A program made the translations under genes and the position numbers. From Chlorobiaceae bacterium (GTDB lineage: Bacteria; Bacteroidota; Chlorobiia; Chlorobiales; Chlorobiaceae), in the NCBI GenBank assembly GCA_013334975.1, contig JAAXWL010000006.1, positions 1 to 51,178 on the forward strand: a stretch of DNA of 51,178 bases, read 5' to 3'. The notes beneath the pieces are model-generated. The model was given only the letters and a program-made list of their open reading frames with translations. It was not told where the DNA came from and made no database searches. Below, in pieces: positions 1-51,178 of the stretch (position 1 is its first letter; every line of letters begins with the position of its first letter).

Positions 1-60
1 TAGGGTCAATGTGCACACGCCGACATCAATTTTACAAACGATTTAAAAAACGGCAAACTA

Positions 61-332
61 CTGTTTTATCAAGCTTAAATTGACGTATTATTTAGCCATT
101 GATTTTATCCAAATCAAAATCCAAATCGGTATCGGTATCGGTATCGAAATCGATTTTTTATGTAAAAAAACAGAAAACCTGCTTCTGGCTGTATCAGTTT
201 AATTATCCGGTGGTTATGGTAATAAACCACAAGTCACGGTGAGTTTTGCATAAGACTCTTCAAGTGGAACCCGATACCGATACCGATTTCGATGATAAAA
301 GAAAATCTCACTATTTACCATTGACCCGTTGG
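61..332 (+). repeat. Hexamer-array TA element, copy A (MITE-like)
   Basis: Left end TA-ctgttttatcaagcttaaattgacg; left array aaatcggtatcggtatcggtatcgaaatcg; right array gataccgataccgatttcgatg; right end ctatttaccattgac. Same layout as the other copies. Confidence 0.8.
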
Positions 333-533
333 GACACTGCACTACTGTTGCATCAACGGCAAAACTTGGCTGTTGTGAGGCTATGGCTGAATGAGAGGAT
401 GAATCGGAATGCAAGGGAGGTGTTTCGTGGAATTGATATCCTGACGTGCCACCCCTTCCATTCATAGACACTCACCTGAATTGAGTATATTGCAGTTCAA
501 ATCCAAGTAAAACATTATCAATCAATTCTATCA

Positions 534-1421
534 GTGTCATCAATGAAGAAAGTGCTTGTGGCTGGCGCTACCGGTTATCTCGGTCGTTATGCGGTGCAGG
601 AGTTTAAAAATCGCGGGTACCAGGTGCGAGCGTTGGTGCGCAACCCCGAAAAGTTCAAAAAGCCGGGGCCGTTCTTTGCGCCGTCTATCGAGACTCTCGT
701 TGACGAGGTGGTTTTCGGTGATGCGACCAAACCTGAAACCATTACCGGCCTGTGTGATGGCATCGATGTGGTGTTTTCGTCTCTCGGCATGATCAAGCCC
801 GACTTTGAACACACCAACTTCGATGTTGATTATCAGGGAAACATGAATATTCTTGCGGAGGCGCTGAACTCCGGGGTCAAGAAGTTCATCTACGTCTCCG
901 TTTTCGAGGCGCACCGCATGATGAACATTCCCAACGTGCAGGCGCACGAAAAGTTCGTCAGGGAGCTGCAGGCCGCCTCTATCGAGAGCACGATTATCCG
1001 CCCGAATGGCTTTTTTTCAGAAATTGGCCAGTTTGTTGCCCGTGCACGGCGTGGTTACATGATCTGGGTTGGCGACGGATACCAGCGCCAGAATCCTGTT
1101 CATGGTGCTGACCTCGCAGCGGTATGTGCCGATGCGGTTGACCGCAGTGATCGGGAGATCGAGGTCGGTGGCCCTGAAGTTTTTACCTACCACGAAATGG
1201 TCGATCTGGCCTGCGAAATTGCGGGCGTCCAGCCGTTGCTGCTCCCGTTGCCCTTCTGGCTGGCTGATGGCCTTGTGGGCGTGGTGGGGCTTTTCAATCG
1301 TGACGTGCACGATGTGGCTCTTTTCGCCACCACCCTCAGTAAAATGGATTTCGTTTCACCGAAATACGGCACCCATCGTCTGAGAGATTTTTTCAACGAA
1401 TGCAAGTCCCTGCCGATCTGA
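534..1421 (+). CDS. NAD(P)-binding SDR / NmrA-like epimerase family protein
   Basis: N-terminal Rossmann motif VLVAGATGYLGRYAVQEF and NmrA-like layout over 295 aa. Confidence 0.85.
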   Translation: MSSMKKVLVAGATGYLGRYAVQEFKNRGYQVRALVRNPEKFKKPGPFFAPSIETLVDEVVFGDATKPETITGLCDGIDVVFSSLGMIKPDFEHTNFDVDYQGNMNILAEALNSGVKKFIYVSVFEAHRMMNIPNVQAHEKFVRELQAASIESTIIRPNGFFSEIGQFVARARRGYMIWVGDGYQRQNPVHGADLAAVCADAVDRSDREIEVGGPEVFTYHEMVDLACEIAGVQPLLLPLPFWLADGLVGVVGLFNRDVHDVALFATTLSKMDFVSPKYGTHRLRDFFNECKSLPI

Positions 1422-1559
1422 GGCAGATGGAGAGGTGAGCGGCGTCTCTCTGGGGTACCAGGTTGCAGCGCATTGAACTGTATCAACACTGAATTGACCT
1501 GTGAGGCGGGGGAGGTGAGCGTTATCTATCAGAATGTAAAGTTGTCAAGAAACACTGTT

Positions 1560-1818
1560 GCCATGTCGGGTGAGTTTTGCTTTTACTTCTTTCAAGTGGA
1601 AATCGGTATCCAAATCGGTATCGGTATCGAGTTCCACTTGAAAGAGGCTGATATAACTCACCGGGTATTATGGTTTATCGTGATAATCATTTGATATTTA
1701 AACAGATACAGATAGAGGCGGGTTTACTGTTTTACATAAAGAATCGATATCGATACCGATACCGATCTGGATATATAAATGACTCCGTAGTATACGTCAT
1801 CATAAGCTTGACATGGTA
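1560..1818 (-). repeat. Hexamer-array TA element, copy B
   Basis: Reverse complement carries the family left end (ccatgtcaagcttatgatgacgtatac) and GGTATC array. The other end has an inverted duplication of the tcaagtggaa...ttccacttga segment; that boundary is approximate. Confidence 0.7.
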
Positions 1819-1866
1819 CTGGTGTCAGTGAGCCATACTTCAGCAGAATCGTTGCATAGCGGTATT

Positions 1867-2913
1867 TTACCACCGGTACCCGAGCCTCATCCGCCAGGTC
1901 GTGTCCCAGGGCTCGTTGCCGACTGGTGCATTGCTGTTGTAGCCGGTTTTGAATTCGGCACTGGTCTGGAGGCCGCCAGCGATGGGGATTTTGATGCCGG
2001 TCCAACTGTCGAAGGTCAATCCGCCTTCTTTGGCGAGGCTGAGAAGACCTTTGTTGCGATGGTAGATTTCCACTTTACCCGGAATGACAAAATGGCTGAA
2101 GTCCATTCTCCAGGCATCTGAGAGGAAGTATTGGGTGGCGCGGGAGTGATAGCTTTCCGAGGTGTATTCCAGACCGGTTTCGGCGCTGAGCCGGGTCCGG
2201 TTGTTGCCGAAAAGGTTCCATCCGGCATAGGGGCCTGCGCTCCATCGATGGTCAAGTGCAGTTATTCTGTTTGTTTTGAAGGAGGTTGTCGCTCCGTAGT
2301 AGAGGTTCTTCGAGAAGTGGCTGTCCCACGTTGTCTCGATAGAACGGCGGCTCAGGGTTTCGATATTGTTTGTTTTGTCGTATTCGATTTCACCAGCAAG
2401 CCTTACCCTGTGTGTCAGTTTTTTCCATTCGAGGTTGGATGAAAGATTGATACGGTTTTCATGTGTGTTGCCACGATCGAGTTTCAGTGCAAGGTTGATC
2501 TCTCCGGTAATTCTGGCTGCTTTTCCAGTTTCCCAGTCATCGGGGTTGATTTGCGTCAGGTTGAAGGCCGGTTCTATTCTGTTGTCGAGCAGAAGGTTGG
2601 TTTCATTGCGGTTCAGGGATTTGACCGGTATGGTGCCGTTGCCGGTCAGGCGGATCTTCATCGGTTCTTCCGACCGGATTTCACGCACCTTTTTCCAGTC
2701 TATGCCGATTGTTCCAGCGTAGTCAGTCCTGAATTGCAGGATACCGTCGCTCATGCGTAAGACCGTGCCGGTCAGTCGGTCGCCGTTGTCCAGAACAATC
2801 GTCTGGGCGCCAATGGCAGGGGGGGCCGACATCAAAAGGACGGTGCACAGGGCAATTGCAAGGCGATGATGCGGGCTGGCAGACATGACGTTGGTTAACT
2901 TTTGTTTATTCAT
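1867..2913 (-). CDS. DUF481-type outer-membrane protein
   Basis: 371-aa ORF. Probable start is the internal Met (MNKQKLTN...) before a signal-like segment; VLDNGDRLTGTVLRMSDGILQFRTDYAGTIGIDWKKV followed by a beta-strand-rich C-terminus ending in an aromatic residue. Confidence 0.75.
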   Translation of the reverse strand: MNKQKLTNVMSASPHHRLAIALCTVLLMSAPPAIGAQTIVLDNGDRLTGTVLRMSDGILQFRTDYAGTIGIDWKKVREIRSEEPMKIRLTGNGTIPVKSLNRNETNLLLDNRIEPAFNLTQINPDDWETGKAARITGEINLALKLDRGNTHENRINLSSNLEWKKLTHRVRLAGEIEYDKTNNIETLSRRSIETTWDSHFSKNLYYGATTSFKTNRITALDHRWSAGPYAGWNLFGNNRTRLSAETGLEYTSESYHSRATQYFLSDAWRMDFSHFVIPGKVEIYHRNKGLLSLAKEGGLTFDSWTGIKIPIAGGLQTSAEFKTGYNSNAPVGNEPWDTTWRMRLGYRW

Positions 2914-3169
2914 CGCCCCAAAATAGCCAGAGATATCATTTTGCGAAAGTGGTTGTTTGATCTCCTCATGTCGTTCCGTCATTTATGGCAATCATCGGTT
3001 TCCGGCGGTTGTTTTCCTTTTTTTCTTGCAGTACGAGATTTCAGTGGTCGGGGTAGTGCAGGGTTGTTTTCATGTTTTTATTCAGACATTATCGTTAACG
3101 TTGAGTGGTTGTCAAAGGAGGATTGTATGAAGATGGTCGTTTCTAACATATAAACCGGGAGGATGTCTC

Positions 3170-4108
3170 ATGTCTTCAACGAATCTTTTTACGGTAGCAA
3201 CTGTTCGTGCCTCGGTGGACGGAAAGACGACGGAGTTTCTTTTTAACGAAAGTCCGCAGATTTTCAGGCTCGAACAGATGACGGCAAGCGTGGTCCGTTC
3301 GGTTCCTCACATCACCGAGGCTTTTAGTAAGAATATGCCGGTCAGACTTGACATCGATCCGGTGAAAGGGGTGATCAAAAAAATCCGTCCGGCGACAGAG
3401 GACGGGTTCAGGTTATTGGTGACGGAGCGAGGCAAGCTGGAAAACCCCCTGAAGCCGAAAAAGATCGATGTATCGAAGATTGACCACAATACGTTCAACG
3501 TTATCGACCAGTATCTTGATTTTTCTGTTTTTTCGCTCTGCAAAAAGGATGTACCAAACTATGCCAGGACGAGGGAGATATTCGATTACTGCGCAGCGCA
3601 GTCGTGCACCCTGCCCGATCCTCATGAGGTCAATCCCTGCATTCCGTTCCAGTACGTTATCGATGGCTGTTATGCGAGAGCTCACCAGATGCGCCGGATC
3701 ATCACCACCAAATACAAGTATTGCTGTGAGAAGGTTTTCAGTTTTGCGAACAACGATCTCGATACCCTCGCGGTGCAGGCTTGCAAATGGGGTGGTTGTT
3801 GTGTCAGATGGTGGTATCATGTCGCTCCGCTGGTCAGGGTCAAGGTTAAGATCGGTACGTGCAGCCTGAGACTCGCCATGGTCATCGACCCCGGTATGTT
3901 CGACAGGCCTGTTTTGCTGGGTGACTGGCTTGCCGCACAGGCAAACACGGCCTGCACTCCGAACGCAAGGGTGACGATGTACTCAATTCAGCCCGGTTCG
4001 GCATACAGCCCGGCCAATTATGAGGGGACGGCATATTCGACAGACGATGACTATGTGTTAACCGAAGAAACGCTGACGGAGTACAGGGATCTGACGACCT
4101 GTCATTGA
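3170..4108 (+). CDS. Protein-glutamine glutaminase-like protein (protein deamidase) with retained pro-region
   Basis: DGCYARAHQMRRI...CEKVF...CCVRWWYHVAPLV...MVIDPGMFD matches the Cys-His-Asp core of Chryseobacterium protein-glutaminase as remembered. Cys167 at 3668-3670, His217 at 3818-3820, Asp240 at 3887-3889. RBS-like gggagg upstream of the ATG. Confidence 0.8.
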   Translation: MSSTNLFTVATVRASVDGKTTEFLFNESPQIFRLEQMTASVVRSVPHITEAFSKNMPVRLDIDPVKGVIKKIRPATEDGFRLLVTERGKLENPLKPKKIDVSKIDHNTFNVIDQYLDFSVFSLCKKDVPNYARTREIFDYCAAQSCTLPDPHEVNPCIPFQYVIDGCYARAHQMRRIITTKYKYCCEKVFSFANNDLDTLAVQACKWGGCCVRWWYHVAPLVRVKVKIGTCSLRLAMVIDPGMFDRPVLLGDWLAAQANTACTPNARVTMYSIQPGSAYSPANYEGTAYSTDDDYVLTEETLTEYRDLTTCH

Positions 4109-4207
4109 GTCGAAGCGGCAACGTTATCAACGCCAGACTGAGTGATCAGGCCTGTCGGTCAGAGGTGAGGGCGCCAGAGACAGGTATCTTCTGGCGTTAT
4201 ACCAGGA

Positions 4208-4400
4208 GTGTTCTGTCACGCTTAAACTGACGTTTGATGAGGAGCCATTGACTTATCCAAATCCAAATCGGTATCGAAATCGGTATCCAAATCGATTTTT
4301 TTCCCTGAGAAAACCATGTACTGTTGGCGTACTATAATTTTTTTTCGATACCGATACCGATGATAAAGGAAATTTCGACTATTAACTGTTGACGCGACAC
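4208..4400 (+). repeat. Hexamer-array TA element, copy C
   Basis: gtgttctgtcacgcttaaactgacg left end, GGTATC and GATACC arrays, right end ctgttgacgcgacac-TA. Confidence 0.8.
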
Positions 4401-4405
4401 TAGCA

Positions 4406-4675
4406 ATGAGCGATGAACATCAGGGAGAGGGGGCGCCACGCTATCGGCGACGGATGAGGGTTGCCGCTCTGCGGCAGCGGGAGGAGTGCTGTTACGATGA
4501 GGTCGTGTTTCTGGAATCGGCCAGGTTGTATCGTCTGATGAAGCAGTACCCGGCTTACCGGTCGATGCTGCAAAAGCTCCGGAAAGCTCAGTTGGATGCC
4601 ATTCCTGTGACGATAGGGCTCGAGTCCGTCGAGGGGGATATTATCGTAGAGGTACGGGAGGAGGGTTCCGGATGA
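4406..4675 (+). CDS. Small hypothetical protein
   Basis: 89-aa ORF with no recognised domain; begins 4 nt after the TA of copy C. Confidence 0.45.
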   Translation: MSDEHQGEGAPRYRRRMRVAALRQREECCYDEVVFLESARLYRLMKQYPAYRSMLQKLRKAQLDAIPVTIGLESVEGDIIVEVREEGSG

Positions 4676-4680
4676 GCTGG

Positions 4681-5880
4681 TCAGCGTTCAGGGGGCGTGT
4701 TTTCCCGAGCGGTTCTGATCCATGCTCCGCTTTTTTTACGGATCATCATGGCGGCATAGAGGGGAATTTTCCAGAGAACGTAGAAGGGTGCGGCCATAAG
4801 CACGAGCCAGGTTGATGGAGGCGCTTTGCGCTGTATCTGCCCCGAGAGGACGTAGAAGACAAGGATGAGCCACCATGAGGCGACGCAGGCAAGCCAGTAG
4901 CCCTTGAGCAGAGGGATTGCCATAAGCGAGACGAGTGCGAACAGCAGGGCGAGCAGGGAGAGTGGCGGCGTGACCAGTTCGGCGAAGGCGACGAGGAATC
5001 GAGATTGACCGGTGCGCAGAAACAGGCCGAGAAGCGGCATTGCCGTGGTTCTGACCAGTTTGAAGCGCCCGCTTTCCCATCGATTGCGCTGGCTCGATGC
5101 GTTCTTGGAGGTGGTAACCATGTCGCTCCGGACGACGGCATCCGGGTTGTAGTGTACGGCGATTTTCTGCCGGAGCAGTTGCAGGCTGAATTCCATGTCT
5201 TCGACGATGGAGTGGCAAGGCCAGCCAGTCGTTTCAAGCAGGCTTCTGCTGAAGGCCATGCCATTGCCTTTGAGCACGCAGGTGCCGGACAATGTGCTTG
5301 GGCCTGCCATGCGGAGGTGGTTGAAGACGTTGAAGGCTGCGTCGAGAAGTCCCGGTCGCCATCCCGCCCCGGGGTTGTTGACCCCGTTGAAGGCTTGCAG
5401 GGCCTCTACACCTTTCTGGCTGAAGGAGAGGCTGATCTCCCGGAGGTAGTTGCGGTCAGCCTGGACGTCAGCGTCGATGATGGTGATGACCTCGACGTGC
5501 TGATACGATCGGCTTTGTGTTCGCAGGAACCAGTCGAGCGCCTGCCCTTTTCCCCGGTTGACGATGTCGGTGCGTTCGGCAACGATAGCGCCTGCGTTTC
5601 GGGCCATCTCGGCCGTGCGGTCGGTGCAGTTGTCGGCAATAACGAAGATGCTGGTCAGCTCTTTCGGGTAGTTGCCGGTTCTGATGCTTTCGATGGTGCG
5701 CACGATCCCCTCCTCCTCATTATGCGCAGGAATGAGCACGCCGATGCTGAGCAGGCGGTTTGTTTCGGTGGCCTTTTTTCTGAAGAGATAAGCGGCGAGG
5801 GTGACCACCAGGAGATAGGCTGCGGGAAGAGAGAGAACAACGATCAGCAGCCTGACGATGAGTTCGGCGATCTGGATCAT
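4681..5880 (-). CDS. Family 2 glycosyltransferase, membrane-associated
   Basis: VLIPAHNEEEGIVRTIESI...VIADNCTDRTAEMA...DADV...QRNRWESGR plus C-terminal TM helices. Confidence 0.88.
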   Translation of the reverse strand: MIQIAELIVRLLIVVLSLPAAYLLVVTLAAYLFRKKATETNRLLSIGVLIPAHNEEEGIVRTIESIRTGNYPKELTSIFVIADNCTDRTAEMARNAGAIVAERTDIVNRGKGQALDWFLRTQSRSYQHVEVITIIDADVQADRNYLREISLSFSQKGVEALQAFNGVNNPGAGWRPGLLDAAFNVFNHLRMAGPSTLSGTCVLKGNGMAFSRSLLETTGWPCHSIVEDMEFSLQLLRQKIAVHYNPDAVVRSDMVTTSKNASSQRNRWESGRFKLVRTTAMPLLGLFLRTGQSRFLVAFAELVTPPLSLLALLFALVSLMAIPLLKGYWLACVASWWLILVFYVLSGQIQRKAPPSTWLVLMAAPFYVLWKIPLYAAMMIRKKSGAWIRTARENTPPER

Positions 5881-7097
5881 GGCTGGTTCATTTCGTTCCG
5901 GAAGTGTGTGACAAGCTGATCGTTGTTTTGATGCTGGTTGTACATCAGGGTGACCTTCTGCCTGCCGGCATGGCCGAAACGGGTCCGCAGCAGAGGATCG
6001 GCAAGCAGTTTTCTGATCTGCACAGCAAGGTCTGAAGGGTCGCCGGGTACAGCCAGCAGTCCATCCTCTTCATGCTCGATCAGCTCGGGAATACCGGTGA
6101 TGCGGGTCGAGATGACCGGAATCTCCTTGGCCATCGCCTCCATAAGGACCACAGGCACCCCTTCGGCGAAGCTGGCCAGGACGAAAAGGTCGGCGCGGTC
6201 GTAGTGTGCTCTCACCTTGTCCTGACCAAGTGCTCCGGTGAAGAGTACCTTTCTTTCGAGACCCAGTGAGGTTGCGAAAGCTTTGAGGGAGTCGCGGTCG
6301 GGTCCATCGCCGACGATGGTCAGATGGAAAGGGAGTCGCTCCCGGTCGAGCATGGCGCAGGCTTCAAGCAGGATGTGCTGTCCCTTTGCCGGTACCAGCC
6401 TGCCGACGCAGAGCAGTTCGGGTACGGCATTGTCGGGCTCCGGCCTCGGTGTGTAGAGATCAGGATCGATACCGCAGCGGACGATGTGGAAACGATGCCA
6501 GTGATCAACGTCGCTGATGCGCATGATCTGGCTGCGGCAATAGTGGCTGATGCAGCGCACGAAGGCAGCCTCGCGCACCTTTTCGGGAAGCATGGCCGAG
6601 TCCACCGTGTAAAAGATGTCGGGGCCGTGCACCGAGATGCTAAAGGTGAGGCCTCCGTAACGCTTCATGAGCATGGCGACGATGGCCGTGGGGTTGCCGA
6701 AATGCTCGTGGAGATGGGTGATGCCGTTCTGGTGCGCCCAGCGGAGCAGGATACCAGCTTCGGCGAAATAGGCTGCGGCCTTGACGGGATTTTTAGGGCC
6801 GGTAAAGAGCAGCCTGAAGGCATCCAGTGCCATGTTCAGGTACCCCCCGGGATTTTTCAGGAGGCAGTGCAGGTGCGCTGTTGCGATGGAGGTCACCGGT
6901 TGCGAAAGCACCATGAGGGTGTTGGCCGCCTCCTTCTGTTCGGCAGGGGTCATGATGTCGAGCTTCTCCGGCTTGTGGATCGAGGCCGTGAACACGGTCA
7001 TGCCGGCTTTGCGCAGTGATTCGATCTCCCGATAGATGAAGGTGTGGGAGATGGCCGGGTATTCACTGCACAGATAGGCGATGGGTTTGTTGGTCAT
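5877..7097 (-). CDS. Family 4 (GT-B) glycosyltransferase
   Basis: Start at MTNKPIAYLCSEYPAISHTFIYREI gives a 4-nt overlap with the upstream gene; LLCVGRLVPAKGQHILLEA...FVLASFAEGVPVVLMEAMAKEIPVI. The longer listed ORF is an N-terminal over-extension. Confidence 0.88.
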   Translation of the reverse strand: MTNKPIAYLCSEYPAISHTFIYREIESLRKAGMTVFTASIHKPEKLDIMTPAEQKEAANTLMVLSQPVTSIATAHLHCLLKNPGGYLNMALDAFRLLFTGPKNPVKAAAYFAEAGILLRWAHQNGITHLHEHFGNPTAIVAMLMKRYGGLTFSISVHGPDIFYTVDSAMLPEKVREAAFVRCISHYCRSQIMRISDVDHWHRFHIVRCGIDPDLYTPRPEPDNAVPELLCVGRLVPAKGQHILLEACAMLDRERLPFHLTIVGDGPDRDSLKAFATSLGLERKVLFTGALGQDKVRAHYDRADLFVLASFAEGVPVVLMEAMAKEIPVISTRITGIPELIEHEEDGLLAVPGDPSDLAVQIRKLLADPLLRTRFGHAGRQKVTLMYNQHQNNDQLVTHFRNEMNQP

Positions 7098-8182
7098 GAT
7101 GCGGGGGTTGAGAGTCCGGTTTTCAGGGCCGCCCTTCTGTTTTTCAGCGGCCGGTTGAAGAGAGCGCCTGCATGGAAACGCAAGACGCCCATCAGTTGCG
7201 GCAGAACGACAGCCGAACAGTGCCATGCGTAGGTTACCGCCTCCTTGCGCTGCAGATGGTACTCCTGCATGAACTTGCCTACCTTGAAGAGTCGTGGAGA
7301 GAAGAGCAGTGGAGCGCCGACGGCCATGAAGAGCAGTGAGAGGATGAGCGAGGGCGCTGACTGGCCGGAGATCAGCGTCAGGATCGACAGGCATTCAGCG
7401 ACGATAAATCCTCCGCCCTTGATGATAATTTTCCTGAGGTCGTGTTTCCAGAAGTTGCTGCCGAGTAGGGCTTCCCGTGTTTGAACGGCAGCAAATCCGT
7501 ATCCGGAACGGTAGGCCCGTTTGAGATACTGCCTGATGGTGGTCATGGCCAGGTCGTGGCGGGTCATGACGGCATCGATTCTTTCGATCTTCCAGCCAGC
7601 CCTGATGACTCTGCGGCTGAGTTCGGGATCCTCTCCGCCGACCAGCGCTTCATCGTAGCCCCCTGTTTTTTCGAGGGCCTGGCGGCGGATGAGCACGTCG
7701 CCACCAAAACAATCTGACTGGCCGACGGGCCCGTTCCATTCAAGATCACCGATCCAGTTGTAAACCGATCGTTCCGGATGCAGTTCACGGCGCATACCGA
7801 TGACGGCGCCGAGATGCTTGTCCTGCATGCTTTCGATGGCGCGCAGGAACCAGGCTGAATCGACGATGGTGTCGGAGTCGAGAAAGTGCACGAGAGGTGA
7901 GGAGCCTGCTTTCCATCCGGCGTTTCTGCCCAGCCCTGGTGTGGGGTATTCCGGGTTGAGGGCGATCACCTTCACACCGGGGTAGCGTTCAGCCAGCTTG
8001 AGACTGTCGTCGGTTGATCCTCCATCGGCGTAACAGATATGAATCCGTTCCTGTGGGTAGTGTGCAGCACGAATCGATTCGATGCATCGTCCGAGGGTTT
8101 TCGAAGCGTTCACCCCGATGAGGACGCAGTCGATGTCGGTTAACTCCCGGCTGCTGCTCTTGTCGGATGGTTCGTTGTTCAT
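7094..8182 (-). CDS. Family 2 glycosyltransferase
   Basis: IDCVLIGVNASKTLGRCIESIRAAHYP...YADGGSTDDSLKLAERYPGV...GRNAGW...FLDSDT. Confidence 0.85.
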   Translation of the reverse strand: MNNEPSDKSSSRELTDIDCVLIGVNASKTLGRCIESIRAAHYPQERIHICYADGGSTDDSLKLAERYPGVKVIALNPEYPTPGLGRNAGWKAGSSPLVHFLDSDTIVDSAWFLRAIESMQDKHLGAVIGMRRELHPERSVYNWIGDLEWNGPVGQSDCFGGDVLIRRQALEKTGGYDEALVGGEDPELSRRVIRAGWKIERIDAVMTRHDLAMTTIRQYLKRAYRSGYGFAAVQTREALLGSNFWKHDLRKIIIKGGGFIVAECLSILTLISGQSAPSLILSLLFMAVGAPLLFSPRLFKVGKFMQEYHLQRKEAVTYAWHCSAVVLPQLMGVLRFHAGALFNRPLKNRRAALKTGLSTPAS

Positions 8183-9285
8183 CAGTGGTCAGTGGCCGTG
8201 GCCTTTTTTTTCTGACGTGAAAGGATGGTCATTGCCTGGCTTGCTTTGCTGAGCAGTGACTTTTGTGAAAGGCAGGTTAGCAGGCAGAGCTTGTCGCATT
8301 TGAGGGTGGCTTGCCGTATTTTTTGTGCTGTGTCGCCAGTCCATATCTCCCGTGCCGACTGTTGCGTTGTTTTTCCTATGGAGGGGAAGTGGAAACAGAG
8401 CTTGACCTCTCCGTCGGGGCGAATATAGAATTCATGCAGTCCTATCCGGCAGGGGAGGTGTTCCGGCGAGGCTTTTTCCTCACGGAAACTTGCCGGCATC
8501 AGACCGAGTATCTCCTCGCTGTTCATGATCGGTGAGCCCGATCGTTTCATTTCGATGAGGCGGTTGATGATTTGTTCGAATTCGGCCATATCTTTCTCTT
8601 CGATCCAGAGCTCATTGTATGTTTCGGGAGTCCAGCGACCAAGTGGCTGGAAATTCACCGCTGTGGCTCCGAGTCCGATCGCCCAATCGACGATTTCAGG
8701 AAGCTGCCGGAAGTTCAGCGACATGATGGTCGGCTTAATGATGATCGGAAAGGTGATCTTCTGTTTTTCCTGCTCGCTTTTCAGCAGAGCGATGCCACGG
8801 ACGATCCTCTCCAGCAGCCCGTTCATACCGCGAACGTAGTTGTGCGTGGCCGGGTCGGTTGAATCGACGGAGATGTTGAGATTGAATGGTCGTGCTGCTA
8901 CCAGGGCAGCGGCATTTTTTTCGTTAAGCAGGGCGCCGTTGGTGGTGACTCCTGCGAGGATGTCGTGGTCGCGACAGAAGCGGAGGATATCGATGAACCC
9001 TTTTTTGATGAAGGGTTCTCCTCCGCTGAAGTTGATGGCGAAACGTCCGGTGAACTCCTTGATGCTGAGCAGTGCTTGCTGCCACTCCTCGACGGACATT
9101 TCAGGGATGTACTCCGCCTGACGCCAGTATTCGCAGTGGCGGCATTTGCAGTTGCACCGTTCGTTGAAAAGGGCATGGAAGGTAACCGGTCTGGTGAAGT
9201 CGACGCCGGTTTTAAGGTAAACCGATTCGGCAAGTGCGTTTCGGCCATGGGTCAGTCCCATTCTGGCAAGTTCCGTGATGTTCAT
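8182..9285 (-). CDS. Radical SAM protein with C-terminal SPASM/twitch-like cysteines
   Basis: CNCKCRHC (CxxxCxxC), FSGGEPFIKKGF, C-terminal CDKLCLLTC cluster. Confidence 0.88.
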   Translation of the reverse strand: MNITELARMGLTHGRNALAESVYLKTGVDFTRPVTFHALFNERCNCKCRHCEYWRQAEYIPEMSVEEWQQALLSIKEFTGRFAINFSGGEPFIKKGFIDILRFCRDHDILAGVTTNGALLNEKNAAALVAARPFNLNISVDSTDPATHNYVRGMNGLLERIVRGIALLKSEQEKQKITFPIIIKPTIMSLNFRQLPEIVDWAIGLGATAVNFQPLGRWTPETYNELWIEEKDMAEFEQIINRLIEMKRSGSPIMNSEEILGLMPASFREEKASPEHLPCRIGLHEFYIRPDGEVKLCFHFPSIGKTTQQSAREIWTGDTAQKIRQATLKCDKLCLLTCLSQKSLLSKASQAMTILSRQKKKATATDH

Positions 9286-9296
9286 GGTGGCAGCTT

Positions 9297-9698
9297 TTAT
9301 TGATTGCCTTCACGTTTGTAATGGCTTTTCAGGCGTACGATGAAGCCTGTTGCGATTCCCGCGAGTACACCAGCATTGTTGGCAAGAACAGTAATGGCGT
9401 TGAACGGATCACCGGTTATGACGGCATGGATGTTTTCAAGGAGATATCCGAGCGGTGCCATGGAAATAGCGAGCAGAAAAGTGGTTTTACGGCACCTGAA
9501 AAAGACCATCGGAATAAACGACAGTATCGAATAGAGGAGTATGTGCAGGAGGGTATCAACAAGAAACATGGCGCGCTGAATCCCTGGATCCGAAATCAAT
9601 GAAACGGCCAGTACGATCAGAAAGGTCACTACCCAGTAAGAGAGAAGCCTTCGGTACGAACCGGGTTCGAACAGAGAATATGCTTCATGTGCTGCCAT
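9297..9698 (-). CDS. VanZ-like small membrane protein
   Basis: Hydrophobic 133 aa; DTLLHILLYSILSFIP and NAITVLANNAGVLAGIATG resemble the VanZ family. Confidence 0.5.
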   Translation of the reverse strand: MAAHEAYSLFEPGSYRRLLSYWVVTFLIVLAVSLISDPGIQRAMFLVDTLLHILLYSILSFIPMVFFRCRKTTFLLAISMAPLGYLLENIHAVITGDPFNAITVLANNAGVLAGIATGFIVRLKSHYKREGNQ

Positions 9699-9716
9699 CG
9701 TTCCCAGAATTTGTTC

Positions 9717-11156
9717 TCAACTGATGAAACGCGAAGAGCCTTCCAGAGATGGGGCAGGGATGAACCGGGTTTTCGGCATGACCATACCTGGGTGAATGGG
9801 AATCATGGTCTCCGTTTCGCCTGACCAGGCGTTCTCTGCTTTGAGCAACATGCCGACAATACCGCCACTGAAGAGCATATAAACCGGGTTGATCATGGCA
9901 TTCAGCAGGCTGTCGATCATGTAAAGACTCAGGAAAACAGCCATTACGGTAGGCGCCCCCCAGTTTTTCTGGTTCCATTTTTCGGTTCCGATGCGTAAGA
10001 GGTAAAAAAAAACCGGAGTCTGTATGGCGATCAGCAGGCTGGTCAGCCCAAAGATGCCATTCTGGCCGAGGGTGATGATCCAGAGACCGTCAGTGACGCT
10101 GATATCCTTTCCGGTTTTATCGTAGACTCGCGAACGTCCGTATCCTCCCCAGCCGAACACGGTGCCATCGACAGCCTTTCTGATGAGGATGGCTTCGTTG
10201 TCGAAGCGGAACTGGAGAGATTGGGCACGAGTCGGGCTGAGTTTTTCGGATACCAGAGAGGAGAGGTTTGTACCATCCCAGATTCCGGTCGTCCGTGTAT
10301 AGGCATACAGCAGCGGAACGAGCAGGAGAATGAGGATAAGCAGTACGTTTTTCATCCTGTTTGAAAGAAAAATGAACAGGATGCCCAGAAAAACCAGGAA
10401 AATCGCGCCGTATGACTTCATCATGAGGAATGTTACAGCAAGGGCCATCAACAGGTAACTGGAGGGTACCATAACGATTTTTTCCGGAAGGTCACCGGTA
10501 TGGAACAGCCATGCACCAAGGAACAGGGCCAGACCCATCCATGTGGCGGTCATAAGTCCATGATCCATGTAAACCATTGGCCTGAAGCCTCCTCCATCCC
10601 TGAGCGTCTGGAGAAAATCGTGCTGGTGGAATCCGTAGGTCAGACGGTGAAGCTGGGGGCTCATGATCAGTTCTACCCAGCAGAACGGGATATAGGCGAT
10701 GGCTCCGATGAAGATGGCCATTCCAAGAAGTTGCAGCGCCTGGGTATCGTTGAACCAGACCCGACCGATGTAGTAGGGTACTCCCCAGGTGATGGATTGG
10801 TACATCGTCTGGGAAAGGCCGTCATAGAGACCCAGATCATTGAAGACCGACGAGAAGAATGGTGAGATGCACCAGAGAACCATCGGCAGATCGACGGGGC
10901 TGAATGTGAACTCCTCCAATCGTTCGCGGTCAAACTTCCGAGCCCAGAAGAGGATGACCAGGCAACTCGCGGTCACTTTGTTATAGGATGGAATGCCCTT
11001 GACCTTGAATCCCGCAACAGGCAGGAACATCCATCCTGCGACAAATGCCGAGGCGATGGCAAGGCGGACGTTGAACCGCTGAAACAGAGCCTTAACGAAC
11101 GGAATGAAGCCGAAAAGGGCGACCGCTACGACGGGATTTCCTGTGTTTTCAACCAT
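9717..11156 (-). CDS. O-antigen ligase/polymerase (Wzy-like) membrane protein
   Basis: 479 aa, about 10 hydrophobic segments, large loop and position in the EPS locus. Confidence 0.65.
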   Translation of the reverse strand: MVENTGNPVVAVALFGFIPFVKALFQRFNVRLAIASAFVAGWMFLPVAGFKVKGIPSYNKVTASCLVILFWARKFDRERLEEFTFSPVDLPMVLWCISPFFSSVFNDLGLYDGLSQTMYQSITWGVPYYIGRVWFNDTQALQLLGMAIFIGAIAYIPFCWVELIMSPQLHRLTYGFHQHDFLQTLRDGGGFRPMVYMDHGLMTATWMGLALFLGAWLFHTGDLPEKIVMVPSSYLLMALAVTFLMMKSYGAIFLVFLGILFIFLSNRMKNVLLILILLLVPLLYAYTRTTGIWDGTNLSSLVSEKLSPTRAQSLQFRFDNEAILIRKAVDGTVFGWGGYGRSRVYDKTGKDISVTDGLWIITLGQNGIFGLTSLLIAIQTPVFFYLLRIGTEKWNQKNWGAPTVMAVFLSLYMIDSLLNAMINPVYMLFSGGIVGMLLKAENAWSGETETMIPIHPGMVMPKTRFIPAPSLEGSSRFIS

Positions 11157-11162
11157 GGAGAC

Positions 11163-11705
11163 TCATCGTTGGCTTTTCCCCTGTTTAGGGGGGATCACTC
11201 TTGCCGGAATACCGACGGCGGTGCATCGTGACGGTACGTCGTTAACGACGACAGCATTGGCTCCGATGAGGGCATGGTCGCCGATGGTGATGCCTCCGAG
11301 AACTCGTGCTCCGGCTCCGATATCGACGTGTCCGCCAATGACCGGTGTTCCGGGTCGGTGGCCGAGCGTTCCGATGGTTACCTGCTGAAACAGAAGACAG
11401 TTGGGGCCTATGCGGGCTTCCGGGTGAATGACGATTCCGTTCGGATGAGGGAGCAGCAGACCGCCGCCGATAATCGAATCGAGGGGTATGTCAGCCCCGC
11501 AGATAGCACTCCAGAATCGGTGCTGCAAGACAACAAAATGGCGCATGACCTTGCTTGTCAGGTTGTTTCGCGTTTTGAGCAGCTGATAACGGCGAATCGA
11601 GGCCAGCAGATGTTTTGACGGCTCGTAACGGCCAGGAATCCGTTTTTCACGGCTCCAGTCCGGATCGGTAGACGATATGGCGCTACACCCTTGTTCAGTA
11701 CTCAT
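11163..11705 (-). CDS. Serine O-acetyltransferase-like hexapeptide-repeat transferase
   Basis: GNGIVIHPEARIGPNCLLFQQVTIGTLG...VIGGHVDIGAGARVLGGITIGDHALIGANAVVVNDVP hexapeptide repeats. Confidence 0.85.
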   Translation of the reverse strand: MSTEQGCSAISSTDPDWSREKRIPGRYEPSKHLLASIRRYQLLKTRNNLTSKVMRHFVVLQHRFWSAICGADIPLDSIIGGGLLLPHPNGIVIHPEARIGPNCLLFQQVTIGTLGHRPGTPVIGGHVDIGAGARVLGGITIGDHALIGANAVVVNDVPSRCTAVGIPARVIPPKQGKSQR

Positions 11706-11724
11706 GGTCGTGATGGTTTATCGC

Positions 11725-12864
11725 TCATTTCCAGAGTTCAGGATAACGGCTTTCGAGCAGTTCGGCCCGGCGTAACGCAACCTCTTTCCAGGTGAACCTT
11801 GCTGCCCGTTCGCGGGCTTTGTGGCCGATCTCCCGGCGTTTTTCGGGGTTATCCGCCATTCTTTTCATGGCGGTTGCCCAGGCATCGATATCCAGATCGG
11901 GCAGTACCACGCCGTTGATCCCGTTTTCGACGATTGCGCCCCCCCCCATTGCGGTGACGAGTGGCGGAATGCCGTGGGCCATGGCTTCGTAGGTTACCAT
12001 GGGGCCACCCTCTTCGAGGCTAGGAAAAACGAAAACGTCAGCCATGCGGAACACCTGTCCTATATCACGGGTATAGGCGATGTGACGGATGTTGTTTCTG
12101 CCCAGATTCGCTGACATCTCATCACCGATTGCCGGATCTATTCCGCCGCACAGAATCAGTTCACCGTCAATGTCGGCACGTTTCCATGCTTCAAGCAGCA
12201 GCAGTACCCCTTTCCGCAGGCAGAGGGTTCCGGCAAACAGAAAGAGCGGTTTCGGATTTCCCTGTGTTTCGGGGAGTGTTGACGGGAACCGTTCGGGTGC
12301 CCATCCGTAGCTCGACGAGAGCAGTTTGCTTTCTGGTACGCCATTGTCAAGCATCGATTGCCTGACCAAGGGACTCGGGCAGAAAATTGAGTCGGCAAGA
12401 AAAAGCTTGCGGTTCTCTTCAGCGATCTCTTCGTCGGTTAAAGTATCGCCGAGTGTTCTGTTCCAGAATCCGGCGGCTTTCTGAAGAATGATGCGTGAGG
12501 TGTTTCGATGGCAGTTAATTCGTTCTATGATGATTTTTGCCCCCTTTGCACTGAAGCGCTCGAAAATATCGAGAGAAAGGCCAGCCCAGAGATATACCGG
12601 AGAAGATGCTGTTTCCGATCTGAAAAAGTCGTTTTCGGTCATGTTTCGCGGCAGATCGCTATTGCCGACACGGTAGACCAGCTTTTTTCTGATGCCTTTC
12701 ATGACCGGTTTCAGCCAGGGCCAGGCAATGGAGTCCTCACTACTAGGGACGGTAAGGGTCGAAGCTCTTCCGGATTCATTCCAGTGTCGGCACAACGAGA
12801 GCGGTACATGGCTGTTGCCGAGATTCGAGGCGTGATAGCCGAACAGAACCGGCAGGTTTTTCAT
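11725..12864 (-). CDS. Family 4 glycosyltransferase
   Basis: LFLFAGTLCLRKGVLLLLEAW...VFVFPSLEEGGPMVTYEAMAHGIPPLVT. Confidence 0.87.
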   Translation of the reverse strand: MKNLPVLFGYHASNLGNSHVPLSLCRHWNESGRASTLTVPSSEDSIAWPWLKPVMKGIRKKLVYRVGNSDLPRNMTENDFFRSETASSPVYLWAGLSLDIFERFSAKGAKIIIERINCHRNTSRIILQKAAGFWNRTLGDTLTDEEIAEENRKLFLADSIFCPSPLVRQSMLDNGVPESKLLSSSYGWAPERFPSTLPETQGNPKPLFLFAGTLCLRKGVLLLLEAWKRADIDGELILCGGIDPAIGDEMSANLGRNNIRHIAYTRDIGQVFRMADVFVFPSLEEGGPMVTYEAMAHGIPPLVTAMGGGAIVENGINGVVLPDLDIDAWATAMKRMADNPEKRREIGHKARERAARFTWKEVALRRAELLESRYPELWK

Positions 12865-15164
12865 GGTGACGGGGTTGATGAGTTCTTCTTTTTCGATCGT
12901 TTTCCGTACCCGGTATGAAGACGGTTTTTCAGCGGAGCGAAAACTCTGGCAGGAGTCTCCAGTAACCGGGAGAGCGACGGCAGGTTCCGTAGCAGCTCTT
13001 CGATCTTTTCGGTTGCGATTTTGTCGAGATATTGCGGCGGTTTTTCGAGCAGTTTGTCTATTGTCGTGGCCCTCACCATACTGCCCCGGTTCAGGAGTGG
13101 CATGATTGCCGGCACTTCCAGGCGCACGAACATCTCGGCGGAGGCCCGGAGATCCCGGAACAGGGAGCTGTCACCGAGAACAATCAGAGCGATGATATCC
13201 GAATGGAGGGAGAAGTGTTCGGTCAGGCTGCTTTGAAGCACCGGATCGCAGTCGATGCAGATGATGTCATAGAGTTCCCTGAGCTGCCGTATCATCTCCG
13301 CGATTCGCTGTTGTGGAAGATCGTTGCCAGGCGCTTTGCCATAGTAAAGGATGTCGGGCGACCCCTCTTTTCCTTTGCTGATGAATGCGTCCAGAGGTTC
13401 GGAAGTACGCAGCAATTCAGTGAGGCCTTCCGGATCACGCTCGAGTCCGGTGAGTGATTTGAGAGGTGGAGAGTTTGTCGCGACCTCGATGATGAGAACT
13501 TTTGGAACGAGAGTTGTCAGTGCCTGGGCGCAGTTGAAACAGAGTGAGGTTGTGCCTGCTTGTCGTTCGACGCCACTGAACATGATTACCCTGGTGTCGC
13601 CGACCTTTTTTTCATGGACGAACTTTACGGCAAGACTTCTGATTATTTGGGCAGGAGAGCCCTCTGGCTCAAGTTCCAGAATACGATGAAAAGGTATTTT
13701 TGCGTCTGCTTTGGGTATCTCTTTGGCTGGAGGGTAGCCGAGCGCCTGTTTGATCTCTTCTTTTCGTCTTATCCGGTTGTCAAAATATTCGATTCCGAAA
13801 AACAGTACCAAGACAGACCCGAATGAGAGACCAAAAAAGACCATCATCAATTTTTTTGTATTGGATCCGGCTGGTTCATCGGGTTCACGGGCATAGGATT
13901 CGATCGCGATGTGCAGTGGTGCTTTGCCTTCAAGTTCAAGCTCATGGATGCGGGTATCGATCTGGTCGAGCAGATCCCGTTTGTGCTTTAGTTTTGCCTT
14001 GAGCGACTCTCCCAAATGCAGGCCGAGGGATATACGAATCGATTCATTTCTTGCTTTTTCAAGTTCTCCGAGAATTTCGGACTCGGTGTTTTTTGCTTTA
14101 TCAGCCTTGTTTCGGCTCTGGAGCAGCTCTTTTTTTCGCTCATAATCGTTTTTGCCGTAAATAATCTGCCTGGATGAGCTCCGGACCTCATTCCGGAGTT
14201 TGTTTTCATAATCGCGCATCGCTTTCATCCGATCCTGGACGTAAATGCGGTCGGGATTGCCTGGTGTAAGGCCATCGGTGGTGCTGCTGAGCTGTTGTTG
14301 TTGCTGATAGGTCCAGGCACTGGTTGAGTGTAACGACTGGTCACCCATCACCCGCTCTTCCACCATGGGCTCAAGACTGAGTTTCTGGAGGCCCCGGTTG
14401 TTGTTTTCGACCTCCTGAAACTGCTGTTGCGAAGTAATTCGTTCGTAGGACGCGCTGACAGCGATCTGCTGAATCCCCTCCAGTTTTTTGTTTGCCATAT
14501 TATAGGTTTCAGCAAAATCTGCTGTCGAAATATCTGTCGTGAGGATGTTCAGCTTATCCTCAATGGAGGTGATTTCGTTGCCTAAGGCCTCTTTTTCATT
14601 TCTGAGAAAATCCAGCCGTTTGTTATCCTTCAACTGGTTGCTGGTCATCACTTTGTCCAGATAGAGCTCCATCAGGTTGTTGAGAAGCGGTGCGAGCCCT
14701 TTTTTTCTTGGGCCGGAAACGTTGAGTTCGAGCAGATGTGTGCCCGGTACCTGACTCACCTTGATAAGGTGGCTGAGTATTTCAGCGCAAACATTCGATG
14801 GAAGATCTTTGGGGAAGATGGACTCTTTTTGTTCAGGAGTGAGCTTTTCGGCCGTTTTCTTCAGTATTTCGTAATCCAGGAGACTGTGTGCCTGGGTGTT
14901 GGCGTAATCCGAATAATAATTCATTATCGACGGGTCTTCGGATTTGGTGATGACCGAAGGAGTGACCGGGTCGATTCTCAGCAGTGCATGGACTTCGAAA
15001 TTCGGCTTGCTGATGAGCAGGATGAACGGTACGGTGATGGTGAAGAGGAATGCGCCGATACCCAGAATGAACAGGCCATAGCGCTTGATAAAACCGAACA
15101 GATCAATCGGTTTGTCCTTTTTTCCGTATGGCAGCGCTTCTCTCGGAGCGTTTTCCTTCAGCAT
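12861..15164 (-). CDS. Wzz/Wzc-like polysaccharide co-polymerase with degenerate BY-kinase domain
   Basis: N- and C-flanking TM segments, long coiled coil, then MFSGVERQAGTTSLCFNCAQAL (P-loop position without Lys) and YDIICIDCDPVLQ (Walker B-like). Confidence 0.8.
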   Translation of the reverse strand: MLKENAPREALPYGKKDKPIDLFGFIKRYGLFILGIGAFLFTITVPFILLISKPNFEVHALLRIDPVTPSVITKSEDPSIMNYYSDYANTQAHSLLDYEILKKTAEKLTPEQKESIFPKDLPSNVCAEILSHLIKVSQVPGTHLLELNVSGPRKKGLAPLLNNLMELYLDKVMTSNQLKDNKRLDFLRNEKEALGNEITSIEDKLNILTTDISTADFAETYNMANKKLEGIQQIAVSASYERITSQQQFQEVENNNRGLQKLSLEPMVEERVMGDQSLHSTSAWTYQQQQQLSSTTDGLTPGNPDRIYVQDRMKAMRDYENKLRNEVRSSSRQIIYGKNDYERKKELLQSRNKADKAKNTESEILGELEKARNESIRISLGLHLGESLKAKLKHKRDLLDQIDTRIHELELEGKAPLHIAIESYAREPDEPAGSNTKKLMMVFFGLSFGSVLVLFFGIEYFDNRIRRKEEIKQALGYPPAKEIPKADAKIPFHRILELEPEGSPAQIIRSLAVKFVHEKKVGDTRVIMFSGVERQAGTTSLCFNCAQALTTLVPKVLIIEVATNSPPLKSLTGLERDPEGLTELLRTSEPLDAFISKGKEGSPDILYYGKAPGNDLPQQRIAEMIRQLRELYDIICIDCDPVLQSSLTEHFSLHSDIIALIVLGDSSLFRDLRASAEMFVRLEVPAIMPLLNRGSMVRATTIDKLLEKPPQYLDKIATEKIEELLRNLPSLSRLLETPARVFAPLKNRLHTGYGKRSKKKNSSTPSP

Positions 15165-16912
15165 GCAGATCGTTTTTTGAATGGGAGAAGCTCCAGGGTT
15201 CTTGTTTTTTCATTTTCGCTGAACACGAAATGCCAAAACAGAGCTGCGCTTGAAAGGACGAAAAACGAGCCGCACGCGACGATCTGGATCAGGAGAGAAA
15301 TCCGGCTGGTCTCTGGCCAGAGTTCTGATATACCGAAAATCAGCAGTGCCGGACCAAGAGGCATCATTGCCGGCAGGAGGCTGTGGGCAAGAAATTTTCC
15401 TGTGCTAATGCTGAAGCTCTTGTTGCTGCGCCAGATGATGAACATGGTGCTGAAGAGGGAGCTGGCGGCTATCGAGGCGGCTGAACCGGTCAGTCCCCAG
15501 GCGTAGGTGCCGGCAGGAATCCATGTCACCATGAGCAGGGTCTGCACCAGCATGTATTCGAATTCACGTCCGTTTTTGTTGATGCCTTTGAATAACATGG
15601 TGACCGGTCCTGTGCAGAGCTGGACCGAATAGGCTATGGAGAGGAAGATCATGATGTTGGCGGCTTCGGGATAATCAGTCCCCACCCAGACGTCGATAAG
15701 GGGATGAGCCATAGCGACAAGGAAAACGAACAATATCGAGTTGAGAATGTTGGTGAAACGGATGCCATCGAGATAAAGCACTCTGAGATCGGGGCTGTCG
15801 AGACGACCTTCACGATTAAAGGAGCGATTGAGGCTGACGAGAAGCAGAATCGTTGCTCCTGATGCTATGAGTGCAATGATACGGTTGTCTGCAGGAAGCC
15901 ACGCTTGAATCCTGTCAAGAAAAAGTACCGGAATGAGCGCAATCGTTGCCGTTGTCAGTACGATATGCAGGTAGCTGAAGCTTCGCTCTTTCACGGTTTT
16001 CCATTTCCCGTCGCTCCATACCCCTTCGAGGTGAGCAGCCGTTGAGAGGAAGGGGCCAAAAGCTGACGAAGAGATACCTCCGGCTGTTGAGGGCAGTTTC
16101 CTGCCTATTTCGAACATACCTCCGGCTGTCAGTCCCAGGATGGCTGTAATGAACATCCGGTCAACGGCGGTCAGGAAGATGCCGAGAATGCCAAGGATCT
16201 GGACTTTACCACCAAAACCAAAAAAGTGCTTCAGGTGCTCCCGGCTGAACAAACGCAATGATACCTGCAACGATGGCAGAATTGAGCGGGCGATCTTCCA
16301 GCAGCCGAGCGTTTCGAGGACAAGGCGTATGGCGAAGGCATAGAGCAGTCCTTTGACTCCAGCGCCGAGGTACAGAAAGCTGACGATCGCAACGATCTCT
16401 ATCAGGCCGGCGATGGTTGAGACGGTTTTTTCTTTTGCGAATTCATGCATGCCGTTGACAATGAACCGGAATCCCCCGAGCGTGAGTTCAAGGCTGAAAA
16501 CCACGGCAGTGCCAAGAATGAGCGTTGAGGCAAGCGAGCGTTGTTCAGGCTCGATGTTGAATCGCTCAAGAATGAAGGGCATCAGAAGGGAGAGACCGAT
16601 GAAGAAGAACAGGCAGAAGGCGAACATGTAGGTTATGCCGGTTGAGAGCAGACTGCTGACCTCTTTTTCACGACCCTCGGCCAGGTACCGCGCAGTATAG
16701 CGGATATAGGTACTGTTGACTCCGAAACCACCCATTCCTGCATAGGAGAGGATGATGAAACAGAGTGACCAGAGCCCGAACTCGCTCAGCGACAGGTAGT
16801 GCAGGATGAGGGGGGTGAGCAGGAGTCGGCTTACCATATAGATAATGGTGGCAGCCATTCCCGATAATGCGTTGCCGGCCAGCTTTTTCTGTGCGTTTTC
16901 CTTTTGGCTCAT
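15158..16912 (-). CDS. Polysaccharide flippase (Wzx/MATE-like)
   Basis: 584 aa with about 12 or more TM segments; N-terminal LAGNALSGMAATIIYMVSRLLLTPLILHYLSLSEFGLWSL. Confidence 0.82.
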   Translation of the reverse strand: MSQKENAQKKLAGNALSGMAATIIYMVSRLLLTPLILHYLSLSEFGLWSLCFIILSYAGMGGFGVNSTYIRYTARYLAEGREKEVSSLLSTGITYMFAFCLFFFIGLSLLMPFILERFNIEPEQRSLASTLILGTAVVFSLELTLGGFRFIVNGMHEFAKEKTVSTIAGLIEIVAIVSFLYLGAGVKGLLYAFAIRLVLETLGCWKIARSILPSLQVSLRLFSREHLKHFFGFGGKVQILGILGIFLTAVDRMFITAILGLTAGGMFEIGRKLPSTAGGISSSAFGPFLSTAAHLEGVWSDGKWKTVKERSFSYLHIVLTTATIALIPVLFLDRIQAWLPADNRIIALIASGATILLLVSLNRSFNREGRLDSPDLRVLYLDGIRFTNILNSILFVFLVAMAHPLIDVWVGTDYPEAANIMIFLSIAYSVQLCTGPVTMLFKGINKNGREFEYMLVQTLLMVTWIPAGTYAWGLTGSAASIAASSLFSTMFIIWRSNKSFSISTGKFLAHSLLPAMMPLGPALLIFGISELWPETSRISLLIQIVACGSFFVLSSAALFWHFVFSENEKTRTLELLPFKKRSAC

Positions 16913-16913
16913 A

Positions 16914-17163
16914 GTGTTGCGTCAACGGTAAATGGTCGGAATTTCCTGTATCATCGAAATCGGTATCCAAATCGGTATCCAAATCGAAAAAAGAAGGTCA
17001 TAGTACGCCAACGGTACGTGAGTTTCTCGGAAATTGAACTGATACAGCAAGAATCCGGGTTTCTGTTTTCACATAAATAATCGATACCGATACCGATACC
17101 GATTTCGGTCTGGATAAAGTCAATGGCACTTTAACATACGTGAACTCAGGCTTGACATGACAA
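16914..17163 (-). repeat. Hexamer-array TA element, copy D
   Basis: Flanked by TA at 16912-16913 and 17164-17165; right end TA-GTGTTGCGTCAACGG, left end (reverse complement) TA-TTGTCATGTCAAGCC; facing hexamer arrays. Confidence 0.88.
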
Positions 17164-17191
17164 TAGGATGGGGTATGGTAAGGTCAGGAGA

Positions 17192-18106
17192 TCAGTTGGC
17201 CTGTTTTTTCAGCATTTTTTTGATCGCTGGTTTGAGATTTTTCGGAATCATCGATTTCAGGAGGTGCGCCGGTCTCAGGTCGGAGTAAATGGCATGTTTC
17301 CATGGAGTCATTTTCAGGTATTTCCAGTACAGATATTTATACGGGTGTTTGTTTTTATAATGCCAGGGTTTGGAGCCTCCGGTGTAGTGAATGATGACCG
17401 GGTGTGTTCGTGCCTCCTGAAGTTCTTCACGGCTGAAGCAGTCGAATTTGTCGTCGAAGCCTTCACTGAATATCGACGATTGCTGGTTGTATTTCAGGGG
17501 GACCTTCTTCCATTGACCGTTGATAATCGAGTTCAGCCCGCACTGATCGGGAAACCAGATTGATTCAGGGTTGTGTTCGATGAAATCGATCACCTTCTGC
17601 TGCAAACCGCCCGCTTTCCATTTTGCAAGGTTGATGAGCATCATTCCTGAATTGAAGTAACGGGAGGCGCTGTCCATCCTGAGCTGTTGGTGCCGGTCAA
17701 ATCCCGGATCTTCGATGGCGCAAACCCAGGCGTCACCGAACTCCTGTTCGTAGAGCGGCTTGATCGAATCGTTGATGATCATGTCGCAGTCGAGGTAGAG
17801 CACCTTTTTTTCGTCGATCAGGGAGGGAATGAGCAGCCGGTAGTAAATTCCTTTGGGATACATGGTATGTTCGGAAGCCAGCTTGACGAACAGGTGGTCT
17901 GATACGGTGATGTGTCGTATAGTACAGTTGTATCCTTTGGCGATCTCCTCGATCTTCCGCCGATCTTTTTCCGTCATGCCGCTGCTGATGATGTGGATGG
18001 TGAACGGCAGCTCTTTGTTGTTGAAGAGCAGGGAGATGAGCGCGGCGCCCAGATGCTGGATGTAGTTTCTGTCTGTGGCGAAAACAATGTTGACGGTGCC
18101 GGTCAT
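17192..18106 (-). CDS. Family 8 glycosyltransferase
   Basis: NIVFATDRNYIQHLGAALISLL...KVLYLDCDMIIND...YFNSGMMLINLAKWK...IIHYTGGSKPWHY. Confidence 0.9.
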   Translation of the reverse strand: MTGTVNIVFATDRNYIQHLGAALISLLFNNKELPFTIHIISSGMTEKDRRKIEEIAKGYNCTIRHITVSDHLFVKLASEHTMYPKGIYYRLLIPSLIDEKKVLYLDCDMIINDSIKPLYEQEFGDAWVCAIEDPGFDRHQQLRMDSASRYFNSGMMLINLAKWKAGGLQQKVIDFIEHNPESIWFPDQCGLNSIINGQWKKVPLKYNQQSSIFSEGFDDKFDCFSREELQEARTHPVIIHYTGGSKPWHYKNKHPYKYLYWKYLKMTPWKHAIYSDLRPAHLLKSMIPKNLKPAIKKMLKKQAN

Positions 18107-19287
18107 GGTCGCTCTCCCATGGTTATTGAGAGAAGGTGGTCGATTCTGTTGTGGAAGGTTGTTTCAAAATCGTGCTGGCGACCGAAAGTGACGCTGTTTC
18201 GTGACTTCGTGGCGATCTCTTTGCGTTCGATATCGAGATGGCGGATGATTCCGGCTATGGCATCAAGATCATCGGGCTCGGTTCCCCATCCCGTATCGGC
18301 CAGCTCAAGAATGCCTCCGAAAGCCCTGTTTCGGTATCCGACGATCGGCACACCGCAGGAGAGTGTTTCGAGATAGGTGCAGGAGGGGTCGCTCTGGCGA
18401 TGCAAGGCGACAAAAAGATCGACTGTTGTTTGTAAGTCGGGAATCAGTTGCCGGTGGAAATCCACAGCTCCCGGCATCTGGACCTCGTGCTCCAGCTCGT
18501 TTTCCCTGATATGCCGTTTCATCTCTTCAGCAAGGTCACCGGTGCCATAGATGGTGAAGTGGAAGTTCATGCCCTGTTTTCTGAGTTTCAGGGCGAGTTG
18601 TATCAGATGGTCTGCACCTTTCATCTGAACCAGCCGTCCCGAAAATGCCAGCCGGAGGGGTCGTTGTTCAGTGAGGGTGGCCAGACGCTTTTCAAGCTCC
18701 TCATCGGTGATGATCAGCTCTCGGGAAACCCTCGTATCGAAGTACAGCAGCCGGTTCGGGGCGTTACCGTACTCCTGGTAGGCAGGTGTGCCGTTGGACT
18801 GGAGTCCGTCGCACAGCTCGAAAGCCAGGCGCCGTTTCCGTTCACTCTTTCGGAGATAGAGGTGCAGGCGCAAACGTTCCAGCGGATTGCGTGCCTCGAG
18901 ATCGGCGATCTGGAAACGGGTTTCGGGAATGTATTCGATGACATAGACGCATTTGATGCCACGGTTTCTGCACAGCGCGGCGATATGAAGCTGGTTGTGC
19001 GCGTCGGCCGAGGCCATGACGATATCGGCACTGTTAATATGCTCGGTTCTGACAGTTTCATGTTCACCGATGACGATGCAGGTGAACGGCAGCTCTGTGG
19101 GGAGTTTTTCGATGACGCCGAAGTCCGGCAGTGCAGACTGGGTTGACGACATCACACAACTGACCCCTCCAGGCCAGAACCGGGTGTAGAGCTGCAGACC
19201 GTCATAGAATTTCCGGTCGAAAAGGAGTTTTTCGCCCTTCTGCCATACTGGGACGGAGGGGATGATAGCCAGAGTTGGATTATTCAA
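18103..19287 (-). CDS. Family 4-like glycosyltransferase
   Basis: LRLAFSGRLVQMKGADHLIQLALKL...VDLFVALHRQSDPSCTYLETLSCGVPIVGY. Confidence 0.8.
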   Translation of the reverse strand: MNNPTLAIIPSVPVWQKGEKLLFDRKFYDGLQLYTRFWPGGVSCVMSSTQSALPDFGVIEKLPTELPFTCIVIGEHETVRTEHINSADIVMASADAHNQLHIAALCRNRGIKCVYVIEYIPETRFQIADLEARNPLERLRLHLYLRKSERKRRLAFELCDGLQSNGTPAYQEYGNAPNRLLYFDTRVSRELIITDEELEKRLATLTEQRPLRLAFSGRLVQMKGADHLIQLALKLRKQGMNFHFTIYGTGDLAEEMKRHIRENELEHEVQMPGAVDFHRQLIPDLQTTVDLFVALHRQSDPSCTYLETLSCGVPIVGYRNRAFGGILELADTGWGTEPDDLDAIAGIIRHLDIERKEIATKSRNSVTFGRQHDFETTFHNRIDHLLSITMGERP

Positions 19288-19313
19288 GTGTGATATCCTT
19301 CTTTTGCTGATGA

Positions 19314-20348
19314 TTACGGGCCTCCATAGATGAAGCTTGACTTACTGAAGCCAAGGTTCAGCACTTGCACGGAAGGCATGATCTTTTCTAAGGAATAATT
19401 AAGCTTTGTCATACCGCCCGGGCTGATGTAAACGATGTCGTTAGGCATCAGGGTGAAGTTCTGTGAGAAATCCCCCTTTTCAATCAACTTTTTCAGGTTT
19501 ACCCTGGTCACTTCACCCTTGGTGTTCTGCTGGCGTATGACGAAAACCTTTTCGGGATCGGAATTTTTATTGATACCACCAGCCATCATGACCGCTTTGA
19601 GCACGGTCATATCGCTTTTTAACAGGATTGCTCCCGGTGTCTGTACTTCTCCAAGCACATAAATCATCTCTTCCGATGCATTGGGAACGTAAATGACATC
19701 GTTGTTTCTGATAGGGGCGTTCAGGGTCATGTTACCGTTTCTGAGCAGGTCTTGCAGGTCGATCCAGATGACGATGTCGTTGCCACGGATAATGGCGCAC
19801 CGGGATAACAGTGCGTTTTTGCTCTGGTCAGGAATACCACCAGCCAGAGCCAGGGCTTCGAGCAGTGTTCCCCTGCCAGGGAAGTTGACGACACCCGGCT
19901 TGCTGACCTTGCCAAGCACAAAGGCTTTGTTGTTCTGGAAGTCAAGGACGCGAATCGTTACCTCCGGCTCAATGTACAGGAGTTCAAGCCTCGTGGTCAC
20001 CAGATGTTGCACTTCACTGACGGTTTTGCCGAGTACCTGGATGTTGCCGATTCTCGGTACGCTCAGTAGTCCGTCGGGTGAGACCACGATGCCTTCCTGC
20101 GACAGCTCCGCTCTTCGCCATACCTGAATGCTGATACGGTCTCCAGGACCGATTCTGTACTGGAACGCCTCCTGTATGTCGAGAGCCTTGAGCTTGTCCG
20201 GTGTCGCGAAATCCTCGATTTTGTCTGGTGTTGCCGGTTTGAACCCGCTCTCTGTTTTATTCTTGGGCGTGTTTTCTTTCGGAGCGATGGAGTTGCATGA
20301 GGTACATGCGATAAGTACTCCGCACAGCAAGAGCCGCGCGAGGGCCAT
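19314..20348 (-). CDS. Polysaccharide export lipoprotein (Wza-like, SLBB)
   Basis: Probable start MALARLLLCGVLIACTSC with lipobox-like end; FQYRIGPGDRISIQVWRRAELSQ...VSPDGLLSVPRIGNIQVLGKTVSEV and two SLBB-like repeats. Listed ORF extends to 20465. Confidence 0.88.
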   Translation of the reverse strand: MALARLLLCGVLIACTSCNSIAPKENTPKNKTESGFKPATPDKIEDFATPDKLKALDIQEAFQYRIGPGDRISIQVWRRAELSQEGIVVSPDGLLSVPRIGNIQVLGKTVSEVQHLVTTRLELLYIEPEVTIRVLDFQNNKAFVLGKVSKPGVVNFPGRGTLLEALALAGGIPDQSKNALLSRCAIIRGNDIVIWIDLQDLLRNGNMTLNAPIRNNDVIYVPNASEEMIYVLGEVQTPGAILLKSDMTVLKAVMMAGGINKNSDPEKVFVIRQQNTKGEVTRVNLKKLIEKGDFSQNFTLMPNDIVYISPGGMTKLNYSLEKIMPSVQVLNLGFSKSSFIYGGP

Positions 20349-20464
20349 GCTGTGGAACGGGTGCTTCTCTCCTCTGGTTGTCAGTGTTACTTCGTATCTC
20401 CGGTGATTCGGGGGAGCAACGGTTTTCAGGTAATTGCGGCTCGAGTGTTTGCCGGTTTGTCTCA

Positions 20465-20989
20465 TCAGGGTTGGTGAGCGTTATTTTTTTTCGGTATGAT
20501 TCTTGCCGGTATGCCGACAGCGATCGAGTTGTCGGGCACCGGGGTGATGACAACGGCGTTGGCTCCGATATCGACATGGTTTCCGATCGTGATATTGCCG
20601 AGAAGTTTGGCGCCGGTTCCGATGTTCACGTCATTGCCGATTTTCGGAGCGGCTTTCTCCTCGATATTTTTCAGTCCTACGGTAACGCCGTTACGAATAA
20701 TGCAGTCATCACCGAAGCTTGCATAGCCACTGATGATGATATCGCCGAAATGATCGATACGGAAATTTCTGCCGACCGGCACCTCGCAGGGCAGTTCGAT
20801 TCCGGTGAGTATCTGAACCATTTTGTAGAGCAGCTTGTAGAGCAGTGAAAACGGTTTTCTGAAGAGAGCGTTTTTGATCCCGTAGCGCCACCTGCCGAAC
20901 CGGTAGACGACCATGACCCAGAAGCCCTGCTGACCCCACTGACCTTCGTACACCTTCAGGTCTGCCCTGATGTTGCTGAATAGTGCCAT
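20465..20989 (-). CDS. Serine acetyltransferase-like hexapeptide transferase
   Basis: IELPCEVPVGRNFRIDHFGDIIISGYASFGDDCIIRNGVTVG...IGTGAKLLGNITIGNHVDIGANAVV. Confidence 0.85.
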   Translation of the reverse strand: MALFSNIRADLKVYEGQWGQQGFWVMVVYRFGRWRYGIKNALFRKPFSLLYKLLYKMVQILTGIELPCEVPVGRNFRIDHFGDIIISGYASFGDDCIIRNGVTVGLKNIEEKAAPKIGNDVNIGTGAKLLGNITIGNHVDIGANAVVITPVPDNSIAVGIPARIIPKKNNAHQP

Positions 20990-20991
20990 GG

Positions 20992-21966
20992 TTACCAGGG
21001 AGCTGGCGGAGAGGTGCGTCCGAGACGGGTATCTCCGAGTGAGCGGATGATCTGGCGCATGGTTGTGCTGGCCATCATCCGTTTGGAGCCAGCATCGCCG
21101 GTTGGGAGCAGAAGATTTTTCAGGTAGCGGAGCAGGTACCAGAAGAGTTCAACTCCAGCGCTCAGAACTACCGTGACAAGACCTTTGTTTTTGCGGTAAT
21201 AGAGCCATTCACTGCGCATCCGGAAAGAGAGTACCTGTGCGCCTGCCTTGTCGAAGGTCTTGTCTTTTCTGGTTTTGCTGCTTGCTCCGCCGATGTGCAT
21301 CACTTCGGCATCGGGGATGAAGAAGACTTTCCAGCCGGCTTTTTTGGCTCTCAGGCAAAGGTCGGTCTCTTCGTAATAGATATAGAAGCGTTCATCGAAA
21401 GGGCCGATCGCATCAAGCATGGTTTTGCGTACAATCGTGAAGGTGCCGGGTACCCAATCGACCTCAAGAGGATGATCATGGTCGAAACCTCCGAATTCAT
21501 GGCGGTTCAGCACCGTTGAGCCGGGGAATCGCGCACTCATTCCAGAGAGGGTAAGCAGTTTGGAAAGCGGCGAAGGAAATCGTCGTGCTGATGGCTCAAG
21601 GCGTCCTTCCGGAGAGATGATTTTTCCACCGCAGAGCCCGCATTCCGGGTGGCTGTCCATGAAGGCAACCGCGTTGGGAATCGATGACGGGCCGACATAG
21701 GCATCGGGATTGAGCAGGACGAGGTATCGGCCTGATGCCTGGGTGAATGCCTGGTTGTTGGCGGCGGCAAAGCCAAGATTCTGATGGTTGGCGATGAGGC
21801 GGACCTGGCGGTACTGCTCACTGACCATGGCCGCTGATTGGTCAAGGGAGTCGTTGTCGACAACAAACACCTCCTTAGCTTCACCCGCGCTGTTACGGAA
21901 GAGCGCATCGAGGCAGTTGGCGAGGATTTCCCGTGTGTTATAGCTCACAATGACGACCGTGATCAT
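20992..21966 (-). CDS. Family 2 glycosyltransferase (rhamnosyltransferase-like)
   Basis: ITVVIVSYNTREILANCLDAL...VFVVDNDSLDQSAAMV...NLGFAAANNQAF...LLNPDAYV. Confidence 0.9.
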   Translation of the reverse strand: MITVVIVSYNTREILANCLDALFRNSAGEAKEVFVVDNDSLDQSAAMVSEQYRQVRLIANHQNLGFAAANNQAFTQASGRYLVLLNPDAYVGPSSIPNAVAFMDSHPECGLCGGKIISPEGRLEPSARRFPSPLSKLLTLSGMSARFPGSTVLNRHEFGGFDHDHPLEVDWVPGTFTIVRKTMLDAIGPFDERFYIYYEETDLCLRAKKAGWKVFFIPDAEVMHIGGASSKTRKDKTFDKAGAQVLSFRMRSEWLYYRKNKGLVTVVLSAGVELFWYLLRYLKNLLLPTGDAGSKRMMASTTMRQIIRSLGDTRLGRTSPPAPW

Positions 21967-21970
21967 AGGG

Positions 21971-22390
21971 TCAGAGTTGTTTTGACATGGTAATGATGTT
22001 CGATCCGTTTTCCCGGTTGTAGGTAACCTTGTCCATGACTTTCCGTATGATCAGCAGGCCGTAACCGTTTTCCGGATAGTTCTCGATGTCGGGATCAGGG
22101 GTGTCGATACTGAAGGGCGGATTGAGGTCGTGTATGGAAACCGTGAGTTGTCGCGGCTCAATGGTGAACGTTATGGTGATGGTCTGGGGTTCGCACTGGC
22201 AGGCTGAATGGAGTACGGAGTTGGTAAACGCTTCGCTGATCGCCAGCTCGAATGCGTTGGTGAATTCATTGCCGTCAGACGCTGAAAGGCTTTTGCCGGT
22301 CAGGAGTGCCGCTACAGAACAGGTCGTCTGGGACACCACACGGGTGAAGATAATCTCGCCGGGCAGGGTAAGGATCATGGTTCTTTTCAT
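21971..22390 (-). CDS. RsbW-like ATP-binding (anti-sigma / HATPase) protein
   Basis: LAISEAFTNSVLHSACQ N-box, DLNPPFS G1-like, ENGYGLLIIRKVMDKVTY G2-like. Confidence 0.8.
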   Translation of the reverse strand: MKRTMILTLPGEIIFTRVVSQTTCSVAALLTGKSLSASDGNEFTNAFELAISEAFTNSVLHSACQCEPQTITITFTIEPRQLTVSIHDLNPPFSIDTPDPDIENYPENGYGLLIIRKVMDKVTYNRENGSNIITMSKQL

Positions 22391-22737
22391 TTGCAGGTGC
22401 TTTGTCGGGTTGCCCCATACTCGACGGCAGCTTTGGTATCGTCGAAGATGTGGAACAGCTTTTGGGCATTGGTGATCTCAAAGACTTTTCGTACACGGTC
22501 GTTCATGCAGGAGAGCAGGATTCCGAAGCGGCGGTCATCTTTGAGACGGGCAACCCCCACGATGGCGCCCAGACCGCTGCTGTCGATGAAATCGAGTTTT
22601 TGGAGATCTACGACCACGGTTTGCAGTGGATCGTTGAGCGCCCGGTTTTTCCGGAGTTCCGGAGCCGAAGAGGCATCGAGTGTGCCGTTGAAGGCAATGA
22701 TGGCGACATCGCCTTTCGAGATTTCAGTAATGATCAT
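22387..22737 (-). CDS. STAS-domain anti-sigma factor antagonist
   Basis: VVDLQKLDFIDSSGLGAIVGVARL; 4-nt overlaps with both neighbours. Confidence 0.9.
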   Translation of the reverse strand: MIITEISKGDVAIIAFNGTLDASSAPELRKNRALNDPLQTVVVDLQKLDFIDSSGLGAIVGVARLKDDRRFGILLSCMNDRVRKVFEITNAQKLFHIFDDTKAAVEYGATRQSTCK

Positions 22738-24137
22738 GAGGTGCTTTTTTCATGGAGCCGGTTGAAAAATGCCTTGAGGGTCAGGGTGACATCCTGCAGG
22801 GCTGTGCTGTGTGCAAGATGAAAACGTTCGACGATGGCTCTTTCGCTTCCGCTTGTTGGCCACTCTTCAGCTTCGGCATAGCTGAAAACCCCCGGTCGGT
22901 AGAGTGGTTTTCCGGCACGCAAATCAGGGGTGTTGCTGGCTGCTTCTGCCGGAGTGCTTCCGATCAGGGAGAGCTGGCCGGCCATGACTCTGAAGAGCAT
23001 GGCGAAGCGATCCAGTGAAAGGGCTCCGGCAAGGGCGCTCAAGGTGCCGCCGGAGGGCGTGAGTTCGATGATGTTCAGGGTCAGGTTTTGCTTGCCAGAG
23101 CTTGAAAGGCATTCAAGAGCTTTTGATTTCCATCGGCCGGTAAGTCGGAGTGGAGGCCAGAGCAGAAGGTACGGTATGCAGAGCAGCATGAGCAGCAGGG
23201 CAGCGGCAAGGGCATGAACAATTTTTCTCGGCAACGACCTCAATGGTGAGTTCTGGCTGATGCCGCTGAGCAGATGTGGGTCTTCCATAGCTATCGAGAC
23301 CCCGCTGAGGGGTTCGGTGAGCAGATTGCCGGAGGCTATCCGGCCATTGACTTCAAGATGTTCACCCAGGTAGGTGTTGTCGAGTATGATACTGGAGCTT
23401 ACCGAACTTGCCCTGTCGATGATGACATTGCTGCCGATGATGGTTGACGGACCGATGACTGATCCGCTCTGGAGCTGGACATTGTTGCCTATGCTGACGG
23501 GTTTTTTGATCTCGACGGATTTGCTGATGACCACATTTCTGCCGATGGCGCAACCAGGTTCTCCTCCGTATCCCGGGAGTACATAGTGGTCAGCTCCGGT
23601 CTCAAGGGTTTCCATCGAGGTGGTGAAGTAACTGGCCATAGTGTCGAGCGGGATGAGCGAAAGAACAGGTGGCGCCTCCGGCGCCCTTCCTTCAGGATGT
23701 TGCGGGGAGCCGGCAAGGGTGATGGCTCCGCCGGAGCAGTTTGCCCAGTCGCCGTCTGGCAGCGCGTTTGCCATGCCTGCATAGTCCTGACGCTTGTCGT
23801 AGCGGATGAAATTGAAGCCGCTGATGACCATGACTCTCTCTTTTTCACAGAATCTTCGATTCTTGTCGATCAGTGTGTTCATGCAGTCTTCATCATGCAG
23901 GCTTCCGTAGGAAACGGGGATACCCCATCGGCTTCCATTCCCGCACCAGGCTTCAACCGCCGAGAGCTGGCCGTCACTGAGCAGCCGGATTGCCGTGCTT
24001 TTGGTCAGAATCGCAAAATCGATGAGAAACTCAATGAACGGTTTGTTGCACAATGGCAGCAGCAGCGGATGGATGGACGGAAAGGCCTCGCGTGTCCAGG
24101 CGTAGTCCTGTTCTCTGATGGCCAGAAGCGTTTTCAT
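22734..24137 (-). CDS. Nucleotidyltransferase/left-handed beta-helix protein fused to degenerate PHPT-like C-terminal domain
   Basis: N-terminal PLLLPLCNKPFIEFLIDFA; hexapeptide repeats IGRNVVISKSVEIKKPVSIGNNVQLQSGSVIGPSTIIGSNVIID; TM hairpin then MAGQLSLIGSTP...LYRPGVFSYAEAEE. Confidence 0.75.
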   Translation of the reverse strand: MKTLLAIREQDYAWTREAFPSIHPLLLPLCNKPFIEFLIDFAILTKSTAIRLLSDGQLSAVEAWCGNGSRWGIPVSYGSLHDEDCMNTLIDKNRRFCEKERVMVISGFNFIRYDKRQDYAGMANALPDGDWANCSGGAITLAGSPQHPEGRAPEAPPVLSLIPLDTMASYFTTSMETLETGADHYVLPGYGGEPGCAIGRNVVISKSVEIKKPVSIGNNVQLQSGSVIGPSTIIGSNVIIDRASSVSSSIILDNTYLGEHLEVNGRIASGNLLTEPLSGVSIAMEDPHLLSGISQNSPLRSLPRKIVHALAAALLLMLLCIPYLLLWPPLRLTGRWKSKALECLSSSGKQNLTLNIIELTPSGGTLSALAGALSLDRFAMLFRVMAGQLSLIGSTPAEAASNTPDLRAGKPLYRPGVFSYAEAEEWPTSGSERAIVERFHLAHSTALQDVTLTLKAFFNRLHEKSTS

Positions 24138-24526
24138 CGTTTTTTCGGTGAGTCGGGTGCGTTGCCAAATGAAGCGACAGCCTCCCGGGAGTTGGAAAAA
24201 ATGGAGAAGAGCTTTTTTGCCTGGGTGAGTTCGAACACCATGGCAACCTTTTCATTCAGTCCGGAAAGCTTCAGGTCGCCCTCTTTTTCGAGTGCTTTGC
24301 GGAGGCAACCGACGATGACGCCAAGTCCGCTGCTGTCGATGAAATCGAGTTCAGCGCAATCGAACACCTGAAGCGCTGTTTTTTCAAGCCATTCAGTGAA
24401 ATTTTTCTGAAATGACTTGCTGTTGTGGGTATCGAGTCTCCCTTCAAGTTTCACTATGCCGACGAGCTGGCCGGCTACGTTGTCGAGACTGAATTGCATG
24501 TCGGGTTCCTTCTTGTGTAGCGTCAC
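24134..24526 (-). CDS. STAS-domain anti-sigma factor antagonist
   Basis: FDCAELDFIDSSGLGVIVGCLRKAL; overlaps the next gene by 4 nt. Confidence 0.9.
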   Translation of the reverse strand: MTLHKKEPDMQFSLDNVAGQLVGIVKLEGRLDTHNSKSFQKNFTEWLEKTALQVFDCAELDFIDSSGLGVIVGCLRKALEKEGDLKLSGLNEKVAMVFELTQAKKLFSIFSNSREAVASFGNAPDSPKKR

Positions 24527-24696
24527 CGCTGAATTGAGGTATGAAATGGTACAGTTGATTTATCGAAGTCGAAATCGGTATCGGATTTTTCCATAATAAA
24601 ATAAAACCTGCTTCTGACTGAATCGGTCATAAGATCAAGGTGTTATGGTAATTAATCACCATTTCGGGTGAGTTTTTTTTACCGTTACCGTGACCC
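24520..24696 (+). repeat. Hexamer-array TA element, copy E (degenerate, right array lost)
   Basis: TA at 24518-24519 and 24697-24698; ttgatttatcgaagtcgaaatcggtatcgg and ...ggtgagttttttttaccgttaccgtgaccc-TA. Confidence 0.65.
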
Positions 24697-25445
24697 TAAT
24701 ATGCTCCCCGGCCGCTGAGCACGGCAGGGATAGTTTTCAGAAGAAGATGCAGATCACGGATGACACCTGCGCTCTGGATATACTGGAGATCCAGCCTGAC
24801 CTGATCGGTGAACGGGATGTCGCTTCTGCCGCTGACCTGCCAAAGGCCGGTGATTCCCGGAATGGCATGAAGGCGCTTGCGCTGTTCAAGGGTATACTGA
24901 GCGACTTCGCCAGGCAGTGGCGGCCGTGGCCCGACAAGGCTCATATCGCCTTTGAGTACGTTGATCAACTGGGGGAGTTCGTCAATGCTGAACTTGCGGA
25001 TAATCCTGCCGGTACGGGTGATTCTCGGGTCTTTTTTCATTTTGAAAATGACTCCGTCAGCCGACTCGTTCTTTGCGGTGAGTTCAGCCTTGATCTTGTC
25101 GGCATTGACGATCATCGACCGGAACTTGTAGAACCTGAAGTGTCTGCCGTTTTTTCCGACTCTGGGCTGCACAAAAAAGACCGGACCGGGATTTTCAATA
25201 ACGATGCAGAGCGCCGTGATCGCAAAAACCGGGAAAAGCGCAATGAGCGCAAGGGATGAGACGATCAGATCGAGCACTCTTTTCATCAGGTAGGAGAGGC
25301 GGATGGTGCTTTCCCATGCAATAACTTTCAGCTTGCCCCGGAACCGGAGCGAAGGTCTGATGTTGTCGCCAATTTTCCGTATGAGTTCACGGCGGACAGT
25401 CGGGTCGAGTTCCATGTTTTCAGCGGTTGAAGCTTCGGCTGACAA
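24696..25445 (-). CDS. Undecaprenyl-phosphate sugar phosphotransferase (PHPT, WbaP/WcaJ-like small form)
   Basis: MKRVLDLIVSSLALIALFPVFAITALCIVIENPGPVFFVQPRVGKNGRHFRFYKFRSM...SIDELPQLINVLKGDMSLVGPRPPLPGE...GITGLWQVSGRS. Confidence 0.92.
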   Translation of the reverse strand: MSAEASTAENMELDPTVRRELIRKIGDNIRPSLRFRGKLKVIAWESTIRLSYLMKRVLDLIVSSLALIALFPVFAITALCIVIENPGPVFFVQPRVGKNGRHFRFYKFRSMIVNADKIKAELTAKNESADGVIFKMKKDPRITRTGRIIRKFSIDELPQLINVLKGDMSLVGPRPPLPGEVAQYTLEQRKRLHAIPGITGLWQVSGRSDIPFTDQVRLDLQYIQSAGVIRDLHLLLKTIPAVLSGRGAY

Positions 25446-26805
25446 TTTTCCATTTGACTACCCGGTACAGGAAAAGGGGATTTCCGATTACATACCGTTT
25501 CCACATCCTTGAAGGTTCCTGCATTAAACGGTAAACCCATTCAAGACCGATTTCACGTATCCAGCGGGGCGCCCGTTTGATATTGCCGGAGAAGAAGTCA
25601 AACAGCCCGCCGACGCCCATGAGTATTTTCGGATGCAGTTCGTTGCGGTGCCTGGCTATCCATCGTTCCTGGAGCGGAGCACCGAATGCCACCAGAAGGA
25701 TTGATGCTTTCGAGTTATTAATGGTTTCGATGACCTCATGACTCCCGGTCTCACTCTGGTGATCGAAATAGCCGTGGGCGGTGCCTGCTATACTGACGCC
25801 ATAGCGTTGCTCAAGGGCTGAGGCCGCTTTTTCGGCGATTCCGGGTTTACCACCGACCAGAAAAATCGACACATTCTCTTCAACAGCCATGGTGCAGAGC
25901 CAGGGGAGCATGTCGGTTCCATTGATGTTTTCACGCAGAGGGGTGCCAAGCATTTTGCCGGCGATGACCAGTCCGATGCCGTCGGGCAGAAGGTGATCGG
26001 CCACTCGGAGCGCTTTGCGATAGTTTTGATCGGTAACGCTCTTGTTCATGCAGTCCGGATTGACAAAGAAAATGACGGACTGACTCTTTTGCCGAAGGGA
26101 CTCCTGCATCATGCCGATGGCCTCGCGCATCGTGATATTGTCGATTTTCTGGTCGAGCAGTTGAAAGACAGGTGACTCTGCCACTTCATGTTCGGCAAAG
26201 AGCATGACGGGCAGTGCTCGCAGCATCAGCAGAAAGTCATAAAGAGGGCGTTTCCTGAAGATGTACTCCCATTCGGTGGCTTCACGCCCTTCATGTCCGA
26301 TTTTACTGCTTTTCCGGATATCCCAGAGTGAGACGATGCCTGGCTTGACCATGCTGACGTAGCCCTGTCCGGCATCGGGCGATACGGGTTGCCACTCGCG
26401 GATGGTGGTGCCGGCAAGGGCAAGCCGCCCTGTGAAGAGTTCAAGAAAGAGCGGCAGGCGGGATATCCACCCTGAAAGACCGGCGAAGTTCAGCACCCTC
26501 AATGGTTTGCCCGAATGGCCGAAGATCGTTTTGCTTTCAAATACAGGTTTGCCGGTGGGGCGTCTGATTATGAGCCTGGCCAGAAGCACCGGGACAAACA
26601 GGAATATTGTGATGAAAAGAGCCACACAAAGCTCGATCAGGCGCACGATGAATTCGGCAAGCGCCGTGCTTGCCCAGAAAGCTGAGCGTCTCGACAGGCG
26701 GCGCAGAGCGCCTGTTCTCCTGTCGAGACGCTGCTCCAGCAATCTTGCCTGTTCTGCTGATGGTCTTGTTGCCATGGTTTCCGTGTTATAATCCGGTATA
26801 ACCAT
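25420..26805 (-). CDS. Degenerate PHPT-like domain fused to WecG/TagA/CpsF (GT26) glycosyltransferase
   Basis: N-term KPVFESKTIFGHSGKPLRVLNFAGLSGWISRLPLFLELFTGRLALAGTT...VKPGIVSLWDIRKSS; C-term VNPDCMNKS...LPDGIGLVIAGKMLGTPLRENINGTDMLP...FGAPLQERWIARH...MGVGGLFDFFSGNIKRAPRWIREIGLEWVYRLMQEP. Confidence 0.88.
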   Translation of the reverse strand: MVIPDYNTETMATRPSAEQARLLEQRLDRRTGALRRLSRRSAFWASTALAEFIVRLIELCVALFITIFLFVPVLLARLIIRRPTGKPVFESKTIFGHSGKPLRVLNFAGLSGWISRLPLFLELFTGRLALAGTTIREWQPVSPDAGQGYVSMVKPGIVSLWDIRKSSKIGHEGREATEWEYIFRKRPLYDFLLMLRALPVMLFAEHEVAESPVFQLLDQKIDNITMREAIGMMQESLRQKSQSVIFFVNPDCMNKSVTDQNYRKALRVADHLLPDGIGLVIAGKMLGTPLRENINGTDMLPWLCTMAVEENVSIFLVGGKPGIAEKAASALEQRYGVSIAGTAHGYFDHQSETGSHEVIETINNSKASILLVAFGAPLQERWIARHRNELHPKILMGVGGLFDFFSGNIKRAPRWIREIGLEWVYRLMQEPSRMWKRYVIGNPLFLYRVVKWKIVSRSFNR

Positions 26806-26864
26806 TCAAACGGTACGTCCCGAGCCGTTACCGTGAAGATGTTTCCGGTTTCCCTGATGCTCTT

Positions 26865-28523
26865 TCAGTCGATCTCGACTTCAGTTGACAGCTCCCCGAG
26901 TATCCTGATGACGATACAGGTGACATCGTCCTCGAAGCTCCGGCACGTGCAGAACCGGAAGAGCTCCTCGCGGATTTTTTCGATGATCGTTTCGGTCGGC
27001 AGGGCGGCGTGCTGCTCAAGGAGCGCAATGAATCGTTCGATGCCGAAAAGTTCGTCGTCCGGCGACCGATTTTCGGTAATTCCGTCGGAATAGAGGATCA
27101 GAAGATCGTTTTCTTCGACAGAAAAGCTCGATTCCCGGTACTCCTCCTTTTCGATCATGCCCATCGGGAGGTTTTCTCCCTTGATTTTCCGGCCACGGCA
27201 TGAACTGAATGGTATATGGATGATTGGGTTATGACCGCAGTCAACGACGGAAAAACGCCGGTTTTTCAGATCGAGACGCATGAAAAGGAGGGTCGCGAAG
27301 ACGCCGAGTTCGATCAGCTCATTTATGCAACGTTCATGGATCTGTCCTACAATCCTCTCCAGTGACGGATGAGCATCGGGGGTGTTGCGTTCCTGGGCTA
27401 TGGTTTTGAGGAACAGGGATTTCATTCCTGCGCCTATCAGTGCGGACTGGATGCCATGACCCATGACATCGCCTATGAGAATGTCTGCCTGCCAGGGGTT
27501 GTACTCGATCAATTCAGTGAAATCGCCATCGAGATGTCCTGTCGAGAGCATAAGGTAGCTTATTTCGATATGCCGGAGATTGACAGGCGCCTGGCTCTGC
27601 AAAAGCTTTTTCTCGATCTGCGATTCGAGATCCTTCTGCATGTTTTCATAATGTAACCGGCTTTTCTCCTCTTCGATTCTGCTGGAGATGTCACGGGCGA
27701 TCAGAATGCTGTGCGGGCCGGTTTCCAGGTGTACACACCCTTTCGAGACTTCGAGTGGCAGGAGTGATCCATTCATTCGTATCCCGTCGAGCTGGATGAC
27801 CAGGTCTTTGCAGCTTTCCGGAGAGCCGGAAGGGGCGTGGATGGCCAGATCGTTGATTTCCAGTTCAGGAGACAATACAGGGAAAATATCGGAAATACGC
27901 TGCTGCGTGTACTCTGTTCTCGGATAGCCGAAGAGTCTCTCCGCAGCGATGTTCCGGTAGATAATACGACCGGTTTCATCGAGCATGAACACGGCATCAT
28001 GTGCGGCATCGTTTATCGAACGGAACTGCTCCTCGCTTCTTTTCAGTTCTGAGGTGAGTTTTTCGAGCGATACATTGATGTTGGTCAGTTGCCGGTTTTT
28101 CAGAGAAATCTCATCGAACAACTCCTCCCGCTCGTTTTTCAGACAGTAATAGTCAATGGCGTCGTTCAGAATGGTTTTGAACGAATCGGGATCAACAGGC
28201 TTGGGGATGAAGCGAAAAATCTCGCCTTTGTTGACCGATTCAATGATCTGGTCGATGTCCTGCGAACCACTGACAATCATGCGTATTGTACCCGGCCAGC
28301 GCTTCTTGACCTCTTTGATAAGCTCAAGGCCGTTCATTCCGGGCATGCGAAGATCGGTGACGATAATATCGATCTCGTTTGTGTTGAGCAGCTCAAGGGC
28401 TTCTGCCGCGTTGTCCACAAAGTTTTTTCTGTAGACCTCCCTTCGGAGAAAACGATTGAGCGAGTGGAGGATGTCCGCCTCGTCATCGACGAAAAGAACG
28501 GAAAGTTCGTCGCGGTGTTTCAT
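26865..28523 (-). CDS. REC-PAS-PP2C (RsbU/SpoIIE-type) phosphatase
   Basis: VLFVDDEADILHSLNRFL...IDIIVTDLRMPGMNG receiver; PAS; IEISYLMLSTGHLDGDFTELI...DILIGDVMGHGIQSALIGAGMKSLF...DLLILYSDGITENRS PP2C. Confidence 0.92.
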   Translation of the reverse strand: MKHRDELSVLFVDDEADILHSLNRFLRREVYRKNFVDNAAEALELLNTNEIDIIVTDLRMPGMNGLELIKEVKKRWPGTIRMIVSGSQDIDQIIESVNKGEIFRFIPKPVDPDSFKTILNDAIDYYCLKNEREELFDEISLKNRQLTNINVSLEKLTSELKRSEEQFRSINDAAHDAVFMLDETGRIIYRNIAAERLFGYPRTEYTQQRISDIFPVLSPELEINDLAIHAPSGSPESCKDLVIQLDGIRMNGSLLPLEVSKGCVHLETGPHSILIARDISSRIEEEKSRLHYENMQKDLESQIEKKLLQSQAPVNLRHIEISYLMLSTGHLDGDFTELIEYNPWQADILIGDVMGHGIQSALIGAGMKSLFLKTIAQERNTPDAHPSLERIVGQIHERCINELIELGVFATLLFMRLDLKNRRFSVVDCGHNPIIHIPFSSCRGRKIKGENLPMGMIEKEEYRESSFSVEENDLLILYSDGITENRSPDDELFGIERFIALLEQHAALPTETIIEKIREELFRFCTCRSFEDDVTCIVIRILGELSTEVEID

Positions 28524-30625
28524 GATGCGTTCGAGGCTTCGGCGACCTTCAGGGGCAGCCGTATGGTGAATACCGATCCGCCTTCAGGCGGGCAGGAGAC
28601 GGTCAGTGATCCGTCATGTTTGTTGTTGATGATGTCGTACGATATGCTCAGGCCGAGGCCGGTTCCCTTACCAGGCTCTTTGGTGGTAAAAAAGGGCTCG
28701 AATATCCTGTTCCGGGTTACTGGCGGTATTCCGGGGCCATCGTCGGCAATAGAGCACCAGACCGAACTGGTATCGAAGCCGCTCGAGATGGTGATCCGCC
28801 CTTTATCGCTTCTTTTCTGCGAGGCAATGGCATGGGCGCAGTTGACGATAAGGTTCAGGAAAACCTGGTTGATCTGTTCCGGATTGCAGGCTACAGGTGG
28901 AAGTTCCTCCAGGTGGGTTTCCACCTCGGCAAAGTATCGGTACTCGTTCTGGGCTATGACCAGCGTATCACGGATTCCCTGGTTGAGGTCGAACGGCACT
29001 CTCTGGTCGAGAGCGTGACGGAACGAGAAGTTGCGCATGCTGCCAAGAATGGTGCTGACCCGCTCGAACCCACGTTTCGATTCATCGAACAGTTCGGGAA
29101 GCTCGCCCAGCAGCGCCTCTATGTCGATCTCTTTTTCCAGTAACCGGAGCTTTTCGAGGGTGTCGATAGAGGGCTTTGCGGGATCCATGTTCCGGAACAG
29201 GTCGCGGTATGCAGCAATCAGTCGCTTCAGATCGTTGACATCTTCCCTGAGTGTGGCGAAATTGATCCTGACGAAATTGATCGGGTTGTTGATTTCGTGG
29301 GCAAGTCCGGCGGCAAGCTGACCGATGGAGGCGAGCTTTTCCTGAAGGATCATCTGTTGATGGGTGACTTCAAGTTCATGTGTCCTTTCCCTGACGCGCT
29401 CTTCGAGCGTCTGGTTCAGTTCGAGCAACTTCTCCTCGTTTCGTTTCCGTTCGGAAATGTCGAGCCCGAGTCCGCGAATGCCTATTGGTACGCCCCTTCG
29501 GATAATTGGTTCGCTGTAGATGAGAATGGGAAAAGAGGAGCCATCTTTTTTCATGGCGACATATTCGTGGTTATCGAAGGTCACTCCCTGGATTCTGGCT
29601 GCCATATTCTGTAATACCCGCTGTCGATCTTCAGGAGCAAAGAGCCTGATCGCCTCGAAACCCGTTTCAATCTCCTCTTTGGAATAACCAAAAAGGTTGA
29701 GTCCTGCATTGTTTGAAAAGATGATGTTTCCTTTGAGATCAATTTCAAATACCGGCTGCAAAAGAAGATTGGCAAGTTCCTGGAAACTCTGTTCGCTTTC
29801 GGCCAGAGCCTCCTGCTCCTTTTTGCGCTGGGTGATGTCCTGCTTGATGCTGATGAAATGGAGAATCACCGAGTCTGGGCCGGTGATCGGGCAGACGATG
29901 CAATATTCAGTATAGAGTTCACCGTTTTTTTTGCGGTTGACGAGCTCTCCCTGCCAGATTTTTCCCGAGTTGATGGTGTCCCAGAATTTCCGGTAAAACA
30001 GTTTCGACTGCAGGCCGGATTTCAGGATACTCACGCTTCTGCCCTTAACCTCTGACTCTGTGTATCCGGACAGGGCGGTGAAGCCTGGGTTGGTGTATTC
30101 GATGATCCCCTGGTCGTTGGTGATCACCACCCCCATTGGAAGCTGCGTGATGGCGGCTGAAAAAAGCGTTACCTTCCGGCGCAGTTCGAACTCGGTCAGC
30201 GCATTCCTGATGGTGATGCCGAGACGGTTGTCACTGACTGGTTTGAGCAGGTAGGCGTATGCGCCCAGATTCATTGAAAAAACGGCCTGCTCAATATCGC
30301 TCGATCCCGAAATGATGATGACGGGGATGGAGATGTTGTGCTCATGCAGGTGGTTGAGCACATTGACAAGGCCGCTTTTCCAGGGTTCATGGATGTCGAG
30401 AAGCAGCAACTCGATCATGCAGGTGCTGAACAGGTTGATGCATGCAGTTACGTTATCGGCGGTCAGGGCCGTGTAACCAAGTTTTTCGACGATGGCGGCC
30501 GTTTGTTTCTGTGAAACAGGATCGTCATCAACGACAAGTATCGTCGTGAAATGGTCCGGGGTGTAAGGTGTGGATTCCATACGCTCCTGCAGGACGTTCA
30601 TGACAATCTGACCAGCATTCATCAT
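28520..30625 (-). CDS. Histidine kinase with N-terminal receiver and PAS domains
   Basis: ILVVDDDPVSQKQTAAIVEKLGY; two PAS/PAC segments; GQLAAGLAHEINNPINFVR H-box; NLIVNCAHAI, DDGPGIPPVTRNRIFEPFFTTKEPGKGTGLGLSISY. Confidence 0.93.
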   Translation of the reverse strand: MMNAGQIVMNVLQERMESTPYTPDHFTTILVVDDDPVSQKQTAAIVEKLGYTALTADNVTACINLFSTCMIELLLLDIHEPWKSGLVNVLNHLHEHNISIPVIIISGSSDIEQAVFSMNLGAYAYLLKPVSDNRLGITIRNALTEFELRRKVTLFSAAITQLPMGVVITNDQGIIEYTNPGFTALSGYTESEVKGRSVSILKSGLQSKLFYRKFWDTINSGKIWQGELVNRKKNGELYTEYCIVCPITGPDSVILHFISIKQDITQRKKEQEALAESEQSFQELANLLLQPVFEIDLKGNIIFSNNAGLNLFGYSKEEIETGFEAIRLFAPEDRQRVLQNMAARIQGVTFDNHEYVAMKKDGSSFPILIYSEPIIRRGVPIGIRGLGLDISERKRNEEKLLELNQTLEERVRERTHELEVTHQQMILQEKLASIGQLAAGLAHEINNPINFVRINFATLREDVNDLKRLIAAYRDLFRNMDPAKPSIDTLEKLRLLEKEIDIEALLGELPELFDESKRGFERVSTILGSMRNFSFRHALDQRVPFDLNQGIRDTLVIAQNEYRYFAEVETHLEELPPVACNPEQINQVFLNLIVNCAHAIASQKRSDKGRITISSGFDTSSVWCSIADDGPGIPPVTRNRIFEPFFTTKEPGKGTGLGLSISYDIINNKHDGSLTVSCPPEGGSVFTIRLPLKVAEASNAS

Positions 30626-30856
30626 TTTTCTGAGATGTTGACAGGTATCGGGCAGAGCGCCCGTGAAGAGTGCGCGGAGGCAGGTATTCCTGGAATGGTC
30701 ACGGATTGCAGCCGTTTACTACCGGTTGCATTCAGCCCGAGGTTGTCGCCGGTACACGCATTCCTGTTTTTCAGGCTCATCGGTGGTTATTGCGTGAGCA
30801 CCCCTTCTTCAGGAACGATGTCCTGGCAATAATAGGAGGTGGTGGCGTTGCGGGGT

Positions 30857-31020
30857 CGTGCCCTCTCACGCTTATACTGACGTATGATACGGAGCCATTG
30901 ATTTATCCAAATCGAAATCGATTTACTTTATACCTGATTATGGCGTTATCTTTCAGAATTTAAATAAATTATGACTCTTTCTCATGATACACGGCGAGTT
31001 TTTTTGCTTTGAGGCGACCG
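30857..31020 (+). repeat. Hexamer-array TA element, copy F (deleted right array)
   Basis: gtgccctctcacgcttatactgacgtatgatacggagccattgatttatccaaatcgaaatcg left half; right end gctttgaggcgaccg-TA is the inverted-repeat match. Confidence 0.65.
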
Positions 31021-32075
31021 TAGTGTACGTGAGTATGAAAACAGCAGCGAAAAAAAAATTAACGTTTCGAGAGTGAATCATCACAAAGCTTCGCTGCTTT
31101 CAAACACAGTTGTTTGAATACCATGAACACCTGGGAATGTTTGCTCGAGTCAATTGTTTATTTTGCTTGCCGGAAGATGGTCCCGGTCTGGAGCATTCCG
31201 GAATGTCTTCTTATTACTTTCTGCCGGACTCTGACGCTGCTGTTCAGTACCTTTTATCATGCCTGTTCAGGTTCGTTGAAAACAATCAGCAGTTTTTCTG
31301 TTTTCTGATTTAATATCATCACGAATCGACGTGTTGTTGGCGAAATTGCGGTAATCGTAATCGCATATACCGCACAGAGAGGGTTTTTTATGAGTAAGAG
31401 TCATATATCATAGAATCTTACGTTATCCGTTAATCAAATGCAACCTCTATTTTCAGGGTACCGTTCCTTGTTTCTCGTTATTTTAGATGATTTTACGGAG
31501 TCGAATCCCAGAGGGTCACTTTTATCCGGGAGGGTTCGGAAGATATATGCCTGCAGACCAGATATTTTTTTGAGACGGCCATCCAGTTACAGCCTCTGCC
31601 GCTCAGTGGATTTTTTGCATCAAAGGCTATGGAGAGCATTGATTCTTATGCTTTATTTCCTGTATGCCGGTATACGGAAAAGAGCTGTTAGAGAAAACCT
31701 TCACGATGTCAAAATCAGCTTTCGGGATCACCAGAAATCGCTCTCTTTCGGGATCATCGATGATCCGCTAAGGTTTTGAGAGGACGCGAGGAGCCGGTTC
31801 CGCACAGCAAGTCGTGTTCATCATGAGATTCTGCTTTGTTTGATCTGGCTTTTCTTTTTCGGGAAAGCAGGGTTTAAGCCTTTTTTTACCCATGATTAAT
31901 GCCGGATTAAGAAAAAGCGCTTATACTTGATGGTATTTAATCGATCCGGATGCTCTGAATTGGGAAGTACCCAAGAGAACAGGTGTGTGATGCCTCTCAT
32001 CTGAAGGGATGCTGGCATCAGGGAGTGTATTTCCGGATTACCTTATTTATCTCTAACATTTCAGGGAGAATTTCC

Positions 32076-32600
32076 ATGATAACCATCGGGGAGTCGCTTG
32101 TTCACCGCATGGGCAAAATGTTGCCTGCTGTGGTTCTGTTCTTTTCGGTTACAACGCCGGTGATCCTTGATACAGCGCATGCTGAGCAACCGCCTGCAGT
32201 TTCAGCCCGGATGACGTTAAAGACGGGTGACCTTTATGGCGGAGGAAAGGTTGTCGAAATTTTTAGCGCTGGAGAGAAAGGCTATGTAGTCGGCGAGACC
32301 CATGGGTTCATTGCGGCGGTTGAAGATATCGGCAATGGCGCTACCTGGGGTACTGCGGTAAAATTATGCAAGTCGTACCGGGCAGGTGGATTCAGTGATT
32401 GGCGCCTTCCGAGTAAGGAAGAGCTGAACCGGATGTACCTGAACAAAGCGGTGCTTGGAGGTTTTATTGAGGGTCATTTTTACTGGAGCTCTACGGAAAG
32501 CGATAAAAATGATGCCTGGGACCAGAGTTTCCGTACCGGCATCAGCAACCTTGGCTACAAGCTGGATAGCAACTATGTCCGTGCGGTTCGCAGCTTCTGA
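32076..32600 (+). CDS. Exported DUF1566 / Lcl C-terminal domain protein
   Basis: Signal-like N-terminus MGKMLPAVVLFFSVTTPVILDTAHAEQ; SDWRLPSKEELNRMY...FYWSSTESDKNDAWDQSFRTG...NYVRAVRSF. Confidence 0.8.
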   Translation: MITIGESLVHRMGKMLPAVVLFFSVTTPVILDTAHAEQPPAVSARMTLKTGDLYGGGKVVEIFSAGEKGYVVGETHGFIAAVEDIGNGATWGTAVKLCKSYRAGGFSDWRLPSKEELNRMYLNKAVLGGFIEGHFYWSSTESDKNDAWDQSFRTGISNLGYKLDSNYVRAVRSF

Positions 32601-32955
32601 GGTTACGGTATCCTGCTTTAAGGAGTTGGGGCAGACGTTTTTTCCTGTCGCTGTTCTCAAAAGGTTTTGTGCTCATCATCCTTTTATGGTTTGTCAGGTT
32701 ATAACGCAGGCGTCGGCTCCGGGATTACGAACGCGGCAGCATATCAAATCGTTGAAAGGATGAGGCCGTATTTCCCTTTTGGAGGGCCCTGCTGGTCAAG
32801 TGGCCTTTTTTTTATTTCGACTGTAACCGGTATTCTGGACTATTCGTATTAATGCGTTTCAATGAACATCCGGCAAAAAGCTTCAAATCAAAGGAAGTTG
32901 CGCCACGCTGTTCCATGCGCAGTTTCCTGGATGAAAGCCATAACCTCTTAAATTC

Positions 32956-33636
32956 ATGAGACTTCTCATTATCGAAGATGAACCGGGTATTGCCCGTTTT
33001 CTCAAGGAGGGCCTCGAAGAGGAGTGCTTTGCTGTCGATGTTGCCCATGATGGCAGAACCGGACTCGACCTGGCCATGACCAATGAGTATGATCTTGTTC
33101 TTCTGGACTGGATGATTCCTGGAATCAGCGGTATCGAGGTCTGCCGACAGATTCGAAAGTCCGGCAGCAATGTCCCGGTCCTTTTTCTTACTGCAAAAGA
33201 TACACTTGAGGATGTTGTTTTCGGACTTGATTCGGGAGCGAACGATTATATCAGGAAACCTTTTGAATTTGAGGAGCTGCTTGCACGCATCAGGGTTCAG
33301 CTAAGGAAACCCGGTCAGGAGGGAGAGATACTGAGCGCATGCGGCCTGACGATCAATATTGTCACCCATCAGGTATTCTGCGGTTCAAACGAGGTGATGC
33401 TTACGCCCAAGGAGTTCTCCTTGCTTGAGTATCTGGTGCGTAACAAGGACCGGGCCTGTACCAGAAGCCGGATCATCGAGCATGTCTGGGATATGCATTT
33501 CTATTCGGATACCTCGGTCATCGATGTCTATATCAATTTTCTGCGCAAAAAGCTTGAACAGGCAGGATGCAGCAATATTATCCAGACGATCAGGGGCGTG
33601 GGGTACATCATCCGTGAATCCTCGTCGGTCGGGTAG
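32956..33636 (+). CDS. OmpR/PhoB-family response regulator
   Basis: MRLLIIEDEPGIARFLKEGL...LVLLDWMIPGISGIEVCRQIR...LFLTAKD...RKPFEFEELLARI and winged-helix C-terminus TPKEFSLLEYLV. Confidence 0.95.
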   Translation: MRLLIIEDEPGIARFLKEGLEEECFAVDVAHDGRTGLDLAMTNEYDLVLLDWMIPGISGIEVCRQIRKSGSNVPVLFLTAKDTLEDVVFGLDSGANDYIRKPFEFEELLARIRVQLRKPGQEGEILSACGLTINIVTHQVFCGSNEVMLTPKEFSLLEYLVRNKDRACTRSRIIEHVWDMHFYSDTSVIDVYINFLRKKLEQAGCSNIIQTIRGVGYIIRESSSVG

Positions 33637-34262
33637 TGCCATGTCAAGCTTATGATGACGTATATTACGGAGTCATTTGTTTATCCGAATCGAAATCGAT
33701 TCTTTATGTAAAAAAAGAACGGCGGCTTATGGCTGTATCTCTCTGATTCCTGAGAAACTCATGTGCTGTTGACGTATTATGAACTTTTTTTCGATTTTGA
33801 TACCGACTCCGATTTTTCAACTTTCCATGAAAATGCACGATCTATCAAGTAATTAGCCTGATTTGGCCTGTCATGCTGAATGAAATGAAGCATCCAGTCG
33901 AAACGCCTCGGTGCTACTCTAAAGAACTGGATTCTTCGTCGGCAAGGCAGCTCAGAATGACACACAAAAACAAGTCTCACATTATCCTGTCATCGCGATG
34001 GAGCACATTGTTCAAGGTCTGTGTGCGTTAGCCGACCGGATACCGGAGGCTATTGACTATCCATTGTCTTCTCTCGTCACTTGTCAACTCATCGAGTTTC
34101 TGTTTCACTGAGAAGAACGACGTTCTTTGCTTGTTATCAATTATTTATCACAATAATACACAATAACCGGTGAGTTTTTTTCAGCCTCTTCAAGTGGAAC
34201 TCGATACCGATACCGATTTCGATGATAAAGGAAATTCCGACTATTTACCGTTGACACGACAG
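33636..34262 (+). repeat. Composite hexamer-array TA element, copy G/H, between response regulator and kinase
   Basis: Left end TA(33634-33635)-gtgccatgtcaagcttatgatgacg; right end ctatttaccgttgacacgacag-TA(34263-34264); interior carries a further palindromic repeat. Confidence 0.85.
33862..33962. repeat. Nested imperfect inverted repeat of the GTCAT(T/G)CTGA type
   Basis: cctgtcatgctgaatgaaatgaagcatccag ... ctggattcttcgtcggcaaggcagctcagaatgaca: facing imperfect arms, similar to common bacterial interspersed palindromes. Confidence 0.7.
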
Positions 34263-34266
34263 TAGT

Positions 34267-35742
34267 ATGAAAAGAGCTGAAGTGAATCCTTCTGCCGATC
34301 GTGGTTTGTCTGCCGGCGCAAGGCATCCCTCATTGAGTCTGCGTAACCGGATTGCTTTCTATTATACCGTTACGACGGCATTGCTGATGGCGCTGGTCTT
34401 TGCGGTAATCCTGTTTTCAATCAACAGGATCATCTATCTTCATTTTGATCAGGATCTGAGGCATGAAGCGTCGGAAACGATGCAGAATGCCCGTCTGAGC
34501 GGGAAATTCTTCAGTGAAATGGAGGGTTTTGCCGAACCTGACAGCGGCACGGTGAGATCGTCCGGAAACAAGGAGGCGATTGAAAGATTAAACAGCGATT
34601 CCGGTTTTATTCAACTGGTTAATCGAAAAGGGCGGGTTTTCGCCAGATCGCAGAATCTCGATAATCACACTCTCGAGTTCAATACCGGGTATTCGGGTGT
34701 TCGCTTTTACAACGGTGCCGTAGGTATTGAGCAGGTGCGGGCAATACAGGTGCCGCTGATCAACAAAAAAGGAGAAACCGATGCCTGGCTCGTCGTTGCT
34801 GTCCCGACAGGCAACATCATACGTATTTTTCTTGACCTGAAGAACATCATGCTGGCATCGTTTCCGGTGATCATCCTGTTTCTGTTCATTCTCACCAGAG
34901 CGATTGCCGGCAGAAGTATCCGTCCGGTTGAAGAGGTTATTGCAACCGCTGAAACGCTGACCCAGGAAAATTTCGGCCAGAGAATTCCACTCCCAGGCAA
35001 GCAGGATGAGCTGTATCGTCTTTCGGTGACCATTAATGCTCTGCTCGACCGGCTGCAAGAGGCCTTCGAGCGTGAAAAACACTTTACCGCCGATGCCTCT
35101 CATGAGCTGAGAACCCCGCTTGCTGTCCTGAAAGGCACCCTTGAAGTGCTGATCCGAAAGCCGAGGGTGGTTGACCATTACGAAGAAAAAATCCGTTACT
35201 GTCTCTACGAACTCCATCGCATGTCCCGCCTTGTCGATCAGTTGCTCATTCTTGCCCGATACGAACAGGGGAGCGTAACGTTACATATAGCGCCCATGGA
35301 GTTCTCTTCAGCTCTTGAATCGGTACTGTCGAGAATGGAGCCTCTGGCGCTGGAAAAACGGATATCCTTCCTCAGGGAGAAGCAGGCCGACGGAATGGTT
35401 TCTGCCGATCCAGCCATGCTCGACATGATCCTCGAGAATATTCTGTCGAATGCCATCAAATTTTCTCCAGCCGGATCATCGATCGATATCGATGTTGTCT
35501 GCCAATCGGGTTTACTGGTGTGCACCATAACCGATCATGGCCCGGGTATACCCCAGGAGAAACTGTTGCGGGTGTTCGACCGTTTCTACCGGGCTGACGA
35601 GTCGAGAAGCTCAGGTACCGGAGGCTTCGGACTCGGGTTATCGATCGTCAGAAAGCTTTCTGATCTGCAGCATATCGGGGTTTCGGCCACCAGCCGGGAG
35701 CATGAGGGGAGTACCTTCAGACTCGTATTCCAGCAACGCTGA
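34267..35742 (+). CDS. Membrane sensor histidine kinase
   Basis: Two TM segments, HAMP-like RSIRPVEEVIATAETLTQENFGQRI, FTADASHELRTPLAVLKGTLEVL, NILSNAIKFSP, DHGPGIPQEKLLRVFDRFYRADESRSSGTGGFGLGLSIV. Confidence 0.95.
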   Translation: MKRAEVNPSADRGLSAGARHPSLSLRNRIAFYYTVTTALLMALVFAVILFSINRIIYLHFDQDLRHEASETMQNARLSGKFFSEMEGFAEPDSGTVRSSGNKEAIERLNSDSGFIQLVNRKGRVFARSQNLDNHTLEFNTGYSGVRFYNGAVGIEQVRAIQVPLINKKGETDAWLVVAVPTGNIIRIFLDLKNIMLASFPVIILFLFILTRAIAGRSIRPVEEVIATAETLTQENFGQRIPLPGKQDELYRLSVTINALLDRLQEAFEREKHFTADASHELRTPLAVLKGTLEVLIRKPRVVDHYEEKIRYCLYELHRMSRLVDQLLILARYEQGSVTLHIAPMEFSSALESVLSRMEPLALEKRISFLREKQADGMVSADPAMLDMILENILSNAIKFSPAGSSIDIDVVCQSGLLVCTITDHGPGIPQEKLLRVFDRFYRADESRSSGTGGFGLGLSIVRKLSDLQHIGVSATSREHEGSTFRLVFQQR

Positions 35743-35847
35743 TTTTCAGTCAATTTTAAGAACCCTTTCAGCCACTTTTAATCTTTGCACTCTATTTTTG
35801 ATGGTGACAGATTGTTTCAGGACACTCGGGAAAAATTTCTGGTGGAT

Positions 35848-36426
35848 ATGTTGAATTCAGTTCTCGTCAGCCGGGCTTTGCCGCTTGCGCTTTCATACCT
35901 CTTGCTGGTGGTTTGCACCTGGTCGGTTGACCTGGTCCTTCACAAAGCAGGGCTCGCTTGGACGGGTCGTTATCTTGGTGTTGCCGGAGCGCTGCTCGTG
36001 GCCATCTCCTTCAGCTATTCAGCACGGAAACATAAACTCACAGGGCACGGTATCCTGAAGCACTTTCTCAGATTTCACTCCAACGCAGGCTGGCTTGGAA
36101 CCTTGCTGATTCTGGTTCATTCCGGCATACATTTCAATGCCCTGCTGCCGTGGATGGCGACCGGCCTTCTGATGGTGGTGAGCGCCAGTGGACATGTCGG
36201 CCAGTATCTGGTGTGCAGAATCAGGGATGAGGTGAAGCAGAAAAAAAAACACTACGGTATCGCTGGCGATCGTACCGATGGCCTCGAGCAGCAGTACTTC
36301 TGGGATTCGGTGACCTTAGGGGCTTTCGAGAAGTGGCGTTTCATACACATGCCACTGGTGACTTTTCTGGGGGTGCTGACTCTTGTCCATCTGGCCACGA
36401 TAACCATATTCACGAACTGGAGGTGA
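35848..36426 (+). CDS. Cytochrome b-like membrane protein
   Basis: TM segments with conserved His (HSNAGWLGTLLILVHSGIHF..., HMPLVTFLGVLTLVHLATI); upstream of a multiheme cytochrome. Listed ORF starts at 35785. Confidence 0.55.
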   Translation: MLNSVLVSRALPLALSYLLLVVCTWSVDLVLHKAGLAWTGRYLGVAGALLVAISFSYSARKHKLTGHGILKHFLRFHSNAGWLGTLLILVHSGIHFNALLPWMATGLLMVVSASGHVGQYLVCRIRDEVKQKKKHYGIAGDRTDGLEQQYFWDSVTLGAFEKWRFIHMPLVTFLGVLTLVHLATITIFTNWR

Positions 36427-36430
36427 ACCG

Positions 36431-37300
36431 GTGAAAACCTTCACCATAGCAGGGGCGTTCGTTGTGGTCATCACGGTGCTGCTCCTGGCGTTTCCCGAAA
36501 TCCTGCTCAACCCCGGGTCGCTCATGAAGGGACACCAGGCTTTGGAAAAAAGCTGTTTCAATTGTCATCGTCCGTTTGCCGGGACGTCACAGCAGTGCTC
36601 CCAATGCCATAAGCCTGCCGATATCGGCATCAAAAATTCAGAAGGCCGTCTTCTTACCGTAAAAAACAGCAAAGCGATCTTTCACAAGGCGCTCCCGGAA
36701 ACATCATGTGTGCGTTGTCACACCGATCATAAAGGGCGGCAGCCGAAATACACGATGAAAACCTTCAGCCACGATTCGCTTCCCGCTGAGCTGAAGAACA
36801 ACTGCATTGCCTGCCATAACGATAGAAAACCGAACGATACCCTGCATCGCACGGTCAGTAACGCCTGCGCATCGTGTCACAGCACCGACAACTGGAAGCG
36901 TGCGGTGTTTGACCATACCGTGCTTGCAAGATCGTTACAGACATGTGTGGCGTGCCACAAAAAAGAGACCCCCAATGATGGCCTGCATCGTCAGGTCACG
37001 GACGGATGTTCGGGTTGCCACGGCACCACCGCCTGGAAACCGGCCAGGTTCAATCACGATCGCTACTTCCTGCTCGACAGGGATCACCGGGCGACCTGTG
37101 CAACATGCCATACCATACCGGGCAATTACAAAGCGTACACATGCATGAACTGCCATGAGCATTCACCGTCAAGAATGGCCAGCGAGCACCTCGAAGAGGG
37201 TATCGGCAACTACAACAACTGCATCAAATGCCACCGCAGCGCATCAGAAGGTGGCGAGGGTTACGAACGCCACCGGTACGAAGGAGAAGGCGATGATTGA
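36431..37300 (+). CDS. Decaheme c-type cytochrome
   Basis: Ten CxxCH motifs: CFNCH, CSQCH, CVRCH, CIACH, CASCH, CVACH, CSGCH, CATCH, CMNCH, CIKCH; N-terminal hydrophobic anchor. Confidence 0.92.
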   Translation: MKTFTIAGAFVVVITVLLLAFPEILLNPGSLMKGHQALEKSCFNCHRPFAGTSQQCSQCHKPADIGIKNSEGRLLTVKNSKAIFHKALPETSCVRCHTDHKGRQPKYTMKTFSHDSLPAELKNNCIACHNDRKPNDTLHRTVSNACASCHSTDNWKRAVFDHTVLARSLQTCVACHKKETPNDGLHRQVTDGCSGCHGTTAWKPARFNHDRYFLLDRDHRATCATCHTIPGNYKAYTCMNCHEHSPSRMASEHLEEGIGNYNNCIKCHRSASEGGEGYERHRYEGEGDD

Positions 37301-37830
37301 CGATCATAGCCAAAGAAGAGGGGACGTTGAGAAAGCGCCGATGAAAACCGGCAAAGAGTAGAGAATGAAAGAGTCATACATGAAAGGCATAGCCACCCAT
37401 CATGGCCCCGAGTCATGCCTCGACCTACAGCAATAGGGTGGGGAAGCGTTGACAGGGCAACACACCGGCAGGAAATTGAACTCCGAAATCACCTCAATTC
37501 GCAGGCTGACCCTGTTCAAGGAAGGGGAAAGCAACATCAGATTTACCATCAAGGCGAGGTACGGAAGGCTGCGGCGGATCCCGACAAGTCGGGACCATGC
37601 ATGTGAAGAAGCTCTTTGCACGGGAATCGGGAGACCCGGTAAGCCCCCTGCCCGGAGGCAAACGGAAGCAGGGCGGCATCGATGAAGGAGAGAACCCGAA
37701 GAATCGATGCTGAAACAAACCGGGAGTCGGATGGTGGCGTAGTACCAAAGAAGCAACCGAACAAAGAGAACCCTGAAGCTTTGGAGGATGTGGAGAGAAA
37801 GCCAGCGGAAGAACACAGAGCCAAAACCCG

Positions 37831-39179
37831 ATGTCTTGCAGACTCGAAGGTGTGGGAAGAAGAGCCAAAGAAGACAAGACCTGCCGCTTCACGGCCTTAC
37901 TGCATCACATCACCCCCGAACTGTTGAGAGCCAGCTTTTATGAGCTGAATCGTAAAGCAGCGGAAGGGATAGACGAGAGAAGCTGGGAAGAGTACGAAGC
38001 ACAGCTCGAAGAACGCCTGCCGAAGCTGCACGAAGAAATCCACAAAGGCAGAGCTACCGGGCCCAACCGGTCATGAGAGTATATAATCCCGAAGCCAGAT
38101 GGCCAGAAGCGCCCACTGGGTATAACGGCCATAGAAGACAAGGTTGTATAACAAGCCGTCGTGACGGTGCTGAACGAGATATACGAACTCGAATTCTACG
38201 GATTTTCGTATGGATACCGGCCAGGCCGAGCCCCGGAAAACGCGCTGGATGCATTGGCAACCGCGATACTGAAACGTCCGATCAACTGGATACTGGACGC
38301 GGACTTGCAAAAATTCTTCGACAGCATTCCGCATGACAAGCTGATGGAAATCATCAGGATACGAGTCGGCGATAAAAGGATACTGCGCTTGATCGGGAAG
38401 TGGCTCAAGACGGGATATATCGAAGATGGGAAACGATACCGGCAGATGGCAGGCACACCGCAGTGGTCCCGACTTGTCGGGATTCGCCGCTGCTTGCCAA
38501 CATCTATCTTGACTACGTGGTGGACGAATGGGTCGAAAAAGAGAGACGCCGCCGGAACAACGACGAAGTCATCATCATCAGGTACGCCGATGATCTTGTG
38601 ATGGGATTCCAGTACAAGACAGAAGCGGAACGATACCTAAAAGCCCTGAATGAACGAGTAGAAGAGTACGGATTAAAGCTGCACCCCGAGAAAACGAGCC
38701 TGAAAGAGTTCGGAAGATATGCCGAAGAAAGGCGAAGGAAACGAGGGGAGGGTAAGCCAGAAGGGTTTGACTTTTTGGGCTTTACGTATCTATGCAGCCG
38801 AAACCGGAAAGGCGGGTACTTTCTGAAACGAAAGACGAAGACAAAGAAAATGCGACTGAAGTTGTCGGAGCTTAAAGAAGAGCTGATGAAACGAAAGCAC
38901 GCGCCAATACAGCAGACAGGAAAGTGGCTGAAAAGCGTAGTACAGGGACATGGGCTGTACTTTGGAGTACCAGGCAACAGCAAAGCATTAAGCAGTTATA
39001 GGGATCAAGTGGTAAAGATGTGGCTGAAGATACTGAGAAGACGAAGTCAGAAAGGAAAGTCCCTGACATGGGAAACGTTCAACCGGATCGTAGACAAATA
39101 TATTCTGCACCTCCGAATATGCCAGCCTTTCCCGGAGTTAAGATTCGCTATGACTCAAGGCAGGAGCCGTATGCGGTAG
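37831..39179 (+). pseudogene. Group II intron reverse transcriptase/maturase pseudogene
   Basis: FTALLHHITPELLRASFYELNRKAAEGID; IPKPDGQKRPLGITAIEDKVV*QAVVTVLNEIYE; DADLQKFFDSIPHDKL; SPLLANIYLDYVVDEWV; RYADDLV. In-frame stops at 38074 and 38149 and a frameshift at the 38467 palindrome. Confidence 0.88.
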
Positions 39180-39196
39180 TGCCGCATGTACGGATC
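39164..39196 (+). ncRNA. Group II intron domain V
   Basis: gagccgtatgcggtagtgccgcatgtacggatc closely resembles the canonical bacterial domain V hairpin. Confidence 0.8.
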
Positions 39197-39231
39197 TGTA
39201 CGGTGGGGGGCCGGGTAACTGGTATCCCTAC

Positions 39232-40489
39232 CGTGACGTTCAGCGGCGCTCGAATCTGGGTGTTGATTTCGGCGATCATTCTGGCGTCGGTGGGCCTGAA
39301 CATGAACTCGACGGCGGTCATCATTGGTGCGATGCTGATCTCGCCGCTCATGGGGCCGATCAACGGCATGGGCTACAGCATCGCGACCTACGATTTTCCG
39401 CTTCTCCGTAAATCCTTCTGGAACTTCACCTTCGCGGTAGTTTCGAGTCTGCTTGCCTCGACGCTCTATTTCGCTATCAGTCCGCTCTCCATCGCTCACT
39501 CCGAGCTGCTGGCCCGAACGAGTCCGACCATCTACGACGTGCTGATAGCACTCTTCGGCGGCCTGGCTGGCTCGATCTCCCTGACCACGAAGCTCAAGGG
39601 TAACGTGGTGCCGGGCGTGGCGATCGCCACGGCGCTTATGCCCCCGCTCTGCACAGCGGGTTACGGCGTGGCCACCGGTCAGTTCACCTTCTTTTTCGGA
39701 GCGCTCTACCTTTTCGCGATCAACAGCGTCTTCATCGGGCTGGCAAATGTCGGCTTCGCGAAGGTGATGCGCATTCCCCTGCGCTCCTCTCTCGATGCAG
39801 AAAAACGCACCCGTATCAACCATATGATTACGGCGGTCATTCTTGTCACACTGATCCCGAGCGTCTATTTCGGCTACGTGCTTGTCAGGAAAGAGCATTT
39901 TATCGACATGGCCACGCGTTTTGTCGGTACCGTCAGTCTGTTCAAGGGTGATTTCCTGCTTCGATACGAAATCGATGGCGACGCTCGCGCGATTACGATG
40001 GTTTATGGCGGCCACCCGTTGACCAGCGACGACAAGGTGGCATTGAGCAGGCGTGCCAGGGAGTTCGGTCTCGAAAACGCGATTCTGAAGTTCGAGCAGG
40101 GGCTGGTGATCGGTAATGACGAGGCGTTTCAGGACAAGCTGACCCAGATGGAGAAGACGGATCGCCAGAAACTTGAAATCGCCCGTCTCAACGCGGCGCT
40201 GCAAGCGAATCTCCGGCAGCAGGATAGCCTGTACCAGGTCAGTTACACGGGCTTGAAGCTACTCAACGAGCTCAAGCCGCTCTTCCCGCAGATTACAAGC
40301 AGCCTCTACGCCGAGCCGTATCTTTTTTCGGACAGCACGGGAGCGAAACCGTTGCAACGAACTTATGTGCTTCTTTCATCATCCAAACCCGTCAATATAG
40401 CCGACCGGAATAAAATCGAACGCTGGCTCAAAGCGCGGCTGCAGAACGACAGCCTGCGCGTGGTGTTTGAAGGGGATCCGAGTCAATAG
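39232..40489 (+). CDS. DUF389 membrane protein lacking its usual N-terminus
   Basis: VTFSGARIWVLISAIILASVGLNMNSTAVIIGAMLISPLMGPINGMGYSIATYDFPLLRKS...GNVVPGVAIATALMPPLCTAGYG. The listed ORF start at 39020 is inside intron sequence. Confidence 0.85.
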
Positions 40490-40748
40490 TGCTTGAGGAC
40501 GATGCCGGACGTTGATGACTGATTACACAAGAAGAAAAAGTGTAAAAAAGCGGGGGGGATGAATCAAAGAAAGAGATGTCGACGTCGTTTGTGCGGGAAT
40601 ATGGGCTGACGTTTGACGATGCGGCCCGAAAGCCAGGAATTTAAAATTAAGAGGGCAGCCAGATTCTAAAGCGACACAGACGGTTAGCGGAAGAGTGTAG
40701 TGAGTCATCAACGTCCCCCTTGGATTGGTTTTCGTGTCCTCCGCCCTA

Positions 40749-41964
40749 TTGGTGCAACACAGTAAATAAGTCGCAGAAAAAGGTTAACTTGATCTTCATC
40801 AAAAAAACCAACCTATTTACTGATGAGGAAGTACAACGTTACCCTGACTCAAGAAGAGCGTGTCGAACTCGAATCCATCGGCAGAAAAGGCAACCAGAAA
40901 GCTCAAACGGTCTTATACGCATTGATTCTCCTGGCTTGTGACGAAGGCGCACATCAAACAGAGCGATCAACAAATCAGACGATTTCAAAAGTCTTGAAGG
41001 TGAGCATGAAAACCATTGACCGGGTAAAAAAGCGATTCGTCGAAGAAGGGCTTGAAGCAAGCATGACTCGCAAGCCGACGACGCGAGCCTTCTCAAGAAA
41101 AATCGATGGTGATGTGGAGGCCAGGCTGATTGCGCTGAGTTGTTCACCTGCCCCGGAAGGCCATGCTCGCTGGACACTCAAACTTCTTGCCGATAAGATC
41201 GTAGAGCTGAACTATGTCGATGCTGTTTCCTATGAAACGGTACGTCGTGCTTTAAAAAAAACGAGCTTAAGCCGTGGAAGCAAGTCGGCTGGGTGATTCC
41301 GCCGAAACAAAGCAGTGATTTTGTTGCGCAAATGGAGACGCTTCTGCATGTGTACAAGCAACCATACGACCCGCTCTATCCGGTAGTCTGTATGGACGAA
41401 TCACCCAGGCAGTTGATCGGTGAAAGCAGAGTTCCAATTCAAGCCAAGCCAGGAAGAGCCGCCCGATATGACTTTGAATTATGTCAGAAACGGCACGTGC
41501 AATATTTTTATCGCCACAGAACCGTTGATTGGCAAGCGACTGGTCAAGGTAACCGAAACCAGGAAAAAGCAGGACTGGTCGAGGTTTCTGAGTGACATTG
41601 CCAAGAAATACAAACATGCCGAGAAAATCACGCTGGTCATCGATAACCTCAACACCCATGTACCGGGTAGCTTTTACGAGACTTATGAACCGGAAAAAGC
41701 AAAAGCCTTATTGGATAGATTCGATTTTGTTTACACACCAAAGCATGGCAGTTGGCTGAACATGGCAGAAATTGAGTTGCGCGTTTTGTCCGGTCAGTGT
41801 CTTGATCGACGGATTGAGCATATCTCTGAAGTGAAGCGAGAAGTATCAGCATGGGAGCAAGAGCGTAACAATAAGGAGGCAACGATTAATTGGAGATTTA
41901 ATACTGCTGATTCACGTATTAAGCTCAAGCGACTTTACCCGTCCATTTGACTGTGATGCACCAC
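40749..41964 (+). mobile_element. IS630-type insertion sequence
   Basis: Terminal inverted repeats ttggtgcaacacagtaaat / (rc) gtggtgcatcacagtcaaat, flanked by TA at 40747-40748 and 41965-41966; encloses the split transposase. Confidence 0.85.
40823..41950 (+). pseudogene. IS630-family transposase, two frame changes
   Basis: ORFA (frame of 40823) to middle segment via the A8 run at 41254-41261 (plausible programmed -1), then a second change near 41479 (extra T) before IFIATEPLIGKRLV...VIDNLNTHVPGSFYE...YTPKHGSWLNMAEIE. Confidence 0.85.
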
Positions 41965-42015
41965 TAGTTCCAATCCCGAAACCCTGAAAATCTGATATCT
42001 GATACTCTGTAAGTT

Positions 42016-42050
42016 GAAAGAGCCGTCCCGACTTGTCGGGATGGTTCTTT
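42016..42050 (+). terminator. Hairpin plus T-tract downstream of the IS630 element
   Basis: gagccgtcccgac-tt-gtcgggatggttc followed by ttttttt. Confidence 0.6.
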
Positions 42051-42122
42051 TTTTGCATGGTGCAAAGCCAGAGCGTTGAGGTGGAGTGGAGGATTATTGA
42101 AGATGTGAAGCCTACGGCTTCA

Positions 42123-42148
42123 TGGCCATCCCGAAAGCTTTCGGGATG
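42123..42148. repeat. 26-bp perfect palindrome
   Basis: gccatcccgaaagctttcgggatggc is its own reverse complement. Confidence 0.8.
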
Positions 42149-42258
42149 GCGCTCCCGGAGGCGATGCCGATAGTGACTCTGACACAGAGAGGGGAGGGGA
42201 AGAAATACATCGCAAACCGTTGCCTTCAGGGGGTTGGGTAATAGTTGGTGATAAACTA

Positions 42259-42518
42259 CTGCCGCATCAACGGTAAATAGTCGTAATTTTATTTATCATC
42301 GAAATCGGTATCGGGTTCCACTTGAATGAGGCTGATATAGCTCGCCGGATATTGTGGCTTATTATGATAACCTCAAGGTAATTAAAAAGATACAGCCAGA
42401 TGCGGGTATTCTGTTTTCATATAAAAATCGATTTCGATACCGATACCGATTTGGATTTGGATAAAATCAATGGCGCTGGCGGCGTTGTATCATACGTTGG
42501 TATCCGCGTGATGTCTCA
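42259..42518 (-). repeat. Hexamer-array TA element, copy I
   Basis: TA at 42257-42258 and 42519-42520; right end TA-CTGCCGCATCAACGGTAAATAG; left end (rc) TA-GTGAGACATCACGC...ACGTATGATAC; facing arrays. Confidence 0.88.
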
Positions 42519-42589
42519 CTACCGTCATGTCAGGACAATAGTGACGCATAATAATCTTATATTATCTTGATCTTCAACCCAAACCTGGA

Positions 42590-43069
42590 TTGACCATGAA
42601 GAAGTACAAGGTAACCCTGACTCAGCAAGAGCGTCATGATCTTGAAGCCCTGAGCAGCAAGGGAAAACATGCTGCTCAGACAGTACTGTATGCCCTCATT
42701 CTGCTTGCCTGTGATGAAGGCACGTATCAAAAGCAGCGCTCAATCAATGAGACCATATCGAGTGTGCTCAACGTGGGCATGAAAACCATTGACCGCGTCA
42801 AAAAGCGTTTTGTCGAAGAAGGCCTGGAGGCTGTGTTGAACAGAAAGCCTTCATCAAGAAAGTTTCAGCCAAAGGTAGATGGTGATCTTGAGGCACATCT
42901 GATAGCTCTGAGTTGTTCAAAGCCTCCGGTCGGCCACAAGCGCTGGACTCTGCGACTGCTGGCCGACAAGTTAGTGGAACTGGAATATGTTGACCAGATA
43001 TCTCATGAAACCGTTCGGCAGACGCTCAATAAAACGAGCTTAAGCCCTGGAAAGAAGAACGCTGGGTAA
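42590..43069 (+). pseudogene. IS630-family transposase N-terminal fragment, 3' part missing
   Basis: MKKYKVTLTQQERHDLEALSSKGKHAAQTVLYALILLACDEG...KTIDRVKKRFVEEGLEAVLNRKPSSRK is homologous to the ORF at 40823; homology ends just before copy J. Confidence 0.85.
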
Positions 43070-43141
43070 TCCTGCCCCTCGCAGAATGTTGATTTTGTTG
43101 CCCAGATGGAGACTGTACTGGAGCTGTACAACCATGCCCTA

Positions 43142-43399
43142 TTGCCTTGTCACGCTTCAATTGATGTATGTTGTGGGTCGCTGAATAATCCAGATCGAGA
43201 ACGTAACCGATTGTTATCGATGAAAAAAGAACACCTTCTTGTGGAGTTATCTGTCAGAATGGAAATCTTTTATGACACTCTATCACCATATTTGGCGGGT
43301 TTTCTTTCGCCTCTGCAAATGGAACTCGATACTGATACCGATCCGGATTTCGATTTCGAAGATAAAGGCAATGACGACTTTTTGCCTTTGGTGCTATCG
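43142..43399 (+). repeat. Hexamer-array TA element, copy J
   Basis: TA at 43140-43141 and 43400-43401; ttgccttgtcacgcttcaattgatg left end; gatactgataccgatccggatttcgatttcg right array. Confidence 0.8.
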
Positions 43400-43442
43400 T
43401 AGTGAACCCATCGGCTGAAAATCATTAATACGCACCTGATGC

Positions 43443-44012
43443 ATGACCAGCTCTTCCGGAAAGTATGACCTGTCGCAATGCAGCGATCAGGAGCTGGTTG
43501 CCGGTGCGCTAAGGAACAAGCAAGCCTTCGCGGCGATTGTCCGTCGTTATCAAGCCCCCTTGTCCCGATATATAGTCCGGCAAGGGTGCAGGGATAACGG
43601 TATGGCGCAGGATCTGCTTCAGGAGGTCTTCATCAAGGTCTACCTTCACCTCAACGATTATGAGCCCTCGCTGCCCTTTTCGTCTTGGATTTACAGGATT
43701 GCCCACAACGAAACCGTCAGCCATTTCCGAAAAGAGAAGAGTCGGCTTTATCTACGGTATGATGAGTTTCCGGAAAAAATGGCGATTGATCTTGGTCTGG
43801 GAGAACAGGATTTCTGTCAATCTCGAGCTGCTGACCTTCAGGCAGCCCTTGCCGGACTTGAATCCCGTTATCGAGACATCATTATTCTGAAGTTTTTCGA
43901 AGAGAAGAGTTACGAGGAGATATCGGATATCCTTCAGATACCACAGGGTACCGTTGCGACCTTGATCAGTCGGGCCAAGAAAAAAATCAAGTTCTGTTTA
44001 GAAAAGCGTTAG
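43443..44012 (+). CDS. ECF-family RNA polymerase sigma factor
   Basis: DQELVAGALRNKQAFAAIVRRYQAPLSRYI...AQDLLQEVFIKVYLHLNDYEPSLPFSSWIYRIAHNETVSHFRKE...YRDIIILKFFEEKSYEEISDILQIPQGTVATLISRAKKKIK. Confidence 0.95.
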   Translation: MTSSSGKYDLSQCSDQELVAGALRNKQAFAAIVRRYQAPLSRYIVRQGCRDNGMAQDLLQEVFIKVYLHLNDYEPSLPFSSWIYRIAHNETVSHFRKEKSRLYLRYDEFPEKMAIDLGLGEQDFCQSRAADLQAALAGLESRYRDIIILKFFEEKSYEEISDILQIPQGTVATLISRAKKKIKFCLEKR

Positions 44013-44024
44013 TGCATCACGACC

Positions 44025-44846
44025 ATGCCCAACATCAATTCCGACCGGATTATCGATGAGATCGAGAAACGGAACGTTGTTCCTCTTCCCCGATGGCATT
44101 TTATCCTCAAACGCGCCGTTTTCTGGTTACTGGCCGCAATTGCCGTCATTACTGGCGCAATTGCCCTGGCAACGGCGATCTATGTGTTTTTCGACAATGA
44201 CTATATAAACGATCACGCCGGGATCGAGAAGCTTTTTGCAGAGCGTCCCTTGGTCGAGGTGATTGTTCAGAGTATTCCATATATCTGGCTGATAGCGCTG
44301 ACGTTATTCACCATTACAGCTTTTTATGGATTTCGTCATACCAGGAAAGGGTATCGTTACCCGACTTTACGGGTTATTGCCGGGTTGCTTTTTCTGAGCA
44401 CGCTGTTGTGTGGCATCATGAATGCGTTCGACACCGGTCGGCTCATACACCGCTTTCTCATTGAAAACGTCAAGGGGTATGGCCGCCTGGTCTATACCAA
44501 TGAAGTTCTCTGGGCGCAGATGGAAAAGGGGCTGCTCGGCGGTAAGGTGGTAAAGTACTCGGTTCGTGATCGTCTTGTTGTTATCAGGGATTACAGGGGA
44601 ACCCTGTGGGAGGTGGATATCTCCTGTGCCGAGTTGCATCACGGGTTGCTGATCAAGGTCGGGAAATATCTGAAAATTACCGGTATCAAGACTGGTGCGA
44701 GAACGTTCAGGGCGATGACCATTCGGCCCTGGGTGAAAAAAATACGAAAACAGGCAGCTTCAGCAAAAAAGGGTGACGACGATATTTCGAAGCTCTCAAC
44801 TCAAAGCATCGCTTTACCTCATTCCGACTTGGCCGGAAAGCCCTGA
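44025..44846 (+). CDS. Membrane protein of unknown function downstream of ECF sigma factor
   Basis: 273 aa, about 3 TM segments and a beta-rich C-terminal domain; 12 nt after the sigma-factor stop. Confidence 0.75.
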   Translation: MPNINSDRIIDEIEKRNVVPLPRWHFILKRAVFWLLAAIAVITGAIALATAIYVFFDNDYINDHAGIEKLFAERPLVEVIVQSIPYIWLIALTLFTITAFYGFRHTRKGYRYPTLRVIAGLLFLSTLLCGIMNAFDTGRLIHRFLIENVKGYGRLVYTNEVLWAQMEKGLLGGKVVKYSVRDRLVVIRDYRGTLWEVDISCAELHHGLLIKVGKYLKITGIKTGARTFRAMTIRPWVKKIRKQAASAKKGDDDISKLSTQSIALPHSDLAGKP

Positions 44847-45143
44847 TATTGTCCCGGTCAGTAAGTTCCGCCAGGTTACAAGAATCGCGCGGCGGGATTG
44901 CGGGAAAATATGAAGCGTTTACAGACAAACCGGATTACCCTTTACCCACTGGCGGCTACTTTGGCTGTTGAGTGCGTTGTACCCGTGTCTTGCATCATGA
45001 GAAGATTTTGACTTCATCAACTGTTTTTTTGATTTCTGCTCAGGTTTTATTTGAAAGAAAAGAAGCTGACGGAGCGTATAAATAGCCAGGAAGGTAATCA
45101 AGGAACTTCCGGAAACAAGATTAAAACAAAACAAAGGAAAACT

Positions 45144-45362
45144 ATGAGAAAGCATGTTATCATCGGCATGATTGTTGCTCTCGGTATGGTTGGCACTTCG
45201 GGTATCTCATTTGCTGCCGATGCGCCTGCTGCCAAACCAGCAGCAGCTCCTGCTGTTGAACCCAAGAAAGCTGAAGCTCCAAAAGCAGAAGTCAAAAAGA
45301 AGGTTGTGAAAAAGAAAGCTGAAAAAAAGGCTGAAGAGAAGAAGGCTGAGGCTGCAAAGTAA
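45144..45362 (+). CDS. Small exported Ala/Lys/Glu-rich low-complexity protein
   Basis: aaggaaaact-ATG; signal peptide MRKHVIIGMIVALGMVGTSGISFAADAPA followed by (K/A/E)-rich tail. Confidence 0.7.
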   Translation: MRKHVIIGMIVALGMVGTSGISFAADAPAAKPAAAPAVEPKKAEAPKAEVKKKVVKKKAEKKAEEKKAEAAK

Positions 45363-45465
45363 GCTTGATAGGTTTTTCAGGACAGCCGGGTGCAGTGATG
45401 GCTCGTTTTTGTAATCAACAGCATGATTGTGCACTGATTGCACTTGTCCAAAGGGCAATTTCGGG

Positions 45466-45496
45466 AAAAAGCCCCTTCATCGAAAGGGGCTTTCCC
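45466..45496 (+). terminator. Rho-independent-like terminator
   Basis: aaaaagccccttcatcgaaaggggctttccc hairpin. Confidence 0.6.
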
Positions 45497-46243
45497 ATTG
45501 TTTCTGAGGTCGGTTGCAAGTCCATCGCCAAGGCGCCCCAATCATGACTTTTCTGAATACGATACGGTGATCTTTATGCTCGATCTCGCCCAAGCTTCCG
45601 TGCGTTCGCGGTGATGTTGATGGATACCGCCGATCCGCATCCATCTTTTGCGGAGTTATTCTCAGTATTATCGTAGTGTTACGGCATTGTTGTCGTCATC
45701 GAATCTGTCAGAATGTGCTTGGAGCCAAGTGGGATCATTCAGGTGCAGGCCACCTTCGGCTTTATGGCATCGTTCACGGATTTTATTCCGGATCGCTTGA
45801 TGAACCATGAGGTTCTGCGCCTCATGTTCCTCACAGCAGGAGAGAGAGTAATGAAAATCAACTCTGATAAGGGTTGCGGTCTCGGTTCAGATTCGTCATG
45901 CCGTGATCACATCTGGCAGTTCTGTTCACGAATACCCGTTCATTTTTACTGAGCTATCTCGTGGATATTTTTTCTGAACCATGAGGGTGAGAAGAGAAAT
46001 AGCGGAGAAACAACGCTTTTTTGTTAAATTACAAAGCAGTTTTTCAGGGCTCTTCAGGAGTCTGCGGACATAACAGCCCTTCCGACCGCTACTCATGCCA
46101 TGAAACAGGGTGTATTGTAATGTGTATGAACGCTCCCTCTCTGTCACACAGTGCATGGTGTTTACCGTAATCAAGGCGGTGACGACAGTTTCCCTGCGAG
46201 AAATCATGAATGCAATTTGAAACAACAATTCAACAGTAATTGA

Positions 46244-48640
46244 GTGGCAAGACAACGCAACACATCCAGACCCAGTCCTCCGTCCAGACCCAATACTCCG
46301 AAGAAAAAGAAAAACAGGCCTGCAAGGCATGATGGTACGGAAAAGGTTCGGGCTAACGATCATATTCTGATCAACGAATTCCTGTTCAGGCGCGGTGAAA
46401 GTTCACTGGCAGCCGAGATCATTTCTTTTCTGACCGATCACGAGGGCGAGCGTTTCCGGTCGGTAGAACTATCCAAAAAAATGGGATATACCGAGTCCAG
46501 GCAACTGCCAGGATTCTGGTATGTTCTGCACAAGCTTCAGGAAGATGGTGTTGTGGACAAAGACAGCGACCGCTGCTATGGATGGGCTGGATTTGAGGCG
46601 GACACCTATGAGGAGCATCTGGTCGAGGCACGGCAGTTCCCTCTTGACGGGAAGGAGCGCTACAAGGTCGATCAGACCTATACCGGGAAGCTGACGACCC
46701 ATCCTAACGGTTACGGCTTCGTCGATGTCGAGGGTTTCGACGACGATATATTCATTGGCGCCGAAATGCTTGCACAGGCCTTGCACCTCGACGATGTTGA
46801 AGTTCTGGTGACCAAGGTTCCCGAAACCTATGTTTCCCGGCAGTCCCCTCATCAGCGTTGCGAAGGGATGGTGACCAACGTGGTGAAACGGAGGCTGATG
46901 ACCGTTGTCGGCACTCTGCATCGTGAAAACAGGCGTTTTCTGCTCAAGCCGGACCTGCGCAAGATTCTTCCGGAGATTCACATTCCGGTCAAGGCCGCAG
47001 CAAAGGCGAAAGCGGGAGACAAGGTGCTTGTCGGTGATCTCGATTTTCTCAAGAACGGAACCATACAGGCAAAGGTCATTGAGGTGCTTGGCACAGCGGG
47101 TCAGTCTCAGGTCGAGGTGAGCGCCATTGCCCGTGGTCTGGGAATCGACGAAACCTTCGACGAGGAGCTGGTGGGTTTTGCTGAGTCAATCCGTGAGGAG
47201 ATTACCGAAGCGGATATGGAGGGGCGTCTTGACTTCCGTGACAAGACGGTGTTTACCATCGATCCGGTTGACGCGAAGGATTTTGACGATGCGCTCTCGA
47301 TCGAAGTGGTTTCGAAAGGCGTTTACAGAGTGGGCGTGCATATCGCGGATGTTTCACACTATGTGCCAGAGGGTTCTTCGCTCGATCGCGAGGCGCTCAA
47401 GCGTGCGACATCGGTCTATCTGGTCGATCGGGTGATACCGATGCTGCCGTCGAGGCTATCCGAGAAGGTTTGCAGCCTCAATCCGGGAGTCGATCGCATG
47501 GCCTTTTCGGTTTTCTTCAACATTACCGATGATGGCGAGGTCAGTAAGTACGATTTCCAGAAAACGGTCATTCACTCCAAACGTCGCTTTTCTTATGAGG
47601 ATGTCCAGCAGATTCTCGATGTCGGAGATGGTGATTATGTGGTCGAACTGAAACTGCTCGATACGCTCAGCAAGGTGCTTCGCACCCAGAGAATGCAACA
47701 TGGCGGTCTCGATTTCGAGACCGAAGAGGTGCGTTTCAAGCTCGGCAGCAATGGTGAACCACTTGAGGTGATCAGAAAAGAGCGGCTCGACAGCCATCGG
47801 CTTATCGAGGAGTTCATGCTGCTTGCCAACCGCAAAGTAGCCGAGTATCTGACGGCCAGATTCGCTGAGAACGAAAAGTTTCCACAGCCGGTTATTTACC
47901 GTGTTCATGGCTCTCCGCAAATGGAGCGTGTTACCGTTCTGGCCAATTTCGTACGCAAGATCGGCTTCGAGCTCAAACTTGACCGTAAGGGCAAGGAGAG
48001 CGCGACCATCTCCTCAAGGGCCTTGAGGGAACTCCTGCAGAAGGTGCATGGCACCAATGTCGAGTTTCTCGTCAATGAACTGGTGCTGCGTTCCATGTCC
48101 AAGGCGATCTATTCGTCTGACAATGCTGGCCATTTCGGACTCGGATTCGAGCACTACACCCACTTCACCTCACCAATCAGGCGTTATCCCGATCTGATCG
48201 TACACCGGCTCCTGTTCGAGTATGAGGGGGCGCGCAAAAAGCGGCGCAGGATTTCTGCGGAAAGGGTTGCTGAAATCACCCGGATGATCGGTCTGGTCTG
48301 CCAGAGTTCCAACGAACGCGAAAAGATCGCCACCGAAGCAGAGCGTGAATCGGTCAAGCTCAAGCAGGTCGAGTACATGTCAGCTCATATCGGCAAGGTC
48401 TATCAGGGAGTCATCTCGGGAGCGACCGAGTACGGTATTTACGTTCGGATGGTCGATTTCGCCATCGAAGGGCTCGTACACATGCGAAACCTGACCGATG
48501 ATTACTACGAGTACGACGAATCCTCCTACTCCCTCATCGGAAAACGCAAGAAACGCCGTTTGCAGATCGGCCAGCGCCTGAAAGTCAAGGTGCACGAAGT
48601 CGATATGAACAGAAGAACCATCGATCTCACCCTGGGGTGA
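46244..48640 (+). CDS. rnr: Ribonuclease R (VacB/RNase II family)
   Basis: GTG start; [18 protein letters not shown]...[61 protein letters not shown]...[18 protein letters not shown] and C-terminal S1 domain. Confidence 0.97.
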
Positions 48641-48671
48641 GGTTGTATCGGATTTGAGGGAGATTGTGATG

Positions 48672-48697
48672 AAAACCGGGCTATGAAGTCCGGTTTT
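48672..48697 (+). terminator. Terminator-like hairpin after rnr
   Basis: aaaaccgggctatgaagtccggtttt. Confidence 0.6.
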
Positions 48698-48843
48698 CTG
48701 CGTTATTAATCCGGCAAGCATATACATGACAGGTGTCAGAGCTTATGCAGTATAACATTCATGGGGCTTGAAATCAGAGATAATAGTCACCTTTTTGAAT
48801 GCCGGATTAGTATTATGGTGGGGACGAGGAAGATCAGGATCAT

Positions 48844-49608
48844 TTAATGAAATTCGGCGACCGGTTCGCCATTTGTGTACCCGTGGTGCTGTTTTCGGTG
48901 ACAGTTTGGGCACAGTGCTATGGCGTTCTCAATGCTGTCATAACCGCCAAGGCTGAGAGGTGTCCTGTGGGGCGTTTCGAGATAGGGGGTATTATCCGAT
49001 GCACGGAGGAAAGGAGCCTCCTTTCCTCCGTGTTCACAGATTCCGTTTGCTCGCCGAAGCACAGCAACGATGACATCCGGGTTGCGTTCGTATTTGGTCG
49101 ATACGACCTGGATTTTGCCCGGAATCTTCTGAGCCCGTGCGAGCCTTTCATTCAGCATATCGTTTGACAGCCCTTCTGCGTCCCTATTCGCGGCAGCGAG
49201 ATGCCTTTCGTATTGCTGTTCAGTCTCTATCTCCGGAAAGAGTTCGGAAAGGGCGGCAACAACCTCTGGGCGCAGAACGAAGGCTGTATGACCGGTGATT
49301 GCGTCGCGTTCATCTGCCCAGTAGACCAGTGTCCATAGCCACCTTTCCTGCTTGCTGGTATCAAGAGGCTTCTGTTTCAGACCAAGTTCGCGTGCAACGA
49401 GTTCCGCGAGGCAGCCATATTGCAGGTTGACAGTATTGCCGTTTGGATACCCGACCTTCTCGGCGAGTCGCCGCCATGTGATGGTTTGGCTTGGCGCGGC
49501 CAGATGTTCCCTCAGCATTTCTTCTTGTTTTTTGGCAATGCCCTTCTTCAGTACGGTAGCAAATGCGTTCCGGTAAGCCTTAATAGTACCAAACTCTTCA
49601 GCAATCAT
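48844..49608 (-). CDS. HNH-domain protein with degenerate metal-binding residues
   Basis: NGICEHGGKEAPFLRASDNTPYLETPHRTPLSLGGYDSIENAIALCPNCHRKQHHG. Confidence 0.8.
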   Translation of the reverse strand: MIAEEFGTIKAYRNAFATVLKKGIAKKQEEMLREHLAAPSQTITWRRLAEKVGYPNGNTVNLQYGCLAELVARELGLKQKPLDTSKQERWLWTLVYWADERDAITGHTAFVLRPEVVAALSELFPEIETEQQYERHLAAANRDAEGLSNDMLNERLARAQKIPGKIQVVSTKYERNPDVIVAVLRRANGICEHGGKEAPFLRASDNTPYLETPHRTPLSLGGYDSIENAIALCPNCHRKQHHGYTNGEPVAEFH

Positions 49609-49684
49609 TGTATCTTCCTTCCCTTTTTGGCGAACATTGATTCGATGATTTCCGCATAAGTTGCTTTCTATGCCATGCTAAAGA

Positions 49685-49829
49685 TCATGCTTCAAACCTT
49701 TTCCACATTTTGGCAAAGACTTCATCACCAGGAATTGCTGGTACTTTACCAGACCGCAGTTCGGCAAGACGAAGGTATGCTTTTATAGCCACCTTTTGTC
49801 TGTTTCCGATTCCGGCTGGTTCAGGCTGC
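49685..49829 (-). pseudogene. Possible C-terminal remnant of an addiction-module antitoxin-like protein
   Basis: KVAIKAYLRLAELRSGKVPAIPGDEVFAKMWKRFEA resembles the end of unstable-antitoxin family proteins; rest of domain not visible. Confidence 0.35.
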
Positions 49830-50526
<697 letters not shown>

Positions 50527-50677
50527 CGTCTCTTTTGATTTTATTATAACGCCCGTTTTAACAACACTTCGCTCCATAACTTTTGTTCCTCGTACCTGGC
50601 CTTAGCCGTTCATAAAGGGAAAGATATGCGAAAATATCCGATCTTGCCAGTGGCATTACCATCATGGGAGGGGTGCT

Positions 50678-51178
50678 TTAGAACAGCACCGGCGGGGCTT
50701 CGCCCGTGAACGATGAGATATAGCGCTTCACATCGAATTTTCTCTCGCATCCGTTGGCGTTCATATAACGGATTTTGCCGTAGACCGGTCGCTCTATCCA
50801 GGGACGGTCGTGCAGTCCGCCAATGGACCAGGCAATACCGGTATAGCCGTTTGGGTCCCGACCGTCAAGGGCGTAGCGATCGTTGAGCGCTATGGCGATA
50901 TCGAGTGCGGCAACGGGGTCGGAACTCCATTCAAGGATTTTTTTCGCCCAGTACATTCTCATGTATCCGTGTATGAGGCCGGTTTCGACAAGCGATCGCT
51001 GTGTGGCATTCCAGAGCAGGTCGTGGGTTTGCCCCTGTTCAAACTCCTCCAGGGTGTAACATTGCTCCCGATGATCGTCTGCATGGGCAAGCAGGTTTGT
51101 TTTTGCCCAGTCAGGAAAACCACCGAATGAGTCATACCCCGGGTTGTAAAAACAATAATTATCTGCCAGTTCGCGACG
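50678..51178 (-). CDS. Class II CPD photolyase, C-terminal part (runs off window)
   Basis: [84 protein letters not shown]...[24 protein letters not shown]...RKFDVKRYI. Confidence 0.92.

Follow-up and report, generated by a model that had tools for sequence, protein, structure and literature searches.

The window, i.e. the whole 51,178-nucleotide stretch of Chlorobiaceae DNA analyzed here, is one contig of the 2.79 Mb draft genome (178 contigs) that was searched. It carries copies of a dispersed repeat, a putative MITE, and two IS630 copies. The shared architecture claimed in the preliminary description was found at all the loci listed there, each recovered at 1e-18 or better by a profile HMM seeded with full-length copies, mostly from outside the window (C was the only window copy among the seeds); G and H proved to be a single interrupted element. 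Elements A (59..344, + strand; nhmmer 5e-66, right end read from the sequence) and I (42257..42521, − strand; 2e-62) are full length; A is real but extends to about 344, beyond the previously given span of 61-332. Element B (1560..1820, − strand; 6e-53 and sequence) is rearranged: part of the core is present twice, in inverted orientation, on the two sides of an array. Elements E (24514..24698, + strand; 1e-18 and sequence) and F (30856..31022, + strand; 1e-20 and sequence) were said to have lost the right array; the array is indeed deleted, but both retain a right terminus, which is degenerate and ends in TA.

Three window elements contain sequence of a second, unrelated repeat family (family 2). 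In C (4206..4402, + strand; nhmmer 2e-25 and 1e-12), MITE ends enclose a core with the left part of family 2, whereas in D (16912..17166, − strand; 6e-52 and the family-2 motif), which adjoins the first ATG of a 584-aa ORF, this left part is joined to the MITE right array. Element G/H (33634..34264, + strand; nhmmer 1e-19 for G and 4e-36 for H) is one MITE split by family 2 and by a further repeat (CCTGTCATGCTGAATGAAATGAAGCATC...; 33803..34051, + strand); it lies between a response-regulator and a histidine-kinase gene, identified with Pfam, and its first G preserves a TAG stop. The further repeat has copies up to 98% identical in the same genome and copies about 80-90% identical in other species of the genus.

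The first IS630-family element (40747..41966, + strand) has a frame-broken transposase with HTH and DDE_3 domains and diverged TIRs (TATTGGTGCAACACAGTAAATA / TAGTGGTGCATCACAGTCAAAT); TAGTGAGTCATCAACG at window position 40698 was rejected as its left end in favor of 40747. The second copy (42520..43139, + strand; left end TACCGTCATGTCAGGACAATAGTGACGCATAA) shares its first TA with the left-end TA of element I and is truncated where element J (43140..43401, + strand; nhmmer 4e-35 and sequence) begins at a TA inside the transposase gene. An Rfam search of the window yielded only a group II intron (group-II-D1D4-6, 37370-37589, + strand), with no match of the MITE to a known RNA family above the gathering score.

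Copy number, termini and IS630 relatives

The genome contains 552 matches to the hexamer pattern ATCSRWATCSRWATCSRWATC and 0 to its reversed control, which excludes chance for this pattern. A sequence-only model identifies at least 92 strong MITE copies, and the total in the genome exceeds this number; in the 0.50 Mb that was inspected, in which copies are over-represented, the HMM detected 123 copies or fragments above 40 bits, 93 of them full-length. The repeat is thus about 270 nt long, dispersed, present in at least 92 copies and devoid of a transposase gene, as is characteristic of MITEs. Mean pairwise identity among copies is 74%, with the closest pairs reaching 98%, suggestive of prolonged activity. 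As in the preliminary description, which knew of no described family of this kind, no paper describing the element was found in a literature search.

In the consensus, TAGTGTCATGTCAAGCTTAAACTGACGTATGTTACAGAGCCATTGATTTATC is followed by a left array, an AT-rich core and a right array of opposite sense, with GATGATAAAAGAAATTCCGACTATTTACCGTTGACGCGACACTA at the far end. The terminal dinucleotide is strongly enriched for TA (T 0.80 and A 0.75 on the left, T 0.74 and A 0.75 on the right), and the bases just outside (C 0.48 on the left, G 0.43 on the right) indicate a weak CTAG target. An intact TA is present at a given end in 58-62% of the 93 full-length copies, far above chance; only 38 of the 93 retain it at both ends. 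Conservation is lower in the outermost 10 nt than in the arrays, the reverse of what selection on the termini alone predicts.

The N-terminus of the window transposase (P0001; HTH_32 and HTH_29 domains) has relatives in 14 other genomes, around several of which IS ends were read. Readable ends lie about 1219 bp apart, with TAGTGTCATGTCAATNTAATAGTGTCGCAT on the left and, in reverse complement, e.g. TAGTGTCATGTCAAGATTAAACTGACGGAT (L091) or TAGTGTCATGTCAATGCTAAAATGACGGATAGAGCCATTTAAGTTTAATCC (L100) on the right. Homology of the left ~52 nt of the MITE extends over the right terminus of a Chlorobiaceae IS630 subgroup and the last codons at the 3′ end of its transposase gene, and the right ~25 nt align to the left terminus of the same subgroup. 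For the MITE left end, alignment scores against IS right ends were 23-45 compared to shuffled maxima of 20-24, and for 5 of the 6 IS none of 1000 shuffles attained the observed score; in one example, 27 of 30 positions are identical to L091. At the MITE right end, the match is confined to the TIR and slightly beyond, and some scores were not significant. Because the two MITE ends align to opposite IS630 ends, the element is an internally deleted IS630 derivative. Judging from this homology, the repeat is very probably a high-copy, non-autonomous IS630-family element, and its ends tie it to a definite transposase subgroup; subgroups L036/L037 and L039-L042 were rejected as parents since their ends differ. 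Mobilization would occur in trans, with an IS630 transposase binding the MITE termini and inserting the element at TA by cut-and-paste. Both IS630 copies in the window are broken, and the 178-contig draft yielded no intact transposase from the matching subgroup; the family may therefore now be dormant in this genome, although a draft lacking an intact partner does not prove it dead.

The predominance of intergenic copies agrees with insertion of a mobile element, and so does comparison with relatives. When G000 sites were aligned to G001, a relative of the same genus, the MITE was absent from the orthologous spacer in 3 cases, and G/H is missing in six relatives, in three of which the flanking gene matches are 82-83 nt apart compared to 713 nt here. 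Orthologous spacers are too diverged to display an exact single TA; the sole clean case is a paralogue, namely that of a repeat-borne copy (q14), which has the same sequence with a single TA, at a site in low-complexity repeats. A second paralogous site (q70) is also empty, and in q37 two copies lie head to tail with one TA common to both. G001 itself carries one copy, for the flanks of which no orthologue was matched in the window's genome. Together with the end homology and the TA ends, the empty orthologous spacers and the single-TA paralogue bear out the initial reading of an IS630/Tc1-like MITE.

Variation, conservation and pairing of the arrays

The arrays are composed of GGTATC, GAAATC and CAAATC units (consensus left array: CAAATC, GAAATC, GGTATC, GGTATC, GAAATC) and comprise 2-7 units on the left and 2-6 on the right. 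As would be expected of the microsatellite-like behavior initially ascribed to them, length varies by whole hexamers, being a multiple of six in 76 of 93 left and 87 of 93 right arrays; unit number would shift through replication slippage. Such variation could also be produced by simple hexamer microsatellites expanding independently at many sites, but the 93 full-length copies have ends and core in common over about 270 nt, which refutes expansion without shared flanks, and the arrays are less, not more, substituted than other parts, so that this explanation is exceedingly improbable. Specifically, there are 0.24 (left) and 0.16 (right) substitutions per hexamer compared to 0.67 in non-array control windows allowed three spellings each, the same freedom as the arrays; elsewhere, only the stretches adjoining the arrays approach such low values. 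The arrays are thus among the least substituted parts of the MITE, with possible contributions from survivorship and alignment effects. No arrays were found in nine IS630 bodies, so they probably joined the element after its derivation from IS630.

The facing arrays had been proposed to form a long stem. Single-sequence RNA folds of the copies are indeed better than those of shuffled sequences (mean z −3), but the check for a consensus fold and compensatory changes went against the proposal: the consensus structure contains just four pairs, close to the right end and none spanning the arrays, and there is no covariation between array columns. Unit order in the facing arms is matched no better than in permuted units, and the lengths of the two arrays of a copy do not correlate. 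Nor was concerted evolution seen, non-canonical units being shared at 0.09 within an array compared to 0.10 between copies. Thus, unit spelling is conserved whereas precise pairing is not, and function through a long, precisely paired stem is not supported. Outward hybrid promoters, combining TTGACA at the MITE end with a flanking −10, were not enriched (1 vs. 1 of 33).

These results bear on the alternative that the copies are host-maintained, intergenic REP/BIME-like repeats, with an array hairpin in RNA or DNA acting on mRNA ends or termination and with only incidental transposon-like ends. The copies are mostly intergenic (66 of 70 testable copies, by an ORF heuristic), the folds surpass shuffles, and stand-alone hexamer inverted repeats, mostly without recognizable TIRs, occur in two other genomes (G019 and G017). 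Against it, the termini are TA-bounded and homologous to IS630 ends, the copies lack a conserved paired stem with compensatory changes, the facing arms match in unit order no better than permuted ones, and orientation relative to the gene strand is not clearly biased (23 vs. 14). We consider this alternative improbable compared to a MITE.

If the repeat is a MITE, its arrays could be pure passengers, tidied by slippage and unit turnover and serving neither mobility nor the host. Length changes in whole units and the uncorrelated lengths of the two arrays agree with such a passenger state, which is a possibility to be taken seriously, if somewhat doubtful given that homogenization was not seen and that arrays are also present around different cores, both in other species and in the second repeat family. 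Tentatively, we favor putative protein-binding tracts, for the transposase or a host factor, as somewhat likelier than either a hairpin function or pure passengers.

The second repeat family and arrays in related species

Family 2 (ATTCCTGAGAAACTCATGTACTGTTGACGTACTATGA...) was detected at no fewer than 27 places in the genome (control, 0), with its motif at window positions 4307-4337, 16998-17028 and 33752-33782 and at L239-L258. It has facing arrays of its own, in the opposite sense to those of the MITE, and no IS630 TIR. Hairpins are located close to both ends, of which the left one beats shuffles and the right one does not, and where family 2 lies inside a MITE core (L244 and G/H), no target duplication is visible. 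By its anatomy, family 2 resembles IS200/IS605-type elements. No partner was found: the genome has four REP-associated-tyrosine-transposase-like (Y1_Tnp) matches (L259-L262; matched segments below the NCBIfam cut-off), and these were rejected since no family-2 sequence lies near the four genes.

The separate core subtype to which C, D and G had been assigned dissolves into MITE plus the left part of family 2. Both C and D run from the MITE left half through the family-2 left part and a shared GATACC array to the MITE right end, the outcome expected from a deletion between same-sense arrays; presumably, family 2 inserted into the MITE core, after which same-sense arrays recombined and the intervening DNA was lost. 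The arrays appear to act as recombination points.

Within the genus to which the window belongs (g1), hexamer arrays are present at low number in most species, and there are hardly any in the neighboring genus. Six diverged elements were found in one genome (G013), several of which combine both arrays and the same right-terminus type with an unrelated core, and another (G009) has one element with a TTGATGCGACACTA end. Facing arrays are thus also present in other Chlorobaculum-type species, where the ends are similar but the cores unrelated. In G019 and G017, the compact hexamer inverted repeats mostly have no significant TIR nearby; either their ends have decayed or they originated independently. 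Stand-alone repeats of this kind (L155-L170) were observed in G019, G017, G005 and G015, several beside terminator-like hairpins.

A bolder reading, which we regard as rather unlikely but worth stating, treats the ATCGNN hexamer array as a functional module that can be transferred, probably a protein-binding tract. Two unrelated mobile families of this genome would have taken it up in facing orientation, and it would have persisted in Chlorobaculum-type species through changes of TIRs and cores.

Known layouts and significance of the arrays

In eukaryotic foldback elements (FB, TU), inverted repeats of short tandem units flank a single-copy core; their transposase and target are different, they are unrelated to bacterial IS630, and the resemblance to the present MITE would be one of layout only. 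To our knowledge, a bacterial MITE with variable tandem-repeat arrays has a layout otherwise known only from these elements.

Among bacterial elements, RUP is an intergenic MITE of 107 bp and ~100 copies, with TIRs matching IS630-Spn1 and a TA target, which inserts into IS transposase genes, and a review reports no further motif in it (PMC2229807). The present MITE, compared by architecture only, is similar in its high copy number, intergenic location, IS630-matching TIRs and TA, and in the position of J inside the second IS copy, but is longer (~270 bp) and has core variants as well as a pair of facing hexamer arrays. Correia/NEMIS elements share terminal TA, TIRs and high copy number with the MITE and give long base-paired transcripts; the same review describes no facing tandem-repeat arrays in them, the word 'tandem' being absent from it (PMC2229807), and such arrays set the present MITE apart. 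The element is thus of a known, RUP/Correia-like kind, and the facing, unit-variable arrays are what is new. These observations reveal variable tandem-repeat arrays within a bacterial MITE; with the arrays well conserved and recurring in a second mobile family, the role of repeat tracts in the spread of MITEs becomes directly testable.
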